Shown piece by piece: positions 1-64,000 of a stretch of DNA of 64,000 nt. Origin of the DNA: Halolamina salifodinae (GTDB taxonomy: Archaea > Halobacteriota > Halobacteria > Halobacteriales > Haloferacaceae); the NCBI RefSeq assembly GCF_017874235.1, contig NZ_JAGGLC010000003.1, forward strand, positions 372,001 through 436,000, given 5' to 3'. Below the pieces are notes generated by a model. That model was not told the DNA's origin, did not search any database, and was given only the letters and a program-made list of their open reading frames with translations. Every line of letters begins with the position of its first letter. Positions within the stretch are counted from its first letter, which is position 1. The translations under genes and the position numbers were made by a program.

Positions 1-2
1 GG

Positions 3-1379
3 ACCGATACCGACGACGGCCACAGCCGCCGGCCCGACGACGACCACGAACAGATCGCCGAAATGCAGGAGTGGGAACCCGCGGATATCGACGATGACGG
101 CACCTCGACGACGGAGCGCACCGCCGCCGGCGCCGCCACAGCCGCGACACAGCCCGGCGCGGAGCCGCCGGAAGCATCCCGGAAAGCGGCTGCCAGCCGA
201 GCGACGGCGGCCACCGAATCATCTCCCACGGACGAGCCCGACGGCGACCGACTCGCCGCGCTCGAGTCCCGGATCGAGGCGCTCGAAGCTGCACAGACCG
301 GGAGCGAGCAAGAGACGAGCGAAGCGGCCGAACCCGAGCGCGTCGACGACATCGCTTCCGAGGTCGCGTCGCTCCGGGAGTCCACCGACCGACTCGCCTC
401 GCGGCTCGACGACGCCCTCGACGAACTCGACGCGATCAAGGAGTCCGAGTACGGCGCACTCGCCGAGAAGCGCGAGCGACAGTTCGAGACCGCGGTCAAG
501 TCGATGGTCGCGTTCCACCAGCTCGCGACCGAGGTGCTCGACGTGCGCGTCGAGAACTACGAGCCCGAAGCCGGCCGCGCCGACCCGGAGCGCGTTGCCG
601 TCACGCGCAACCGGATCGGCGACGCGCTCGGCGTCGGCAAGCAGCGTGGTGGCGCCGACATTACCCTCGAACGTGACGAGACCGACTGGCCCGACCCGGA
701 GGAGGCTGCCCGCGGCGAGCAGGTGTTCGGCGAGGACGAGACCAACGAACTTGACCCCGAACCCGAGTCGGCAGCGCCGGACACGGGCGTCTACCCGCCC
801 ATCGCCGGGGACGACGACGATGGCCCTGAAACGGCCGCCACTGAGGAAGCCAGCGAGGCGGATCCAGAGTCCGACGCCCCCGACACGGGCGTCTACCCGC
901 CAATCGGTGGGAATCGGGAGGAGGACGAGGAGGCGGAGCCCACAGAAGCAGAGACAAAAGAGGGCGGCGCCGATTCAGGGGTTCCCGATACGGGTGTCTA
1001 CCCACCGATTGGGGGCGACCAGGATGAAGAGCCGGAAGACGACCCTGAGGGCTCGCTCCCGGCGAGCATACGCCCCGGCAATGACGACGATGGCGGGATC
1101 TCCGAGACCGCGGCCGAGGAAAGTCACGTCGTCGATCCGATCCGGAGCACTGACCACCACAGAGCCGGGCCCCGACTCGACATCGACGCCGAACTACAGG
1201 GGACGGTTCGGACGGCGATAACCGAGGTACGGGCCGCGGCAGACGACCCTTATCCCGCCGGCGAGGCCTACGCCCGAATCATCGGCGAGGCGCCCGTTGG
1301 AGATGGCCCCGCCGCAGCGAGCGACCGGTCGGCGACCGGCGCCGCGGCCGACGTGGCGCTGGACGATGACGACGACTGA
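3..1379 (+). CDS. Hypothetical acidic coiled-coil protein, 5' end outside window
   Basis: The reading frame is open and acidic from the first bases of the window, so the gene probably starts upstream; the ATG at 63 is only the first internal Met. Numbered from that Met (438 residues), residues about 58-130 are heptad-like and charged and look coiled-coil. Residues about 235-325 hold three copies of PDTGVYPPI (at 239, 273 and 308) separated by Asp/Glu-rich linkers. The three copies use different synonymous codons, which suggests the peptide rather than the DNA is conserved. There is no signal peptide or membrane segment in the visible part. I do not recognise the family. It may be a cytoplasmic scaffold or DNA-associated protein, but that is only a guess. 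Confidence 0.75.
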   Translation, partial: TDTDDGHSRRPDDDHEQIAEMQEWEPADIDDDGTSTTERTAAGAATAATQPGAEPPEASRKAAASRATAATESSPTDEPDGDRLAALESRIEALEAAQTGSEQETSEAAEPERVDDIASEVASLRESTDRLASRLDDALDELDAIKESEYGALAEKRERQFETAVKSMVAFHQLATEVLDVRVENYEPEAGRADPERVAVTRNRIGDALGVGKQRGGADITLERDETDWPDPEEAARGEQVFGEDETNELDPEPESAAPDTGVYPPIAGDDDDGPETAATEEASEADPESDAPDTGVYPPIGGNREEDEEAEPTEAETKEGGADSGVPDTGVYPPIGGDQDEEPEDDPEGSLPASIRPGNDDDGGISETAAEESHVVDPIRSTDHHRAGPRLDIDAELQGTVRTAITEVRAAADDPYPAGEAYARIIGEAPVGDGPAAASDRSATGAAADVALDDDDD

Positions 1380-1425
1380 CTCCCGCTTCCGTTCTGCTTA
1401 ACTCCGCGGGCGCGCAAGCCAGCGT

Positions 1426-2088
1426 GTGGATCCGTTCGAAGTGCTCGGAGTCGATCCCGACGCCGACGAGTCGGCGGTCGCCCGAGCCTACCGCGACCGG
1501 GTGAAAGAGACGCACCCGGACCAAGGCGGTTCTCGTGACGCGTTCATGCGGCTCCAGCGGGCCTACACGGCGATCCGGAACGGCGAGGCGTTGATCCAGG
1601 AGGAGAACCCCGATGACGACTCGGTGACTGCCTCGTCCGCCGCCGCGGCGTCGACACCCGGCGAGCCACCGGGTCCCCCGCCGGGAACGGCTCGGATGGA
1701 GTATCTCGACTACGAGGTGCTGGCCGACCACGGCTGGGAAGTCGACGACGAGGACCTGTTCGAGGCGGCCGCAGCGGCCGATCTGGGGCCCGAATCCTAC
1801 GGCCGACTGCTCGTCGAGCGCGAGGAGACGTTACTCGAAGCCGCCGAACGGGCGGGGTTCGCGTGGCCGTTCGCCTGCCGCGGCGGCGCGTGTGCGAACT
1901 GCGCGGTACTCCTCCGCGAGGGGGAGGTGGAGATGGCCCAGAGCCACGTGCTCCCCAACGGGATGGTCGAGGAGGGGATCCGGCTCTCCTGTCTCTGTCG
2001 GCCGCGAAGCGACACGCTCCAGGTGGTCTACAACGTCAAACACCTCCCGGGACTGGACGAACTTCGCCTGCCGTCGCAGCGCTTCTAG
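1426..2088 (+). CDS. J-domain / [2Fe-2S] ferredoxin fusion protein
   Basis: A 220-residue protein with an N-terminal DnaJ-like J domain (residues 1-55, HPD motif at 30-32) joined by a Pro/Ser/Ala linker (about 65-90) to a plant-type ferredoxin domain (91-220). The cluster ligands are visible as C151-x4-C156-x2-C159-x29-C189. The ferredoxin half begins MEYLDYEVL, as in the stand-alone halophilic ferredoxins, including the acidic N-terminal insertion typical of them. The start is a GTG. It probably carries electrons; the J domain could recruit DnaK or an Fe-S assembly chaperone. Its stop codon overlaps that of the convergent gene in a shared CTAG. Confidence 0.9.
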   Translation: MDPFEVLGVDPDADESAVARAYRDRVKETHPDQGGSRDAFMRLQRAYTAIRNGEALIQEENPDDDSVTASSAAAASTPGEPPGPPPGTARMEYLDYEVLADHGWEVDDEDLFEAAAAADLGPESYGRLLVEREETLLEAAERAGFAWPFACRGGACANCAVLLREGEVEMAQSHVLPNGMVEEGIRLSCLCRPRSDTLQVVYNVKHLPGLDELRLPSQRF

Positions 2089-2414
2089 TCGAGTCGTGGG
2101 TTCGTCCACGCCAGTTCGCTGTCGACGTGTTCGAGCGCGCGCTCGGGGTCGTCGACGGCCTGGCCCAGCGGTCGCGCGCTGCCCAGATCCGGGCCCACAT
2201 CGGTGATTCTGACTGCGGCGACACAGCGTGTTCGTGTCGAGTGATACACAGCTTCCTCCGCGCCGGCGAGCACCCCGACCAGCGTCCGGTTGCCGATGTC
2301 GGCGTCGTAGAGCCTGTCGGCGGTTCGCTCTCGGAGCGCCGCGTCGGGCGTTCGCGGGCGCAGCGCTTGGACGAGCGCGTCGAACGGCCGCAGGGTGCGC
2401 GTTCGAGTAGCCAT
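2085..2414 (-). CDS. Conserved haloarchaeal hypothetical protein
   Basis: A 109-residue soluble protein starting at an ATG (MATRTRTLRPFDALVQALRP). The N-terminus is basic, the rest is acidic and has strong GC bias at third positions, which supports coding. The core alternates short hydrophobic strands (TLVGVLAG, VAAVRITDVG) and ends WTNPRLD. I do not recognise a domain. The frame is open much further upstream, but that extension runs antisense to the cupin gene and is a high-GC artefact. Its stop overlaps the stop of the convergent ferredoxin gene by four bases (CTAG). Confidence 0.65.
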   Translation of the reverse strand: MATRTRTLRPFDALVQALRPRTPDAALRERTADRLYDADIGNRTLVGVLAGAEEAVYHSTRTRCVAAVRITDVGPDLGSARPLGQAVDDPERALEHVDSELAWTNPRLD

Positions 2415-2583
2415 ACTTCCCGCTCCACACGGGAGGGTAAAGGGAGTGAGCCATGCCCGGAGTGAAAGTGAAGGATACGGCGAAAGTGAACCGTGCGGCC
2501 GAACGCGGGGGGGTCGGCGCCGACCACCGGCGACGCCCGCCGGACGCACAACAGTGATGTGGACCCCCGCCCACCGCCCGGGT

Positions 2584-2928
2584 ATGGAGTACGTGGCGTT
2601 CGACGAGGCCGAGACGTACGAACCCGACGAGGGCTGGCAGCGACGGGCCCTCGCCGGCAGCGACCGGTTCACCTTTGAGTGGTTCGAGAAGCCGCCGGGC
2701 CACTCCTCGCCGATGCACGACCACGAGAACGAACAGGTCTGTCTCTGTCTGGAGGGCGAACTCACCGTCCACACCGAGGGGGATTCGGTGACGCTCTCGA
2801 AGAACGACTCTGTCCACCTCGCGGCCTGGGAATCCCACCGCGTCGAGAACGAGTCCGGCGAGCGCGCGGTCGGTCTGGACGTGTTCGCGCCCGGCCGTGG
2901 TTTCGACTTCTGGACCGACCGCGACTGA
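2584..2928 (+). CDS. Cupin domain protein
   Basis: A 114-residue single-domain cupin. Motif 1 is visible as H45-D-H47 (MHDHENEQVCLCLEGEL) with the conserved glycine of the barrel, and motif 2 as HLAAWESHRVEN. Small cupins of this type bind a metal through the histidines; the substrate cannot be read from the sequence. It sits alone between a convergent pair and a metal-binding protein gene. The ATG at 2584 matches the usual start of these proteins. Confidence 0.88.
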   Translation: MEYVAFDEAETYEPDEGWQRRALAGSDRFTFEWFEKPPGHSSPMHDHENEQVCLCLEGELTVHTEGDSVTLSKNDSVHLAAWESHRVENESGERAVGLDVFAPGRGFDFWTDRD

Positions 2929-3010
2929 TCTCCCAGTGCGCGCTTGGCGACCGCGCGCCACGGATGTGGTGACCGAAACGCTCTCCATCCGTAGTGCCCT
3001 ATTTGGACGC

Positions 3011-3208
3011 ATGGCACAGGATATTGCCGTCGAAGGCATGGCCTGCGGTAGCTGTGAAGAGGCAGTCGAAACGGCGGTCGCCGCGCTCGAGGGCACCGAG
3101 TCCGTCGAGGCCGACAACACCACCGACACCGTCGAGATCGAGGGCGAGGTCGACTCCGACTCAGTGGCCGACGCCATCGAGGACGCCGGCTACACTGTCC
3201 TGGGCTGA
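3011..3208 (+). CDS. Heavy-metal-associated (HMA) domain protein, CopZ-like
   Basis: A 65-residue ferredoxin-fold metal chaperone. The metal site is GMACGSC, with Cys12 and Cys15 as the CxxC ligands, close to the N-terminus as expected for the family. The rest is strongly acidic. It probably carries Cu(I) to a P-type ATPase or regulator, as other small HMA proteins do, but no ATPase is present in this window. It converges on the FtsZ-like gene with a six-base gap. Confidence 0.9.
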   Translation: MAQDIAVEGMACGSCEEAVETAVAALEGTESVEADNTTDTVEIEGEVDSDSVADAIEDAGYTVLG

Positions 3209-3214
3209 GTCGGT

Positions 3215-4300
3215 CTAGTCGCCGTTTTCCGATTGTCCGCGTTCGAGTAGCGACATGACCCGCTCGGGTCGGTTCATCCCGGCACAGACCGACAGCACCG
3301 TCAGGTCGAGACCGTCCTCCACTGGTGTGTCGCCGCCGCGAACTGCGCCACCCCCGATAGCCTCGTCGAGGCTCCGACGCGCGTCGACGATGGCCTCACG
3401 GTTGAGCCACTCCGGCGGCCCCATCGTGACCAGCAGCGCTCGCGTCGCCAGCGAGAGGTCCGTATCGGCGGAGCGCTGGCGGAACAGCGAGCGCCGGACC
3501 GAGGTTTCGATGGTGCTGTAGCTCTCGATCCCGTCGGGCGACTCGGATTTCGAGCGCAGGCGGTCGAGGAAGGAGGGTTCCTCCCGGACCTGCTCGCGCC
3601 AGTAGCCGACGGTCGCGTAGCCACCCTCTCCCAGCGTGGCGATGATCTCGCTGGCATCGACGACGCTCTCACCGACTGCGGCGGCGTCAGCGGCCTCGCC
3701 CGCGCCAAACAGCGCGGCGACCCACTCGGCGATAGTCGCGTTCACGTCAGCATAGGCGTCGGCGGCGTCCGCCTCGGCCGGCCGCTCCTCAGGGGCGTCG
3801 AGGCGGCCGTTATCGAACAGTAGCTGTGTGTCGGCGGTGGCTTCGAGCCCCAGCAGCCCCGCGCGGGCGTTCGCGACGACGCCGGCTGCCTCTTCTTCGG
3901 TCGGTTCCGGGAGGACTGTCAGCGCGTACACCGGGATGTCGATGACGTTCCGGAGCGTGTCGATCAGGACCGGCGCGGCCCCGGCGCCGGTCGCGCCGCC
4001 GACGCCGACGGGGACGAGCACGCCGTCGGCGGCCGCGGGGACGGCGTCGGTCGCCGACCGGCTGAGTTCCCGCGCGTTCCCCTCGGCTGCGGTGCGGACG
4101 GCCGTCGCGTCGGCCGAGCGGGCGGTGGTACCGAACGCGTGGCGGTGCTCCCGGGGGAGATCGAGGTCGGCGAGCGCCTCGGGATCGGTGTCGAAGGCGG
4201 CGACGGCGGCGACCGAGGGGCGGTCGTCGGGGTCGGCCGCCGCGAGGCGTGCCGCCAGCCGACCACCCGCGCCACCGACGCCGAGGACGGCGAGTTTCAC
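3215..4300 (-). CDS. Tubulin/FtsZ-superfamily protein, divergent CetZ-like
   Basis: A 361-residue protein starting at a GTG (VKLAVLGVGGAGGR). The nucleotide-binding T1 loop is GVGGAGGR (residues 7-14) and the tubulin signature loop T4 reads GGATGAG (101-107), a variant of the usual GGGTGSG. An N-terminal GTPase fold and a C-terminal domain ending in a short charged tail fit the family length. It lacks the strong conservation of cell-division FtsZ1/FtsZ2, so it is better called a non-canonical FtsZ/CetZ-group protein. CetZ proteins act in cell shape and motility in haloarchaea; whether this one does is inference. A start further upstream is possible but adds only a basic tail unlike the family. 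Confidence 0.85.
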   Translation of the reverse strand: MKLAVLGVGGAGGRLAARLAAADPDDRPSVAAVAAFDTDPEALADLDLPREHRHAFGTTARSADATAVRTAAEGNARELSRSATDAVPAAADGVLVPVGVGGATGAGAAPVLIDTLRNVIDIPVYALTVLPEPTEEEAAGVVANARAGLLGLEATADTQLLFDNGRLDAPEERPAEADAADAYADVNATIAEWVAALFGAGEAADAAAVGESVVDASEIIATLGEGGYATVGYWREQVREEPSFLDRLRSKSESPDGIESYSTIETSVRRSLFRQRSADTDLSLATRALLVTMGPPEWLNREAIVDARRSLDEAIGGGAVRGGDTPVEDGLDLTVLSVCAGMNRPERVMSLLERGQSENGD

Positions 4301-4384
4301 GGTTCGGCGTTGCCCCCCGGCGGCAAAGGTGCTTCGTCGCGCGCCGGGCAAGCGCATTTCCGACTGCCCGCTGTAGCCGGGCTT

Positions 4385-5407
4385 ATGACTGCGAGCCCCC
4401 CGGCCGTCGACGAGACCCGAATCGGCCGGACGCCGCTGCTCGAACTCGCGCTCGATGTGGCGCCGACGGTGTACGCCAAAGCCGAGTGGTACAATCTCCC
4501 TAGTCTCGGCTACGGCGGCGGGTCAGTGAAGACCCGGATCGCCCGCGAGATGCTCGACGGCGCCGAGGAACGCGGCGACCTCGACCCCGGCATGCGGATC
4601 GTCGAACCCACCAGCGGCAACACTGGCAGCGAAATCGCCCGGCTCGGCGTCGCTCGAGGGTACGACGTGACCATCGTGATGCCAGACGACGCCGCCGCGG
4701 GGAAGGTCGGTGCGGTCCGCGACGCCGGCGCCGAGATCGAGTTCGTCGCCGCGGAAGCGGGCTACGACGCCTGTATCGAGCGCTGCGACGAGATCGTTGC
4801 CGACGACTCCGAGGGAATCTACGAGCCCAACCAGTACGAGAACCCCGACAACCCGGGCGCCCACGAGCGTACGACAGCCGCCGAGATCTGGGAACAGACC
4901 GACGGCGGCCTCACCCACTTCGTCGCCGGCGTCGGGACTGGGGGGACCGTCACGGGGGCGGGAAGAGGACTACACGACCGCGGGGACGTCGAGGTCGTGG
5001 GGTTCGAGCCGGTAAATCCGACCCACGCCATCGGCGGCCTGAAGTATCTCCGTTCGGACAGTTCGATCCACCCCGGGACGTACGACGAGTCGGTGCTCGA
5101 CCGCAAGCTGTACGTCGAGACCGCCGACGCCGACGACGACGCCCGGGACCTGCGCGAGCGCTACGCCGATAGACCGGTCGAAGTCGCTGACCTGGGTCAG
5201 TATGACGAGGCGACGGTCCGAGAAAATCTGCGCGTCGACGACCAGTTCCTCGTCGGGCCCTCCAGCGGCGCTGGGGTAGCGGCGATCCGCCAACTCGACG
5301 CCGCTGGCGAACTGGACGGCGACGACGTGGTGGTCACGATGCTCCCCGACCGCGGCGACAAGTACGCCGACGGCCTCTGGGAGGGGTACGTCGACAGCGC
5401 TGACTGA
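4385..5407 (+). CDS. Cysteine synthase-family PLP enzyme
   Basis: A 340-residue fold-type II PLP enzyme. Visible landmarks are the PLP lysine in GGGSVKTR (K49), the substrate loop EPTSGNTGSE, the phosphate-binding loop GVGTGGTVTGAGR and the C-terminal PSSGAGVAA. These fit O-acetylserine sulfhydrylase or cystathionine beta-synthase-like enzymes that make cysteine or a related thioether. The exact substrate is not readable. A GC-rich inverted repeat (GCCCG...CGGGC) ends two bases before the ATG. Confidence 0.88.
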   Translation: MTASPPAVDETRIGRTPLLELALDVAPTVYAKAEWYNLPSLGYGGGSVKTRIAREMLDGAEERGDLDPGMRIVEPTSGNTGSEIARLGVARGYDVTIVMPDDAAAGKVGAVRDAGAEIEFVAAEAGYDACIERCDEIVADDSEGIYEPNQYENPDNPGAHERTTAAEIWEQTDGGLTHFVAGVGTGGTVTGAGRGLHDRGDVEVVGFEPVNPTHAIGGLKYLRSDSSIHPGTYDESVLDRKLYVETADADDDARDLRERYADRPVEVADLGQYDEATVRENLRVDDQFLVGPSSGAGVAAIRQLDAAGELDGDDVVVTMLPDRGDKYADGLWEGYVDSAD

Positions 5408-5531
5408 CCGTCGGCTGGCGCGGCGATCAGGCCCCCTGCGTCAGAAGCACTATATCGGCTCGTCCCTGTAGTCTTGCCCGAGAGATGCGTCCGAACCGAC
5501 CACGGGACCGACTGGGAGGCGGCTGTTGACC

Positions 5532-6242
5532 ATGCTCGACAGCCTGCTCACCGACGCCCGGTCGAGCGACCACCAGTTCGTTATCCACTCCGACGACCCC
5601 GAGACGGCGGCGGCGGACTGGTTCCGGAACCACAACGTCGACGTGACCCACCGCCCGCTGCCGGAGGGGATCCCGCGCCCGTTCCTCGTCGTCGAGCGTG
5701 ACGGGGAGTTCGTGGGGGTGCTGGACCTCGAGGAGGTCGAACGCCTCCTCGAACCGCCGGTCGAGCCGCCGGCCCCTCGCGAGGAGCTCTCCGAGGGCCA
5801 TCGGGGGTTCTTCGAGGCGCTGTCCGACACCGTGTTCACCTCGATCAGTCGCCGGGAACTACTGGCCGTGAGCCGGGAGATCGAGGACCGCGCCCACCGC
5901 GTCGGCGACGGCACCCTGCACGTGAGCTTCCAGCGCCTCTCGGCGTTCCAGTCCCAGCGGCGGGTGTACGAGCAGATCGCCGCGGAGACGACGCTGGACA
6001 TCCACATCCATGGCGTCGACGACTGGACGCCGCCGGAGAGTCAGGCGATCAGCTACCACGCCCACCAGGACGGGCGACTGGAGCCCTACTGGGTACTGGC
6101 GTTCGACGGCGGCCCCGAGGAGATGCAGCCCTCCGGCCTCGTCGCCGAGGAACGGCCCGGCGAGGGGTTCACCGGCTTCTGGACCGACGACGGGGAGACG
6201 GTCGAACGGGTTCTCTCGAGCGTCGCGTCCGTAACCGTGTAG
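5532..6242 (+). CDS. DICT sensory domain protein
   Basis: A 236-residue soluble protein. The central part (about 90-225) resembles the DICT domain, a haloarchaeal and cyanobacterial sensory module found near GGDEF, HTH and other signal proteins. There is no HTH, kinase or output domain here, so it probably acts through a partner. The ATG at 5532 is preferred over the TTG two codons upstream. It lies alone, with the molybdate transporter gene 185 bases downstream on the same strand. Confidence 0.8.
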   Translation: MLDSLLTDARSSDHQFVIHSDDPETAAADWFRNHNVDVTHRPLPEGIPRPFLVVERDGEFVGVLDLEEVERLLEPPVEPPAPREELSEGHRGFFEALSDTVFTSISRRELLAVSREIEDRAHRVGDGTLHVSFQRLSAFQSQRRVYEQIAAETTLDIHIHGVDDWTPPESQAISYHAHQDGRLEPYWVLAFDGGPEEMQPSGLVAEERPGEGFTGFWTDDGETVERVLSSVASVTV

Positions 6243-6427
6243 CTGTCGGGAGCCGTCGAACAGCTGACACGCGAGCTGACAAGCGGACCGACGCGCCGGA
6301 TGGGGCCCCCGCCCGACACAACCGATAACGCGAACGTGTTCGGGAAACTGATACCGGTTTCGCAACGGGTTGGCCGAACCCTTCTCACCGGAAAGACTGA
6401 TACGGGAGTCGTTCCAGAACCGTAGTA

Positions 6428-7516
6428 GTGGGCGAACTACGGATCTCCTCCAGGGTCGACTCCGTTTCGTTCACCAGGCGCGAGCTGACCGGCGCGTTAG
6501 GGGATTCGGTTACGGTGCTCCCCATCGTCGTCGCCGTCGGCGCGCTGACGGAGCTCTCGCTCGCCCGGATGCTGCTGGGGTTCGGGGCGTTCCAGATCAT
6601 CTGGGGGCTCTGGTACGGGCTCCCGGTTTCCGTCGAGCCGATGAAGGCGCTGGCGGCGCTGGCGATCGGCGGCACCCTCGGGGCCGCTGAGTTGGCGGTC
6701 GCGGGCCTGTTGGCCGGCGTCGCGCTGGTGGCCATCGGCGCCACGGGCTCGCTTGACCGGATCGCTCGGTACGTCGGCGAGCCAGTCACCCGCGGGGTCC
6801 AGTTGGCCGTCGCGCTGATCCTGCTCCGAACCGGCGTCGGCCTCGGCGTCGGCGACCCCGCGCTGGCGCTCGCGGGGGTCGTCGCCGCCGGCGCCGTCGT
6901 CCTCGCGGGCTACCGCCGGGCGAGCGCGCTGGTCGTGCTCGCACTGGGGCTCGCGCTGGCGCTCCGGAGCACGGGCGTGCCTGCTCTCGCGCTCCCCTCG
7001 CTGACGCTCTCCCTCCCCGACCCCGCCGGACTCACCGCCGGCGCCGCCGAGGCCACCGCGGCGCAGTTGGCGATGACCGTGGGGAACGCCGCCGTCGCGA
7101 CCGCGTTGCTGCTTTCGGAGTACTACGACGCCGACGTGACCCCGGACGACCTGGCGACCAGCATGGGCGCGATGAACCTCGCGGCCGTGCCACTGGGCGC
7201 GCTGCCGATGTGCCACGGCTCCGGCGGCGTCGCGGGCAAGCACGCCTTCGGTGCCCGGACCGCCGGCGCGAACGTGCTGCTGGGCGGGCTCTACGGCCTC
7301 GCCGCGCTCGGCACGGCGGCGGTGACGGCGTTCCCGACGACGGTGCTGGGTGTCGTGCTGGCACTGGTCGCCCTGGAGTTGGGTCGCTCCGCATTCAGTA
7401 CTGATGATCTGGCGACGACGGTTGCGGTTGGTGCGCTGGGGCTGGTGACGAACGTCGGTGTGGCGTTCGTCGTCGGCGTTGGATGGTGGGTTGTTCGTGA
7501 TCGGTTCAGTTTGTAG
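6428..7516 (+). CDS. MOT1-family molybdate (sulfate-like) transporter
   Basis: A 362-residue, very hydrophobic protein with about 10 membrane segments and a GTG start. The two family motifs are visible: GLWYGLPVSVEPMKALAA near residue 58 and PMCHGSGGVAGKHAFGARTAG near residue 258. MOT1 proteins import molybdate and are distant SulP relatives. A molybdopterin-domain protein is encoded elsewhere in this window, so a molybdenum demand is plausible. Specificity for molybdate over tungstate or sulfate is not proven. Confidence 0.85.
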   Translation: MGELRISSRVDSVSFTRRELTGALGDSVTVLPIVVAVGALTELSLARMLLGFGAFQIIWGLWYGLPVSVEPMKALAALAIGGTLGAAELAVAGLLAGVALVAIGATGSLDRIARYVGEPVTRGVQLAVALILLRTGVGLGVGDPALALAGVVAAGAVVLAGYRRASALVVLALGLALALRSTGVPALALPSLTLSLPDPAGLTAGAAEATAAQLAMTVGNAAVATALLLSEYYDADVTPDDLATSMGAMNLAAVPLGALPMCHGSGGVAGKHAFGARTAGANVLLGGLYGLAALGTAAVTAFPTTVLGVVLALVALELGRSAFSTDDLATTVAVGALGLVTNVGVAFVVGVGWWVVRDRFSL

Positions 7517-7981
7517 GTGGGTTTGAGGAGAGCGGTTGATTGGCGATTAGGGTTGTCAGCGACAGCACCAGCAGCCTCTATCGTTGGCAACTGAGAGACC
7601 ACAGGGCGCTGGACACAGAGTCCGGCGCTGCGCCGATTCCCCACTCCTCCCCCGCGGGGGTCAACGACCGACGTCCGCGAGGCGTCCACCGCCCCACGAA
7701 CGCGGCGGCGGTGGTGCGAAGCGGTCGCGCCTCCGTGCGCGACCCGAGCGCGAGGGTCCCGCGAGCGAAGCGAGTGGGACCACGAGGGAGCTTGCTCCCT
7801 CGGAGGACGAGCGAGGGTTAAGCCCGAGCGAGTCGGCTGGGGAGGCTGTGGCCGATGAACGGTCAGCGGTGCGGTCACAAGTGGTCAAGCATCGAGATGC
7901 TGTCGGTGCAGCTGACAGCAGTCGTTGCACCTCAAGAACCGGCCAATACCTCAAAAACAGAATATCGACCGAATAAGCGTC
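7517..7981. other. 465-base intergenic region with hairpins
   Basis: Lies between two convergent transporter genes. I see no credible gene. Bases about 7735-7800 contain GCGAGC-GAA-GCGAG type repeats and a perfect stem CGAGGGAGC/GCTCCCTCG at 7778-7797, resembling the hairpins found inside five coding regions of this window. A stem AGCATC-GA-GATGCT lies near 7888. The region just upstream of 7981 is AT-richer (CCTCAAAAACAGAATAT) and may hold a transcription terminator for either gene. Confidence 0.5.
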
Positions 7982-9358
7982 CTAATCGTCGTCAATCGTC
8001 CCAGTCGGCTCCGGCCCGAGCGGCGGCTCCTCGGCCTCGTCGAACAGCGGACTCGCCTCGCCGGGCGCCACCGCGTTCAGCACGAGCGCCGAGAGCGCCG
8101 TCAGGATCACCGGCTGGGTCACGAACGTCTCCAGCGCCGCCGGCAGACCGCTCGCGGCCTCGGGCCGAGTGGCGATCCCGAGCCCCAGGCCCAGCGAGAC
8201 GGCGATGACGACCATGTTCCGGCGGTTGAACTGCGCGTTCTGCTCGATCAGTCGCACACCGCTGGCGGCGACCATCCCCGCCATCAGCAGCACCGCGCCG
8301 CCGAACACCGCCGACGGAATGGTGGTCACGAGCGCGCCGATCTTGGGGCTCAGCCCCAGCAGCGCGAGGATCCCGCCCGCGATGGCGACGACGTAGCGGC
8401 TCAGCACGCCGGTGAAGTTCACGATCCCGACGTTCTGCGAGAACGAGGTGACGGGGAACGCACCGAACGCGGCGCCAATCGAGGAGAGCAGGCCGTCAGT
8501 GAACAGGCCGCCGCGGAACTCCTCGTCGGTGGGGTTCCGTCCCTCAGCCGCGGTCACGCCGGACATGTCGCCGACGGTCTCCATCGCCGAGACGAGAAAG
8601 AGGAACGCGAACGTGACAATCGCCACGGGGTCGAACTCCGGCGTGCCAAAGCGCGTCGGGTTCGGGAGCGCCACCCACGCCGCGGCGCCGACGGGCGCGA
8701 AGTTGACGACGCCCAGCGCGATGGCGGCGACGTAGCCCGCGGCGATCCCGACGAGCGTGCTCAGGAGGCGCGTCACGCCCTCTCCGTAGAGGTTCAGCCC
8801 CACGGAGATGGCGAGCACGAGGCCCGCAAGTCCGATGTTCTGCATGGAGCCGTAGTCGGCGGCGCCGACGCCGCCGGCCGCGTAATCCATCGCCACCGGG
8901 ACGAGGTAGAGGCCGATGATCACGACCACCAGCCCCGTCACCAGCGGCGGGAAGAAGGGTTTGATGCGGTCGAACTGCCAGCCGATCAGCCCTTCGACGA
9001 TGACGCCGGCGACGAGCACCGCGCCGAACACCGTCGCCAAGCCGGATTCGGCGCCGATGGCCGACGCCGCCCCCACGAACGTGAAACTCGTGCCCATCAC
9101 GATGGGGAGCTTCGAGCCGACGGGACCGGCGCCGAGCGTCTGGACCAGCGTCGCGATCCCCGAAAAGAGCAGCACCATCTGGACCAGATACGCCACGTCG
9201 GCCCCGGAGGCGCCGACCTCGCCGGCGACGATGTACGCCACCGCGGTGGCGGGCACCACCATCACTGCGACGTGTTGGATCCCCAGCAGCGCGGCCTTCA
9301 CCGCCGGGGGTCGGTCGTCGAGGCCGTACTCGATGTCGATTGCGCCATCCTCGGGCAT
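7982..9358 (-). CDS. NCS2-family xanthine/uracil permease
   Basis: A 458-residue polytopic membrane protein (about 12-14 segments). The NAT/NCS2 signature is seen as QNVGIVNFTGVLSRYV, with the preceding segment containing ETVGDMSGVTA, where the substrate-binding Glu/Asp sit in UraA and XanQ. It takes up a nucleobase with a cation. The next gene upstream is a purine phosphoribosyltransferase on the same strand 93 bases away, which supports purine salvage as the role. Confidence 0.92.
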   Translation of the reverse strand: MPEDGAIDIEYGLDDRPPAVKAALLGIQHVAVMVVPATAVAYIVAGEVGASGADVAYLVQMVLLFSGIATLVQTLGAGPVGSKLPIVMGTSFTFVGAASAIGAESGLATVFGAVLVAGVIVEGLIGWQFDRIKPFFPPLVTGLVVVIIGLYLVPVAMDYAAGGVGAADYGSMQNIGLAGLVLAISVGLNLYGEGVTRLLSTLVGIAAGYVAAIALGVVNFAPVGAAAWVALPNPTRFGTPEFDPVAIVTFAFLFLVSAMETVGDMSGVTAAEGRNPTDEEFRGGLFTDGLLSSIGAAFGAFPVTSFSQNVGIVNFTGVLSRYVVAIAGGILALLGLSPKIGALVTTIPSAVFGGAVLLMAGMVAASGVRLIEQNAQFNRRNMVVIAVSLGLGLGIATRPEAASGLPAALETFVTQPVILTALSALVLNAVAPGEASPLFDEAEEPPLGPEPTGTIDDD

Positions 9359-9451
9359 CTATGCTCCCGACGAACGACCCAGGGGGCATAATCGTTCCGC
9401 ATCGGTGCGCATCTCACGGGTCGTTCCCCGCCGAGATATGCACACCTGTGC

Positions 9452-10003
9452 TCAGTCGTGGATCGTGACGCCCTCGTCGTCGACGGTGATGTCGAGCAGG
9501 CTGGTGGCCTCGTAATCGGTGTCTTCGAGCGCGGAGTCGCCGACCTTCCGGAGCGCGACAACGATGTCGGTGATCTCGGCGCCGATGTCGTCCAGCGCGT
9601 CGCAGATGGCCGCGAGCGTCCCGCCGGTCGAGAGCAGGTCGTCGACGATCAGCACGCGGTCGCCGTCCTCGATGTCGTTGATGTACATCTCGGACTCCGA
9701 GTAGCCCGTCTCCTGGTGGAGTGCCACTTCGCCCTCCAGCCCGTAGGCGCGCTTGCGGATCACGACCAGCGGGATGTCCGTCTGGAGCGAGACGGCGGTG
9801 GCGATGTGGATACCCATCGCTTCCGGGGCGACGATCTTGTCAACGTCAGCGAGATCCGCGGCGCGCATGACGCCGACGGTGACCTCCCGCAGGAGTTCCG
9901 GATCCAGTGAGGGGACGCCGTTCGAAATCGGGTGAACGAGGTAGTCGTAGCCGTCCTTGTCGATGATCGGCGCGTCGTGGAGCGACTCGCGCAGGCGTTC
10001 CAT
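9452..10003 (-). CDS. hpt: Hypoxanthine/guanine (adenine) phosphoribosyltransferase
   Basis: A 183-residue type I PRTase. The PRPP motif is VLIVDDLLSTGGTLAA and the N-terminal APIIDKDGYDYLVHPISNGVP is characteristic of the archaeal HGPRT family. It converts a free purine base plus PRPP to the nucleotide in the cytoplasm. The ATG at 10003 gives the typical N-terminus MERLRESL. It is upstream of and co-directional with the nucleobase permease, forming an uptake plus salvage pair. Archaeal members may prefer hypoxanthine, guanine or adenine; this cannot be told from the sequence. Confidence 0.9.
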   Translation of the reverse strand: MERLRESLHDAPIIDKDGYDYLVHPISNGVPSLDPELLREVTVGVMRAADLADVDKIVAPEAMGIHIATAVSLQTDIPLVVIRKRAYGLEGEVALHQETGYSESEMYINDIEDGDRVLIVDDLLSTGGTLAAICDALDDIGAEITDIVVALRKVGDSALEDTDYEATSLLDITVDDEGVTIHD

Positions 10004-10091
10004 GCCGTCGGTATCCGCGAAGGTCCCAAAAACCGTTCGCTCCCGGCCCGCGCCGAAAGCCGGATGGGCGTCCGTGTCGTACGGGCCAGCA

Positions 10092-10418
10092 ATGGTCGTG
10101 GAGATCTCCCCCGAGGAACTGGCCCGAAAGCTCGACGACGACGCCCCACAGCTAATCGACATTCGGCCGCCCGGCGCGTTCGCACAGGAGCACGTGCCGG
10201 GCGCGCTGAACGTCCCGATGACCGAACTCACCAGCCGCGTCGACGATATCGAGTTCGGCGACGAGGTCGTCGTCGCCTGCCAGATCGGCCAGTCCTCGAA
10301 GCAAGCGGTGAAGCTCCTGTCGAGCTTCGAGGGTACCGGTGATACCGACCTCCAGAGCCTGTCTGGCGGCCTCGACGCGTGGGACGGCCCCGTCGAAACG
10401 GGTCCCGCAGAGAACTGA
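10092..10418 (+). CDS. Rhodanese-domain protein
   Basis: A 108-residue single rhodanese domain. The active-site cysteine is C63 in VACQIGQSS, following a typical DIRPPGAFAQEHVPGALNVP segment. Such proteins carry a persulfide and hand sulfur on for tRNA thiolation, molybdopterin or Fe-S synthesis. One base separates its stop from the JAMM gene, so they are almost certainly cotranscribed and probably work in the same sulfur/ubiquitin-like SAMP chemistry. Confidence 0.9.
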   Translation: MVVEISPEELARKLDDDAPQLIDIRPPGAFAQEHVPGALNVPMTELTSRVDDIEFGDEVVVACQIGQSSKQAVKLLSSFEGTGDTDLQSLSGGLDAWDGPVETGPAEN

Positions 10419-10419
10419 C

Positions 10420-10839
10420 GTGCTCTCGCTCCCACGCGCGGCCTACGACGAGATTCTCGCACACGCCGCCGGGAGCGACGGGGAAATCTGCGGGATTCTG
10501 GCCGGGGAGCGCGGCGGCGACGACCCCGGCGGCGAGTCCCGCGTCGAGGCAGTCCACCGCGCCACGAACGTCGCCGACAACCCAGAGACGCGCTACGTTA
10601 TCGACCCGGAGGAACAGCTACGGATCATCGAGGCAATCGAGGACGGCGGCCGCGAGGTGGTCGGCTTCTACCACAGCCACCCCGAAGGGCCACCCGTCCC
10701 TAGCGAAACCGACGCCGAGCGCGCGGCATGGCCGGGGTACAGCTACGCCATCTGCGTACCCGGCGAGCACCCGTATCTCGGCTCGTGGCGCTGGACCGGC
10801 GAGCGCTTCGAGCGCGAAGCGGTCGCGCTCCGGCCCTAG
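10420..10839 (+). CDS. JAMM/MPN+ metalloprotease, desampylase-like
   Basis: A 139-residue JAB1/MPN+ domain starting at GTG. The complete zinc motif is visible: E22 in GEICG, then H85-S-H87-x7-S95-x2-D98. This composition and size match the haloarchaeal HvJAMM1 type that cleaves the ubiquitin-like SAMP modifiers from target lysines; that function is by family analogy. It follows the rhodanese gene by one base. Its stop overlaps the stop of the convergent YccF gene in a shared CTAG. Confidence 0.88.
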   Translation: MLSLPRAAYDEILAHAAGSDGEICGILAGERGGDDPGGESRVEAVHRATNVADNPETRYVIDPEEQLRIIEAIEDGGREVVGFYHSHPEGPPVPSETDAERAAWPGYSYAICVPGEHPYLGSWRWTGERFEREAVALRP

Positions 10840-11270
10840 TACTCGTAGAGCGAGACCACGAACGGCAGTTTGTTGTACATCATCACGGCGACGGGGATGC
10901 CGACGATGCTCACCGTGAAGGCGTAGGCGACGCTCATCCAGAGGCCGCTGGCCCACCAGCCGACGAACACGAACCAGATCCCGCGGACGAGCAGGCCGTA
11001 GCGCTGCTGGCCGGCGCCTCCTTCCTCATCGTCGGGCGAAGCCCGACTGCCTGAGGGACGGCGTCCCTCGCTGTCGACGAGATCCCGCTCCTTCAGCGAG
11101 AGCACTTTCGGCGTGACGTTGATCATCTTGATCCCCAGCGGGAGGCCGACGATGGTGACGTTCAGGAACCACGCGACGCCGAGCCAGATGCCCGTCGCCC
11201 ACCAGCCCACGAGCAGGAACCAGACCGCACGCACTGCGAGTGAGGGGGCGGCGCTGTCGGATCGGGACAT
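10836..11270 (-). CDS. YccF-domain inner-membrane protein with in-frame hairpin insert
   Basis: A 144-residue membrane protein built of two similar YccF halves (VWFLLVGWWATGIWLGVAWFL and IWFVFVGWWASGLWMSVAYAF), each with hydrophobic helices and an IVGIP/IVGLP motif. Function is unknown. Residues about 64-85 between the halves are unusually polar (SEGRRPSGSRASPDDEE) and are encoded by two tandem perfect hairpins, apparently an insertion. The reading frame is intact. Its stop shares a CTAG with the convergent JAMM gene. Confidence 0.85.
   Translation of the reverse strand: MSRSDSAAPSLAVRAVWFLLVGWWATGIWLGVAWFLNVTIVGLPLGIKMINVTPKVLSLKERDLVDSEGRRPSGSRASPDDEEGGAGQQRYGLLVRGIWFVFVGWWASGLWMSVAYAFTVSIVGIPVAVMMYNKLPFVVSLYEY
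11031..11069. repeat. Tandem in-frame hairpin pair (YccF gene)
   Basis: GTCGGGC/GCCCGAC (11031-11037, 11041-11047; loop gaa) then spacer tgcct, then GAGGGAC/GTCCCTC (11053-11059, 11063-11069; loop ggc). Both arms are perfect 7-mers with 3-base loops. The pair belongs to the family seen in four other genes here. Confidence 0.85.
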
Positions 11271-11312
11271 AGTCGAGAGAAGGGTCGTCGCCGGGATAGC
11301 CCTGACGGCTAG

Positions 11313-12947
11313 TCAGTCCCGGGTCAGGTAGTCGCTGGCCTGCGGTTCCGTCGGGTCGGTCGGCACCTCCACCAGCCGTGGCTCGTCGGCGTCGACGGCC
11401 GCCGAAACCGCATCGCGCACCTCCTCAGGCGTCTCGGCCCGAGTCGCGTCGACGCCCATCGACTCCGCGAGCGCGATGAAGTCGATGGGTGTGTCGCCCC
11501 ACGCGTACGACCCGCGCGGGAGGCCGTGCTCGCGCTCGGCGCCCTCGCTGATGATCGCGTAGTCGTTGTTCCGGAACACGACGGTCGTCACCGGCAGCCC
11601 CTCGGCCGCGGCGGTATGGAGTTCGTGAACCGCCATCATCAGGCCGCCGTCGCCGGTCAGCGCAACCACGTCGGCGTCCGGGTCGGCGGCCTGCGCACCC
11701 AGCGCGGAGGGGAGACCGCTGCCCATCGTCGCCCACGATCCGGGGTTGACGTACGAGCGCGGGCCCATCGCGGGGAACGTTGCGAGCGCCCAGATCCGGA
11801 ACCCCCCCGCGTCGGCGGCGACGACCGCTTCGTCCGGAACTGCTTCGCGGACTGCTTGGAGCGCACCGGGGGAGGTCAGCGGGACCTCGCCGTCGACCAG
11901 TTCCTCGACGCGCCGCGAGACCGACTCGCGCAGGCGGTCGGCGATGGTCTCGGCGTCGTGGTCTGACTCGGGCACGTCGGCGGACAGTGCGGCCAGTGTC
12001 GGCTTGGCGTCGGCGACGATGCCCACCGCTGGGTCGTAGTTCGTCCCCAGATCGTCGGGGGAGAGCGTGACGTGGACCAGCGCGTCGGGCACCACGAGCG
12101 TGCGCCCGCGGGTGACCAGTTCGTCGAAGTCCGTCCCCACCGCGAGCGCGGCGTCGGCCTCGGCGACGTAGTCGTCTATCTCCGGCGTCGTCGCCCCGCA
12201 GAGCACGCCCGCCGAGAGCGGGTGGTCCTCGGGGATGACGCCTTTCCCCTTGTACGTCGTGAGGACGGGAGCGTCGTATCGCTCGGCGAAGGCTCGAAGC
12301 TCATCTGTCGCCTCGGCACTCCGGACGCCGCCACCGGCGATGATGACGGGTGCGTCGGCGTCGTTCAGGATCGCTGCGGCGTCGGCGACGGTGTCTACGG
12401 GTGGCTGCCGCGGTTCGGTGGCCTCGATTTCGGCGACGCCGCCCTCGGGCTTCGGGGCCGGGAGGTAGGATTTGGGTATCCCGAGTCGGACCGGGCCTTT
12501 CGGCGCTGTCGTCGCCGTCTCGACGGCTCGCTCGACCTCGGCGAGCACGCCGTCGGGGTTCTTCACGACGCGGTTGGCTTTGGTGACGGTGTCGTACGTC
12601 TCCGGCGGCGTCTCGTGGATGCCGTCGCGGCCCCGGATCTCGGGGTCAGTCTCGACGGCGATGTGGACCAGCGGCGTGTTGTCGTTGTCGGCGTTTTTCA
12701 GCCCGTTCATCGCGTTCATGTCGCCCGGGCCGGGGACGACGACGGTGGCTGCGGGCCGGCCAGTGGTTTCGGCGTAGCCCCACGCCTCCTGCGAGACGGC
12801 GGTCTCGTGGCGCGCCATCACGAACTGTACGTCGTTGCGGCCGTCGATGGCCTCGTTCAGCGGCAGCGTCTGTTTGCCGGGGATCCCGAACACCGTGTCG
12901 ATGCCGTGTTCGACCAGTCGGTCGACGACGGCGGCGGCGAGCGTCAT
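11313..12947 (-). CDS. ThDP-dependent enzyme, acetolactate synthase/benzoylformate decarboxylase family
   Basis: A 544-residue ThDP enzyme with the three usual domains. The N-terminal catalytic Glu lies in ARHETAVSQEAWGYA (about residue 50). The ThDP-Mg motif is GDGGLMMAVHELHTAAAEGLP...NNDYA (about 425-457). The length fits IlvB-like or 2-oxoacid decarboxylases. It stands alone without an ilvN small subunit, so it is probably not the biosynthetic acetolactate synthase; the substrate is unknown. The ATG at 12947 gives the standard N-terminus; the open frame upstream is an artefact. Confidence 0.88.
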   Translation of the reverse strand: MTLAAAVVDRLVEHGIDTVFGIPGKQTLPLNEAIDGRNDVQFVMARHETAVSQEAWGYAETTGRPAATVVVPGPGDMNAMNGLKNADNDNTPLVHIAVETDPEIRGRDGIHETPPETYDTVTKANRVVKNPDGVLAEVERAVETATTAPKGPVRLGIPKSYLPAPKPEGGVAEIEATEPRQPPVDTVADAAAILNDADAPVIIAGGGVRSAEATDELRAFAERYDAPVLTTYKGKGVIPEDHPLSAGVLCGATTPEIDDYVAEADAALAVGTDFDELVTRGRTLVVPDALVHVTLSPDDLGTNYDPAVGIVADAKPTLAALSADVPESDHDAETIADRLRESVSRRVEELVDGEVPLTSPGALQAVREAVPDEAVVAADAGGFRIWALATFPAMGPRSYVNPGSWATMGSGLPSALGAQAADPDADVVALTGDGGLMMAVHELHTAAAEGLPVTTVVFRNNDYAIISEGAEREHGLPRGSYAWGDTPIDFIALAESMGVDATRAETPEEVRDAVSAAVDADEPRLVEVPTDPTEPQASDYLTRD

Positions 12948-13125
12948 ACGCGGAGGTGGCGACCGGCGACGGGAAAACTGTATCTCACTCGGGCGGCGCG
13001 GTTGAGGGAGACAGGAAACGCTCTCCAAGTGGGCGATTTGTGAGTCGGCACGAACGAGAGGACTAGTTAGCTTCCCGAAGACACTTATCGGTTGGTTGAA
13101 AACTGCCAGCCAGTAGCCTCCCGGA

Positions 13126-14613
13126 ATGACTCGCCCTCCATCTGCGGCACCCGCCACGAGAGTGACGGAACTGCGAGACTCGTGCCGGCGGTATCTCCAG
13201 TTACGTCTCGGCATCGACGCGAGAGCGGTGGCCGCGTTCCGAATGGGGCTAGGCCTCGTCGTCCTCTTCGACCTCGTCTGTTCCCGGATTCCGGGGCTCA
13301 GAACGTTCTACACGGACAGCGGGATCTTGCCCCGGTCGGCCCTCAGGGAGATCTCCCCCACGCTCGCACAGTGGTCGCTGCACGCGATCAGTGGCTCCAT
13401 CTGGGCCCAGGTGCTGCTGGTCGGCGTGACAGGCGTTGCTGCAGCGTGTCTGCTTGTCGGCTATCGACCGCGGCCTGCGGCAGTCGCTTCAGCGCTCCTG
13501 CTCACGTCGCTCCACGCCCGGAACCCGTATCTGGTCAACGGCGGCGACACGATACTCATCTCGGTGCTGTTTCTCGCGGCGTTTCTGCCACTCGATACAC
13601 AGTGGGCGCTCCGGAGTTGCGACCGAACCGATGGGAAGAAGATCCGCTCAGTCGCGACGGCGACGATCCTCCTCCATGTCGAAAGTATCTACGCGGTGAA
13701 CGCGTTGCTCAAGGTCCAGAGCGAGGCGTGGATGGGTGGGATCGCCGTCCAGCGGATCTTCCAACTGCAGGACTTCGTCTACTTGCTGGGGCCGACCGTC
13801 GCGGACTACCCGGCGTTACTCACCGCGATCAACTGGCTGTGGGTTGCACTGCTGTTTGCGTCGGTACTGCTCGTGTTCGCGACTGATCGGCTTCGGGCCG
13901 TCACCGTCGTCGCGTTCATGGGCGCGCACCTCGGGATGGCGGCGACGATGCGCTTGGGTGTCTTTCCGTTCGTCATGATCAGCGCCCTACTGCTGTTTCT
14001 CCCCCAGCGAGTGTGGAACGGCGTTGATCGACGCATCGACGAGAGCGGACCACGCTCCTCGCTCACGTCGCTGATCGGCCAAGAAAACGGCGTGACGCCG
14101 AAATCGCGACTGGCTGCTCGTTCGCCCGCTGTCCGACGGGGAGTTCGGATCACGCTGTCGGTGATTCTCGTCTGTTTCCTCATCACCACCGTAAGCTGGC
14201 AGGTCGTCTCGGCTGACCTCGTCGACACGCCGTCGACGGAAGCGAACGGGATGCTCGAAACCGCGAGTTGGGGGTTTTTCGCGCCGAACCCGCCAGATAC
14301 GTACAGTTGGTACGTCGTCGCAGCCACCCGAAAGTCCGGTGAGCGGCTCGATCTCGTCGATGGGGGCGCTGTGGGGTTCGACCGACCGCCGAACGCGATG
14401 GACCGATATCCAACGACGCTCTGGAAACGCTACGCGACGAAAGGGCGAGATGCTGGAGGCGGCCTCGCGGAGCCAGCAGCGGCGTACTTCTGTCAGCGGA
14501 GCGCCGACGACATCCAGTCGATCACGATCTATCGGGTGGACCAGTCCGTCGACAGGGACGGGCCCGTCGGTGAGCCGACTCGGCACAAACTGGCCTCCAC
14601 CACCTGCGACTGA
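13126..14613 (+). CDS. HTTM-domain membrane protein
   Basis: A 495-residue polytopic protein. The N-terminal 300 residues carry the horizontally transferred transmembrane (HTTM) domain, related to vitamin-K-dependent gamma-carboxylase, including AFRMGLGLVVLFDL and YTDSGILPR. The C-terminal part after a further membrane segment (about 345-365) is extracytoplasmic and soluble-looking. The biochemical role of haloarchaeal HTTM proteins is not known. It is followed after five bases by a small hypothetical gene. Confidence 0.85.
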   Translation: MTRPPSAAPATRVTELRDSCRRYLQLRLGIDARAVAAFRMGLGLVVLFDLVCSRIPGLRTFYTDSGILPRSALREISPTLAQWSLHAISGSIWAQVLLVGVTGVAAACLLVGYRPRPAAVASALLLTSLHARNPYLVNGGDTILISVLFLAAFLPLDTQWALRSCDRTDGKKIRSVATATILLHVESIYAVNALLKVQSEAWMGGIAVQRIFQLQDFVYLLGPTVADYPALLTAINWLWVALLFASVLLVFATDRLRAVTVVAFMGAHLGMAATMRLGVFPFVMISALLLFLPQRVWNGVDRRIDESGPRSSLTSLIGQENGVTPKSRLAARSPAVRRGVRITLSVILVCFLITTVSWQVVSADLVDTPSTEANGMLETASWGFFAPNPPDTYSWYVVAATRKSGERLDLVDGGAVGFDRPPNAMDRYPTTLWKRYATKGRDAGGGLAEPAAAYFCQRSADDIQSITIYRVDQSVDRDGPVGEPTRHKLASTTCD

Positions 14614-14618
14614 CGAGC

Positions 14619-14954
14619 GTGAGCAGCGAGGGCCAAACGTCGGACCGGGAGATACAGGTCCGTACGGCTGGTACTGATCGCATGGCTCCCACTGTTGCCG
14701 AGCAACGAAACGAGATCCGGGTCGCGGTCGGTCGGTACAAGCGGAAAGTGTCCTCGGGATTCACGAAGGAAGCGTTGGCAGCGATCTGTGACTCGCTCGA
14801 CGCGGACGTGGAGATCGACGTCCTCCCGAAGAAGGGGGTGATGCGCGCGGCCATCGCTGAAGAGGTCGAGGGCGTCGACGGCAGCCGGGATCAGGGCAGC
14901 GCGTTCCGGAAAGCAGAACTGACGGCGATCACGGCGGCGGTCAGTTCGGACTGA
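14619..14954 (+). CDS. Small hypothetical protein
   Basis: A 111-residue frame with a GTG start five bases after the HTTM stop. An ATG at 14682 would give a 90-residue protein (MAPTVAEQRNEIRV) that looks more compact. The core is helical and mixed-charge (VGRYKRKVSSGFTKEALAAICDSLDADVEIDVLPKKG). There are no membrane segments or known motifs. The spacing suggests cotranscription with the HTTM gene. The true start is uncertain. Confidence 0.55.
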   Translation: MSSEGQTSDREIQVRTAGTDRMAPTVAEQRNEIRVAVGRYKRKVSSGFTKEALAAICDSLDADVEIDVLPKKGVMRAAIAEEVEGVDGSRDQGSAFRKAELTAITAAVSSD

Positions 14955-14984
14955 CTTCTCTATCGACGAGCAGCGAACGCCCGC

Positions 14985-15839
14985 TTACTGGTTCCACGCC
15001 GCGGCGTCGGGGTCGATCAGCCGTTCCTCGTCCTCGATGCCGTCGATGGTCGCGACGTCCTCCTCGGTCAGTTCGAGGTCCGTGGCTTCGCGGTTCGCGC
15101 GGATGTGGTCCGCGTCGGTGGACTGCGGAATCGGGACGACGCCCTTCTCGACGGCCCACGCGATGCAGACCGCGGCGACGGTGGTGTCGTGGCGCTCGGC
15201 GACTTCCCGCAGTTCGGGCGTGTCGAAGATTTCGCCCTGTCCGAGCGGGCAGTAGCCGACGAGCGTGTGGCCGTGTTCGTCGGCATACGCCCGGAGTTCG
15301 TCCTGCGGGAACAGCGGGTGGCACTCGACCTGGTGAGCCGCGATATCGATGTCGAGGATCTCGCGAGCCTCGTCCAGTAGTTCGGGCGTGAAGTTCGAGA
15401 CGCCGACGTTCCGGGCGACGCCCTCCTCGTGGAGCTCCTGCAGCGCGCGCAGGCTCTCCTCGGGGTCGTACGCGCCGGTCGGCCAGTGGACGTACAGCAG
15501 GTCGACGGCGTCGACGTCGCCAGAACGCGACGCGTTCTGGCTGGCTGACGAATCGCTACGCGATTCGGCAACGCCGAGGCGTTCGAGACTCTCCTCGCTG
15601 GAGCGCTTGGCGTCCTCGTAGCCGAGGTTGTCCGGCAGTATCTTGCTCGCCAGCACGATGTCTTCGCGGGCCACTTCGGAGAGACGGATGCCCGCACCCA
15701 CCGCGGGCTCGTTGTCGTACATCTGGGCGGTGTCGACGAGGCGGTAGCCGGCGTCCAGCGCGGTCCAGACCGCGTCAGCGCACTCGTGGCCCTTGGCGCC
15801 GGAGGTGCCGAAGCCGATGTCGGGAAGGTCGAGACTCAT
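14985..15839 (-). CDS. Aldo/keto reductase with in-frame hairpin insert
   Basis: A 284-residue AKR barrel. Landmarks are GYRLVDTAQMYDNE (catalytic Asp and Tyr), LASKILPD (Lys), LYVHWP (His) and PIPQSTDADHI for NADPH binding. It reduces carbonyl compounds; the substrate is unknown. Between the conserved SLERLG and DLLYVHWP segments there is an extra polar stretch (residues about 90-107, SRSDSSASQNASRSGD) encoded by two tandem perfect hairpins. Homologues have only a few residues here. The frame is intact, so the enzyme may still fold. Confidence 0.9.
   Translation of the reverse strand: MSLDLPDIGFGTSGAKGHECADAVWTALDAGYRLVDTAQMYDNEPAVGAGIRLSEVAREDIVLASKILPDNLGYEDAKRSSEESLERLGVAESRSDSSASQNASRSGDVDAVDLLYVHWPTGAYDPEESLRALQELHEEGVARNVGVSNFTPELLDEAREILDIDIAAHQVECHPLFPQDELRAYADEHGHTLVGYCPLGQGEIFDTPELREVAERHDTTVAAVCIAWAVEKGVVPIPQSTDADHIRANREATDLELTEEDVATIDGIEDEERLIDPDAAAWNQ
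15519..15567. repeat. Tandem in-frame hairpin pair (aldo/keto reductase gene)
   Basis: GCCAGAACGC/GCGTTCTGGC (15519-15528, 15532-15541; loop gac), spacer tggctga, then CGAATCGC/GCGATTCG (15549-15556, 15560-15567; loop tac). Arms are perfect and loops are three bases, as in the other four in-gene copies. Confidence 0.88.
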
Positions 15840-15938
15840 GTGGGCGAGTGGTAGGGTCCGGGGAGTAAAGAACTCCGCTTCGCGGCGGTTCGCGCACGGG
15901 AGAGCGACTAAGTGCGCCGCGCTCCAACGTTGAGGAAT

Positions 15939-16505
15939 ATGCTCTCCACCAATACGGACGCAGGAACGCTGAGTCGGGGTCTCGCCGGGGGCGCGGTGCT
16001 TGCCGCGCTGCTCGCGTCGGCCGTGCTGTTGTTCCCCCAGCCACCCGCAGACGTGTTCTTCACGGGAATCGTGCTGCTGTGCCCGCTGTTCGCCGTCGTC
16101 GGCGCCGCCGGCGCGTGGACCGGCCACACGGCGCTGGTCTGGGTGGCCGCGCTGCTCTCTGTCGGGCTCACGCTGGCGGGCGCGATGTCGGTCGGCCTCC
16201 TGTTCGCGCCGGCCGCCCTCCTCTTGCTCGGGAGCGCCGTCGCCGCGCAGGCTGCTGGTCCCGATACGGCGGCCCAAGAGAGCCTCCTCGCCGATCCGCC
16301 CGAGGCTCGTGAACGGGCTCAGAAAGCGCTCCTCGGCGTCGCCGGCATCGTCGTCGGCGCCGCCGCGGTCGACGCCGCCGCGTTGGACCGGGACCTGTTC
16401 GGCTCCTGTGCGCAGGAGACACTGGGCTGTGTGCTGCAGACGACGAACTGGGGGCTGGTCGGCCTGACGCTGCTCGGCTTCGGCGCCGTCGCTGGGGGTG
16501 GGTAG
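15939..16505 (+). CDS. Hypothetical four-helix membrane protein
   Basis: A 188-residue protein with about four to five hydrophobic segments (LAGGAVLAALLASAVLLF, FFTGIVLLCPLFAVVGAAGAW, LVWVAALLSVGLTLAGAMSVGLL, ALLGVAGIVVGAAAV, WGLVGLTLLGFGAVAGGG). I do not recognise a family. The ATG at 15939 is preferred over a GTG nine codons upstream. The gene diverges from the aldo/keto reductase and converges on gatA. Confidence 0.7.
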   Translation: MLSTNTDAGTLSRGLAGGAVLAALLASAVLLFPQPPADVFFTGIVLLCPLFAVVGAAGAWTGHTALVWVAALLSVGLTLAGAMSVGLLFAPAALLLLGSAVAAQAAGPDTAAQESLLADPPEARERAQKALLGVAGIVVGAAAVDAAALDRDLFGSCAQETLGCVLQTTNWGLVGLTLLGFGAVAGGG

Positions 16506-16562
16506 CTGCTCTGGAGACAGGTGTACGTCACGCGAGTGCTCGCCGGAACGCGGGCGGGCTGA

Positions 16563-17861
16563 CTACTCCAGCGCGCTCGCGGCCCGGACGATGGTCTCCT
16601 CGCCGTACTTCGGCCCGATTAGCTGCATCCCGACCGGCAGGCCGTCGGCCTCGCCGGCGGGCACGGAGATGGCGGGCAGGTCCGCGAGGTTCACGGGGAC
16701 GGTGTTCGCGTCCGCGAGGTACATCGTCCGCGGGTCGTCGAGGCTCTCGCCGAGTTCGAACGGCGGGACCGGCATCGTCGGCGACGCGAGGACGTCCGCT
16801 TCCTCGAGGGACTCGTCGAAGTCCTGCTTGATCCACGCACGGGCGTCCTGTGCCTTCCCGTAGTAGCGGTCGTGGTAGCCCGCAGAGAGCGCGAACGTGC
16901 CCAGCAGGATCCGACGTTTGACCTCGGGGCCGAACCCTTCCTCGCGGGCCGTCGCGAACGCCTCGTTCCAGTTGCCGGCCTCGTCGAGGTCGTCGAAATC
17001 ACCCGCCTCCACGGCGTTGAGGCCGTAGCGCGTGCCGTCGAAGCGCGCGAGGTTCGAGGAGGCCTCGGACATCGCGATGACGTAGTAGGCCGCGACGGCT
17101 TTCTCGACGGAGGGCATCGAGACTTCGACGTACTCGGCGCCCTGGTCCTCGAGGTCCGCGATGGCGTCCCAGAACGTCTCGACGACGCCCTCGTCCGCCC
17201 CCTCGATCAGTTCGACGGGGACGCCGATGGTCATCCCCTCCACGTCGCCGTCGGCGGCCGCGGCGTAGTTCGAGTCGTCGCCGTTCTCGACGGTCGTCGC
17301 GTCTCGCTCGTCGGAACCGGCGATCACGTCCAGCAGGCCCGCAGCCTCCTCGACGGTCGGCGCTATCGGGCCGATCTGTTCCAGCGAGTTCGCGTAGGCC
17401 ACGAGACCGTACCGACTGACGAGGCCGTACGTCGGCTTGATCCCGACGACGCCACAGAACGCGGCGGGGGCACGGACCGATCCACCCGTGTCGCTCCCGA
17501 GTGCGAGGTCGGCCTCGCCGGCGGCGACTGCGGCGGCCGAGCCACCCGAGGAGCCACCCGGCACGCGGTCGGTGTCGACCGGATTCAGGGTCGCGCCGAA
17601 GTGCGACGTCTCGGTCGTCGACCCCATCCCGAACTCGTCCATGTTGGCCTTGCCGTTGATCGTCGCGCCGGCCTCTTTGAGGTGCTCGACGACCGTGGCG
17701 TCGTAGGGCGGGACGTAGCCCTCCAGCATCTTCGACCCGCAGGTGGTCTCGACGCCTTCGGTGGAGATGTTGTCCTTGACGGCGACCGTCTTGCCGGTGA
17801 GCGGGCCATCGTCGGCGCCCTCGATGCGCTCTTCGGTGATGTAGGCGTTTAGCTCGGCCAT
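16563..17861 (-). CDS. gatA: Glu-tRNA(Gln)/Asp-tRNA(Asn) amidotransferase subunit A
   Basis: A 432-residue amidase-signature enzyme. The Ser-cisSer-Lys triad is visible as K29 (TVAVKDN), the serine in PGGSSGGSAAAVA and the serine in LGSDTGGSVRAP. GatA releases ammonia from glutamine for transamidation of mischarged tRNA. It is shorter than bacterial GatA (about 485) but normal for haloarchaea. It starts directly after the gatC stop, so the two are cotranscribed; gatB is not in the window. Confidence 0.95.
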   Translation of the reverse strand: MAELNAYITEERIEGADDGPLTGKTVAVKDNISTEGVETTCGSKMLEGYVPPYDATVVEHLKEAGATINGKANMDEFGMGSTTETSHFGATLNPVDTDRVPGGSSGGSAAAVAAGEADLALGSDTGGSVRAPAAFCGVVGIKPTYGLVSRYGLVAYANSLEQIGPIAPTVEEAAGLLDVIAGSDERDATTVENGDDSNYAAAADGDVEGMTIGVPVELIEGADEGVVETFWDAIADLEDQGAEYVEVSMPSVEKAVAAYYVIAMSEASSNLARFDGTRYGLNAVEAGDFDDLDEAGNWNEAFATAREEGFGPEVKRRILLGTFALSAGYHDRYYGKAQDARAWIKQDFDESLEEADVLASPTMPVPPFELGESLDDPRTMYLADANTVPVNLADLPAISVPAGEADGLPVGMQLIGPKYGEETIVRAASALE

Positions 17862-18149
17862 CTACGACACCCGGGGTCCCTTGAAGTAGCCGTCCTCGGT
17901 CTCGCTGGCGTTGCTGAGTGCCTCCTCCTGGGTGAGTCCCTCCTCGATCTCGTCGGCGCGCATCACGTTCACGAGGTCGGGTTCGCTCTCGACTTCGGGC
18001 ACCTCGTCGAGGGTTTCGAAGTCCGCGAGCACCGCTTCGAACTGCTCGGCGAACTGTTCGACCTCGTCGTCGCTCAGATCCACCCGCGCGAGATCCGCAA
18101 CCTCCCGGACCTCCTCGCCGGTGACCGCTGGCTCGTTCCCGTCGCTCAT
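17862..18149 (-). CDS. gatC: Glu-tRNA(Gln)/Asp-tRNA(Asn) amidotransferase subunit C
   Basis: A 95-residue protein with the GatC pattern: EVREVADLARVDLSDDEVEQFAEQFEAVLADFETLDEV, then a loop with DLVNVMRADE and the C-terminal DGYFKGPRV that wraps the GatA surface. It stabilises the GatA-GatB complex. The first ATG at 18149 gives the usual length. It is directly followed by gatA with no gap. Confidence 0.93.
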   Translation of the reverse strand: MSDGNEPAVTGEEVREVADLARVDLSDDEVEQFAEQFEAVLADFETLDEVPEVESEPDLVNVMRADEIEEGLTQEEALSNASETEDGYFKGPRVS

Positions 18150-18334
18150 ACTCTCCGGTCGCTCCGGATTGGGAGTAAGGGTTTCGGTGGGGCCCGAGAC
18201 CGCCGTCGGAACGCCTTCGGGCGGACCAATCGGCCGGCCGAGCGTAAGCGTCGAGTTCGGCACGGACCCGCCGAAAGACGACCGGTGGCTCTGGGTTTGG
18301 GCTGCCGGCTACGCGGCCGTCGGCGGTCTCCCGC

Positions 18335-19495
18335 TCAGATCCCGATCTCGCGGCCGATCACGAGATGCTGGATCTCGCTGGTCCCCTCGCCGATCTCCAT
18401 CAGTTTCGCGTCGCGGTAGAAGCGCTGCGGGGCGAAGTCCTCGGTGTAGCCGTAGCCGCCGAGGGTCTGGACCGCCTCCTCGGCGACCTCGCGGGCGGCC
18501 TCACTGGCGTCGAGTTTGGCGAGGGCGGACTCGCGGGTAACCTCCTCGCCCTGATCGTACGTCCACGCCGCCTTGTGGGTCAGCAGCCGAGCACGCTCGA
18601 TCTTTCGGTGCATGTCCACGACCTTGTCCCGGATGGCGTCGAACTCCGAGATCGGCTGGCCGAACTGCTCGCGCTCGGTGGAGTAGTCACGCGCGGCCTC
18701 GTAGGCGCCCTGTGCGAGCCCTGTCGAGAGCGCGGCGATGCTGACGCGCCCGCCATCGAGGGTCTTTTTGGTCTGCTCCCAGCCCTCGCCCTCCTCGCCG
18801 AGCAGGCGGTCCTCGGGAATGCGTACGTCGTCGAGTTGGATCTCGCAGGTGGGCGAGGAGTTCAGGCCCATCTTGTCCCAGACCGTCGAGATCTCGAAGC
18901 CGTCGTCGTTCTCGGGGTCGACGATGAACGTCGAGATGCCGCCGTAGCCCGCGTCGGGGTCGGTGACGGCCTTCACGAGCACGCTGTTGGCGACGTTGGC
19001 GTTGGTGATGAACTGCTTCGTCCCGTTGAGCACGTACTCGTCGCCCTCTTTCACGGCCATCGTGTCCATGTCCGATGCGTCGGAGCCGCTCCCGGGTTCG
19101 GTGAGCGCCCACGCACCCATTCCCTCGCCCGTGGCGAGCGGTTTCAGCCACTCTTCTTTCTGTTCCTCGGTGCCGAACAGCTCGATGGGCTTGGAGCCAA
19201 GCGAGACGTGCGCGGCGTAGGAGAGCCCGATCCCGCCGGAGATCCGGCCGAGTTCCTCGGCGACGAGTGCGTACATGAACTGGTCGCCCCCGAGGCCGCC
19301 GTACTCCATCGAGACGGGCACGCCCATCATGTCCAGTTCGCCCAACTGCTCGAAGATCTCCTCGGGGAACCGGTGGTCGTTCTCGATCTCCTGGGCGATG
19401 GGTTCGATCTCCTCCTCGCAGAACTCCCGGACGGTGTCGCGGATCATCCGGTGTTCCTCGCTGTCGATCACGTCAAGCAGGCCAGGCTCGCTCAT
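18335..19495 (-). CDS. Acyl-CoA dehydrogenase
   Basis: A 386-residue flavoprotein with the full ACAD architecture: helical N-terminus, beta domain with WALTEPGSGSDASDM (FAD/substrate loop), and C-terminal helical domain ending QTLGGYGYTEDFAPQRFYRDAKLMEIGEGTSEIQ. It oxidises an acyl-CoA to the 2-enoyl-CoA and passes electrons to ETF. Chain-length or branched-chain specificity cannot be read. The ATG at 19495 gives the family-typical N-terminus. Confidence 0.94.
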   Translation of the reverse strand: MSEPGLLDVIDSEEHRMIRDTVREFCEEEIEPIAQEIENDHRFPEEIFEQLGELDMMGVPVSMEYGGLGGDQFMYALVAEELGRISGGIGLSYAAHVSLGSKPIELFGTEEQKEEWLKPLATGEGMGAWALTEPGSGSDASDMDTMAVKEGDEYVLNGTKQFITNANVANSVLVKAVTDPDAGYGGISTFIVDPENDDGFEISTVWDKMGLNSSPTCEIQLDDVRIPEDRLLGEEGEGWEQTKKTLDGGRVSIAALSTGLAQGAYEAARDYSTEREQFGQPISEFDAIRDKVVDMHRKIERARLLTHKAAWTYDQGEEVTRESALAKLDASEAAREVAEEAVQTLGGYGYTEDFAPQRFYRDAKLMEIGEGTSEIQHLVIGREIGI

Positions 19496-19671
19496 GCGCG
19501 GCCGTTCGTGGGAAGACGGCAAAAACCCCGCCGGTCCGCGGGCGTCGACGCCGACCGCCACCGGTGCGGTCGCTGGACGTACTCAGCGGCGCGTGGTCGG
19601 CGTAACCGACCAAAACAACGTGGGGAGAAACCAAACAGCGGTGTTCCGAAAAGTGGTGCTACCTGCCCGTT

Positions 19672-20661
19672 TCAGGGCATGTGGATGCTCTCTTCGGCTT
19701 CCAAGAGCTCGTGGTAGCGGTTGCGGATGGTGACTTCGCTGATGTTCGCGACTTCGCTGACCTCGGACTGGGTCACCTTCTCGTTGGTCAGGAGCGATGC
19801 GGCGTAGACGGCGGCGGCCGCGAGGCCGACCGGCGACTTGCCCGAGTGGACCTCCTGTTCCTTCGCGGTTTGGAGGAGCTGACGGGCGCGGCGCTCAGCC
19901 TCGTCGGAGAGACCGAGGTCGCTGGCAAACCGCGGGACGTACTGCTCGGGGTCGGCGGGCTGGATCTCGAGTTTGAGCTCGCGTACCACGTAGCGGTACG
20001 TCCGGGCGATCTCGTCCTTCTCGACGCGGGAGACCGCCGAAATCTCGTCGAGGCTACGCGGCGTGCCGGCCTTTCGGGCGGCGGCATAGAGGCTGGCCGT
20101 CGAGACGCCCTCGATGGAGCGGCCCGGCAGGAGGTCTTCGCCGAGTGCGCGTCGGTAGATCACGGAGGCAGTTTCGCGGACGTTCTCGGGGAGACCGAGC
20201 GCGGAGGCCATCCGGTCGATCTCGCCGAGTGCCTGCTTGAGGTTTCGTTCCTTGGAGTCCCGGGTCCGGAACCGCTCGTTCCAGGTTCGCAGGCGCTGCA
20301 TCTTCTGGCGCTGGCTGGCCGATAGCTGGTTGCCGTAGGCGTCCTTGTCCTGCCAGCCGATGTTGGTCGACAGCCCCTTGTCGTGCATCATGTTCGTCGT
20401 GGGGGCGCCGACGCGGGACTTCTCGTCTTTCTCGCGGGAGTCGAACGCGCGCCACTCGGGGCCGCGGTCGATGCTGTCCTCGTCGACGACGAGGCCACAG
20501 TCCTGACAGACCGTCTCGCCGTGTTCGGTGTCGGTCGCGAGGCTGCCGCCGCACTCGGGACACTGCAGTTCGTCGACGGACTCCTGCTCCTCTTCGCTCT
20601 CTTCTTCGCTCTGTGCGGACTTGGCACGCTCGCTGGTGTACGCTTGGACTTTATCGCTCAT
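19672..20661 (-). CDS. tfb: Transcription initiation factor TFIIB (TFB)
   Basis: A 329-residue TFB. The N-terminal zinc ribbon has C34-x2-C37-x14-C52-x2-C55, followed by the B-finger/reader region (DRGPEWRAFDSREKDEKSRVGAP) and two cyclin-like repeats (about 130-220 and 228-320) ending in the BRE-recognition helix SEVTIRNRYHELLE. It recruits RNA polymerase to TBP-bound promoters. Haloarchaea carry several TFBs; which one this is cannot be told. An acidic N-terminal extension (EEESEEEQESVDE) precedes the ribbon. Confidence 0.95.
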   Translation of the reverse strand: MSDKVQAYTSERAKSAQSEEESEEEQESVDELQCPECGGSLATDTEHGETVCQDCGLVVDEDSIDRGPEWRAFDSREKDEKSRVGAPTTNMMHDKGLSTNIGWQDKDAYGNQLSASQRQKMQRLRTWNERFRTRDSKERNLKQALGEIDRMASALGLPENVRETASVIYRRALGEDLLPGRSIEGVSTASLYAAARKAGTPRSLDEISAVSRVEKDEIARTYRYVVRELKLEIQPADPEQYVPRFASDLGLSDEAERRARQLLQTAKEQEVHSGKSPVGLAAAAVYAASLLTNEKVTQSEVSEVANISEVTIRNRYHELLEAEESIHMP

Positions 20662-20961
20662 TGGGTGTATTGGGGGAGAGACAGATGGGTCTGGACTGCG
20701 GATCGTCTCACGTCTGGGTAACACGCCACCCTACTTAACTCTGCTGGCTATTTTCCCGGTAAGTAGCTCAGACAGAAAGCCCTGTGTGGGCGTGACACGC
20801 CGTAATTCGGCAGTGTCAGCGATGCGTTTCGTTCGGCCGTGGGACCACCTACGGACTACTTGAGCGTTTCGTCGCGGTGAACCAGGGTGTTTATTGAGCG
20901 TTTCGCTCGGCAAACTCCCCGAAACGGTAGACTTTCAGCGCTCCCGTCGGGAGCGAACGGT
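20662..20961. promoter_or_regulatory. Divergent tfb / trkA promoter region
   Basis: A 300-base region between divergent genes. For trkA, TGTTTATTG near 20888-20895 is a TATA-box candidate. TTGAGCGTTTCG occurs twice as a direct repeat (20860-20871 and 20894-20905). A perfect hairpin CGCTCCC/GGGAGCG with loop gtc (20939-20955) ends six bases before the trkA ATG and contains its purine-rich ribosome-binding stretch. For tfb, an AT-rich stretch at about 20730-20760 may hold the promoter. No gene is seen. Confidence 0.5.
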
Positions 20962-21642
20962 ATGTACGTCGTCGTCGTCGGGGCGGGGGATATCGGTCGC
21001 CCGCTCATCGAGATTGCCACGGCAGCGGGGAACGAAGTCGTCGTCGTCGAACGCGACGAAGCCAAGGCCGAAGCAGTCGCCAGCACCTACGACTGCCTCA
21101 CGATCAACGACGACGCCACCGTGAAGGACACGCTCGAGGACGCGGGCGCGGGACGCGCCGACGCACTCATCTCGACGACCGACCGCGACGCGACCAACGT
21201 GATGGTCTGCCTGCTCGCCCAGGAACTGGCGGTACCTGCGGTGGTCTCGGTGGTCCACGACCCCGAACACATGTCGCTGTTCGAGCGCATCGGCGTCAAC
21301 ACGATGGAGAACCCCAGCCGACTGATCGCCGAACATCTCTTCCGAGCGGTCGAGCGCCCCTCCATCATCGACTACATGCGCGTCGGCGACGAGGCCGAGG
21401 TGTTCGAAATCGAGGTCACTCACGGCGCCCCCATCGCCGGCGAAACGCTCTCGGAAGCTGACGCGGCTGGCCACCTCCCGGATGATCTACTGGTCGTCGC
21501 CATCGAGCGCGGGGAGGTTGGCGAGGTGATCACCCCCCGCGGCGACACCGTCCTACAGGCCGGCGATCAGGTGACGGTGTTCGCCGCCCGCGGGATCACA
21601 CCCGAGGTCACCAGCGTGTTCGGCCACGACGGGGGCGAGTAA
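20962..21642 (+). CDS. trkA: TrkA-type potassium channel regulatory subunit
   Basis: A 226-residue protein with an RCK/TrkA-N Rossmann domain (GAGDIGRPLIEIA, acidic residue at the end of strand 2 in VVVVERDE) and a TrkA-C domain (about 135-226). It binds nucleotide at the cytoplasmic face and gates the TrkH channel. This is a single-RCK form rather than the duplicated bacterial TrkA. Its stop TAA overlaps the trkH ATG by one base, so the two are translationally coupled. Confidence 0.92.
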   Translation: MYVVVVGAGDIGRPLIEIATAAGNEVVVVERDEAKAEAVASTYDCLTINDDATVKDTLEDAGAGRADALISTTDRDATNVMVCLLAQELAVPAVVSVVHDPEHMSLFERIGVNTMENPSRLIAEHLFRAVERPSIIDYMRVGDEAEVFEIEVTHGAPIAGETLSEADAAGHLPDDLLVVAIERGEVGEVITPRGDTVLQAGDQVTVFAARGITPEVTSVFGHDGGE

Positions 21643-23306
21643 TGCCCGGGCGATACGGACGACTCGGGACCGATATCGCCACCATCGCCCGGGACGTCGG
21701 GTCGTTGGTCGCCATGGAGTCCGCGCTGATGGCCGGATCGGCGCTGGTCGCCGCGGTGTTCCGCGAGTGGCACGTCGCCGGCGCGTTCCTGCTCGCCGCG
21801 GCGGTCACCGGCGTCGTCGGCGTCGCGGGGCGTCGACGGTTCAGCGGAGCACCCCAGCCCAAGATGAAACACGGGATGGTGATCGCGGCCGGGGGCTGGT
21901 TCACCACCGCGCTGTTCGGCGCGCTCCCGTTCCTGCTCGCCGCCCATCTCACCCCGCCGGCGGCCGTCGCCGCCTACGTCCCCGCGGGCGCCGACTACAG
22001 CTCCAGCCTCTACTACTTCCGCGACCCGCTCCACGCGCTGTTCGAGAGCATGAGCGGCTGGACCGGCTCGGGGCTCACGATGGCGGTCCACGAACCCAGC
22101 CTCCCGCGGGCGATCCAGTGGTGGCGCTCGCTGATCCAGTGGGTCGGCGGCGTCGGCGTGGTGGTGCTGACGGTGTCGATTCTCGCACGCCCGGGATCTG
22201 GGAGCTACGCGCTCTACCGCTCGGAGGCCCGCGAGAAGAAGATCCACCCGAGCGTGGTCTCGACGGTCCGGACGGTCTGGAAGATCTTCCTGCTGTACAC
22301 CGCGCTCTCGGTTGCGACGCTGTTCGCGGCGATCCTCGCCACCGAACGCGGGGCGAGCCTCTCCCTCGCGGCGGCGTTCTGGGAGGCGCTGAACCACGCC
22401 ATGACCGGGCTCTCGACGGGTGGGTTCTCGATCACGGACAACTCTATTGCGACGTACAACTCGCCGCTGATCGAGGGTGTGCTGCTCCCGATGATGGCGC
22501 TGGGCGCCATCGCGTTCCCGGTCCACTACGCGATGCTGCAGGAGCGTGACCCCAGCCACCTCTGGGAGGACCTCCAGACGCGTTGGCTGTTCGTGCTGTT
22601 CGTGCTCGGGACGGCCGTGCTGATCGCTCAGAACGTCCTCACGCTCCCACAGGCAGCGGGGGCCTTCGTCGCCGAGGACTGGCTGGGGCTGTCGACGCTG
22701 GCCGAGACGGCCGGCCTCGGGCTGTCGCCGATGGCGGCCGATGCGAGCCGCGACGCCGTGTTCCAGTTCGTCTCGGCGCTCTCGTGTACGGGGTTCCAGT
22801 CGGCGCCGATCGGCGACTGGTCGGACGGCGGGAAGCTGATCCTCTCGGGGGCGATGGTCGTCGGCGGCGCCGCGGGGTCGACGGTTGGTGGGATCAAGAT
22901 CATCCGCCTCTACACCATCGGTCGGGGGATCGCGTGGCAGTTCGGCCGGGTGTTCCTCCCGACCAACGCGGTCGTGACCGCAAAGATGGGCGACCGGACG
23001 CTGAACCGACAGGAGATGGAGGCGGAGTTCAGCGAGGCGGCCATCGTGAGCCTGCTCTGGGTCGTGTTGCTCGTCGTCGGGAGTCTGCTGATGGTGAACC
23101 TCGCGCCCGTGGAGTTCGGCTACGCCGACGCGCTGTTCGAGGTCGCGAGCGCCCAGGGGAACGTCGGGCTCTCGACGGGAATCGTCGGGCCGTCGATGGA
23201 TCCGCGGCTGGAGGGGATGTTGCTGTTCAACATGTGGGTCGGGCGCCTGGAGATCATTCCCGTGCTCGCGCTGTTTCGGTCGTTGGTGTACGGGATGGAG
23301 CCGTAA
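21642..23306 (+). CDS. trkH: TrkH/KtrB-family potassium uptake channel
   Basis: A 554-residue membrane protein with four M1-P-M2 repeats. Selectivity-filter segments can be seen near SGWTGSGLT, TGLSTGGFS, SCTGFQS and GNVGLSTG. It imports K+, which haloarchaea accumulate to multimolar levels, so this pair is likely a key osmotic system. It overlaps trkA by one base. A tandem 142-bp repeat starts five bases after its stop codon. Confidence 0.93.
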   Translation: MPGRYGRLGTDIATIARDVGSLVAMESALMAGSALVAAVFREWHVAGAFLLAAAVTGVVGVAGRRRFSGAPQPKMKHGMVIAAGGWFTTALFGALPFLLAAHLTPPAAVAAYVPAGADYSSSLYYFRDPLHALFESMSGWTGSGLTMAVHEPSLPRAIQWWRSLIQWVGGVGVVVLTVSILARPGSGSYALYRSEAREKKIHPSVVSTVRTVWKIFLLYTALSVATLFAAILATERGASLSLAAAFWEALNHAMTGLSTGGFSITDNSIATYNSPLIEGVLLPMMALGAIAFPVHYAMLQERDPSHLWEDLQTRWLFVLFVLGTAVLIAQNVLTLPQAAGAFVAEDWLGLSTLAETAGLGLSPMAADASRDAVFQFVSALSCTGFQSAPIGDWSDGGKLILSGAMVVGGAAGSTVGGIKIIRLYTIGRGIAWQFGRVFLPTNAVVTAKMGDRTLNRQEMEAEFSEAAIVSLLWVVLLVVGSLLMVNLAPVEFGYADALFEVASAQGNVGLSTGIVGPSMDPRLEGMLLFNMWVGRLEIIPVLALFRSLVYGMEP

Positions 23307-23310
23307 CCAG

Positions 23311-23580
23311 CCACGGCACACGACTGGCTCCGGCCTCCGTGCCGGAGCCACGGAGCTACGCCGTGGCTGTGGTAGACCAATCGCGGCGAGCGACCTGTCG
23401 AGTGCTCCGTCGCGCGACGGCGGAGCCCATGCCGCGGCTGTACGTAAGCCACCCACGGCACACGACTGGCTCCGGCCTCCGTGCCGGGGCCACGGAGCTA
23501 CGCCGTGGCTGTGTGTAAGCCAACCGCGGCGAGCGACCTGTCGCGCGCTCCGTCACTCAACGGCGGAGCTAATCCTGTGT
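23311..23580. repeat. 142-bp tandem duplication with internal hairpins
   Basis: Two direct copies with period 142 bases (from 23311 and from 23453), nearly identical for about 115 bases. Each copy contains three inverted repeats: GGCTCCGGC/GCCGGAGCC (23326-23334, 23341-23349; one mismatch in copy 2), CCACGG/CCGTGG (23348-23353, 23361-23366) and GCTCCG/CGGAGC (23404-23409, 23421-23426). It lies in the convergent space between trkH and a hypothetical gene and holds no credible ORF. It may serve as terminator, structured RNA or a mobile repeat. Confidence 0.85.
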
Positions 23581-23618
23581 GCCATCGCTCCAGCCACCCT
23601 GGAAAGCGTGGTCTCGCG

Positions 23619-24524
23619 CTACGCCTTCGCAGTCAGCGCGGTCGTGAGTCGGTGCTCGACCGTGTCGATGCGGTCGAGCACGCGCGCGCCGTCAGCCAGC
23701 ACGGGGTAGGTGGCATCGAGATCCCGGTAGAGGTAGCGATACACTGACTCGGTGTCGCGGCGCTGCCAGCCGAACGTCACGCCCTCGTGGAGCTGTTCCT
23801 GGCGTCTCTCGAGGGTCGTTTTCACCGACTGCCGTGCGTCCTCGAGGCAACTGTAGCGTTCCTGTAGCTCCTCGAACGACCGGCGTCGCAGGCGATCCCC
23901 GTCCAGTTCGCTCGCGTGGTCGGCCGTCCGTTCCAGCGCGTCGCCGGCCGACTCGAGACGGCGGCGCTCCCGGTCGAGCGTATCGAGATACTGATTTCGC
24001 TGCTTGCGGCTCTCCTCGGCGCTCGACAGTACCGCACGTTTGACCTGAGGTGAAAGCCCGTCGTTGACCACCACGGCGCCGGCGACGCCGTCGCCGAACT
24101 CGTTGGCGAGATGCTCCGGGAACGACTCCCCGTAATCGCGCTCGTAGTGGTCGACGGCCATCACCGTCTCGCGATAGCGTTTCCGGAGCGTCGCCATCTC
24201 GCCGGACTGGCTGTTGGCGCTGACGACGCCCGCGCCGCCGGCTTCGACGCTCGGCGTCGGGCCGGGTGCGGGGATCGACTCCACGTCGGCCGCGAACGTC
24301 GAGAGCGCCTCTCGCTCGTCGATGACTGCCTCGCGCTCACGCCCGAGCGCCGCCAGCGCGGCGCGTACGTTCACCCGCGGCGCGAACAGCAGCCCCGCTG
24401 ACAGCCCGGACCACAGCAGGAACGCGATCATCGCGCCCGCGACAGCCGCTGCACAGCCAAAGGCGCCGCTGCACGTGGCAACCCCCCCTTCCACCTCCGG
24501 TCCGAGACTGTAGGATGCGGGCAT
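23619..24524 (-). CDS. Hypothetical coiled-coil membrane protein
   Basis: A 301-residue protein. Residues about 25-50 form one or two membrane segments (AAAVAGAMIAFLLWSGLSAGLLFA), followed by long helical, charged stretches (about 55-80, 105-130, 175-250) that look coiled-coil. There is no catalytic motif. This layout is common among poorly characterised haloarchaeal proteins. Its gene stands alone, converging on trkH across the tandem repeat. Confidence 0.7.
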   Translation of the reverse strand: MPASYSLGPEVEGGVATCSGAFGCAAAVAGAMIAFLLWSGLSAGLLFAPRVNVRAALAALGREREAVIDEREALSTFAADVESIPAPGPTPSVEAGGAGVVSANSQSGEMATLRKRYRETVMAVDHYERDYGESFPEHLANEFGDGVAGAVVVNDGLSPQVKRAVLSSAEESRKQRNQYLDTLDRERRRLESAGDALERTADHASELDGDRLRRRSFEELQERYSCLEDARQSVKTTLERRQEQLHEGVTFGWQRRDTESVYRYLYRDLDATYPVLADGARVLDRIDTVEHRLTTALTAKA

Positions 24525-24634
24525 CTGTTGAATGTATCACTCGTGGCAACCCACTTCAAACAATCGGGGGTTGTAAGAATCCGGTAACGCACCCCCATCG
24601 ACAGAGCGAAGCAGCCTCCGTCACTAGAGCCGAT

Positions 24635-24955
24635 ATGGTGAAAATGGTCGTGCTGCTGGTCCGCAAGGAATCACTCAGCTACGAGGCGTTCCGTCGCTAC
24701 TGGGAGGACGAACACGTCCCGATGGTCGAGGCGCTGCCGGGGGTCCAGCGCTACGTAACCTCCCACCCGACCGACCCCGAGAAATCCGCTTACGCCGGCG
24801 TCGCCGAGGTGTACTTCGAGGAGATGGACGACCTCGGTGCGGCCTTCGAGTCCGAGGCCGGCCAGGCGCTCCAGGAAGACGCCGCCGAGTTCTCGGATCA
24901 GGAGGCCGGCGAAGTGATGTTCATGGAGGAGACCGAGCAGTTCGTCGCGGAGTAA
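24635..24955 (+). CDS. EthD-domain protein
   Basis: A 106-residue dimeric alpha+beta barrel-type protein. The family pattern is visible: KMVVLLVRKESLSYEAFRRYWEDEHVPMVEALPGVQRYV followed by EVYFEEMDDLGAAFES. EthD-like proteins accompany degradation pathways and often act as small isomerases or lyases; the role here is unknown. Its stop lies one base from the stop of the convergent CoA transferase gene. Confidence 0.88.
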   Translation: MVKMVVLLVRKESLSYEAFRRYWEDEHVPMVEALPGVQRYVTSHPTDPEKSAYAGVAEVYFEEMDDLGAAFESEAGQALQEDAAEFSDQEAGEVMFMEETEQFVAE

Positions 24956-24956
24956 C

Positions 24957-26162
24957 TCACAGGACTCCGTCTTCTTGCAGTGCCGCGATCCGTTCCTCGC
25001 TGTACCCCAACTCCGCCAGCACCTCGTCGGTGTGCTCGCCCAGCAGGGGCGGGTGACGGCGAGCAGTCGCCGCGTACTCCCGGAACTGCATCGGCGACCC
25101 CGGTAGCTGAACCTCGCCAGCGGTGGGGTGTGAGACCTCCTGCAGCATCCCACGGGCGTCGACCTGCGGGTCGTCGAACGCCTCCAGCACGTTCCGGATC
25201 CGGCCGACCGGCACGTCGTTTTCCCGGAGCAGATCAACCACCTCGTCCACCGTGCTGTCGGTGAACGTGTCGGTGAGGATCGCTTCCAGTGCCTCCCGGT
25301 TCTTGACACGCTTTTCGTTGCTCTCGAAACGCGGGTCGTCGACGAGGTCGGGACGGTCGAGTGCCTCACAGAGTCGGTACCAGATCGCCTCGCTCGCACA
25401 GGCGACGACGACGTAGCCGTCGGCGGTCTCGAACGCCTGATACGGCGCGATGTTGGGGTGGCGCGAACCCATCCGTTCGGGCGCCTCGCCGGAGGCGAAC
25501 GCGTCGGTCGCCATGTAGGAGAGCCACGCCAGCAGCGAGTCGAACAGCGAGATGTCGATTCGCTCGCCGCCCTCATCAGCGAATTCGCGGCGGAACAGCG
25601 CCGCGAGGATCGATTGGGTGGCGTACATCCCGGCCGCGAGGTCGGCGACGGCGACGCCGACGCGCACTGGCGGGCGCCCCTCCTCGCCGGTGATGCTCAT
25701 CATCCCCGCCTCGGCCTGCATCATCAGGTCGTAGGCGGGGCGCTCTGCCAGCGGGCCAGTCTGTCCGTACCCCGTGATGGAGCAGAACACCAGTCCGGGG
25801 TTCTCCGCCCGCAAGGACTCGTAGTCGATCCCCCACTCCGCGGCCTTGCCGACGCGGAAGTTCTCGAGCACTACGTCCGCCTCGGCGGCGAGGTCCCGGA
25901 ACGTCTCCCGTCCCGCCTCGGTGGCCATGTTGATCGTGATCGAGCGCTTGTTGCGGTTGATGCTGGCGTAGTAGGAACCGGCGCCCTCGCCGAAACTCGG
26001 CGGCGTCCAGCCGCGGGTCTGGTCGCCCACGTCCGGGCGTTCGACCTTGATCACGTCGGCGCCGAGGTCACCCAACTGCATCCCGCAGAACGGGCCGGCG
26101 AGCACGCGCGAGGCGTCGAGTACGGTCACGCCGTCGAGCGGGCCGGTCTGGTCGTCGGTCAT
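24957..26162 (-). CDS. CaiB/BaiF class III CoA transferase
   Basis: A 401-residue class III CoA transferase. Landmarks are VLDASRVLAGPFCGMQLGDLGADVIKVE, GSYYASINRNKRSITINM and the catalytic aspartate region PAYDLMMQAEAGMMSITG. It moves CoA from an acyl-CoA donor to a carboxylate without a covalent phosphate intermediate. The acceptor is unknown. The ATG at 26162 starts MTDDQTGPLDG, the normal start for the family; the longer frame upstream is rejected. Confidence 0.92.
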   Translation of the reverse strand: MTDDQTGPLDGVTVLDASRVLAGPFCGMQLGDLGADVIKVERPDVGDQTRGWTPPSFGEGAGSYYASINRNKRSITINMATEAGRETFRDLAAEADVVLENFRVGKAAEWGIDYESLRAENPGLVFCSITGYGQTGPLAERPAYDLMMQAEAGMMSITGEEGRPPVRVGVAVADLAAGMYATQSILAALFRREFADEGGERIDISLFDSLLAWLSYMATDAFASGEAPERMGSRHPNIAPYQAFETADGYVVVACASEAIWYRLCEALDRPDLVDDPRFESNEKRVKNREALEAILTDTFTDSTVDEVVDLLRENDVPVGRIRNVLEAFDDPQVDARGMLQEVSHPTAGEVQLPGSPMQFREYAATARRHPPLLGEHTDEVLAELGYSEERIAALQEDGVL

Positions 26163-26227
26163 GCACCGACCCCGGCGGGCCAGCGTCTTAGTGGTTCCCA
26201 CGCGGGACGCTCGATCACCGCTCCCGC

Positions 26228-27499
26228 TCACCCACCGTCGATGGGCCGCGCCGCCGTCGACGCCGGTAGGAACAGGAGGTGGTCGAACGACGCCGGAAGA
26301 TTCGTCCGGGCGTACCCTTCCTCAGCGTCAGCCTTCGGATCGAACACCGAGCCCACGTAGCGCGTCCGACGTTCCGTGGCGAGCCACGGTTCGAGTCGCC
26401 CGTCTACGGCTGCTGCGCGGAGGTCAAGCAGGTACGGCGCCCCATCGACTGCCGCGAACGTCGCTGACGCGCTCTCTTCGATGGGTGTACCCACCGAGAA
26501 CGTCTCCACCTCGCCGCTCCCGGCGCCGGCAGCGCGGAACGACCCGCGAGCGAAGTCGAACCCGACGGGCCGGTAGTCGTCGCCGAGTTCGCGGTCCAGC
26601 CGCTCGCCCATCGTCGTCGCGTCGGCCCACGGCGTGCCGTCGTCGAACGTCCCCCGCTGGACGTGGCCGTCGTGGGCCCAGAGCGCGACGCCAGCCCCGG
26701 CGTCCTGCGCCAGCGTCCAGCGCGCGTTCTCCGCCATGAACCGGTCGCGGGCCGCCATCCCCGCCTCGTGCGGCCCGGGCTGTTCGTGTCTGACTCGTGC
26801 CCACTCGCAGGCCTGTTCGACCACGCGACAGAGGTGCCGCGCGGTTTCCCACGAGACGGGCGTCGATGTCGTCTCGGCGTTGTCGCGCGTCGCCGCCACG
26901 TGGTCGGTGAGCGTCTCGGCGGCCGCGGCTACCGCGTCGAGCGCCTGCGCTCGCTCGTGTGGGCCGTCCGGAACTGTGGCGTCGGCGACGGTGCGGAGCG
27001 CCTCGCTGTCGAGGATCCTGTGGTCGACTGCCTCGAAATACGGCCGGAGCGGCGCCGCGGGTGCCGACGGCGTGGAGAGGTCGACGCCCCGGATCCGAAC
27101 ACGGTCGCTGGAGGACCGCTCATCGTTGAACGTCCGGAGCCACGCCAACAACTTCCCCACGGACTCGGTTTGCCACTGCCACATCTCCAGATCCGCGAGC
27201 GCCGAGGCGGGGGCGTTGGATCCAAAGTCGCGGACGAACGAATCAAGCGCCGTCGCTGCCGCCGCGTCGGCCTCGAACGCCACAGTCCGGTAGCCGTGCT
27301 CGGCGACTAGCGTCTTGATCAGCCGCGCTTTGTGGCGGAAACACTCCCGCGTCCCGTGGGTCGCCTCGCCGAGGCCGATGATCCGGGCCTCGTCAGGCGC
27401 CAGCGAGTGCGTCGGCGGGTCGTCGACGCCGGAACCGGCCGCCGGTATCAAGGTCGCGTGCTCGCTGATCGCCGCGAGTCGATCGGGTGGCGGGCACAT
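26228..27499 (-). CDS. Erythromycin esterase-family protein
   Basis: A 423-residue protein of the erythromycin esterase/succinoglycan synthesis family. The hallmark GLGEATHGT lies at 42-50, with the further motifs FEADAAAA and WAHDGHVQRG that contribute active-site residues. Macrolide esterases of this family use a Glu/His-based hydrolysis, but most archaeal members have unknown substrates, so antibiotic resistance should not be assumed. It lies upstream of the CoA transferase on the same strand, 65 bases away. Confidence 0.88.
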   Translation of the reverse strand: MCPPPDRLAAISEHATLIPAAGSGVDDPPTHSLAPDEARIIGLGEATHGTRECFRHKARLIKTLVAEHGYRTVAFEADAAAATALDSFVRDFGSNAPASALADLEMWQWQTESVGKLLAWLRTFNDERSSSDRVRIRGVDLSTPSAPAAPLRPYFEAVDHRILDSEALRTVADATVPDGPHERAQALDAVAAAAETLTDHVAATRDNAETTSTPVSWETARHLCRVVEQACEWARVRHEQPGPHEAGMAARDRFMAENARWTLAQDAGAGVALWAHDGHVQRGTFDDGTPWADATTMGERLDRELGDDYRPVGFDFARGSFRAAGAGSGEVETFSVGTPIEESASATFAAVDGAPYLLDLRAAAVDGRLEPWLATERRTRYVGSVFDPKADAEEGYARTNLPASFDHLLFLPASTAARPIDGG

Positions 27500-27594
27500 G
27501 TGGGTAGGCTGTCGCTCCGGTGTGAAGAACGCTCCCAGTTCGGTTCACATACCGTGCGAACTTTTACCAATATGGAACGCATCAACATCACCCG

Positions 27595-27705
27595 ATGGTC
27601 GGGCCACAGTTCGCCTGTCAGGAGTGTGCTCGAACGGTGAGTAACCTCTCGTACCGGGCCGTCTGCCCGGACTGTGGCGGCGAACTCGGGCGCCAACGGG
27701 CCTGA
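27595..27705 (+). CDS. Small zinc-ribbon (rubrerythrin-like) protein
   Basis: A 36-residue open frame starting at ATG 27595. It has two zinc knuckles, C8-x2-C11 (ACQECA) and C24-P-D-C27-G-G, a pattern widespread in haloarchaeal mini-proteins sometimes called rubrerythrin-like zinc ribbons. TTTTACCAATAT about 25-35 bases upstream is a plausible TATA region. Roles of such proteins are mostly unknown; some affect stress or biofilm behaviour in Haloferax. Confidence 0.72.
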   Translation: MVGPQFACQECARTVSNLSYRAVCPDCGGELGRQRA

Positions 27706-27994
27706 CCGGCCGCTCTCGCGGAGGTGTGCTGACTCACCGACGGGCGCGGCGCTCGTCGACGCCGGACGCTCCGGAAAACGAGGCGACCGCGTTCAGAACA
27801 GTTTCAGGTTTTCACGGAACCCTTGTCGGCCTGTTCGATGCCGAACTCCGTCCCTGGCTCCCCCCAGATCGGGCCGCCGATGTCCTCGAGGAGGAAGCAT
27901 TTCTCGAGAGAACTGTGGGTGAAATATTCCCGCGGATGGTGGCTCGTGTGAACACGTAACAACACTCAAGTGGGCTCCCAGCCACTCTCGCGTC
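27706..27994. other. 289-base region with possible relic reading frame
   Basis: A GTG-started frame at 27726-27959 (77 codons) would encode an amphipathic C-terminus (LVGLFDAELRPWLPPDRAADVLEEEAFLERTVGEIFP), but its third-position GC is clearly lower than in neighbouring genes. It may be a decayed or foreign gene, or noncoding. The stretch just before 27995 (GTGTGAACACG, ACAACACTCAAG) is AT-richer and probably carries the promoter of the regulator gene. Confidence 0.35.
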
Positions 27995-28684
27995 GTGTAC
28001 CGCGCGAAGATATATCTCAGACTTGACGCCAACTGTGTCCTGAGTCGGGTAACCGACGAGTGGGACATCTCCTTCCCGGTCAGTACTGAGGAGGTCATCG
28101 GCGGCGACCAGGTGCGGTTCGTCCTCGACGCTGGCGACCGGATCGACGAGATCGCGACGGCACTTTCGGCGTCGGCGGAAGTGGTCGATCTCGATCGCGT
28201 CGAGGAGGGGCGTCTCGCCGTCACCAAGCATGCCTGTGGTGCGCTCCCGATCATCCGCGAGAACCACGGGATGCTACAGGGCCGGGACCGCGTCAGTGGC
28301 GACCAGCGCGTGTTCGACGTGGTAGTCTACCGCCGCGCGGACCTCCGCAATATGATGGAGGAGCTATCGGCGATCAGCACGGTCCGACTGGGACGGCTCT
28401 CGCCGTACCTCGAACCCGACAGCATGCTCTCGGAGCGCCAGTCGGAGGTCGTCACGACAGCACTCGAACGGGGGTACTACGAGTGGCCCCGCGAGGTTGA
28501 CGCCGAAACCCTGGCCGAGGAGTTGGATATCGCCCACTCGACGTTCCTCGAACACCTTCGAAAGGCCGAGCGTGCCCTTCTCGAAGACGCACTCAGCCGC
28601 GGCGACCGCAGCGGCGTCCCCGGCCCGGATGAGGCGGCGTTCATGCGTGAGTCCGACCCGGCCCCCGGTCCATCGAGAACTTAA
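27995..28684 (+). CDS. HTH_10 (Bat/bacterio-opsin activator-type) transcription regulator
   Basis: A 229-residue regulator with a GTG start. The C-terminal HTH_10 domain (about 145-200) is recognisable: LSERQSEVVTTALERGYYEWPREVDAETLAEELDIAHSTFLEHLRKAERALL. The N-terminal half is a ligand-sensing beta-rich domain as in other haloarchaeal Bat-like regulators. It ends 57 bases before the ABC transporter operon on the same strand, so it is the likely regulator of that operon; the inducer is probably the transported compound (inference). Confidence 0.9.
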   Translation: MYRAKIYLRLDANCVLSRVTDEWDISFPVSTEEVIGGDQVRFVLDAGDRIDEIATALSASAEVVDLDRVEEGRLAVTKHACGALPIIRENHGMLQGRDRVSGDQRVFDVVVYRRADLRNMMEELSAISTVRLGRLSPYLEPDSMLSERQSEVVTTALERGYYEWPREVDAETLAEELDIAHSTFLEHLRKAERALLEDALSRGDRSGVPGPDEAAFMRESDPAPGPSRT

Positions 28685-28735
28685 AGAGCCGACGAGTGTA
28701 GGCGGGAAGGCCAACCATCCGAAACTATGGTGATA
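28678..28735 (+). promoter_or_regulatory. Promoter and ribosome-binding site of the ABC operon
   Basis: ACTTAAAG at about 28679-28686 is a TATA-box candidate overlapping the end of the regulator gene. GGTGAT at 28730-28735 matches the 3' end of archaeal 16S rRNA and is seven bases ahead of ATG 28742, which decides the start in favour of 28742 rather than the ATG at 28727. Confidence 0.55.
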
Positions 28736-28741
28736 GAAGAC

Positions 28742-30043
28742 ATGGCACGCAAACGGTTCACACGCCGGCGGTTCGTCGGCGCCGCTGGGACGACAGCGAC
28801 GCTAGGGATCACCGGCTGCCTCGGCGGTGGCGGCGGCGGTGGAGACACGATCCGGTACCTCTCGGACCGCGGGGACTCCAGCGACGTGATCGACGAGATC
28901 ATCGCTGAGTTCGAGGGGGAATACGACTACACGGTCGACGTAACGTACACGTCCCGAGGGACGTCGACGGACGAGGAGCTCCAGCAGATGCTGGCGGCGG
29001 GCAATCCGCCGGACATCGTATTCGACACCTCGACGGACGCGTACCGCTACCAGCGAAACGGCAACCTCGCGCCGGTTTCCGACGCGGTGCAGGGGACCGG
29101 CCTCCCCGACCCGGTCAACGTCGACGGCGAGTCCTACTTCGCGCCGACCATCGTCGAACCGCTGATGGGGTGGTACCGGAACGATATCTACGAGGAGAAG
29201 CCGACCACGTTTGAGACGTGGCGCAGCGAGGCCCAGCGGGTCACCGAGGAGGAGGACGACATCGACGGCTACATCGTCCAGTCCGGCCAGACCAACAACG
29301 CCGCGACTGCCACGACCCAGTACCTCTGGCAGAACGACGTGGAGATTTACGGCGGCCCGTCCGACAACATCGAGGTCACCATCGACCAGGGCGACAACCG
29401 GAACCGAGCCGTCGAGACGTACTCGTGGCTCCAGGAGATGAGCGAGTACTCACCCACCGGCTCTGGATGGGGATGGGGCGACGGGACCCAAGCGCTTCAG
29501 CAGGAGAACGCGGCGGGGCTGATGTCCGTCGGCGGCCTCCCCATCCTGACCATCCGCGAGAACCGACCAGATCTGGTCGAGAACCTCTCGCCGACTGGGT
29601 TCCCGATTCCGGAGGGAGGCCAGCAGGACAAGTGGTGGGCCTACATGGAAGGTCACGTTGTCCGGAACGACGGCGACGCTACCGAGGGCGCCCAGGAGTT
29701 CGCGCGGTTCTTCAGCGAGTCCGACCGCTTCCTCGACTTCGTGCTGTCGGCGCCGCTGTTCCAGTGGCCGCCCACGGAGGAGGGCCTCAACAGCGACGCG
29801 GTACAGGAAAACGAGGTTCTCGCGGAGCACCAGGACGCGGTGGACCTGATTCGGGACAACTGGGACGCGTTCACCACCGTTCTCGAAACGGGGGACGGGG
29901 GGGTGCCGAACATCGTCGCCGCCGACGCGTACGGCCAGCAGATGTTCGGCCAGTCGGCCGAGCAGATGCTCGTGGGGGGACGCTCGCCCGAGGAGACCGT
30001 CGACTGGATCGCCGAAGAGCTCCGCGGCCTGCAGGAGGAGTAG
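28742..30043 (+). CDS. ABC transporter substrate-binding lipoprotein (CUT1-like)
   Basis: A 433-residue solute-binding protein. The N-terminus is a Tat signal with a lipobox: twin arginine at RRRF (8-11) and ITGC with Cys26 as the lipidated residue, typical of haloarchaeal exported proteins. A Gly-rich tether follows, then a two-lobed sugar-type binding fold (family 1). The partner genes are of the carbohydrate-uptake CUT1 type, but family 1 proteins also bind other solutes such as glycerol phosphates. First gene of a tightly spaced operon. Confidence 0.93.
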   Translation: MARKRFTRRRFVGAAGTTATLGITGCLGGGGGGGDTIRYLSDRGDSSDVIDEIIAEFEGEYDYTVDVTYTSRGTSTDEELQQMLAAGNPPDIVFDTSTDAYRYQRNGNLAPVSDAVQGTGLPDPVNVDGESYFAPTIVEPLMGWYRNDIYEEKPTTFETWRSEAQRVTEEEDDIDGYIVQSGQTNNAATATTQYLWQNDVEIYGGPSDNIEVTIDQGDNRNRAVETYSWLQEMSEYSPTGSGWGWGDGTQALQQENAAGLMSVGGLPILTIRENRPDLVENLSPTGFPIPEGGQQDKWWAYMEGHVVRNDGDATEGAQEFARFFSESDRFLDFVLSAPLFQWPPTEEGLNSDAVQENEVLAEHQDAVDLIRDNWDAFTTVLETGDGGVPNIVAADAYGQQMFGQSAEQMLVGGRSPEETVDWIAEELRGLQEE

Positions 30044-30052
30044 CGCTCCTCG

Positions 30053-30967
30053 ATGTCCGCTGTCAGTACCCTGCAGGGAAGGCTCGCTGAGTTCGACGAG
30101 AAGCGACTGCTGTTGCTCGCGACGTTCGTCCCGTTCACGCTGTTTTTCGTCCTGGTCTGGGGCGTCCCCATCGGCTACGCGCTGGGGATGAGCCTGTTCT
30201 CGGACCCGACTGGGGCCGCGGAGTTCGCCGCGTTCGCGAACTACGCGGGCGTTCTCACCTCGGAGCTGTTCAGCACCGCGCTGTTCAACAGTGTCGTCTA
30301 CGCGCTCTCCTCGACGATTCTCAGCCTGGTGCTGGGACTGGGGCTCGCGCTTGTGGTCAACCGGGAGATAACGGGCGGCAACGCCCTGCGGACGATGATG
30401 ATCTTCCCGTACCTGCTACCGACGCTGGTGGTCATCTTCATGTGGACGTTCCTGCTCGACCCCAACGTCGGCGCGGTGAACCAGTTCCTGCTGGACTACG
30501 GGCTAGTACAGGAGCCGCTGGCCTTCTTCTCGTCGACGCAGTGGGCGATGCCTGCTGTCGTCGTCGCCAGCGTCTGGAAGTACGGCTCCTTCGCCTTCTT
30601 CATCCTGCTTGCGCGCTTGCAGGCCATCGACCCGAACCTCTATGAGCGCGCCCGCGTCGAGGGGGCGTCGACGTGGCAGGCCTTCCGTGACATCACGGTC
30701 CCGCACCTGCGTGGGGCGATCCTGATCATCATCCTCGTCAGAGGGATCTGGATGTTCAACAAGTTCGACATCATCTACCTCGCGACCCGCGGTGGACCGC
30801 TCGACGCCACGACCACGCTGCCGATCATGGTGTACGAACTGGCGTTCCGGGGCTCGCCCAACTTCGGCGGGGCGACGGCGCTTGCCGGAATCATGTTCAT
30901 GCTGCTGGCGGCCGTCGCCGTCGTCTACTTCTGGGTCTTCGAGCCCGAACAGGAGGTGGCGAACTGA
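30053..30967 (+). CDS. ABC transporter permease (MalF/UgpA-like)
   Basis: A 304-residue permease with six membrane segments and the cytoplasmic EAA loop RARVEGASTWQAFRDITVPHLRG that docks on the ATPase. It is the first of two permeases of a CUT1-type importer. It starts nine bases after the binding-protein stop, and its TGA overlaps the next ATG by one base. Confidence 0.93.
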   Translation: MSAVSTLQGRLAEFDEKRLLLLATFVPFTLFFVLVWGVPIGYALGMSLFSDPTGAAEFAAFANYAGVLTSELFSTALFNSVVYALSSTILSLVLGLGLALVVNREITGGNALRTMMIFPYLLPTLVVIFMWTFLLDPNVGAVNQFLLDYGLVQEPLAFFSSTQWAMPAVVVASVWKYGSFAFFILLARLQAIDPNLYERARVEGASTWQAFRDITVPHLRGAILIIILVRGIWMFNKFDIIYLATRGGPLDATTTLPIMVYELAFRGSPNFGGATALAGIMFMLLAAVAVVYFWVFEPEQEVAN

Positions 30968-31842
30968 TGCTGGGACTCGGAAAAGGCCCGGCCGGGAAGT
31001 ACGTCAGTCAACGCACGCAGGAACGGGTGCGTCGGGTATCGGTCATCCTCACCGCGCTGCTGGTGGCTATCTTCGTCAGCATCCCGGTGTACGTGATGAT
31101 CGCCATCGCGTTCCAGCCCGCGACCACGACGTTCCGTGGCGGCACGGTGAACCTGCTGTTCGACTCGTTCACGTTCGAGAACTTCGTGTTGCTGTTCACT
31201 GACACCGGCACGCCACGCTACCTGTTCAACAGCCTCATCGTCACGGCGTCGTCGACGCTGCTGGCGACGGCGCTGTCAGTGGCGGCGGGCTACGGGCTGA
31301 CCCGCTTCGAGTTCCGCGGGAAGACGATGGCCGCACGCGCGGTGCTGTTCGCGTACATGTTCAGCCCCATCGTGCTCGCCATCCCGCTGTACGTCATCTT
31401 CTTCACGCTGGGACTGCTCGACAGCTACTTCGCGCTCACGCTGGCGCTGACGGGTATCTCCGCGCCGTTCGGTATCTGGCTGATGTGGCAGTACTTCCAG
31501 ACGGTACCCATCGCACTCGAGGAGTCGGCGTGGATCCGCGGCGCGAGCCGAACCCGGACGCTCTGGGAGGTGGTCCTCCCGGTCGCGCGACCCGGCACCA
31601 TCGCGACCGCGATATTCTCCTTTTCGGTCGCGTGGAACGACTTCACGATGGCCCGCGTGGTGATGAGTCAGGACGAGATGTACCCCATCACCGTCGGCGC
31701 CAGCCTGTTCCTCGACCGGGTGACCATCGGCTGGTCCGAAACCATGGCGGCAGCGGTGCTGATGTCGCTACCGCCGTTCGCGATAGCACTGTTCCTCCAG
31801 AACTACCTGCTGCAGGGCTTCAACGTCGGAGGCCTCGAATAA
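30967..31842 (+). CDS. ABC transporter permease (MalG/UgpE-like)
   Basis: A 291-residue permease with six membrane segments. The EAA loop is EESAWIRGASRTRTLWEVVLPVARPG. It pairs with the upstream permease to form the channel. It overlaps the previous gene by one base, and the ATPase gene follows after two bases. Confidence 0.93.
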   Translation: MLGLGKGPAGKYVSQRTQERVRRVSVILTALLVAIFVSIPVYVMIAIAFQPATTTFRGGTVNLLFDSFTFENFVLLFTDTGTPRYLFNSLIVTASSTLLATALSVAAGYGLTRFEFRGKTMAARAVLFAYMFSPIVLAIPLYVIFFTLGLLDSYFALTLALTGISAPFGIWLMWQYFQTVPIALEESAWIRGASRTRTLWEVVLPVARPGTIATAIFSFSVAWNDFTMARVVMSQDEMYPITVGASLFLDRVTIGWSETMAAAVLMSLPPFAIALFLQNYLLQGFNVGGLE

Positions 31843-31844
31843 CT

Positions 31845-32978
31845 ATGGCACGACCGATACGACTCGACACCGTCTGTAAGGAGTACCACACCGCCGGCAC
31901 GACCCACGTGGCCGTCGACGACCTCTCGCTGGAGATTCCGGAGGGGTCGTTCACAACCATCGTCGGCCCGTCCGGCTGCGGGAAGACCACCACGTTGCGG
32001 ATGATCGCCGGCCTGGAGACGCCCACCTCGGGCACCATCCACTTCGGCGACCGCGACGTGACCGAGGTGCGCCCGCAGGACCGCAACGCCGCGATGGTGT
32101 TTCAGAGCATCGCACTCTACCCCCACATGACCGTGCGGGAGAACATCGCCTACGGGCTGAAAGTTGCCGGCGTCCCCAAGGCCGAGCGCGACGCCGCCGT
32201 CGACGAGGCCGCAGAGACGCTCCAGATCACCGAGCAGTTGGACAAGATGCCCGCCGAACTCTCCGGCGGCCAGCAACAGCGGGTTGCACTGGGCAGCGCG
32301 TTCGTTCAGGACCCCGACGTGCTCCTGCTCGACGAGCCGATGTCCGACCTCGACGCAAAACTCAAGGCCGAACTCCGGGTCGAAGTCCAGCGTCTCCACA
32401 AGGAGATGGACGCAACGATGGTGTACGTCACACACGACCAGACGGAGGCAATGACGATGAGCGACCACGTGCTCCTGCTGGAGGAGGGTCGCCTCGCGCA
32501 GTTCGCGCCGCCGGGGGACCTGTTCGACCGCCCGGTTTCCCAGTACGTCGCGGAGTTCATCGGCACGCCCTCGACCAACACGCTGCCCGCAACCGTCGAG
32601 GCCGCCGACGACGGCCCGACTATCGTCGGCGAGCAGTTCGAGATTCCGGCACCCGAGGACCGGTTCGCCGACCGCATCGGCGACTCGGTAACTGTCGGCA
32701 TCCGGCCGCAGTATCTCTCGCCCGACGAGGGTGACCACCGAATCCGGGTCATCGTGAACGTGGTCGAACAGCTCGGCACCGAGTTCGTCGTCCACGGCAC
32801 GAGCGTCAACGGCGCGCACGTCAACGTCGTCGACGAGAGCGTCGACGGCGCCGGCCCGGACGACGAACTTTCGGTTGGCTTCGAGGCCGCCGACGCGTTC
32901 GTGTTCGACGAACACGGCGAAACCATCTGTCACGGCGACGCGCTCGTCGCCGCCCGTTCTGCCTCTCCCTCCCAATGA
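31845..32978 (+). CDS. ABC transporter ATPase (UgpC/MalK-like)
   Basis: A 377-residue ATPase. Walker A is GPSGCGKTT (41-49), signature [12 protein letters not shown], Walker B VLLLDEPMSDLD and the H-loop VTHDQTEA. A C-terminal MalK-like regulatory/TOBE domain (about 240-377) follows. In the signature motif RVALGSAF replaces the commoner RVALARAL, a small but visible change. Its stop overlaps the CoA-transferase start by four bases (ATGA), linking uptake and metabolism. Confidence 0.93.
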   Translation: MARPIRLDTVCKEYHTAGTTHVAVDDLSLEIPEGSFTTIVGPSGCGKTTTLRMIAGLETPTSGTIHFGDRDVTEVRPQDRNAAMVFQSIALYPHMTVRENIAYGLKVAGVPKAERDAAVDEAAETLQITEQLDKMPAELSGGQQQRVALGSAFVQDPDVLLLDEPMSDLDAKLKAELRVEVQRLHKEMDATMVYVTHDQTEAMTMSDHVLLLEEGRLAQFAPPGDLFDRPVSQYVAEFIGTPSTNTLPATVEAADDGPTIVGEQFEIPAPEDRFADRIGDSVTVGIRPQYLSPDEGDHRIRVIVNVVEQLGTEFVVHGTSVNGAHVNVVDESVDGAGPDDELSVGFEAADAFVFDEHGETICHGDALVAARSASPSQ

Positions 32979-34258
32979 CGCGACACGACGATTCGAGCGA
33001 CGACGCAGAGTACGGATCCGATCGACGCCCGCGAACTGACGGCGGCAACCGCGTCGCCCCGGACCTGCTCTCAGGCGCCGAGGGGCGACCGCTCTCGGAC
33101 GTGACGGTTCTGGAGTTGGGCCACATCATCGCCGGCCCGTTCTGCTCGATGCTGTTGGCGGACCTCGGTGCCGAGGTGATCAAGGTGGAACACCCGAAGG
33201 GCGGCGACGCCGTCCGGGACTCCTCGGAAGTCGGCAACAGTTCGTTCAACTACGTCAACCGCAACAAACTCGGGATTACTCTCGACCTGAAGTCCGACGA
33301 GGGCAACGCGGTGTTCGAGGACTTGGTCGAGGAAGCGGACGTACTGATCGAGAACTTCGCGGCCGGCACGGCCGACCGCCTCGGCGTCGGCTACGACGAC
33401 CTGAAGCCGGTCAACGAGGAACTGGTGTACTGCTCCATCAAGGGGTTCAACGAGGGCCCCTACGAGGATTACCCGGCGCTCGATCCCGTCGCCGAGGCGC
33501 TCTCGGGCGTGATGAGCGTCACGGGCCACCCCGGCCAGCCGCCGGTCCGCTGTGGGACCAGCCTCGCGGACATGGCGGCGTCACTGTACGGCGCCATCTC
33601 CGTACTCGGCGGCGTGCGCCAGCGCGACGCCAGCGGCGAGGGACAGCACGTCACCGTCCCGCTGTACGAGAGCACCGTCTCGCTGATGGGCTACTGGCTG
33701 GCGTACTCCCAGACAGCCGGCGAAGCGGCCGAACCCATCGGCGCTGGCCACCCCAACTGGGCGCCGTACAACGCCTACCAGTCCGCCGACGGCGAGTGGG
33801 TGTTCGTCGGCCCGTCCTCGCAGGCCCAGTGGGAGGCACTCTGTGAAGCCCTCGAAGCCGACCTCCACGAGGACGAGCGCTTCGCGACCCTCGACGACCG
33901 TCGCGAGCACCGCGAGGCACTCGACGAGGGCGTTGGCGCGGCCTGCGAGCAGTTCGAAGCTGAAGAGCTCATCGCCCGCCTGCGGGACGCCGGCGTTCCA
34001 GTCGCCCCCGTCAACGACACGCAGGATGTCGTCGACGACCCGCACCTCCGGCAGACCGACGCGCTCGGGACCATCCGCGCGACGGAGGGCGACGGCGGCG
34101 ACATCGACGTGCCGCGCTACCCCGCTCGCTCGACCGGGTTCGAACGCGTCGAGAACACGGACCCGCCCGAACTCGGCGAGGACACCGACGCCGTGCTGGA
34201 AGCGCTGGGCTACGACGCGGAGGAGCGAAAGCGACTCCGGGAGGCCAACGCGGTATGA
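32975..34258 (+). CDS. CaiB/BaiF class III CoA transferase
   Basis: A 427-residue class III CoA transferase with VLELGHIIAGPFCSMLLADLGAEVIKVEHP, the substrate loop NSSFNYVNRNKLGITLDLK and the catalytic Asp segment PALDPVAEALSGVMSVTG. An acidic N-terminal extension of about 35 residues precedes the fold. The four-base overlaps with the ABC ATPase and with the LeuA/HMGL-family gene place it in one operon, so it probably activates the imported acid or its product to a CoA thioester. Confidence 0.92.
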   Translation: MTRHDDSSDDAEYGSDRRPRTDGGNRVAPDLLSGAEGRPLSDVTVLELGHIIAGPFCSMLLADLGAEVIKVEHPKGGDAVRDSSEVGNSSFNYVNRNKLGITLDLKSDEGNAVFEDLVEEADVLIENFAAGTADRLGVGYDDLKPVNEELVYCSIKGFNEGPYEDYPALDPVAEALSGVMSVTGHPGQPPVRCGTSLADMAASLYGAISVLGGVRQRDASGEGQHVTVPLYESTVSLMGYWLAYSQTAGEAAEPIGAGHPNWAPYNAYQSADGEWVFVGPSSQAQWEALCEALEADLHEDERFATLDDRREHREALDEGVGAACEQFEAEELIARLRDAGVPVAPVNDTQDVVDDPHLRQTDALGTIRATEGDGGDIDVPRYPARSTGFERVENTDPPELGEDTDAVLEALGYDAEERKRLREANAV

Positions 34259-35340
34259 GCGGGATGAAGCTACTGGACCTCACACTCCGTGAGGGCGAAC
34301 AGCGACCCGGCGTCGAGTACACCGTCGACGAGAAAGTCACGGCGGCCCGCGAACTCGACGAACTGGGGGCTGACTTCCTCCAGATCGGCTTCCCGGTCGC
34401 TGGTGAGCGCACTCGGCGAGTCTGTGAGCGCCTCGACATCGACGCCGACATCACCGGCCTCGCCAGAGCCATCCCGAGCGACGTGGAGGCCGCACTCGAC
34501 GCCGGCGTCGACGTGGTGGACCTGTTCGCGCCGACCAGCGACCAGCAGCTCGACGCCGTCCTCGGCGCCTCCCGGGCGTCGATGGTCGAGTCAGTGCGGG
34601 AGGCCGCCAACATCGCCCGCAAGGGCGGTGCAGACGTGCAGTTCACCGCGATGGACGGCTTCCGCACCGATCCGGCCCACCTCGACGACCTGTTCGGCGC
34701 CGTCGACGCCGACTGGTACACTGTTGCGGACACTGTCGGCTCTCGAACGCCGGCAGGTGTCGAGCAGTTCCTCACTGGCCTCGACACGGACCTCGGCGAT
34801 GTCGGGGTACACTTTCACAAAGATCTCGGCGTTGGCACCGCGAACGCGCTGGCGGCAGGCCGCGCGGGCGCCCGGAAAGTCGACGTCTCCATCGGCGGCA
34901 TCGGCGAGCGCGCCGGCAACACCCCGACCGAGGAGTTCGTCGCGGCCGCCGCAGTCGGCGAGGAACCGATTGACCTCGCGGCCGACGAGGCGTCGCTGCT
35001 CCCCGTTGCCAGGCGCGTGCTGGACGCGCTGGGTGAGGACGTGGAGCCCACGAAGCCGCTGATCGGCGAGGCGGTGTTCTCTCACGAGTCCGGCCTCCAC
35101 ACGGCGGCGATGCTCGAGGAGCCATCGACGTTCGAGCCGTTCGATCCCGCACGGTTCGGCGGCGAGCGCCGACTCCTGTTCGGCGCCAGCACCGGCACGG
35201 GCGCGGCACGGAAACTCATCGAACGTGCCGGCCGGGAGCCAACGGACGCGCGGGTCGAAGCGCTGCTCTCGAACCTCGCGGACCTCGAGGAGGAGGTCGG
35301 CGTCGACGCGGCCGTCGAGATGGCTGAAAACATCGACTGA
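34255..35340 (+). CDS. DRE-TIM metallolyase of the LeuA/homocitrate synthase/HMGL family
   Basis: A 361-residue TIM-barrel enzyme. The metal and catalytic start LLDLTLREGEQRPGV corresponds to D-x-T-L-R-(D/E)-G-E-Q, and the second metal site is the HFHKDLG segment (H-x-H). The linker HESGLHTAAMLEEPSTFEPFDPARFGG resembles NifV, CimA and LeuA rather than HMG-CoA lyase. There is no LeuA C-terminal regulatory domain. In this operon it likely makes or breaks a C-C bond with acetyl-CoA and a 2-oxoacid or hydroxyacyl-CoA (inference). It overlaps the CoA transferase by four bases. Confidence 0.88.
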   Translation: MSGMKLLDLTLREGEQRPGVEYTVDEKVTAARELDELGADFLQIGFPVAGERTRRVCERLDIDADITGLARAIPSDVEAALDAGVDVVDLFAPTSDQQLDAVLGASRASMVESVREAANIARKGGADVQFTAMDGFRTDPAHLDDLFGAVDADWYTVADTVGSRTPAGVEQFLTGLDTDLGDVGVHFHKDLGVGTANALAAGRAGARKVDVSIGGIGERAGNTPTEEFVAAAAVGEEPIDLAADEASLLPVARRVLDALGEDVEPTKPLIGEAVFSHESGLHTAAMLEEPSTFEPFDPARFGGERRLLFGASTGTGAARKLIERAGREPTDARVEALLSNLADLEEEVGVDAAVEMAENID

Positions 35341-35362
35341 GAGCGCCACGCCATCGACCGGA

Positions 35363-35371
35363 GCTTTTTGC
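35363..35371 (+). promoter_or_regulatory. TATA box of the acetamidase gene
   Basis: GCTTTTTGC lies 24-32 bases before the GTG at 35395, the spacing expected for a leaderless haloarchaeal transcript. It suggests separate transcription of the last gene of the region. Confidence 0.5.
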
Positions 35372-35394
35372 GCCCGCCAACCCACCACACGCCC

Positions 35395-36327
35395 GTGACC
35401 CGAGAGACCATCAGCGACGACACCCACGGCGTCGTCTACGAGTTCGCCCCCGAGATGGAGGCCGTCCGGACCGTCGAACCCGGCACGAGCCTCACGTTCG
35501 AGACCCGGGACAGCCTCGACGGCGTCATCCAGGAGGAAGACGACCTGCTCGACGAAATCCCCGACGAGGTCAACGCCGCCACGGGCCCGGTCGCTGTCGA
35601 GGGCGCCGAACCCGGCGACGTGCTGAGAGTCGAGATCGAGAACGTGCGCCTCGCGGAGGACCGCGGCCGGGTCGTCACCACGCCGGGGTTCGGCCTGCTG
35701 CAGGAGGGCCCGGAGATCGAGGCACCGTTCACCCGTATCACGCCGGTCGAACCCGGCGAGAACTACGACGACGGCCGGCCACGGATCCGGTTTGCCGAGC
35801 GCTCGATCCCCGCGGACCCCTGTATCGGCACCATCGGCGTCGCACCCGCAGAGGACGCCTACTCGACGCTCGTCCCGCACGACCACGGCGGCAACCTCGA
35901 CACCAACGACGTGACGACGGGGTCGACGCTCTACCTCCCGGTCTATCAGCCCGGTGGGATGCTCGCGATGGGCGACTCGAAGGCCGTGATGGCCGACGGC
36001 GAGATGTGCGGCACGGGCGCCGAAATCGCGACCGACGTCGACGTGACCCTTGACCTCATCGAGGATCCGGAGTTCCCGCTGGTGCGACCGCTGATCGACA
36101 CGGGAGATCACTGGAAAACCGTCGCCAGCGCCGAGACGATGGAGGAGGCCGCACGGCTGGCCCACCGGGACGCGGTCGACCTGCTCGTCGCCGAGCACGG
36201 GTTCGACCGGACCGAGTCCCACACGTTCGGCAGCCTCGTCGGCGGCCTCGAGATCTCGCAGGTCGTCGACCCGCTGGTGACCGTGCGGAACGCGATCCCG
36301 ACAGAACACGTCTCCTCGCCGTTCTGA
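35395..36327 (+). CDS. Acetamidase/formamidase family protein
   Basis: A 310-residue protein of the FmdA/AmdA family with a GTG start. Conserved pieces are VPHDHGGNLDTNDVTTGSTLYLPVY, GGMLAMGDSKAVMADGEMCGTGAE and LEISQVVDP. These zinc-dependent amidases hydrolyse short amides. It follows the transporter/CoA-transferase operon by 54 bases and has its own TATA-like element. An amide-containing substrate for the pathway is possible but unproven. Confidence 0.9.
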   Translation: MTRETISDDTHGVVYEFAPEMEAVRTVEPGTSLTFETRDSLDGVIQEEDDLLDEIPDEVNAATGPVAVEGAEPGDVLRVEIENVRLAEDRGRVVTTPGFGLLQEGPEIEAPFTRITPVEPGENYDDGRPRIRFAERSIPADPCIGTIGVAPAEDAYSTLVPHDHGGNLDTNDVTTGSTLYLPVYQPGGMLAMGDSKAVMADGEMCGTGAEIATDVDVTLDLIEDPEFPLVRPLIDTGDHWKTVASAETMEEAARLAHRDAVDLLVAEHGFDRTESHTFGSLVGGLEISQVVDPLVTVRNAIPTEHVSSPF

Positions 36328-36344
36328 GCCGCTAGCGAGGGTAT

Positions 36345-37265
36345 CTACTTCCCGAGCAGTTCCAGCAGCAACGCTTGCTCGGTCGGCATACGGTTGCCCG
36401 CCTGCTGCCAGACGACCGACTGCTCACCCTCCAGCGCGGCGTCGGACAGTTCCTCGCCGCGGTTGGCCGGCAGGCAGTGCATGAGTTTCGCGCCGGAGAG
36501 CAGCGCCTTGTCCACCTGGAACCCCTCGAACGCGGGCAGTTTCTCCTCGCGGCTCTCCGTCTCACCCATGCTCATCCATACGTCGGTGTAGACGGCGTCG
36601 GCGCCGTCGACGGCCGCCTCGGGGTCGTCGAACAGCGTGGGCTCGCCCCCCGCAGCGCGGGCCGCCACGATTGCGTCGTCGCCGACGCCGTAGCCCGGCG
36701 GCGTCGCCACGCGCAGGTCCACGCCCGCGAGCGCACAGCCGACTACGAGCGAGCGCGCGACGTTGTTACCGTCGCCGACCCAGGTGATGGTCATCTCGTC
36801 GAGCGCGTCGCCGCGCTCGGCGGCGAGCTCCTGCAGCGTCAGCAGATCGGCGAGCGTCTGGCAGGGGTGGGCCTGTTCAGTCAGCGCGTTCACGACCGGC
36901 ACGTCGGCGTACTCGGCGAACGCCGCGAGGTCGTCGTGGCTGTTGAGGCGCGCGACCACGGCGTCGACGTACTGTGAGAGCGCGCGGGCGGTGTCCTTGA
37001 TCGGCTCGCCGCTACCGAGGTGGATGTCGTCCTGCCCGAGGAAGCTGGGGTGGCCGCCCAACTCGGTGACGCCGGCCTCGAAGGAGGTCCGGGTGCGCGT
37101 CGAGGGCTTCTCGAACACCATCGCCACGGTCCGGTCGTCCAGCCGTGCCGTCTCCTCGCCGGCCTTGATCGCGGCTGCGCGGTCGAGCAGGTCTCGGAGC
37201 GCCGCCGGCGATAGCTGGTCGATTGTGAGCAGGTCCGTCGGGAACGTGGTAGTGGTGTCGTGCAT
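36345..37265 (-). CDS. argF: Ornithine carbamoyltransferase
   Basis: A 306-residue enzyme. The carbamoyl-phosphate site STRTRTSFE is at 55-63, the ornithine-side motif is LMHCLPANRGEE near the C-terminus, and the HPCQTLADL segment is present. It makes citrulline from ornithine. It is the last gene of a leftward arginine cluster, 13 bases after argE. Catabolic use is possible in haloarchaea, but the context is biosynthetic. Confidence 0.96.
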   Translation of the reverse strand: MHDTTTTFPTDLLTIDQLSPAALRDLLDRAAAIKAGEETARLDDRTVAMVFEKPSTRTRTSFEAGVTELGGHPSFLGQDDIHLGSGEPIKDTARALSQYVDAVVARLNSHDDLAAFAEYADVPVVNALTEQAHPCQTLADLLTLQELAAERGDALDEMTITWVGDGNNVARSLVVGCALAGVDLRVATPPGYGVGDDAIVAARAAGGEPTLFDDPEAAVDGADAVYTDVWMSMGETESREEKLPAFEGFQVDKALLSGAKLMHCLPANRGEELSDAALEGEQSVVWQQAGNRMPTEQALLLELLGK

Positions 37266-37278
37266 CGGTCTGAGTGAG

Positions 37279-38385
37279 TTAGTCGCGTAGCTGTTCGCAG
37301 GCCGTCGTCAGCACCGCGACCGCGCGGTCGAACGCCGCGAGCGGGAGGCGCTCGTCAGGTGCATGATCGAGGCTGGCGTCACCGGGGCCGTAGGTGGCCA
37401 CCGGCACGTCCCAGCCAGCCGCATAGAGGTTCGCGTCGGCGGTTCCGGTCTTGTGGAGGTGCGTCGGCTCCCCGCCAGCGTCGCGGATTCCCTTCCGCAG
37501 CGCAGCCGGGACTGACCCACGGGGCGAGGAGACCTGCGGCGGGATCGACTGGCCCCACTCGATTTCGCCCGCCTCCAGACTGTCCTCGACGAGCACACGA
37601 ACCGAATCGGGCGTCTCACTGGGCGGCACGCGAAAGCGCGTCGCCATCGACGCCACGACCGCCGTGCCGTCGTCTGTGGGGCCGGCCTCCATGCCCGTCG
37701 CCCGGGGAGTGATCGTGTCGAAGCCGCCGGCTTCCTTCCCCTCGTTTTCCGCCGCCACCGCCGCGCGAACGCGCTCCCACCACGCGGTCGCGTGGTTGAT
37801 GGCGTTCGCGTCGGGGCGGGCGCCGTGGCCTGCCGGCGTCGTAACCGTGTAGTCGCCGCCGACGATGCCGCGGTAGCCGAGCGTGATCGCGTCCCAGCCG
37901 GAGGGTTCGCCGTTGATCACGGCTTCGGGGGCCTCGCGGTCCTCGAGCAGATGGCGCGCGCCGCGGGAGTCGGTCTCCTCGCCGACGACGCCGACGAACG
38001 AGGCGCCGGTATCGACGGCCGCGACGGCCATCGCCGCCAGCGGACCGGTAGCGTCGACGCTCCCGCGACCCCAGAGCACGGGTCCTTCGGCGGCTAATTC
38101 GGGGTCACCGTCCTCGATACGGGCGGGAATCTCGCCGGGGACCGTGTCGATGTGGGAGGTCAGCAGCACTGAGTCGTCGCCGGGCGCACGGACGTTGCCG
38201 GCGTCGTCGATCCACGCCTCGCGGCCCTGTGCCTCGAAAAACGACGCGAGGTGAGCCGTGGCTTTGTCCTCTTTCCCGGAAGGCGAGGGGATCGAGACGA
38301 GATCCGCGAGTAACTGACGGCCGGGGGTGTCGAACACACCCTCCGCGCCCGGAATCTCGTCGGCAGGGACTGTTGCGATAGTCAC
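37279..38385 (-). CDS. argE: [Carrier protein]-ornithine (lysine) hydrolase
   Basis: A 368-residue M20-family hydrolase of the LysK/ArgE type, starting at GTG. Metal-binding segments are [24 protein letters not shown] and [12 protein letters not shown]. It releases ornithine (or lysine) from the ArgW/LysW carrier. Its GTG overlaps the argD stop by four bases. Members of this family can serve both arginine and lysine pathways; haloarchaea usually make lysine by the diaminopimelate route, which favours the arginine role. Confidence 0.92.
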
Positions 38386-39524
38386 GAGAGCACCTCCACC
38401 AGACTGTCGACGACGCTGTCGGCGTCGGCCTCGTCGATGGTGAGTGGCGGGAGCAGGCGCACCACCGAGCGCCCGGCGGGGAGCGCGAGCACCTGCTCCT
38501 CGATGGCCAGGTCGCGCAGCACGCGCATCGAGCCACGCTTGACCTCGATCCCGACCATCAGCCCCTGCCCGCGCACCTCGCGGACCGGGAGGTCGTGGCC
38601 ATCGACGGCCGCACGGAGTGCCGAACGGAGGTACTCCCCGACCGCGGCGGCGTTCTGGGGCACGTCCTCGGCCTGTAGCTGGGTCAGCGTCGCGCTCGCG
38701 GCAGCGGCGACGACGGGGTTGCCGGCGAACGTCGAGCCGTGGTTCCCGGCATCCTCGGCGATCCAGTCCGCACAGAGCGTTACGCCGAGCGGGAGGCCCG
38801 AGGCGACGCCTTTTGCGGCCGTGAGAATGTCCGGAACCACGCCAGCCGACTGGCAGGCCCACATCGTCCCCGTACGGCCGAGGCCGGTCTGGATCTCGTC
38901 GAGGACGAGCGCCGCGCCCGCATCCGCAGTCGCCTCGCGAGCGGTCTGGAGGTACGCGTCGCCAGCGGGGTGGACGCCACCCTCGCCCTGAATCGGTTCG
39001 AGGAAGACGGCCGCCGTCTCGTCGTCGACGGCCTCCTTGAGGGCTTCCTCGTTGCCGTACGGGACGAACTCCACGCCGCCCGGGAGCGGCCCGAACGGGT
39101 CGCGGTAGTCGTCCTTCCAGGTCAGCGAGAGCGACCCCAGCGTACGGCCGTGGAAGGCGCGCTTGGCGGCGACGACTTTCTCGCGGCCGGTCGCCGAGCG
39201 CGCGAACTTCAGCGCAGCCTCGTTGGCCTCGGTGCCGGAGTTACAGAGCCAGACTTTCGAGAGGTCGTCCGGCGCGACTTCGGCCAGCTGCTCCTGCAGG
39301 GCCGTGCGGGCGGCGACGGGGTAGGAGCCCTGCACGTAGAGCAGGTCTTCGGCCTGCTCGCTGATCGCGTCGACGACCGCCGGCGGCGAGTGCCCCAGCG
39401 GCGTGCAGGCGTAGGAGGCACCGAAATCGAGGTACTCGGTGCCGTCGTCGGCGGTGAGGATGGCACCGGATCCGGACTCGATGGTGATCGGCTTCTCGGA
39501 GAAGACGAACCCCTCGCCGGTCAT
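38382..39524 (-). CDS. argD: Acetylornithine/LysW-aminotransferase
   Basis: A 380-residue class III aminotransferase. The PLP site is ILTAAKGVASGLPLG with the Schiff-base lysine in AAKG; NSGTEANEAALKFAR and EPIQGEGGVHPA are the phosphate and substrate loops. It transfers an amino group to the carrier-bound glutamate semialdehyde. Both its ends overlap neighbouring genes by four bases. Confidence 0.95.
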   Translation of the reverse strand: MTGEGFVFSEKPITIESGSGAILTADDGTEYLDFGASYACTPLGHSPPAVVDAISEQAEDLLYVQGSYPVAARTALQEQLAEVAPDDLSKVWLCNSGTEANEAALKFARSATGREKVVAAKRAFHGRTLGSLSLTWKDDYRDPFGPLPGGVEFVPYGNEEALKEAVDDETAAVFLEPIQGEGGVHPAGDAYLQTAREATADAGAALVLDEIQTGLGRTGTMWACQSAGVVPDILTAAKGVASGLPLGVTLCADWIAEDAGNHGSTFAGNPVVAAAASATLTQLQAEDVPQNAAAVGEYLRSALRAAVDGHDLPVREVRGQGLMVGIEVKRGSMRVLRDLAIEEQVLALPAGRSVVRLLPPLTIDEADADSVVDSLVEVLS

Positions 39525-40396
39525 GCTTCACCCCCGATCTCGGCCACAGCGTCCTTTGCGATCCACGTCCCGTGGCCCTCCAGCGCCGCGAGTAGCGGCT
39601 TGCGGAGCGTGGCGTCGGAGACGATGACGCCCGCGGCGCCGCCGGTGAGTGCCTCCTTCGCGGCGTGGACCTTGCGGCTCATGAACCCCTCCGCGGCCGC
39701 TTCGAGCGCCTCGAACTCCGACGGCGTCGCGGCGGTGTCGATGAGCGTGTCCGGGTCGTCCGGATCCTCGTAGACGCCCGCCACATCGGTCAGGAGCACC
39801 AGTTCGGCGCCGAGTTCGGCGGCCAGCAGCGCGGCCACGCGGTCGGCGTCGGCGTTGGCGGCCGTGCCGTCGTCGGCCAGCATCGGCGGCGAGACGGTCG
39901 GGACGTAGCCGTCCGCGAGCAGGGAGGCCAGCAGGTCGACGTTGACCGACTCGGGCTTGCCTGCGTGGTCGCCGCGGCGGATCTTCTTCTTGCCGTCCTC
40001 CAGCACGCGAACCGCGGACTTGCGCGGCCCCGTAATCAGACCGCCGTCGATCCCAGAGAGGCCGACGGCGTTGACCCCGGCTGTGCGGAGGTCGGTGACG
40101 AGATCGGTGTTGAGTTTCCCCGGGAGCACCATCGAGAAGACCTCCATGGTCTCCTCGTCAGTGAAGCGCCCCGAGACGCCCGCGGGGGTCTCGACGTACT
40201 CAGGCTCCGTCCCCATCGCTTCCAGCGTGTCGTCGACGGCCGTGGATCCGCCGTGGACGACGACCACTTCGCGACCCGCGGCGGCGATGTGGGCCACGTC
40301 CTCGATCACGCCAGCCGGATCGACCGCGCGGGCGCCGCCGATCTTCACCACCACCGGGGGCTGGTCCGGGCCAACCGCGGCGTTGGACTCGCTCAT
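39521..40396 (-). CDS. argB: [Carrier protein]-glutamate kinase (acetylglutamate kinase family)
   Basis: A 291-residue amino-acid kinase. PPVVVKIGGARAVDP and VVVHGGSTAVDDTLEAMG are the nucleotide and substrate loops. It phosphorylates the carrier-bound glutamate. The Arg-insensitive LysZ/ArgB branch is likely because it sits beside argW and argX. It overlaps argC and argD by four bases each. Confidence 0.94.
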   Translation of the reverse strand: MSESNAAVGPDQPPVVVKIGGARAVDPAGVIEDVAHIAAAGREVVVVHGGSTAVDDTLEAMGTEPEYVETPAGVSGRFTDEETMEVFSMVLPGKLNTDLVTDLRTAGVNAVGLSGIDGGLITGPRKSAVRVLEDGKKKIRRGDHAGKPESVNVDLLASLLADGYVPTVSPPMLADDGTAANADADRVAALLAAELGAELVLLTDVAGVYEDPDDPDTLIDTAATPSEFEALEAAAEGFMSRKVHAAKEALTGGAAGVIVSDATLRKPLLAALEGHGTWIAKDAVAEIGGEA

Positions 40397-41439
40397 GGCG
40401 ATCCCACCGGGTGGAGCCCCGTCTGGTTCAGGCCGGCCGTCTCATCGAGGCCGAACGCGAGGTTTGCGCCGTGGACCGCCTGCCCCGCGGCGCCCTTCAT
40501 CACGTTGTCGATGGCCGCGAAGGCAACGACGCGGTCGCCGTCGGCCGCGAAGCCGACCTCCGCGAGGTTGGTTCCGGCGACGGATTTGGGCTCGGGGTAG
40601 CGATAGACGCCGCCCCCGCCCGCGACGAGGCGGACGAACGGTTCGTCCCCGTAGGCCTCGCGGTAGGCGCCCCAGAGGTCGGCCGTCTCGACGCCGCCCT
40701 CGGCGCCCGGGCCGGTCGGGAACGTGTGGCAGGTCGCGGCTGCGCCGCGGACCATATCCACCGCGTGGACCGTGAAGGAAAGCGAGAGACCGAAATGCTC
40801 CTCGATTTCGGCCTCGTGGCGGTGCCCCGTGGGCGCGTACGGGCGGACGACGCCCGAACGCTCCGGATGCGACGACGCCGCGCCGCCGCCGGCGCCGCCC
40901 TCCGAGGAGCCGACTTTGAGGTCCGCGACGACCTGATCGTCGGGGGCCAACATTCCGGCGTCGACCAGCGGTTTGAGCGCGAGCATCGTCGCCGTGGCGT
41001 TACAGCCGCCGGAGGCGACGATGTCGGCGTCTTCGAGCCCTTCGCGCCCCAGTTCGGGGAGCGCGTAGGTCGCCTGCGAGAGGAACTGCGGCGCGCTGTG
41101 GCCGTCGTACCACTGGTCGTACGCCGCTTCGCTGTCGAGGCGGAAGTCAGCCGAGAGGTCGATCAGTTTCCCCGCAGCGTCGAGATACTCCTCGACGTGC
41201 TCCATCGAGACGCCGTGGGGCGTCGCCGCGAACAGCGCGTCGACGCTCTCGAGCTCCGCTGGGTCGGAGAAGCGCAGATCCAGTTCGCGGAGGTTCGGGT
41301 GGACGTGGCCCACCGTGCGGTTCTCGTACTCGCGGGAGGTCGCCTGCACGACCTCGAACTCCGGATGGCTTATGAGCAGGCGGAGTAGCTCCCCGCCCGC
41401 GAAGCCGGAGGCGCCGACGACGCTCGCGGTGAGGGTCAC
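40393..41439 (-). CDS. argC: [Carrier protein]-glutamyl-phosphate reductase
   Basis: A 348-residue NADPH-dependent reductase. The Rossmann motif is VGASGFAGGELLRLL and the catalytic cysteine is in ASGGCNATATML. It reduces the phosphorylated carrier-bound glutamate to the semialdehyde. It overlaps argX and argB by four bases, consistent with one polycistronic mRNA. Confidence 0.95.
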   Translation of the reverse strand: MTLTASVVGASGFAGGELLRLLISHPEFEVVQATSREYENRTVGHVHPNLRELDLRFSDPAELESVDALFAATPHGVSMEHVEEYLDAAGKLIDLSADFRLDSEAAYDQWYDGHSAPQFLSQATYALPELGREGLEDADIVASGGCNATATMLALKPLVDAGMLAPDDQVVADLKVGSSEGGAGGGAASSHPERSGVVRPYAPTGHRHEAEIEEHFGLSLSFTVHAVDMVRGAAATCHTFPTGPGAEGGVETADLWGAYREAYGDEPFVRLVAGGGGVYRYPEPKSVAGTNLAEVGFAADGDRVVAFAAIDNVMKGAAGQAVHGANLAFGLDETAGLNQTGLHPVGSP

Positions 41440-42368
41440 TGTCCCACCTCTGCGGGTGCGGTGTCGGCATCGGCGTCGTCGGCATCGGTGTCGTCGGCCT
41501 CGGCGTCGTCGGCCGCCTCAGCAGCGACTTTCGCTTCCAGCCAATCGACCACTTTCGCCGCCACGTTGACGTCGACGGCGGCGTTGAGTGCTTTAAACTC
41601 GACCGTGTGGTTGACCTCGTGGACGGTGTAGCCACCATTCTCGAGTTCCATCAGGTCGACGCCGAGCAGGCCGCCGCCGACCGCGTCGCTGGCTTGCTTG
41701 GCGAGCTTTTCGACCTCGGGATCGAGGTCGAACGACGCCGTCTCGGCGCCCGTCGCGGCGTTGGTGAGCCAGTGGTCGGAGGTACGGCTCATCGCCGCGA
41801 TTGGCTCGCCGTCGACGGTCAGCACGCGCAGGTCGCGGCCGGGCTTCTGCACGAACTGCTGGACGTAGAAGACGCTGTGCTCGTAGTGGCCCAGCGTCTC
41901 CTTGTGTTCGAGCACGGCCTCGGCGGCCGAGCGCGACTCGAGTTTGGCCATCAGTCTGCCCCACGACCCCACCACCGGTTTCAGCACGCAGGGGTAGCCG
42001 AACGCCTCGATGGCGTCGAGCGCCGACTCCTTCGTGAACGCGACAGTGGTCTCCGGCGTCGGGATCCCCGCCTCCGCCAGCGCGAGGCTGGTCTCAACCT
42101 TGTCCGAGCACGTCTTCGCCGTCTCGGGGCTGTTGACGACCGGCACGTCGTAGTGAGCCATGAAGCGACTCGCGTACTTCGAGCGCGAGGTCGCCAGACA
42201 GCGGTCGAGCACCACGTCACAGTCGCCCAGCGGCTCCGGCGGCGCGTCGAGGCCGAACGTCGCCTTGCGCACGTCGACTTTGTGGACCTCGTGGCCGCGC
42301 TCGCGCAGCTCCGAGAGCAGGAGCTTCTCGTCCGGGCGGATGCGGGAGTAGAGCAGACCGACCTCCAT
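41436..42368 (-). CDS. argX: Glutamate-[carrier protein] ligase (ArgX/LysX family)
   Basis: A 310-residue ATP-grasp ligase starting at the ATG at 42368, whose A is shared with the argW stop; a GTG one codon upstream is the alternative. Landmarks are FGYPCVLKPVVGSWGRLMAKL and the metal-binding end GVDLMELENGGYTVHEVNHTVEFK. It joins glutamate to the C-terminal Glu of ArgW. The C-terminal tail is rich in Asp/Ala repeats (DDAEADDTDADDADAD), likely a halophilic surface extension. Confidence 0.94.
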   Translation of the reverse strand: MEVGLLYSRIRPDEKLLLSELRERGHEVHKVDVRKATFGLDAPPEPLGDCDVVLDRCLATSRSKYASRFMAHYDVPVVNSPETAKTCSDKVETSLALAEAGIPTPETTVAFTKESALDAIEAFGYPCVLKPVVGSWGRLMAKLESRSAAEAVLEHKETLGHYEHSVFYVQQFVQKPGRDLRVLTVDGEPIAAMSRTSDHWLTNAATGAETASFDLDPEVEKLAKQASDAVGGGLLGVDLMELENGGYTVHEVNHTVEFKALNAAVDVNVAAKVVDWLEAKVAAEAADDAEADDTDADDADADTAPAEVGQ

Positions 42369-42538
42369 CACTCCCCCCAGTCTTCCGCGAGGTCGGGCGC
42401 CTCCGCCAGTTCGGCGGGGTCGACGCCCACGACTTCGAGTTCTGTCCCACAGCCGCCACAGTCGACGATCTCGCCGACTTCGGCGTCGTCTGGCAGTGCA
42501 ACGGCCGCGCCGCAGGTCACGCAGTCAGCTTCTGTCAT
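42368..42538 (-). CDS. argW: Amino-group carrier protein ArgW/LysW
   Basis: A 56-residue protein. It has two zinc-binding pairs, C6-x2-C9 and C27-x2-C30, and ends in the diagnostic EDWGE, whose terminal glutamate carries the growing intermediate. It protects the amino group throughout arginine synthesis and delivers intermediates by electrostatics. It is the first gene of the argWXCBDEF operon, with a TATA box and an inverted repeat directly upstream. Confidence 0.95.
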   Translation of the reverse strand: MTEADCVTCGAAVALPDDAEVGEIVDCGGCGTELEVVGVDPAELAEAPDLAEDWGE

Positions 42539-42539
42539 C

Positions 42540-42575
42540 GTACTCCGAGGGAGGCGAGGGGAGTACTTTAATCCG
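42540..42575 (-). promoter_or_regulatory. argW promoter with putative operator
   Basis: Read leftward, GGATTAAAGT (42566-42575) is a TATA box about 27-35 bases before the argW ATG, giving a leaderless mRNA. Between it and the ATG lie perfect 7-base inverted arms GTACTCC (42540-42546) and GGAGTAC (42560-42566) with a 13-base spacer, one arm touching the TATA box. This placement suits a repressor that blocks initiation in response to arginine (inference). Confidence 0.55.
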
Positions 42576-42671
42576 TCTATTTATCTTATGGAAAATAAAC
42601 GCGTAAGCGTCGCTAGTCGGCGAATTCGGACGAATCGGTGCCGCGCGGGACCGGCCGCGACGGCGCGAAAT

Positions 42672-42827
42672 ATGTGGTGGCCCGGAGGGGCCGCGGCCGC
42701 GGTCGCCGAAGCAGCGACCGAGGCGGACGCGGCCGCCGCGGGAGCCGTCGCCGGACTCCCTGCGGCGTTGGCCGTGGCTGTCGCCGCCGGACTGGCGAAC
42801 TCGCTCCTGAAACGACCTCAGACATAG
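42672..42827 (+). CDS. Possible 51-residue Ala-rich membrane peptide
   Basis: An ATG frame at 42672 encodes MWWPGG followed by an Ala/Val-rich hydrophobic stretch (LPAALAVAVAAGLANSLL) and a basic end (KRPQT). It lies in the gap between argW and argH and overlaps the 3' end of argH by 10 bases. An in-frame ATG at 42588 is possible but gives a basic N-terminus unlike a haloarchaeal protein. Its high-GC composition makes chance possible. Confidence 0.35.
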   Translation: MWWPGGAAAAVAEAATEADAAAAGAVAGLPAALAVAVAAGLANSLLKRPQT

Positions 42828-44296
42828 TCGCCTACCTCCGCCGCGAGGCGGTCCTCGGCGGCCGCGAGCGATTCTCGGTGGGCGTCGACGGCCGCCGCGT
42901 GGTTGGCGTGCGTCTCGCGCAGGCGGGTTAGCGATTCTTCGACGGCCGAGGCAGCGGGGCCGCCGCGGGAGTCACGCGCGGCGACGCTCCCCGCGGGGGA
43001 GAGCAGGTCTGCGAGCGCCTTCTCGTCGACGTACGCCGAAAGCGGGTCGTCGAGCACCGCGTCGGCGGCCGCCGCGAGTGCGTCGATCTGCTCGTCCACG
43101 CCAGTCTCGTCGTCGATGGCCGTCGTCGCCTCCGCGACGAGCTCGTGGGCGGTGCGGAACGGGAGGCCGGCGGCCGCGAGCGCGTCAGCGACGCCCGTTG
43201 CTGTCGAGAAGCCCTTGCCAGCGTCGGCCGCACAGGCCTCGGCGTCCCACTCCGCGGTAGCGACGGCGCCGGCGGTGACCTCGGTCGCCTCGCTGACGAT
43301 GTCGACGGCGTCCCACGCGTGGGGTGTCGCGCGCTGGAGGTCGCGGTTGTACGCCCGGGGGAGCCCCTTCAGCGTCGTGAGCAGCCCCGTCAGGTCGCCG
43401 ACGGCGTCGCCGGCGACAGCACGAACTAGCTCCAGCGAGTCGGGGTTCTTCTTCTGGGGCATGATCGAGGAGGTGGAGGCGTAGGCGTCGTCGATGTCGA
43501 CGTGGCCGTCCTTCGCGGCCTCGATCAGGTCGGTCGCGAGCCCCGAGAGCGTCGCCGAGAGCGCCGCGAAGGCGCTACAGCCCTCGATCAGGAAATCACG
43601 CGCGGTGACCGCGTCGGCGGCGTTCTCGATAACGTCGTGAAAGCCCAGCAGCTCAGCAGTGCGCTCGCGGTCCACATCGAACGTGGTGCCGGCGAACGCC
43701 GCGGCGCCCAGCGGCGAGCGGTTCGTGCGCTCGAACGCGGCGAGTAGGCGCTCAGTGTCGCGCGCCACGGCGCCCGCGTAGGACGCGAGCAGGTGGGCGA
43801 CGGTGGTCGGCTGGGCGTGCTGGCGGTGAGTAAAGCCCGGAACCACGGAGTCTGTCTCCCCGGCCGCGGCGTCGAGGAGCGCGGCACGGAGGTCCAGCGT
43901 GGCCTCGGCAGCGTCGAGCAGGTCCTGACGGAAACGGTAGCGGATGCAGGTCGCCACCTCGTCGTTGCGCGAGCGCGCGGTGTGCATCCGCCCGCCCGCG
44001 GGCCCGACCTCGGAGACGACGGCCGACTCGATGGCCTCGTGGACGTCCTCACCCTCGGGGAGGACCTCGTGGCCGGCCTCCTCGACGGTGTCCAGCGCGT
44101 CGAGGATGGCTGCGGCGTCGACGTCGCCGACGATGCCCTGTTCGGCCAGCATCACCGTGTGGGCGCGGTCGACCGCGAGGTCAGCCGCGAAGATGCGTTT
44201 GTCGGCGTCGAGACTCGACATGAACGAGCGTGCGGGCCCGCCGGCGAAGCGTTCGCGGCGGACGACGGTCTGGTCGTCGCTCGTGTCTCCGGACAT
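42818..44296 (-). CDS. argH: Argininosuccinate lyase
   Basis: A 492-residue fumarase/aspartase-superfamily lyase. The signature SSIMPQKKNPDSLELVR and the segment TARSRNDEVATCIRYR are clear. It splits argininosuccinate into arginine and fumarate. It starts directly after the argG stop, so the two are cotranscribed. It is somewhat longer than many ArgH proteins because of acidic, Ala-rich C-terminal segments. Confidence 0.96.
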   Translation of the reverse strand: MSGDTSDDQTVVRRERFAGGPARSFMSSLDADKRIFAADLAVDRAHTVMLAEQGIVGDVDAAAILDALDTVEEAGHEVLPEGEDVHEAIESAVVSEVGPAGGRMHTARSRNDEVATCIRYRFRQDLLDAAEATLDLRAALLDAAAGETDSVVPGFTHRQHAQPTTVAHLLASYAGAVARDTERLLAAFERTNRSPLGAAAFAGTTFDVDRERTAELLGFHDVIENAADAVTARDFLIEGCSAFAALSATLSGLATDLIEAAKDGHVDIDDAYASTSSIMPQKKNPDSLELVRAVAGDAVGDLTGLLTTLKGLPRAYNRDLQRATPHAWDAVDIVSEATEVTAGAVATAEWDAEACAADAGKGFSTATGVADALAAAGLPFRTAHELVAEATTAIDDETGVDEQIDALAAAADAVLDDPLSAYVDEKALADLLSPAGSVAARDSRGGPAASAVEESLTRLRETHANHAAAVDAHRESLAAAEDRLAAEVGDYV

Positions 44297-45529
44297 CTAC
44301 TCCCCGCCGTCCGTCGAGAGCGTGGTCGTCTCCTGTGCGTCCTCACGCTCGGCCTTCTCGGCCACGTCGTTGGCCAGACGCTCCTGGAAGCCGTGGTACT
44401 TCGCCACGCCAGTCGCGTCGGCCTGCTCGATGCCGTCTACCGTCTCGGTGTTGAACGAGGCGGCGTTCTCGGAGTAGACGCCATACTCGGACTCGCGGGC
44501 GACCGGACGGACGTGCCCGCCCTGGAGTTTGACCGTCACCGTGCCGGTGACTTTCTCCTGGGAGGCCTCGAGGTAGCCGTTCAGACTCTCCGTGAGCGGG
44601 GAAAACACCAGCCCGCGGTAGGCCTGTTCGGCCCACTGCTGCTCGATCTGGGGCTTGAAGTCGCGCTCGGTTTTCGTGAAGACGAGCTGTTCCAGCGCTT
44701 CGTGAGCGGTCAACAGGACCGTCGCGGCCGGGTGCTCGTAGTTCTCGCGGACCTTCAGCCCGAGCATGCGGTCCTCGAGCATGTCCGTGCGGCCGACGCC
44801 GTGGGCGCCCGCGAGGGCATTGAGGTTCTCGATCAGGTCGACTGGGTCGAGGAGTTCGCCGTTGAGGCCGACGGGGTAGCCGTTCTCGAACTCGATGTCG
44901 ACCAGTTCCTCGCCGCTGCTGGGGGTCTTGGTCCACTCGTAGATGTCTTCGCTCGGGATATGGCTGGGGTCTTCGAGATCCCCACCCTCTACTGAACGGG
45001 ACCAGAGGTTCGTGTCGATGCTCCACGTGCCCTCGTTGCCGGCCTCGACGGGCAGGTCGCGCTCCTCGGCGTAGTCGACCTCCCACTCGCGGGTCAGACC
45101 GAGTTCACGTACGGGCGCGATGACTTCGAGGTCCGAGCCGCGCCAGACGGTCTCGAAGCGGAGTTGGTCGTTGCCCTTCCCCGTACAGCCGTGGGCGATG
45201 GCGTCGCAGTCCTCGGCCTCGGCGACTTCGAGGATCTTTTCGGCGATCACGGGGCGGGCGAGCGCGGTGCCGAGCGGGTAGCCCTGATAGGTGGCGTTCG
45301 CGCGCACCGAGTCGAAGCAGAGCGACGCGAACTCGGCTTTGGCGTCGACGACGTGGATGTCCAGCCCCAGCGCGTCGGCGGTCTCTCGGGCCTCCGCGAA
45401 CTCGGCCTCTGGCTGGCCGACGTCGACGGTGACGGCCAGCACGTCGTCGTAGCCGTACTCCTCTTTCAGTAGCGGGACACAGACGGTGGTGTCCAGTCCA
45501 CCGCTGAACGCGAGCGCGACTTTACTCAT
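44297..45529 (-). CDS. argG: Argininosuccinate synthase
   Basis: A 410-residue enzyme. The ATP pyrophosphatase motif VALAFSGGLDTTVCVPLL is at the N-terminus, followed by AVTVDVGQPEAEFAEA and HGCTGKGNDQLRFE. It condenses citrulline and aspartate. It has its own promoter and is followed with no gap by argH. Together with the argW operon it covers nearly the whole route from glutamate to arginine. Confidence 0.96.
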   Translation of the reverse strand: MSKVALAFSGGLDTTVCVPLLKEEYGYDDVLAVTVDVGQPEAEFAEARETADALGLDIHVVDAKAEFASLCFDSVRANATYQGYPLGTALARPVIAEKILEVAEAEDCDAIAHGCTGKGNDQLRFETVWRGSDLEVIAPVRELGLTREWEVDYAEERDLPVEAGNEGTWSIDTNLWSRSVEGGDLEDPSHIPSEDIYEWTKTPSSGEELVDIEFENGYPVGLNGELLDPVDLIENLNALAGAHGVGRTDMLEDRMLGLKVRENYEHPAATVLLTAHEALEQLVFTKTERDFKPQIEQQWAEQAYRGLVFSPLTESLNGYLEASQEKVTGTVTVKLQGGHVRPVARESEYGVYSENAASFNTETVDGIEQADATGVAKYHGFQERLANDVAEKAEREDAQETTTLSTDGGE

Positions 45530-45553
45530 ACCTACGTCTGAAAGCCGCTATCC

Positions 45554-45561
45554 AATAAATA
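45554..45561 (-). promoter_or_regulatory. argG TATA box
   Basis: Read leftward, TATTTATT lies 25-32 bases before the argG ATG, the spacing of a leaderless haloarchaeal promoter. The purine-rich AACTTCTAAAG stretch upstream may form the BRE. The inverted repeat seen at argW is not found here. The rest of 45562-45788 shows no credible gene. Confidence 0.6.
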
Positions 45562-45788
45562 CACCGCTTTAGAAGTTAAAAGGAAATGTGCTACGACACG
45601 CTACCCGGACGAAGAAGTGGTGGATTTCGGCGAAACGGTAACGAGGGGTAAAGTAGAGTTGGGCCTAGATGGCCCGCGGCCGGAACGCGACCCGCGGCTG
45701 TCGGACGGCAACGTCGACAGCGGTGGTCACGTGAGTCACATCGAATGGACTGTCGGGGAGGTACAAAACTGTTGTGGCGAAACGCGGC

Positions 45789-47078
45789 TCAGTCCTCCTC
45801 ACCCGAACGATCCCGCGAGACGCCGAAATCTTCAGGCTGGGCGTCGGCGACCGACGGAAGTCGCCTGAGTCGCGGGCGACCCAGCACGTAGATGGCTGTG
45901 AAGCCGAAGCCGCCGGCGGCCAGCGCCATCGTCGTCGACGTACCAAGCGTCTCCGCGACGACGCCGCCGACGAGCGAGCCGAGCGGGAGCGTTGCGCCCG
46001 ACGCAGTCCCCTTCGTGGCGGCGATACGGCCCAGTATCTCGGTCGGGAACAGTCGCTGATTCAACGTCGAGGTGAGCACGCCCGAGGCGGCCGCGGGCAC
46101 CCACGCGAGGCCGAACAGCGCGACCGTCGCGGCTGGCGAGGAGACCACTACCGCTGCCAGCCAGCAGGCGGCGCCGAACCCCTGCGCGAGGAGAACCGTT
46201 CCGTACGGAACCCCCTCGAGGTACGGGCCGACGACGGAGCCGACGAGCCGTCCGACGCCGAGCGCGCCCAACATGAGGCCGTAGAGCGCTGGCCCGCCCA
46301 AGTCGGCGCCGAACGCCGGTAGGATAGCGAGCGTGACGCCGGTGGCGAAGTTCGCGACTGCGGTCGTGAGCACCAACTCGACGAACACCGTCCCGCGGAG
46401 CGCGTCGACGCCGGCCCGGAGATCGCTGGCGTAGGAGCGGAGTACGGAGCGAAGCGTGGGACCGGCCTCAGCCGAATCGTTGCCGTCGTCGGGTTCCGGG
46501 GCACGGATCGTGATGCCGACGAACAGCAGGGCGGCGACGCCGAATGTCGCCGAATCGAGGAGGAACAGCGTCGTCGCCCCGAAAACGGCGACCACGCCAC
46601 CACCGACGGCGTCGAACACCATATCCAGCCCGAGCGTCACGGTCGCCAGCGCGGAGTTGGCGCCCGAGAGCCGGTCATCGTCGACGATTCGGGGCAGCAG
46701 CGCCGTCTCCATCGGTGCCATCAGCAGCGTCGCAAGCATCAGCACGGGAACGACGGCGAACAGGACGCCGACGCTCAGCCGTCCCGTCACGGCAGCCAGC
46801 GGCAGCGCGAGGACGACGACACCCTGAATCACCTGCGAGCCGACGAGCACGGGCTTGAGCGGCAAGCGATCCACGAGCGGCCCGGCGAGCACCTGCAGCA
46901 GCCACGGGAGCAGGAGGATGGCGTTCAGCGCGCCCGTGAGCACCGTCGAGCCGCTTAGCTGATAGGCTAGCCACAGCACGGCGACCGTGTAGAGGCTGTC
47001 GCCGGCGTTGGTGACGAACTGGCCGGCGAAGAACCGCCGGAAGTCGCGGTTGCGCCAGAGCGAGGGCTGGTCGGTCAT
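45789..47078 (-). CDS. MFS transporter (DHA3/enterobactin-exporter-like)
   Basis: A 429-residue protein with about 12 membrane segments. It begins LWRNRDFRRFFAGQFVTNAGDSLYTVAVLWLAYQL, typical of the MFS_3 efflux group, which includes macrolide and siderophore exporters. The substrate is unknown. A hairpin of 8-base arms overlaps its ribosome-binding region (47083-47106). The stop lies 259 bases upstream of argG, which has a separate promoter. Confidence 0.9.
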   Translation of the reverse strand: MTDQPSLWRNRDFRRFFAGQFVTNAGDSLYTVAVLWLAYQLSGSTVLTGALNAILLLPWLLQVLAGPLVDRLPLKPVLVGSQVIQGVVVLALPLAAVTGRLSVGVLFAVVPVLMLATLLMAPMETALLPRIVDDDRLSGANSALATVTLGLDMVFDAVGGGVVAVFGATTLFLLDSATFGVAALLFVGITIRAPEPDDGNDSAEAGPTLRSVLRSYASDLRAGVDALRGTVFVELVLTTAVANFATGVTLAILPAFGADLGGPALYGLMLGALGVGRLVGSVVGPYLEGVPYGTVLLAQGFGAACWLAAVVVSSPAATVALFGLAWVPAAASGVLTSTLNQRLFPTEILGRIAATKGTASGATLPLGSLVGGVVAETLGTSTTMALAAGGFGFTAIYVLGRPRLRRLPSVADAQPEDFGVSRDRSGEED

Positions 47079-47408
47079 CGACTCTCACCCCCGCGGGTGG
47101 GTGAGATGTTCGACGAGCGTGGTCGGCAGCGTGGTCGGTAAGGCGATACTCGCGATAGGGAGTCGAACGCGCCGCCGCAGTCTGCGGCGGGCGCTGGCGA
47201 TGTCGGCATGTGCGTGTGTGGTCGGTGGGGAGAGTGCGGCTACCGGCGTAGCGAAGCGAACCCGAGTGCTGCAGCTATCGGGCCCGCGGCGCGGCCGGGG
47301 GCGAGAAGGGGTCGAACACCGGACGACACACGTGCCGGCGGTTCATTTGGCGCGTCGCTCAGGGTGTCGGTGAGTAGTGAAAAGAAACTGACGGTCGTGG
47401 TCGGCGCG
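47079..47408. other. 330-base intergenic region with hairpins
   Basis: Two inverted repeats stand out. TCTCACCC/GGGTGAGA (47083-47090, 47099-47106) lies five bases before the MFS start and includes GGGTGAG, a good Shine-Dalgarno match on the MFS mRNA. CCGCCGCA/TGCGGCGG with loop gtc (47172-47190) has the same arm and loop sizes as the in-gene hairpins. No convincing gene is present. Confidence 0.5.
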
Positions 47409-48665
47409 CTACTCCAGATACGCCTCTGTCGCCCGCGCGAGCGCGGCGACGCCTTCCTCCAGTTCCTCGGGTGAGACGTGGCTGAACGAGATCCGGAGCG
47501 AGCGCGTCCCCACGCCGTCGTCACCGAGGTCGGCGGCACCCTGTCGGCCGCCGTCGTCAACGTAGAACCGCTCGCCGGGGAGGTACGTCACGCCCTCCTC
47601 GGCGGCCAGCGGGAGCATCTCCTCGGCGTCGACGCCCTCCGGGAGCGTGACCCAGAGGAAGAAGCCACCCTTCGGTTCGGTCCACGAGGATCCGGGCGGG
47701 AGGTGGCGCTCCAGCGCGTCAATCATCGCGTCGCGCCGGGTCTCGTACCCCTCCAGGAGGCCTTCGAGCGTTGGCTCGTAGTGGCCGGCGTCGAAGTAGC
47801 GCCCGAGCACGCTCTGGGTGAACGTGTTCGTGCCGCCCGCGGCCATGTGGCCGATCTGTTCGATCAGCGCCTCGTGGGCGACGATCCAGCCGGTTCGAAC
47901 CCCCGGAGCGATGGTTTTCGAAACGGTTCCGAGCCGGATCACGCGGCCCGAATCGTCGAGTGCGGCCAGCGGCGGCGGCGACTCGCCCTCGAAGCGGAGT
48001 TCGCCGTAGGCGTCGTCGGCGACGACCAGGAAGTCGTACTGCTGGGCGAGTTCGAGCACGCGCTCGCGGCGCTCCCGCGTGAGCGTCGCTCCTGTTGGGT
48101 TCTGGAATGACGGGATGGTGTACAGCAGTTTGGGGACCGGTTGGCCAGCGGCCTCACGGCGTTCGAGGAGTTCCTCCAGCGCGTCCGGGTCGAGGCCGTT
48201 CTCGTCCAGATCGACGCCCGTGAGTTCGGCGCCGTGGTTGTCCAGCACCGCGAGGCTCCAGACGAACGAGGGCGACTCGACCAGTACCTCGTCCCCGGGG
48301 TCGAGGAACGTCGCGCCGATGGCGTCCAGCGCGTGGGTCGCGCCGTTAGTGACGAGCAGTTCGTCCCGGGTTGCGTCGACGCCGTTGACGGCCTCGTGAG
48401 CGAGGATGCCGTCGTTGAGGCGCTCGACGTACTCGCCGCCACCGTACTGGAGGACATCAGCCGCCTCCTCGTCGAGCACCGTCTCGACGGCGTCACGGAG
48501 GGCGGCAACGGGGAACGACTCGGGGTACGGGAACCCGTAGGTCAGTGGGACGGCGTCGGGCGCGGGCGGCGACGCGCCCCCGGCGTAGCCCGCGTCGTCG
48601 AGGCGTTCCCGAACCGTCGTGGCGAACAGGTGGTCGAACCGCCGTTCGCGGTCGGACTCGCTCAT
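47409..48665 (-). CDS. PLP-dependent aminotransferase (class I/II)
   Basis: A 418-residue fold-type I aminotransferase. Recognisable parts are TNGATHALDAIGATFLDPGDEVLVESPSF, YTIPSFQNPTGATLTRERR, VADDAYGELRF and the PLP lysine in GTVSKTIAPGVRTGW. It resembles the LysN/2-aminoadipate and aromatic or branched-chain aminotransferase group. The amino acid used cannot be read. The ATG at 48665 is chosen; the longer frame upstream adds an Arg-rich segment and is rejected. Confidence 0.9.
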   Translation of the reverse strand: MSESDRERRFDHLFATTVRERLDDAGYAGGASPPAPDAVPLTYGFPYPESFPVAALRDAVETVLDEEAADVLQYGGGEYVERLNDGILAHEAVNGVDATRDELLVTNGATHALDAIGATFLDPGDEVLVESPSFVWSLAVLDNHGAELTGVDLDENGLDPDALEELLERREAAGQPVPKLLYTIPSFQNPTGATLTRERRERVLELAQQYDFLVVADDAYGELRFEGESPPPLAALDDSGRVIRLGTVSKTIAPGVRTGWIVAHEALIEQIGHMAAGGTNTFTQSVLGRYFDAGHYEPTLEGLLEGYETRRDAMIDALERHLPPGSSWTEPKGGFFLWVTLPEGVDAEEMLPLAAEEGVTYLPGERFYVDDGGRQGAADLGDDGVGTRSLRISFSHVSPEELEEGVAALARATEAYLE

Positions 48666-48829
48666 AGCGGCAGTCGTCGGCGTCGGGGGATAAAGCAATC
48701 CGTGTCGGAAACCGTGGCCGGATCGGCCGACTCTCCCGGTTCGGTTCTCCCGTGACCCCCCGTTGACGCCCTGACCCGCCACCCCTCGTGCCCCGTTGGA
48801 ACTATTTGATACGAACGTGACACGGGAGT

Positions 48830-50446
48830 ATGGACGACGATGTCGAGAGCCTCGCCGTCGTGACGGGCGACGGGGGTGAGCCGGTGGACAATCCGGGCCT
48901 CCGCCGGCGACTCGCGGCCGGCGCAATCAGTACGGTCGGCCTCGTGTTGCTCGGCGTGCCGGCGTACGACATCTGGGACGACGCAAGCAACCTCGGTTGG
49001 GGCATCGCCGATACGCTATTGGAGAACTCCGTGTTGATCGGGCTAGCGCTGCTGCTGATCGGCGGTGGCGTCTGGCTGTTCGGACAGGACTGGAGCGATG
49101 ACGACGTCGTGCTGGCGGCGCGGTGGACTGTCGGCGGCGCCCTCGCCACCGCCGGCCTGTACGCGGTGGTGATTCTGCTCCAACTGCAGGTAATGGGCCG
49201 ACTCAAACCGTACGTACTGGCTGCCGACGGCGTGCTGATGGGATCGGTTGCGGCGTTCGGCGCCGGGCTCTACGACGTGCAGCGCCGCCAGAGCCGCCGG
49301 GAGCTAACAGCCGAACGAGACCGGTTCCGAGCCTTCTTCGAGGGAACGAACGTCCCCATCGTCACGGTCGGCCATCGCGATGACGGTCTGGTGGCTGGCG
49401 AGGGCAACCCGGCGTACGAGGACGCGTTCGCCGTCGGTTTTGAAGCACTGCTCGCCACCGCCAAGCCGACGAGTGAGAGCGACTTCGACCGTGAGCAGTT
49501 CGTCCACGCGACGCTACGGGCGGAACCCTACCGCGATGAGATTCACGTCCCGCCGGAGAACTTGGACCCGAGCGCCCGTGCTGACGACGAGGACGACCGG
49601 CTAACGAAGGGCCGCTTCTACGACGTCCGGACGGTCCACGTCGCCGCCGACGAGACGTTCGTAGTGTTCACCGAGATCACCGCCGGCAAGGAACGGGAGC
49701 GCCTGCTGGCCGAGCGTACCGAGCGCCTCGCCCGCCAGAAGTCCGAGCGCGAACGGGAGCTGGAAGAGCGCACGAACCAACTCGAGTTCCTCCACTCGCT
49801 GCTGCGCCACGACGTGCAAAACGGGACGATGGTGATCGGCTCCCGGGCCGAGATACTGCGCGAGGAGCTATCGGGCCGCGAGGCGGAGTTCGCGACGACG
49901 ATCCTCACTCGGGCCCGCGGGATATCCGACCAGATCGACCGGATCCGGACCGCGCTGAACACGCTGACTGAGGGGACCACCACCGAACCGGTCGACCTTT
50001 CGGAGTTGCTCGAACGGCGCGTCGAGACGTTCCGGGACAACTACCCCGACGTGCACGTCGAGACCGATATCGACGCCGGCCTCCGGGCCGAGGCCGACGA
50101 CATCCTCGACGACGTGCTCGCGAACCTGCTGCGCAATGCTGTCGAACACAACGACAAGGAGCAGGTCGAAATCGAGGTGGTCGCGACTGAAGTCGACGAC
50201 GGCATCCGAATCGGGATCGCCGACAACGGCCCGGGGGTCCCCGAGGAGGACCGCGATCAGGTGTTCCGCCGGGGCGTCTCGAATGCGCAGGCTGGCGGCC
50301 CCAGCGGCTCCGGATTCGGTCTCTTCTTCATCGACACGATTGTCGACGGCTACGGCGGCGAGGTCCACATCGAGGACAACCACCCTGAGGGCGCGCGGTT
50401 CGTCGTCTCGCTGCCGCCGAGCGACGCCAGTTTCGGCGGCGAGTGA
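48830..50446 (+). CDS. Membrane sensor histidine kinase
   Basis: A 538-residue kinase. About four membrane segments lie in residues 27-145, then a degenerate PAS-like region (about 160-285), a coiled coil, the HisKA-type H box FLHSLLRHDVQNG with phospho-acceptor H327, and an HATPase domain (N box NLLRNAVEHND, G1 IADNGPGV, G2 GSGFGLFF). ACTATTTGAT at 48801-48810 may be its TATA box. The response regulator gene follows 61 bases later. Confidence 0.93.
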   Translation: MDDDVESLAVVTGDGGEPVDNPGLRRRLAAGAISTVGLVLLGVPAYDIWDDASNLGWGIADTLLENSVLIGLALLLIGGGVWLFGQDWSDDDVVLAARWTVGGALATAGLYAVVILLQLQVMGRLKPYVLAADGVLMGSVAAFGAGLYDVQRRQSRRELTAERDRFRAFFEGTNVPIVTVGHRDDGLVAGEGNPAYEDAFAVGFEALLATAKPTSESDFDREQFVHATLRAEPYRDEIHVPPENLDPSARADDEDDRLTKGRFYDVRTVHVAADETFVVFTEITAGKERERLLAERTERLARQKSERERELEERTNQLEFLHSLLRHDVQNGTMVIGSRAEILREELSGREAEFATTILTRARGISDQIDRIRTALNTLTEGTTTEPVDLSELLERRVETFRDNYPDVHVETDIDAGLRAEADDILDDVLANLLRNAVEHNDKEQVEIEVVATEVDDGIRIGIADNGPGVPEEDRDQVFRRGVSNAQAGGPSGSGFGLFFIDTIVDGYGGEVHIEDNHPEGARFVVSLPPSDASFGGE

Positions 50447-50507
50447 GTTGGTACGTAAAAACCGGGGCACATCCTTTTCAGTCAGCCATTCGTCAGTCTT
50501 GCCTGCG

Positions 50508-51083
50508 ATGGTGTCCATCGACCCCGCCGGCAGCCCGGTCGTTCTCGTCATCGACGACGACGAGGACGTGCGAAACACCTACGAGCTCTGGCTCGACCAC
50601 GACTGGGAGACGTACACCGCCGAGGACGGACAGACGGCCCTCTCGATCCTCAGCCCCGCTGTCGACGTCGTCGTCCTCGACCGAATGATGCCGGGACTTT
50701 CGGGCGGGGACGTGCTCGACGCGATGCAGGACCGGGAGGCCGACCCGCGGGTCGTGCTGGTGACGGCGGTCAGCCCCGAACCCGAAATCGTCGAGACGCC
50801 GTTCGACGCCTACCTCCCCAAACCGGTCGACCGCGAGGAGCTCAACGAGACGGTCAGAAAACTCCTCGGCCGTGACAAGCAGGACGACCGGCTTCGGGAG
50901 TACTACCGCCTGGTGGAGAAACGCGCGACCCTGGAGACAGAAATCCCGGAGCACGTGCTGGTCGAAGACGAGCGCTACGAGCAGCTAACGTACCGGATCG
51001 CGGAGTTGGAGGAGGACCTCAACCAGGACCTCAACGACCTGGATTCCGACGAGTTCGTGGCGCTGATCGACGATGTGGTGTAG
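50508..51083 (+). CDS. HalX-domain response regulator
   Basis: A 191-residue protein with an N-terminal receiver domain (acid pocket D16-D18, phospho-acceptor D58 in VVLDRMMPG, K105 in YLPKPVD) and a C-terminal HalX domain (about 120-191), a helical haloarchaeal module. There is no classical DNA-binding domain. It is the likely partner of the kinase just upstream. TCCTTTTCAG about 30 bases before the ATG could be a separate TATA box. Confidence 0.92.
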   Translation: MVSIDPAGSPVVLVIDDDEDVRNTYELWLDHDWETYTAEDGQTALSILSPAVDVVVLDRMMPGLSGGDVLDAMQDREADPRVVLVTAVSPEPEIVETPFDAYLPKPVDREELNETVRKLLGRDKQDDRLREYYRLVEKRATLETEIPEHVLVEDERYEQLTYRIAELEEDLNQDLNDLDSDEFVALIDDVV

Positions 51084-51173
51084 CTGCAAGCGTCCACGGA
51101 AGAAACGCGTGTACTTTCTTTCACGGTTCTTCCGGCAAGAAGTGTTTTGAACGGGGCGCCCGACTCTCGCGAC

Positions 51174-52076
51174 ATGGAACGGACCTCGCTTACCCGACGT
51201 GACACCCTCCGAGTCGGTGCGACCGCGGCACTCGCCGGCCTCGCCGGCTGTTCCGGCAGTATCGGTGGCAGCGCCACCGTCTACGGCCGGTGGACCCCGG
51301 CACAGGAGGGCAGCGGCGCCAACCAGAGCGGCGAGTCGATTCGGGCGATGGAGCCAGCCGACCTCGACGAAGGCCGGCACACGCTCGGCGACCGCTACGA
51401 CCTGATGGCCGCGTTCCTCGAACCGCCGGTGCCGACCATGGAGTTCGGCGAACTCGACGCCGTCTACTACAACGGCGGCTGGACCACTTCGCTGTACGGC
51501 GTCGAAGCCGAGTTCGAGCAGTCCGCGATGGTCAGCGCCTACCAGAACGAACTCGACGCGGAAACGGTCAACAGCACGTACAGCGGCTACGAACTCTACC
51601 GCGTCGACGCCACGCTCACCTCCTACCTCGTCGGCGTCGCCGACGGGCGAATCGCCATCTCCTCGAACGGCGACCGGGACCGCGCGGCCATCGAGTCGCT
51701 CATCGACGCCCGCGAGGACGGCACGCGCCGGACGAACAACGACGGCCCGCTCTCCTCGCTCGAGTCCGCGGTGGGCCAGGAGTCCTCCACCGAGATCTCG
51801 GTCGGCGACGACGTGGGGGTACAGGTCGGCGAGACCACGCCCACGGCCGTCGCGATGGGGTTCAGCGTCACCGACACCGAGGAGGACCTCGTGAGTCTCA
51901 CCAGCGGCTTCATCCTCCCGGACACCGTCACAGAGCCTGAGGCGGCCGTCGAGGCCCGGCTCAGCGCCGACGCCTCCGTCGGCGTGCTGAACTACTCGGA
52001 GGCCGAGATCAGCACCGACTCCGGCGTCGTCGTCGCGACGGAGGAGCGGCCCGTGGCTGACGGACTCGCCTTCTAG
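51174..52076 (+). CDS. Hypothetical exported lipoprotein
   Basis: A 300-residue protein with a Tat/lipobox N-terminus: twin arginine TRRDTLRVG and LAGC with Cys26 lipidated. The mature part is acidic and mainly beta-like, with no recognised domain. TGTTTTGAAC at about 51141-51150 lies 24-33 bases before the ATG and is a TATA candidate. It converges on the M20 peptidase gene, and both stops share a CTAG. Confidence 0.8.
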   Translation: MERTSLTRRDTLRVGATAALAGLAGCSGSIGGSATVYGRWTPAQEGSGANQSGESIRAMEPADLDEGRHTLGDRYDLMAAFLEPPVPTMEFGELDAVYYNGGWTTSLYGVEAEFEQSAMVSAYQNELDAETVNSTYSGYELYRVDATLTSYLVGVADGRIAISSNGDRDRAAIESLIDAREDGTRRTNNDGPLSSLESAVGQESSTEISVGDDVGVQVGETTPTAVAMGFSVTDTEEDLVSLTSGFILPDTVTEPEAAVEARLSADASVGVLNYSEAEISTDSGVVVATEERPVADGLAF

Positions 52077-53539
52077 AGGCTCTCGAACAGTTCGATGCTG
52101 GTCCGGATCCCGCTCCGGAAGCAGGAAAGCGCGAGGTTCTCGTCGGGCGAGTGGTTGTTCTCGTCCTCGTTCGCGTAGGGCACCGTCACGCAGGGCAGTC
52201 CCAACTCTCGCTCGAACACCGCAGTCGGCAGCGACCCGCCGAGTGTCGGCTTCAGGATGGGGTCGGTGGGCCACGCCGCGCGAACGGCGTCCATCACCGG
52301 CTCACGGATCGGGTGGTCCAGCGAGGTGCGCTGGGGGCGCATCGCGCCCATTTCTGTCACTTCCACGTCACAGACCCCGGTCGCGTGCTCGTGGACGTGG
52401 GTCTCGAAGGCGTCGTAGATCTCCTTCGGGTCCTGATCGGCGACGAGGCGCATGTCCATCTTGAGCGTCGCCGTCGACGGCAGGACCGTCTTGCTCCCCT
52501 CGCCGCCGTAGCCCGAGGTGAACCCGCAGATGTTGCAGGTCGGGTAGTAGAGCAGTTTCTCGAGGTAGCTGTCACCCGGGCCCTCGGCGAACGCCTGTAC
52601 GTCGAGGTCGGCCTTGATGGCGTCCTCGTCGAACGGCATCGCCGCCAGCGCTTCGCGGTCCCGGGCTTCGATCGGTCGCACGTCGTCGTAGAAGCCGTCG
52701 ATGGCGACGCGGCCGGTTTCGTCCTTGAGCGAGGCGACGATGCGGACTAACTCCCACGCGGGGTTCGGGACGGGGCCGCCGTAGTTGCCGGAGTGGAGGT
52801 CGCGGTTCGGCCCAGTCACGTCGACCTGCACGTACTGCATCCCGCGGGCCCCCATCAGGACGTGCGGGCGGCCCGAGGCGTCGATGGGGCCGTCGGCGAC
52901 GAAGGCGAGGTCTGCGTCGCCGGACTGCGTCCGGCTGCCAGAGGAGCTTCGCTCCTCGCTGTCCGCACCGAGCACGTCGGCGTACTCCCGGACCACGTCG
53001 TCGAGGTTGGGGCTGCCGCTCTCCTCTTCGCCCTCGAGCAGGAGGGTGACGTTGATCGGGAGCCCGGTCGTCTCGCGCAGCGCGCGTACGGCACAGAGAT
53101 GCGAGAACCACTGGCCCTTGTTGTCGCCGGCGCCGCGCGCGTAGATGCGCTCGCGGCCGTCCGGGCCCTCGCGGATCGTCGGTTCGAACGGCGGCGTGGT
53201 CCACTCGTCGGGATCGGCTGGCTGCACGTCGTAGTGGCCGTAGACGAAGATTGTCGGTGCCTCCTCGCCCGGGACGGCCCGCTCGTCGGCGCCCGGCCGA
53301 CCGTCGCCGGTCGCACCTGTGTCTGCCCCCGCTCGCGCGATCACGGCCGGCTGTCCGGGGGTCTCGACCCGCATCGCGTCGTCGAAGCCGTACTTCTCGC
53401 AGAGCGACTGGACCAGTTCCACACAGTCGGCGACGCCCTCGCCGGTCGCACTGATGGATGGCTGAGAGAGCAGGTCGAAGAGGTCCTCAAGCTGTTCGTC
53501 CTCGTGGTCGTCGACGTACTGTCTGGCCTCGGCACTCAT
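52073..53539 (-). CDS. M20 family dipeptidase/peptidase with in-frame hairpin insert
   Basis: A 488-residue dizinc peptidase. Metal ligands are seen in YGHYDVQPAD, GAGDNKGQW and LEGEEESGSPN, with later ligands in VADGPID and the C-terminal EDENNHSPDE. It probably hydrolyses dipeptides or amidated amino acids. Residues about 190-207 (SEERSSSGSRTQSGD), just before the conserved LAFVADGP strand, are encoded by two tandem hairpins and look inserted. A second acidic insertion (about 75-90) lies in a loop after AVIARAG. Confidence 0.92.
   Translation of the reverse strand: MSAEARQYVDDHEDEQLEDLFDLLSQPSISATGEGVADCVELVQSLCEKYGFDDAMRVETPGQPAVIARAGADTGATGDGRPGADERAVPGEEAPTIFVYGHYDVQPADPDEWTTPPFEPTIREGPDGRERIYARGAGDNKGQWFSHLCAVRALRETTGLPINVTLLLEGEEESGSPNLDDVVREYADVLGADSEERSSSGSRTQSGDADLAFVADGPIDASGRPHVLMGARGMQYVQVDVTGPNRDLHSGNYGGPVPNPAWELVRIVASLKDETGRVAIDGFYDDVRPIEARDREALAAMPFDEDAIKADLDVQAFAEGPGDSYLEKLLYYPTCNICGFTSGYGGEGSKTVLPSTATLKMDMRLVADQDPKEIYDAFETHVHEHATGVCDVEVTEMGAMRPQRTSLDHPIREPVMDAVRAAWPTDPILKPTLGGSLPTAVFERELGLPCVTVPYANEDENNHSPDENLALSCFRSGIRTSIELFESL
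52919..52957. repeat. Tandem in-frame hairpin pair (M20 gene)
   Basis: GCCGGAC/GTCCGGC (52919-52925, 52929-52935; loop tgc), spacer tgcca, GAGGAGC/GCTCCTC (52941-52947, 52951-52957; loop ttc). The same arms in the same order are present in serA. Confidence 0.92.
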
Positions 53540-53635
53540 CGGCGTTCACCGGTCATGGGTCCCCGTGGCACGGGCGCGGCTAAATCCCCATCGGATCCGG
53601 CGACGGGCAAATGGGCCACGGCGACCAACGAACTC

Positions 53636-54127
53636 TCACTCGATCCGCCCCAGCGCGATTTCGCGGGCGGTGTCAGCGGGCGGTTCGGCCGTGATCGCTA
53701 TCGAGTCGACCCACTTGACGCTCTCCCAGCAGTCGCCGTCACCCGTGGGAATCAGGCGTGCAGGGCCGCCGTGTTCGGTCGGGAGTGGTTCGCCGTCGAG
53801 TTCGAGCGCCAGCACTGCGCTCTCGATCCGTTCGAGCGGGAAGGCACAGGCGTACTCGCCGTCCATCGCGTGGACGAGCGCGTACTGGCTCTCCGGCGTC
53901 GGTTCGACGCGCTCGAGCAGATCAGCGACGCGGACGTCGCGCCAGGAGAGCCCTGCAGCCGTCCAGCCGGCTTCACAGTCGAAGTCCTCGGCGAACGTCT
54001 CGTTCGGGAGCGCTGCGAGGTCCGCTGCGTCGAACGCCCGGGGCCGGCGGACGCTCCCGCGGATCGTCAGCGCCCAGTCGTCGGTCGTGACCTCGTCGGG
54101 AACGTCGTAGCGCGGGAGTCCGTCCAT
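53636..54127 (-). CDS. Sulfite oxidase-like molybdopterin-domain protein
   Basis: A 163-residue protein resembling the molybdopterin-binding domain of sulfite oxidase/YedY (WALTIRGSVRRPRAFDAADLAALPNETFAEDFDCEAGWTAAGLSWRDVRVADLL). The cysteine in DFDCEAGW is at the place of the Mo-coordinating cysteine. It is shorter than YedY and lacks a signal peptide, so it may be a cytoplasmic minimal form. The redox partner and substrate are unknown. Confidence 0.85.
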   Translation of the reverse strand: MDGLPRYDVPDEVTTDDWALTIRGSVRRPRAFDAADLAALPNETFAEDFDCEAGWTAAGLSWRDVRVADLLERVEPTPESQYALVHAMDGEYACAFPLERIESAVLALELDGEPLPTEHGGPARLIPTGDGDCWESVKWVDSIAITAEPPADTAREIALGRIE

Positions 54128-54216
54128 CGGTTGGAGTTTGGTTCAGAGAAGCAAGAAGGCCGGTGCGAACGAGTTCGGCTCGAGCCGTTCTCGAGTCAGA
54201 AGCGGGAGGCGGGTCC

Positions 54217-55836
54217 TCAGAGCGACAGCTGCGTCACGTCGATGATTCGGCTGTCGGCTTCCAGTTCCGACAGCGCCGCCTCGGGCACGTCGTCGTCGAG
54301 GCTGTACACCGTGAGCGCCTCGCCGCCGATGGTCCCGCGGGCGTTGTACATCCCGGCGATGTTCACGTCGTACTCACCTAGCACCGAGCCGATCAGGCCG
54401 ATGACGCCCGGCACGTCCTTGTTCCATGCGACGAGCATGTGGCCGTGGGGCAGCGCGTCGACGCGGTAGCCGTCGATGGAGACCAGTCGCGGCTCGTCGC
54501 CGGTGAACAGCGTCCCCGACACCGAGAGTTCGTCCTCACCGTCGCCGGACTTCGTCCGGCTGCTAGAGGAGCTTTGCTCCTCCCTGTCGCCGACGGTGAC
54601 GGTGAGCAGGCTCCGGAAGTCCGCCGAGGAGCGGGTTTTGCTCTCGGTCACGTCGACGCCGCGCTCCTCGGCGACGCGGGGGGCGTTGACCGAGTTGACC
54701 TGCCACTCCAGGGGCGCGAACGCGCCCTGCTGGGCGCTGGCGGTGACCAGTTCCACGTCCTCCTCGGCGATTTCGCCCTCGTAGCTCACTTCGATGTGCT
54801 CGATCCGGCCGTCGAACAGCTCTGCGGCGACGCGGCCGGCAGTCTGTGCGAGGCCGAGATACGGCTCGATGCGGGGGAACGCGCTCTCGTCGACGGAGGG
54901 CGCGTTGAGCGCGTTCATCACTGGCTCGCCGGCGAATGCCGCGAGCACCTGCTCGGCGGTGGCGACGGCGACGTGCTCCTGTGCCTCAGCCGTCGAGGCG
55001 CCGAGGTGCGGCGTGAGCACGATATCCTCCACGTCGCGGAGGGGAGAGTCCGCGGGGAGTGGCTCCTCGGCGAACACGTCAAGTGCCGCGCCGGCGACGA
55101 CGCCGTCCTCGACGGCCTCGGCCAGCGCGCCCTCGTCGACAACGCCGCCGCGGGCGACGTTGATCACGTAGCCGTCCTCGAGTTGGGCGAGTTCGGCGTC
55201 AGAAATCAGCCCCTCGGTCTCGTCGGTCAGCGGCACGTGGACCGTGAGGAACTCCGCGCGGTCGATACACTCCTCGAGGTCGACCAACTCCGCGCCGATC
55301 TGTTCGGCACGCTCCTCGCTGATGTAGGGGTCGTAGGCGACCAGTTCCATCCCCAGCGAGCCCAGGCGCTTGGCGGCCTCCTGGCCGACCCGGCCGAGGC
55401 CGACGATGCCGAGCGTCTTGCCGTTGAGTTCGGTCCCGAGGAACTCGCCTTTGGCCCACGTGCCCCCGGCCATGCGGCCGTGGGCCTGCGGGATCGAGCG
55501 CGCGGCCGCGAACGCCATCCCGACGGTGTGTTCGGCCGCCGCGCGGACGTTCCCCTCCGGCGCGTTGGCGACGACGACGCCGTGGTCGGTGGCGGCGTCG
55601 ATGTCGATGTTGTCGACGCCGATGCCCGCCCGGCCGACGATCTGGAGGTCCGGCGCCGCCTCGAACAGCGCGGCGTCGACCTCGGTCCCCGAGCGAACGA
55701 TCAGCGCATCAGCGTCGGAGACGGCTTCGAGCAGCGCGTCTCCCTCGATGTCGTAGGCCGTCACAGCCTCGTGGCCCGCCTCGCGAAGCCGGTCGATCCC
55801 GGCGTCGGCGATCGGATCCGTGATGAGTACTCGCAC
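54217..55836 (-). CDS. serA: D-3-phosphoglycerate dehydrogenase with in-frame hairpin insert
   Basis: A 539-residue long-form SerA, starting at GTG (VRVLITDPIADAG). It has the NAD Rossmann motif GLGRVGQEAAKRLG, the dehydrogenase signature, an intervening ASB domain (about 315-455) and a C-terminal ACT domain (about 462-539) for serine feedback. Residues about 415-433 (REEQSSSSSRTKSGDGED) split two beta strands of the ASB domain (LLTVTV and SVSGTLF) and are encoded by two tandem hairpins. In ordinary SerA these strands are joined by a short turn. Confidence 0.95.
   Translation of the reverse strand: MRVLITDPIADAGIDRLREAGHEAVTAYDIEGDALLEAVSDADALIVRSGTEVDAALFEAAPDLQIVGRAGIGVDNIDIDAATDHGVVVANAPEGNVRAAAEHTVGMAFAAARSIPQAHGRMAGGTWAKGEFLGTELNGKTLGIVGLGRVGQEAAKRLGSLGMELVAYDPYISEERAEQIGAELVDLEECIDRAEFLTVHVPLTDETEGLISDAELAQLEDGYVINVARGGVVDEGALAEAVEDGVVAGAALDVFAEEPLPADSPLRDVEDIVLTPHLGASTAEAQEHVAVATAEQVLAAFAGEPVMNALNAPSVDESAFPRIEPYLGLAQTAGRVAAELFDGRIEHIEVSYEGEIAEEDVELVTASAQQGAFAPLEWQVNSVNAPRVAEERGVDVTESKTRSSADFRSLLTVTVGDREEQSSSSSRTKSGDGEDELSVSGTLFTGDEPRLVSIDGYRVDALPHGHMLVAWNKDVPGVIGLIGSVLGEYDVNIAGMYNARGTIGGEALTVYSLDDDVPEAALSELEADSRIIDVTQLSL
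54544..54582. repeat. Tandem in-frame hairpin pair (serA)
   Basis: GCCGGAC/GTCCGGC (54544-54550, 54554-54560; loop ttc), spacer tgcta, GAGGAGC/GCTCCTC (54566-54572, 54576-54582; loop ttt). The 39-base unit differs from the M20 copy only in the loops and one spacer base. Confidence 0.92.
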
Positions 55837-55899
55837 GGGCGGAGCGAGTCACCCCCGGCGGTTAACGCTTTCTGCGGAATGCGACTGGTTGTCGAATAT

Positions 55900-55923
55900 C
55901 TATACACGTGTATGGGTGTATAG
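55900..55923. promoter_or_regulatory. Palindromic operator candidate upstream of serA
   Basis: Perfect inverted arms CTATACAC (55900-55907) and GTGTATAG (55916-55923) enclose eight bases, and a nested 12-base palindrome ATACACGTGTAT lies at 55902-55913. It is AT-rich in an otherwise GC-rich background, about 65 bases upstream of the serA start and about 80 bases downstream of the 3' end of the next gene. It is probably a regulator-binding site and may include the serA TATA box. Confidence 0.5.
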
Positions 55924-56004
55924 AGTGGCTGAGGAGAATATAGGCACACAGATATGCTGTTCAACGACGGTAGTCGGGCGGCGACTCAACCCGGGTCTCG
56001 CCGC

Positions 56005-56538
56005 TCACGGTGAGATGTCGAGAAGCTCCGTCGAGCCGGTGATGTCCGACTGCACGTCGATGACCTCGGCAGACTCAGCTCGCCGGAGCAGTTCCTCGGC
56101 GAACTCCGCGTGGGTGCCGACCGCGCCGGTGGAGACGAACCCCGAGTGTTCGGCCTTGGGTTCGAGCACGAACTGGTAGCGCTGCCCGGGTTCGAGGTCG
56201 GACGACTCGACGAACACGGAGGAGCCACTGCCGTGTTTGAGCGCACAGACCCCCTCGATCTCCGCCCAGTTGAGATACGTCGTGTCGTCGTATCGGTCGG
56301 CCTCCGAGCGGCTCACCGAGAACGGGTCGTACAGCCCCAGTCGGCTCGGGAGCCCGAACAGCGCGCTGTCGAGCGTGTCGCCGACGAACGCCTCGACGCC
56401 GCCTGTCCGGGAGCTACCGAACACCAGCTGGTCGTCCTCCAGGAACACCGTCCCCTTGCCGCCGACATCCGAGCCCGAGAGCCCGTCGGCGACCGAGGCG
56501 TTGCGCTCGATCAGGTTTAGCTTGCATTGGTACGTCAT
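56005..56538 (-). CDS. Hypothetical protein
   Basis: A 177-residue soluble protein (MTYQCKLNLIERNASVADGL...). It reads as mostly beta strands with a C-terminal helix (AEFAEELLRRAES) and could be a PH-like or split-barrel fold (FLEDDQLVFGSSRTGGVEAFVGDTLDSALFGLPSRLGLYDPF), but I do not recognise a family. It diverges from serB and lies upstream of serA on the same strand. Confidence 0.75.
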   Translation of the reverse strand: MTYQCKLNLIERNASVADGLSGSDVGGKGTVFLEDDQLVFGSSRTGGVEAFVGDTLDSALFGLPSRLGLYDPFSVSRSEADRYDDTTYLNWAEIEGVCALKHGSGSSVFVESSDLEPGQRYQFVLEPKAEHSGFVSTGAVGTHAEFAEELLRRAESAEVIDVQSDITGSTELLDISP

Positions 56539-56667
56539 AGCGTGCCAACCAGACGGCGGATACAGTAAAACTGTTGGGATCGTTGGAGAACCGGCCGTCG
56601 AAACATCTCGCGCGGTCACCGTGCCGGCTCTCGTGCGCTTTAAGCCTGGAGGGGTCACAGGGGGCGT

Positions 56668-57306
56668 ATGACGCTGGTCGCTTTCGACTTCGACGGGACG
56701 CTCTCGGATGCGGAGATGCTGGTCGCACTGGGCGAGCGCTACGGCGTCGCCGAGGAGATCGGCGACATCACCGCCCGCGCGATGCGCGGCGAGATCTCCT
56801 ACGCCGAGAGCCTGCGCGAGCGCGCGGCGATGCTCGAGGCGCTCTCGGAACACGAGGCCGCCGCAGCCTACGAGGAGACCGCGCTCCGGCGGGGGGCCGC
56901 CGACGTGATCGAGCGCCTCAACGACGCCGGCCACACGACCGCCATCCTGACTGGCGGCTTCACGCCGGGCGTCGAAGCCGCGCTGGAGCGCGACGGCGCC
57001 GAAGTGGACCGCATCGTCGCCAACGACCTCCCCATCGTCGACGGCGAACTCACCGGCGAGGTCGAGGGGTCGCTGATCGAGGGGACCAAGGACGACGCGC
57101 TGGCGGATCTCTGCGAGGAGTACGGTATCGACCTCGTGAACACCGTCGCGGTCGGCGACGGCGCGAACGACCTCCCGATGCTGAAAGCCGCGGGTCACGC
57201 GGTCGGCTTCGAACCCAAGGACGCTGTTTCCCCGCACTGCGAGGACGTGGTGACGACGATGGCGGCGCTGGGCGGCCTGTTCGAGCGAACCGGGCTGCTC
57301 GACTGA
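56668..57306 (+). CDS. serB: Phosphoserine phosphatase
   Basis: A 212-residue HAD-superfamily phosphatase. Motif I is AFDFDGTLSD (D7 nucleophile, D9 acid/base), motif II AILTGGF, and motif III/IV GTKDDALADL and VGDGANDLPML. It makes serine from phosphoserine, the last step of the pathway started by SerA. CTTTAAG at about 56638-56644 lies 24-30 bases before the ATG, a leaderless promoter arrangement. Confidence 0.92.
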   Translation: MTLVAFDFDGTLSDAEMLVALGERYGVAEEIGDITARAMRGEISYAESLRERAAMLEALSEHEAAAAYEETALRRGAADVIERLNDAGHTTAILTGGFTPGVEAALERDGAEVDRIVANDLPIVDGELTGEVEGSLIEGTKDDALADLCEEYGIDLVNTVAVGDGANDLPMLKAAGHAVGFEPKDAVSPHCEDVVTTMAALGGLFERTGLLD

Positions 57307-57309
57307 GTT

Positions 57310-58593
57310 TTACGCGTCCAGTTCGTTTCGCGCTTTCTTGACGCCGGCCTCGGTGTCGATGTCGACGCCGACCTGTTCGAACGCCTCCCCGATGGTCCGG
57401 ATCCCGCGCAGAAGTTGGTCGCTCGTGAGATTCCCCATGTTGCTCACCCGGAAAACCTCGCCGCCGAGGTGGGCCTGCCCGCCCGAGATGGAGACGCCGC
57501 GCTCCGAGACGGCGTCGAAGAACGCTTCGCTGTCGTCACCGCGCGCGCCCTCGGGGAGGTCGATGGCTGTGAGGGTGTTCGAGTACGCCGTCGCCTCGTT
57601 CAGTTCGGGGAAGGACTCGAGCCCCATCGCCCACATCGCCTCGCGGAACGCAGTCGACTGCCGGCGGTGGCGGGCGATCCGGCCGCTCATCCCCTCAGCT
57701 TCGATCTCCTCGACGGCGACCGCGAGGCCGCGGAACAGCGGGACCGCGCTGGTGAAAGGCGTCTGGTGCTGGCCCGCCTTTCGGCTGTGCCAGTCCAGAT
57801 CCTCGTAGAACGGCGCGTTCCCGCCGTCGATGTGGGCGTCGACGTCATCAGAACACGACGTGTTCTGGTTGTCACCGGAAGCCGACGGCTTCCGGTTGCC
57901 CGAGGGACTACGTCCCTCGCTGGCAGACGAGAGCCCCTGGCTCTCGTCGACGCCGTCAGCGACGTAGAGCGCCGAGACGCCCGGCGGCGCCGCGAGCGCC
58001 TTCTGGCCGTCCGTGACCGCGATGTCGACGTTCCAGTCGTCGATGCGGAACTCGTCGCCGCCGATGGAGGTGACGCCGTCGACGACGAACCGGGCGTCGG
58101 CCGCGGCGGCGATCTCGCCGATCTCTCTGACGGGGTTCAGCAGGCCCGTACTGGTCTCGTTGTGGACGACGGTGACGACTTCGGTGTCGTCGGAGACGGC
58201 GGCGTCGACGGCATCGAGGTCGACCGGGTCGCCCCAGTCGAACTCAACAGGGGTGACCTCGCAGTGGCGCTCGGCGATGCGCTTGAACCGCCGGCCGAAC
58301 TTCCCGTTGACGACGGCGACGAGTTCGTCGTCCTCGTCGACGAGGTTGGCGACGGCGGCCTCCATGCCCATCGTGGCGGTGCCGTTGAGGATGAGTGCCT
58401 CCCCGCCCACGGACGTCGACGCCTCGCTCGGCGTCGAGCGCTCGAACACGTACTCCAGTCCGTCCTGTGCGCGCTCGTACACCGCCTCGAACGCCGCGGA
58501 GCGATGGGAGACCATCGGCTCGCTCATCGCCTCGCGGACGTCGGCACTCAGCGGTACGGGCCCCGGGTTGAGCAGGAGGAAATCCTCTCGCAT
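57310..58593 (-). CDS. Class V aminotransferase, probable (phospho)serine aminotransferase, with four-hairpin insert
   Basis: A 427-residue fold-type I enzyme of the serine-glyoxylate/alanine-glyoxylate/phosphoserine aminotransferase group. The N-terminus LLNPGPVPLSADVREAMSEPMVSHRS, VDGVTSIGGDEFRIDDW and the PLP lysine in VTDGQKALAAPPG are clear. Next to serA and serB it probably supplies the transamination step of serine synthesis. Residues about 215-250, between ALYVADG and NAPFYEDL, are Ser/Gly-rich and encoded by four tandem hairpins; without them the length is about 390, as in homologues. Confidence 0.9.
   Translation of the reverse strand: MREDFLLLNPGPVPLSADVREAMSEPMVSHRSAAFEAVYERAQDGLEYVFERSTPSEASTSVGGEALILNGTATMGMEAAVANLVDEDDELVAVVNGKFGRRFKRIAERHCEVTPVEFDWGDPVDLDAVDAAVSDDTEVVTVVHNETSTGLLNPVREIGEIAAAADARFVVDGVTSIGGDEFRIDDWNVDIAVTDGQKALAAPPGVSALYVADGVDESQGLSSASEGRSPSGNRKPSASGDNQNTSCSDDVDAHIDGGNAPFYEDLDWHSRKAGQHQTPFTSAVPLFRGLAVAVEEIEAEGMSGRIARHRRQSTAFREAMWAMGLESFPELNEATAYSNTLTAIDLPEGARGDDSEAFFDAVSERGVSISGGQAHLGGEVFRVSNMGNLTSDQLLRGIRTIGEAFEQVGVDIDTEAGVKKARNELDA
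57849..57948. repeat. Array of four in-frame hairpins (class V aminotransferase gene)
   Basis: CAGAACAC/GTGTTCTG (57849-57867), CCGGAAGCC/GGCTTCCGG (57875-57895), CGAGGGAC/GTCCCTCG (57901-57919) and GACGAGAGCC/GGCTCTCGTC (57926-57948). Each has perfect arms of 8-10 bases, a loop of exactly three bases, and 5-7-base spacers containing TTG or TGGCA. Confidence 0.93.
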
Positions 58594-58681
58594 GTGTGTG
58601 GCTAGTTCCTCCGGTGGGTGTTAAGCCCGCCGTTGGTGTGCGCCACTCTCACACGCCCACGGTGGTTCTCTGACTCGCCCA

Positions 58682-59677
58682 TCACGCCCGAACCGAGCGC
58701 CGCAGCGCCAGATCGGCGATGTTGCCGCCACATTTCGCGGTCCGGACGAGGCTGTCCAGCAGGCGAGTTAGCACCGCCGCGTGTGCGGGCGAGATCTCGA
58801 CGATCCGGGACTCTAGGCGGCGGCCCTCGGCCACGACGGCCTCACTCCGGTCGAGTGCGTCCTGGGCGGCCTTCCGCGGCGCGCCGTTGACGACGGCGTC
58901 CGACGCGTCCCGGACGACATCCCGGGCGGCGTCGCTCATCGCGCGGAACTCCCCAGCCACCGATTCAGGAACGGTGTATGTCTCGCGCGCGGCGGTGCCG
59001 GCGATCCGGGCGGCGTGGTCGGCGACGCGCTCGAGGTTGCGCGCGGTGCAGTAGTAGTCGAACAGTCGCGGGCGCCCCATCCGCAGGTCGTCGACCTCCG
59101 ACAGACGTACCAGCGACCGGTTCAGGTGACGTTCGACTAGCCGGAACACGCGGTCGGCCTCGTCGTCGCGTTCGGCGACCTGCGCCGGGTCGGCGCGCTC
59201 GCCGACGAACGCCGCAATCGCTTCCTCGTGCATCGACAGCGCGGTGAACTGGAGTTGGAGCAGCGACTGCCGAACCGAGACGCCGTCGGCGTCCAACATC
59301 CCGCGGACGACGATTCGGTCGCCAGTCTCCTCGGCAATCTCGACGCCGGTCAACCCCCGGACGACGTTCTCGACTGCCCGGAGCTGCCCGTCGGTGAGTT
59401 CCTCGCGTCGGTGGAGCGTGATACGGTCGAACCCGGCCGTGTACGCCGCCATCAGCAGGTGGCGGGTGGCGGTCCCGTCGGCGTTCGCGAGGTCGATTTC
59501 GGTGGCTGCGAGGGCGTTCTCGTCGCGCTCGGCCCAGCGCACGACCAGCGAACCGTCGCGGTGTGTGTAGAGATACGCCGTCCCGCCGGCTTCGAGGCCG
59601 TGTTCCTCGGCCCACCCCACCGGGATCGAGACGGTGTACGTGCCGCCGCCGACCTGCTGGACTTTTCTGGTCTCCAT
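58682..59677 (-). CDS. phoU: PhoU-family phosphate regulator with AbrB-like N-terminus
   Basis: A 331-residue protein. The N-terminal 45 residues (METRKVQQVGGGTYTVSIPVGWAEEHGLEAGG) form a SpoVT/AbrB-like DNA-binding beta barrel, followed by two PhoU helical bundles (about 115-210 and 225-325). PhoU proteins restrain phosphate uptake and signalling; the AbrB domain suggests this one also binds DNA. It follows pstB after nine bases, as the last gene of the pst operon. Confidence 0.9.
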   Translation of the reverse strand: METRKVQQVGGGTYTVSIPVGWAEEHGLEAGGTAYLYTHRDGSLVVRWAERDENALAATEIDLANADGTATRHLLMAAYTAGFDRITLHRREELTDGQLRAVENVVRGLTGVEIAEETGDRIVVRGMLDADGVSVRQSLLQLQFTALSMHEEAIAAFVGERADPAQVAERDDEADRVFRLVERHLNRSLVRLSEVDDLRMGRPRLFDYYCTARNLERVADHAARIAGTAARETYTVPESVAGEFRAMSDAARDVVRDASDAVVNGAPRKAAQDALDRSEAVVAEGRRLESRIVEISPAHAAVLTRLLDSLVRTAKCGGNIADLALRRSVRA

Positions 59678-59686
59678 CGGTCGTGA

Positions 59687-60592
59687 TCAGCCGAACTTTC
59701 CGGTGATGTAGTCCTCGACACGCTGACTCTGGGGGTTCTCGAAGATCTGCTCGGTCTCGCCGTACTCGACGAGCTCACCCCCGGTCAGAAACACCGCCGT
59801 CTGGTCGCTGATTCGAGAGGCCTGCTGCATGTTGTGCGTGACGACGACGACCGAGTAGTCCTCGGCGAGTTCCTCGATCAAGTCCTCGATCTTCGCGGTG
59901 GCGATGGGGTCCAGCGCGCTCGCTGGCTCGTCCATCAAGATTACGTCGGGATCGACCGCGAGACAGCGGGCGATGCAGAGGCGCTGTTGCTGGCCCCCGG
60001 AGAGCCCGAGCGCGTTGTCGCCGAGTCGATCCTTGACCTCCTCCCAGAGAGCTGCGCGCCGGAGCGCGCGCTCGACCAGCGCCTGGGCTTCCTCGGCGTC
60101 GTCGGTGCCGAACAGCCGAGCCAGCAGCCCGGTGTCGAGGTCCCCGTGTTTCCGGGGGCCGTAGGAGATGTTGTCCTCGATGGACTTCGGGAACGGATTC
60201 GGCTCCTGAAACACCATGCCGACGCGCTTCCGGAGTTCGACGAGGTTCACGCCGTCGCTGTATATCTCCTGGCCGTCGAGCGCGACCGAGCCCTCGATGC
60301 GGGCGCTCTTGATCCGGTCGTTCATCCGGTTCAGACACCGCAAGAACGTCGACTTCCCACAGCCCGAGGGCCCGATGAGCGCCGTCACCGACTCGTCGGG
60401 CACGTCGAGGGAAACGCTCTGGAGTGCCTGTTCGTTGCCGTAGTAGACGTCGAGGGCCTCGACGGCGAGTTTGGCGTCGTCCTCGAACTGGAACTCCGTC
60501 CAGGCCGCTTGTGTCGTTTCGTCGGTCTCGCCGGTGGTTGTCAGTCGCTGTTCGGCCAGGTCGGTCCGTTGGGTTGGCTCAATCTCACTCAT
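59687..60592 (-). CDS. pstB: Phosphate ABC transporter ATPase
   Basis: A 301-residue ATPase with Walker [10 protein letters not shown] (74-82), signature [15 protein letters not shown] and Walker [14 protein letters not shown]. An acidic N-terminal extension of about 35 residues precedes the domain. PstB energises phosphate import. Its start overlaps the pstA stop by eight bases. Confidence 0.96.
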
Positions 60593-62192
60593 TGTGTAGC
60601 TTCCTCCGGAAGTAGAGTCGACTCCCGACGCCGATGGCGTAGAGGCCGACGACGACGAGCAGGAGCACGAGCGCGGTTCCCCAGCCGAACTCGGTGTTGG
60701 TGAAAATCTCCTTGGGGAACACGCCCGCGGTGATCGTCGAGTAGAGCTGATACGGCAGGGCGCTCGCGGGGGAGAGCAGTGCCTCGTTCGTCACGAACGG
60801 TGGCTGGGCGCTGAACCGGAAGCCGCCCAGCACGTTCGGGGTGGTACTCGGGTACGGCGAGCCACCGAACACCAACAGCAGAGGGGCGGTCTCGCCGGCG
60901 ATGCGGCCGACGCCGAGGATGACGCCGGTGATGGTCCCGGGCATCGCCGCCGGGAGCACGACGCTTCTGATCGTCTGCCACTTCGTCACTCCCAGCGCGG
61001 CGCTCGCGTCGCGGCGCGCGTCGGGCACCGCAAGAATCGCCTCGCGGCTGGTGATGAGCACCAGCGGCAGCAGCATGAACCCGAGTACCAGTTGGCCGAC
61101 GACGATGGAGTTCCCGCCGCTGATCCGCGGCACGAGAAAGGCTAGCCCGAACAGCCCGAACACGATGCTCGGCGTGCTCCAGAGCCCGTTCGTGGCGACT
61201 TCGACGACCTGCGTGAAGCGGCCGCGTTCCGCGTACTCGGTCAGGAACACTGCCGCCCCGATCCCAAGCGGTACTGCGAAGCTGACAGCACCGACGACGA
61301 GCCACAGGGTTCCGACGAGCGCCGGCAACACCCCCGGGATCTCGACGTACAGCCCGCCGGTCTGGTTCAGCAGGAACGGGAACTCCGGCCACGCGACCTG
61401 CAGACCGACGAAGGGTATCGTCTGCCGCCCGCCGAGCAGACTCGCGCCCGTGAGCGTAGTCTGGAGGCCGTTCGTGACGATGAACCCGATCAGGAGTCCG
61501 AGCACGCCCAGCATCGCGAACACGACCGAGCCGATGAGGTAGTACGCGCCCGCCTGTCGGCCCTCGGCGCCGAACCCTTCCTTTGCCTTCCCGGCGCTCC
61601 AGGCGCCGAGGAGGGTGCCGAAGACGACCAGAATCGGGACGAGTTCGCTTCCCGGGAACGACGCTGAGGACCAGTCCGGCGACCACGTCCAGCCGGCGTT
61701 GACGCCGCCGATGGCGACGACGACGCCGAGCAGGATCAGGATGGCCGCCACTGGAAGGGTCGATCCCACATCCTCCCCAGGAAGCACCGAGGCGAGGAAC
61801 CCGACGACGCCGAAGACGACGGCGACTGGGAGCCACAGCACGACCGCATTTTCGAGCAGGAGTGTCGCCGCGAGACCGCCGAGGATCGCCCACAGTACGC
61901 CGAACACGACCCCGACCGGCGCGCCCGCCGAGGACGACGGCGTGGTGTCGATGTAGTCGAACCGTGAGCCGACGCCGATAACTACGAGGCCGCCGCCGAT
62001 AACGGCCAACCCGACGCCGAGGAGTTTCAGCACGCTCAGGCCGGCAACTGTGGCCGTCTCGTCGACCCACTGGAGCAACAGCAGCCACGACGCGAGGAAG
62101 GTGAGCGTCGCGACGCCGATGACGCCCAGCGAGACGAGGTCACCGGTCGTCGAGTCGGCGGCGGCGAGTCGGTTCTCCGTGACGCTGCTCAT
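60585..62192 (-). CDS. pstA: Phosphate ABC transporter permease PstA with extra N-terminal membrane region
   Basis: A 535-residue permease, nearly twice the bacterial length. The C-terminal part (about 235-535) is the usual PstA with the EAA loop [25 protein letters not shown]. The first about 225 residues carry some six additional hydrophobic segments with no known domain. The overlap with pstC (four bases) and pstB (eight bases) shows strict cotranscription. Confidence 0.94.
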
Positions 62193-63346
62193 TGCTCACC
62201 CCCGAGCTTCTGGTACATTCGCCACTCGACGTACTGTGAGGCGACGCTCAGCAGCATCACCATCACGAACAGGACCACGCCGGCCGCGAACAGCGCGCTC
62301 ATGTGGACGCCGCTGGCGTTCCCGCCCTCGAACGCGATGACGGTCGTGAGCGTCTCGCCGTAGTTCGAGAACACGTCGAAGACGGGCGAGGGGAACCCCT
62401 TCGTGTGCGTGAGCATCACCGTCGCCGCCATCGTCTCGCCCATCGCTCGGCCGATGCCGAGCAGGACGCCCGCCGAGACCCCCGAGAGCCCGGCGGGGAT
62501 GGTGACGCTCTTGGTCGTCTGCCATCGCGTCGACCCTATCGCGAGCGCGCCGCTCTTGATCGACTCCGGCACGGCGTTCAGCGCGTCCTCGGCCACGGTG
62601 ACCACCGTCGGAAGCGCCATGATGCCGATCATCAGGCCGGCCGCGAAGTACGTCCCGATGGTCGGGGTGCCGAACTCCAGGTAGAAGTACTGGTTCACGA
62701 TGGTGAGGCCGATGAACCCGTACGTGATCGAGGGGATCCCGGCCATCAGTTCGATGCCGGGCTTGACCACCTCACGGACGCGCCGGGGGGCGATCTCCGA
62801 GACGAACACGGCGCCGGCGATGCCGATTGGAGCCGCGATGAGGGTCGCGATGAGGGTCGTGACCGCGGTGCCGAGCATCATCGGCGTGAGCGACCAGACG
62901 TCGTTGCGCCCCCATAGGCCCTGCCCCAGCGCGGGGTCATCCATCGTCGGGTTCCGGATCTGGGTGAGCAGGTCCAGCCCCATGAGTCGGACTGCGGGCA
63001 CCGACTCGATCACCAGGAACGCCACGATCAGCGTCAGGATCGAGACCGTGATCACGGTCGTCAGGAGCGTCGTGATCTTGGCGGCCTCCGCCTGATAGCG
63101 GTACCAGCCGACCCCCATCGACGCGAGGAACACCACGACGGGGATGACGGTCCATCTGGAGCCGGCGAGAAACGACAGGAACGTCACGATCACCGAGGCG
63201 AAGACGAGCCCGTCCATCGCGATGGCGCCGTCCTCGGTCCGCGAGCGATAGTCGCGGGCCCGCTGTTTCGTGCGCTCGACGCGCCGGCGGACGGCCGCGC
63301 GGAGCCGCCTCGGTACCTCTCGTGTCTGTGGGAGTCGCTGCGTCAT
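62189..63346 (-). CDS. pstC: Phosphate ABC transporter permease PstC
   Basis: A 385-residue permease starting at ATG 63346. The basic N-terminus (about 1-40) is followed by about eight membrane segments and the EAA loop ESIKSGALAIGSTRWQTTKSVTIPAGLSG. It forms the phosphate channel with PstA. The longer open frame upstream runs into the pstS-pstC gap and is rejected. Confidence 0.94.
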   Translation of the reverse strand: MTQRLPQTREVPRRLRAAVRRRVERTKQRARDYRSRTEDGAIAMDGLVFASVIVTFLSFLAGSRWTVIPVVVFLASMGVGWYRYQAEAAKITTLLTTVITVSILTLIVAFLVIESVPAVRLMGLDLLTQIRNPTMDDPALGQGLWGRNDVWSLTPMMLGTAVTTLIATLIAAPIGIAGAVFVSEIAPRRVREVVKPGIELMAGIPSITYGFIGLTIVNQYFYLEFGTPTIGTYFAAGLMIGIMALPTVVTVAEDALNAVPESIKSGALAIGSTRWQTTKSVTIPAGLSGVSAGVLLGIGRAMGETMAATVMLTHTKGFPSPVFDVFSNYGETLTTVIAFEGGNASGVHMSALFAAGVVLFVMVMLLSVASQYVEWRMYQKLGGEQ

Positions 63347-63360
63347 GAATGCATGAGTAC

Positions 63361-63372
63361 GGTATAAATGAA
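63361..63372 (-). promoter_or_regulatory. Possible internal TATA box before pstC
   Basis: Read leftward, CATTTATACC lies 18-27 bases before the pstC ATG, in the 59-base gap after pstS. It could give extra transcripts of pstCAB-phoU independent of pstS; alternatively it is the AT-rich end of a pstS 3' processing site. Confidence 0.35.
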
Positions 63373-63405
63373 TCGTGGGGGCCGTGCGCCAGGGGAGCCG
63401 TCGCC

Positions 63406-64000
63406 TTACTCGTAGTTCGACGGCGCGACCTTCTCGCGCTGGCTCTGGAGTCGGTCGTCGGGCAGCGCGAAGTAGTTCTCGGCGCGGACGAAGTGCTCCT
63501 GACCGAAGTCGCTCAGGATGAAGTTGATGAAGGCGGCCTCCTTTCGGGAGGTACCCGTCCACGTGTAGGCGTGGAGGTCACGCGACAGGGGGTAGTCCTG
63601 TGCGCCGAGGTTGTCGCCGTAGGAGTACGTGGTGCCGTCGATGACGAGGTCGACCGGCGGCGTCGCGCCGTCCGGTTCGACGAACGCGAGCGCGATGTAG
63701 GCGATGGCGTTGTTGGCCTGCGCGATGGCCGTCTGGAGCTGCTGGTTCTGGCCGAAGCGCTGGTCGGGGCTGATCGGCGCGTTGGGATCGCCGAACACGT
63801 TTGCGCGGAACGAGGTGTCGGTCCCGGAGCCCTCGGCGCGACCGAGTGCGAGGATCTCCCGGTCCGGACCGCCGACCTCGGACCAGTTGGTGATCTCCTG
63901 TCGGTAGATCTGGCGAAGCTCCTCGATGGTGATGCTCTCGACGCCGGCGTCGGCGATCTCGCGGCTGACCACAATCGGCTGACCGTCGACGCCGACGACG
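63406..64000 (-). CDS. pstS: Phosphate-binding protein PstS, N-terminal part outside window
   Basis: The C-terminal about 198 residues of a phosphate solute-binding protein; the frame runs open off the right edge. Phosphate-site pieces are visible: REILALGRAEGSGTDTSFRANVF (the R-x-x-G-S-G-T-x-x-S pattern) and TIEELRQIYRQEITNWSEVGG. It captures phosphate outside the cell and delivers it to PstCA. The signal peptide is not in the window. It is the first gene of the pstSCAB-phoU operon. Confidence 0.93.
   Translation of the reverse strand, partial: VVGVDGQPIVVSREIADAGVESITIEELRQIYRQEITNWSEVGGPDREILALGRAEGSGTDTSFRANVFGDPNAPISPDQRFGQNQQLQTAIAQANNAIAYIALAFVEPDGATPPVDLVIDGTTYSYGDNLGAQDYPLSRDLHAYTWTGTSRKEAAFINFILSDFGQEHFVRAENYFALPDDRLQSQREKVAPSNYE

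Follow-up and report, generated by a model that had tools for sequence, protein, structure and literature searches.

The window analysed here, a 64,000-nucleotide stretch of the Halolamina salifodinae genome, contains five unrelated minus-strand genes, each of which is interrupted by a tandem array of short hairpins (net insert lengths come mostly from protein alignments, and bit scores refer to the covariance model described below). The YccF gene (10836..11270; Pfam PF03733) carries a twin triloop element at 11028..11075, with hairpins at 11031-11047 and 11053-11069, which encodes DSEGRRPSGSRASPDD, adds a net 45 bp and scores 62.4 bits. The aldo/keto reductase (AKR) gene (14985..15842; PF00248), whose start was inferred from the Pfam match, holds a variant element with stems of 8 and 10 bp (15516..15572; hairpins at 15519-15541 and 15549-15567; net +57 bp). 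Its segment reads ESRSDSSASQNASRSGD in a corrected reading, and the copy is a weak match to the model (13 bits). Canonical elements lie in the M20 peptidase gene (52073..53539; PF01546) at 52916..52963 (hairpins 52919-52935 and 52941-52957; net +48 bp; 77.3 bits), encoding DSEERSSSGSRTQSGD, and in serA, the gene for D-3-phosphoglycerate dehydrogenase (54217..55836; PF02826 and PF19304), at 54541..54588 (hairpins 54544-54560 and 54566-54582; net +45 bp; 73.9 bits), encoding DREEQSSSSSRTKSGD. The class V aminotransferase gene (57310..58593; PF00266) contains an element made of four triloop hairpins in tandem (57849-57867, 57874-57896, 57901-57919 and 57926-57948) that spans 57844..57951, with ends made ambiguous by a flanking repeat, and adds a net 108 bp; the covariance-model match within it covers 57871-57924 (49.3 bits). 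The preliminary description of this DNA had claimed that these five genes contain perfect hairpins in tandem, each with a loop of exactly three bases between arms of 7-10. They were found as claimed, all five family assignments were confirmed by Pfam, and each segment is a clean in-frame insertion relative to orthologues, being absent in 4/4 congeners for YccF, 4/4 congeners for AKR, 2/2 orthologues for M20, 80/80 for serA and 3/3 for the aminotransferase.

The twin-hairpin unit consists of two 7-bp hairpins (sometimes 8-10 bp) with loops of 3 and a TGGCA-like spacer between them, and its ends are often of the GAC/CGTC type. The target usually gains 45 bp, the remaining cases being variants and tandem multiples of 45 bp, and the peptide approximates (D/G)xEERSSSxSRTxSGD. 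Single triloop hairpins are not convincing by themselves: those with arms of at least 7 number 23 in the window against about 13 in Markov sequence, a moderate excess, and those with arms of at least 8 number 40 in a 400-kb genome sample, with 14-38 at other loop lengths. It is the tandem pairs that stand out. With arms of at least 7, there are 10 pairs with a loop of 3 and 0-2 at each of the 15 other lengths from 0 to 15 when loops with pairable end bases are assigned to the shorter loop. Without this filter loop 3 gives 13 and the others 0-9, the 9 belonging to loop 5, which also takes in triloop hairpins with longer arms. This spectrum and the decoy model described next rule out a chance origin of the hairpins. 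Rfam gave no match at gathering scores within the window, which excludes a known RNA family there, and one 58-base element query found no match in a phage collection.

A covariance model of the 48-nt unit gave 85 matches at E values of at most 0.01 in the 2.75-Mb genome, and a decoy model made from the same sequences reversed gave 2, the best at 27.4 bits. The genome-wide search proposed in the preliminary description returned a large excess over the decoy. One window match at 30008-30057 (27.8 bits) lies barely over the best decoy and was left out of the count. We examined 70 loci, namely ranks 1-71 of the 85 matches minus one opposite-strand duplicate, using frame calls from a codon model trained on the window ORFs. 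Both flanks are coding in one frame at 41 of the 70 copies, of which 34 are in sense frame 0, 5 in antisense frame 0 and 2 in other arrangements; by the same codon test the other 29 lack a coding frame on at least one side, and 14 of these have neither flank coding. Non-coding copies and mosaics of the element also exist. In annotated plasmid CDS of five genera the element is in sense and in frame in 5/5 cases, one of these matches being half-length, and 45-bp tandem arrays occur in histidine kinases.

Every host protein submitted matched a Pfam family (39 loci and AKR, later four window genes and three loci), in a scan that covered all but one of the hosts of the 34 sense-frame-0 copies, together with 8 of the 15 copies that have one coding flank. 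The hosts include aminoacyl-tRNA synthetases, MutL, photolyase, LeuC, IlvD and serA. Across 39 copies neither frame +0 nor frame +1 contains a stop, and frame +0 exceeds the other five frames in both hydrophilicity and acidity. The earlier suggestion that the inserts form loops fits serA, the sole protein modelled of 23 hosts: in its structure model (mean pLDDT 72.2) segment 418-432 has pLDDT below 50 and lies between strands 408-415 and 435-443, as a low-confidence loop would.

The comparison with orthologues that had been proposed earlier covered 23 host genes with 161 orthologous rows in all, of which 155 are empty, 4 occupied and 2 unresolved. This outcome and that of the genome-wide search both favour the earlier interpretation. 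The copies are scattered insertions that most orthologues lack, and those within genes largely share a single frame and orientation. Four inserts are common to a congener, with a distribution that conflicts with a ten-gene tree, so that simple insertion along the tree is insufficient. Two of the four are identical at 48/48 positions while their flanks differ by 13-19%; three are more conserved than their flanks and one is more diverged (9/48). One common insert combines an identical hairpin with a second that is changed in both arms. The element was found in 47 of about 60 Halobacteriales genomes sampled, with 0 to 77 matches between genomes of the order, and in 1 of about 235 genomes of the same phylum outside it, a contrast that carries less weight as a control than the decoy does, because the outside genomes were not G+C-matched.

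The stems stay paired through changes in both arms. Stem cells are paired in 98.5% of cases, and 91 cells are changed on both sides, against 26 in shuffles, with 2 one-side changes; these cells are sequences rather than events, and the copies in the alignment were retrieved by a structure model, a method biased towards paired stems. Three of five covariation measures beat every shuffle, the two that did not being pairs changed on both sides (27/500) and further pair types (154/500).

Elements of this kind are already known, as coding palindromes in Methanocaldococcus jannaschii and as intragenic REPs in bacteria, and the one described here is a haloarchaeal variant. The preliminary description knew of no haloarchaeal equivalent, and none was found in a literature search that was partly aimed at haloarchaea and mostly confined to papers outside subscription; an archaeal precedent nevertheless exists in the M. 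jannaschii palindromes (Suyama et al. 2005, cited in PMC2996958), which have coding potential in a methanogen. Coding palindromes of Wolbachia are also reported (cited in PMC2996958). Rickettsia palindromic elements (RPEs; Ogata et al. 2000) are palindromic in-frame inserts that occur in a variety of housekeeping genes, as a rule where the protein is unstructured (PMC2996958). Our element resembles them in being palindromic, multicopy and dispersed DNA with paired stems, inserted in frame into unrelated genes and missing from nearly all orthologous rows. It differs in being archaeal and order-wide, in its twin 3-base-loop hairpins of 45-48 bp, in its variable, covarying stems and in its strong sense bias, the likeness drawn here being one of description. 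PARCELs share palindromic coding repeats and tandem arrays but form amphipathic repeat domains linked to membrane proteins, and the accessible text of PMC2996958 reports none in Archaea.

The CGTC-tagged REPs form a super-family that includes RPE-4 and RPE-6 and has intragenic members (PMC3733652). Their stems are of 8-9 bp with complementary A-T at positions 1 and 2, their loops are of 4-5 with other lengths in few species, a CGTC (or TGTC, CCTC) motif stands at one end, a short unpaired tail fits CCA, and head-to-head dimers predominate (PMC3733652). Our element likewise has paired hairpins and intragenic members, no dedicated transposase was found for it, and CGTC lies beside stem B in 20 of 39 canonical copies, with TGTC or CCTC in 7 more and other letters in 12. 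In contrast, its loops are of 3 and its canonical stems of 7 bp (variants to 10); position 1 is G-C in 39/39 copies in stem A, and G-C in 31, A-U in 7 and C-G in 1 in stem B. At the second position stem A has an A-U pair in 29/39, and the antisense spacer is TGCCC in 13, TGCCA in 7 and otherwise in 19, so that a CCA tail is fitted only in part. The accessible text of PMC3733652 contains no word beginning with "halo". REP/RAYT systems (REPINs) are defined by a GTAG tag and a RAYT (Y1) gene flanked by repeats, a definition that the CGTC-like tag of our element does not fit. The PATEs and SMRs of Haloquadratum are transposase-free mobile haloarchaeal repeats, PATEs having near-terminal palindromes, but PATEs are related to IS605-type elements, SMR-A is about 110 bp, and the accessible text of PMC3119063 does not describe either of them as inserting in frame into coding sequence.

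Our results are best explained, with high confidence, by short palindromic insertion elements that form a non-autonomous haloarchaeal family, selfish DNA that resembles RPEs and is tolerated inside proteins. The preliminary description had called the element mobile or self-copying. Mobility is suggested by the scattered copies and by their presence or absence in relatives; self-copying has no enzyme attached to it, and no mobilising enzyme linked to the element was found. Copies would spread as DNA through a trans-acting, hairpin-recognising activity and would insert at CGAC-like sites. Short direct repeats are commoner at the junctions than in controls: at a 45-bp shift their mean length is 4.6 nt for 29 copies and 2.2-3.0 nt for controls, and repeats of at least 6 nt flank 24% of copies against 1.3% of controls. 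In 304 predicted genes CGAC is read as xxC-GAC in 5472 of 7128 cases (77%). If this phase, about three in four, holds in GC-rich haloarchaeal genes generally, an element 3n long would tend to land in frame, which would explain the in-frame copies. Selection would then keep those whose acidic, very hydrophilic peptide, that of sense frame 0, falls in loops, where the added acidic loop is probably harmless to the protein, and others would be lost. The CGAC target was read from diverged relatives and fits poorly at some sites, for example CofD, GTPBP1-like and, in part, LeuC.

A bolder version, which we put forward tentatively, is that this is a still active, order-wide archaeal drive element that lands in frame by choice of a codon-phased CGAC target as well as through selection, and in which the two arms of a hairpin are rewritten jointly, either by copying one arm from the other or by re-copying whole hairpins from elsewhere. 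It would explain the well-paired stems of different sequence, the common insert with one identical and one doubly changed hairpin, the stronger conservation of other common inserts relative to surrounding codons, and the patchy sharing between species.

A less likely reading derives the element from the end of an IS200/IS605-type transposon, as a remnant comparable to PATEs in which two near-terminal palindromes have fused and on which TnpA acts in trans. Some PATEs do derive from IS605-type ends (PMC3119063), recognition of single-strand hairpins together with a fixed short target would fit, and triloop hairpins, whether neighbours or ends, lie within 100 bp downstream at 2 of the 6 tnpB loci in the genome. 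However, the three tnpB loci with a readable end have an 8-base-loop hairpin before TGTCAA or GGTCAA, unlike the element, and at the other three no such end is readable. Two genomes that carry 41 and 39 element copies have no Y1 (IS200/RAYT-fold) transposases, another genome has 10 copies of them but lacks the element, and the 8 kb around the only Y1 gene of our genome contain no paired triloop hairpins. An association with Y1/RAYT was rejected because element copy number does not follow Y1 genes.

Somewhat more doubtful still is that copies spread by recombining homologously over short tracts or by converting one another, together with tandem slippage and with few or no transpositions. The histidine kinase arrays, the two identical inserts within diverged flanks and the sharing that is incongruent with the tree are consistent with it, but the DNA alignments show no more than a few bases of flanking homology between the element and its sites in unrelated genes, so founding insertions would still need another process. 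A host DNA or RNA function, for instance in the nucleoid, with gyrase or in mRNA stability as proposed for REPs, appears improbable: it would suit the paired stems and the high conservation of three of four common copies, but not the wide range of copy number within the order or the fact that most sites are empty in congeners. An adaptive origin, in which selection on the protein favoured acidic loops and the hairpins are a by-product of haloarchaeal codon bias, is very improbable and already disfavoured by covariation at the DNA level and by the non-coding copies and mosaics, as well as by the five antisense coding copies and a decoy of the same composition that matches almost nothing, even though sense frame 0 is acidic and hydrophilic and three common inserts are more conserved than their flanks.

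With this element, palindromes that invade proteins are no longer confined to intracellular bacteria and one methanogen but reach an order of free-living archaea that includes named culturable strains. It provides many natural experiments in which the same site occurs with and without the insert, and for annotation its segments are insertions and not protein domains. A codon-phased target would offer a testable explanation of how selfish DNA can insert into genes and leave them intact.

The window lies within contig C3 of the 2.75-Mb, nine-contig Halolamina salifodinae genome, whose nearest serA matches are in Halolamina rubra (85%) and H. pelagica (83%). The tandem hairpins with three-base loops (triloops) that the preliminary description placed in five window genes were found there, and Pfam matches agree with the host families it named (YccF, aldo/keto reductase (AKR), M20 peptidase, serA and class V aminotransferase). 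In host-gene sense the canonical 48-nt unit, comprising hairpins A and B, is GACAnC-[GAGGAGC GAA GCTCCTC]-TnGCA-[GCCGGAC GnA GTCCGGC]-GAC, giving a peptide of approximately (D/G)xEERSSSxSRTxSGD; the aminotransferase and AKR copies are longer variants with stems of up to 10 bp.

Enrichment of lone triloop hairpins is only mild. The specificity for loop length 3 lies in the tandem pairs: a 400-kb sample contains ten, versus 0-2 at any of the 15 other lengths compared (13 versus 0-9 without the loop-end filter), and a few of the loop-3 pairs look unlike the element family. A covariance model built on nine copies gave 85 matches in the genome at E≤0.01 (top score 77.3 bits) versus 2 (top 27.4 bits) for a decoy made from the same sequences reversed, which preserves composition and hairpins, so that the genome-wide search proposed earlier as a test of chance frequency places the element above chance level. 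No Rfam family matched within the window.

The supposition that orthologues cleanly lack the segments was borne out across 23 host genes, where 155 of 161 orthologous rows were empty, four were occupied and two (ValS, in a variable region) could be assigned to neither class. Where serA has its 15-residue segment, all 80 orthologues show a gap of 12 residues or more, the 16 residues of the M20 peptidase are absent from both orthologues (H. rubra and H. pelagica), and the 36 residues of the aminotransferase from all three. Ten further genes in four congeners (40 rows) gave 34 empty rows, the two of ValS, and four occupied: LeuC in G003, OGG-like and GTPBP1-like in G006, and ABC in G005; the three empty GTPBP1-like rows are shorter by 9-11 residues, not 15. 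Another ten genes, including YccF and AKR, were empty in 36/36 rows, 36 of 40 orthologues being compared (one for hydantoinase and three for CofD were left out). Net insert length is 45 bp as a rule, and also 48, 51, 57, 72 or 108.

The four inserts shared with congeners differ at 0/48, 0/48, 3/48 and 9/48 element positions, with flank differences of 13, 19, 14 and 10%, respectively; conservation thus exceeds that of the flanks in three inserts and falls short of it in one. That one, the 9/48 case, is the GTPBP1-like insert (L024 versus L190): its leading 28 nt, stem A included, do not differ, and stem B is altered in both arms in the alignment. A ten-gene tree clusters H. salifodinae with G001, whereas the genomes with which it shares inserts are G003, G005 and G006, a pattern that calls for precise loss, transfer or repeated insertion. 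Among 39 canonical copies, collected with the structure model, 98.5% of stem cells are paired, and cells changed on both sides number 91 versus 26 in shuffles, with 2 changed on one side only and 8 unpaired; two of five covariation measures were no better than shuffling.

Both flanks are coding in one frame for 41 of 70 copies (sense frame 0, 34; antisense frame 0, 5; sense and antisense frame 2, 1 each); of the others, 15 are flanked by coding sequence on one side and 14 on neither. The copies at L135 and L163 seem to occupy a coding frame that is not frame 0, L163 scoring 27.8 bits, barely over the best decoy. A Pfam family was found for every host protein scanned (39 loci and AKR, then the other four window genes and three additional loci), the hosts including LeuC (aconitase family), class I aminoacyl-tRNA synthetases, MutL, a Dna2-type protein, photolyase, GatB/GatE, IlvD and ABC proteins. 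A number of non-coding copies belong to triloop-hairpin mosaics with very different arms. Apparently intergenic mosaics at L028:1322-1928 and L029:1123-1726, and also at L138, L143, L144, L148, L153 and L161, combine several triloop hairpins having unrelated arms and similar spacers, and are partly common to different places in the genome.

Many ancestral sites contain (G/T)CGAC, and exact direct repeats at a 45-bp shift average 4.6 nt (29 copies) versus 2.2-3.0 in controls. CGAC is read as xxC-GAC in 77% of 7128 cases (304 predicted genes). In that frame 39 copies contain no stop, as is also true of frame +1, and among the six frames it ranks lowest in mean hydropathy (-1.66) and encodes the most negatively charged peptide (-1.6). 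Target phase together with selection on the peptide may account for the observed frame bias. In the one protein modelled, serA (mean pLDDT 72), two strands enclose the insert, which is predicted with low confidence.

At E≤0.01 the element matches 51 of 60 relatives. Of 295 genomes sampled across the phylum, 48 had a match at E≤1e-5, 47 within the order, H. salifodinae included, and one outside it (E = 9.5e-6), or about 47/60 versus 1/235, a split based on the 13 order members without a match as counted from the ordering of the genome list. One 58-base query matches six plasmid records from five genera, one match being half-length, and in all five annotated records the element lies inside a CDS, in sense orientation and in its reading frame. 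In 30 further loci of four genomes, which partly overlap in tandem arrays, both flanks were best in sense frame 0 in 19 and antisense in none. Directly behind an NLFRNSVEH-like motif, histidine kinases from four genera bear 45-bp units of the element, and this site is a hot spot (H. salifodinae L026, L146, L150; G029 L235, L239, L243, L247, L251, L255; G018 L249; G037 L254; L026, L146, L150, L249, L254 and L255 are Pfam-confirmed, the others assigned by motif). In these copies SVEH is repeated and the units are often in tandem.

No mobilising enzyme was found. An IS605-type origin of the element is conceivable, with triloop hairpins close to 2/6 tnpB loci in its favour, but is not supported because Y1 (IS200/RAYT-fold) transposase genes do not correspond to element copy number across genomes, no paired triloop hairpins lie in the 8 kb surrounding the single Y1 gene of H. 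salifodinae, and downstream hairpins at 3/6 tnpB loci have 8-base loops. At L300 and L302 (L259 about 2375-2393) the triloop hairpins are at most 100 bp downstream of tnpB, L300 being a pair by eye. On a Halobacterium sp. DL1 plasmid (L229), the gene after an element-bearing aconitase gene has the annotation IS605 transposase.

The element works like the Rickettsia palindromic elements and, as far as PMC3733652 describes them, the intragenic members of the CGTC-tagged REP super-family; 27 of 39 copies have CGTC, or a variant among those it lists, beside stem B. It differs from the CGTC families as presented there in loop length and stem start, and archaeal coding palindromes are already known from M. 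jannaschii, according to a citation in PMC2996958. We therefore place the element within an already known kind, as a variant.
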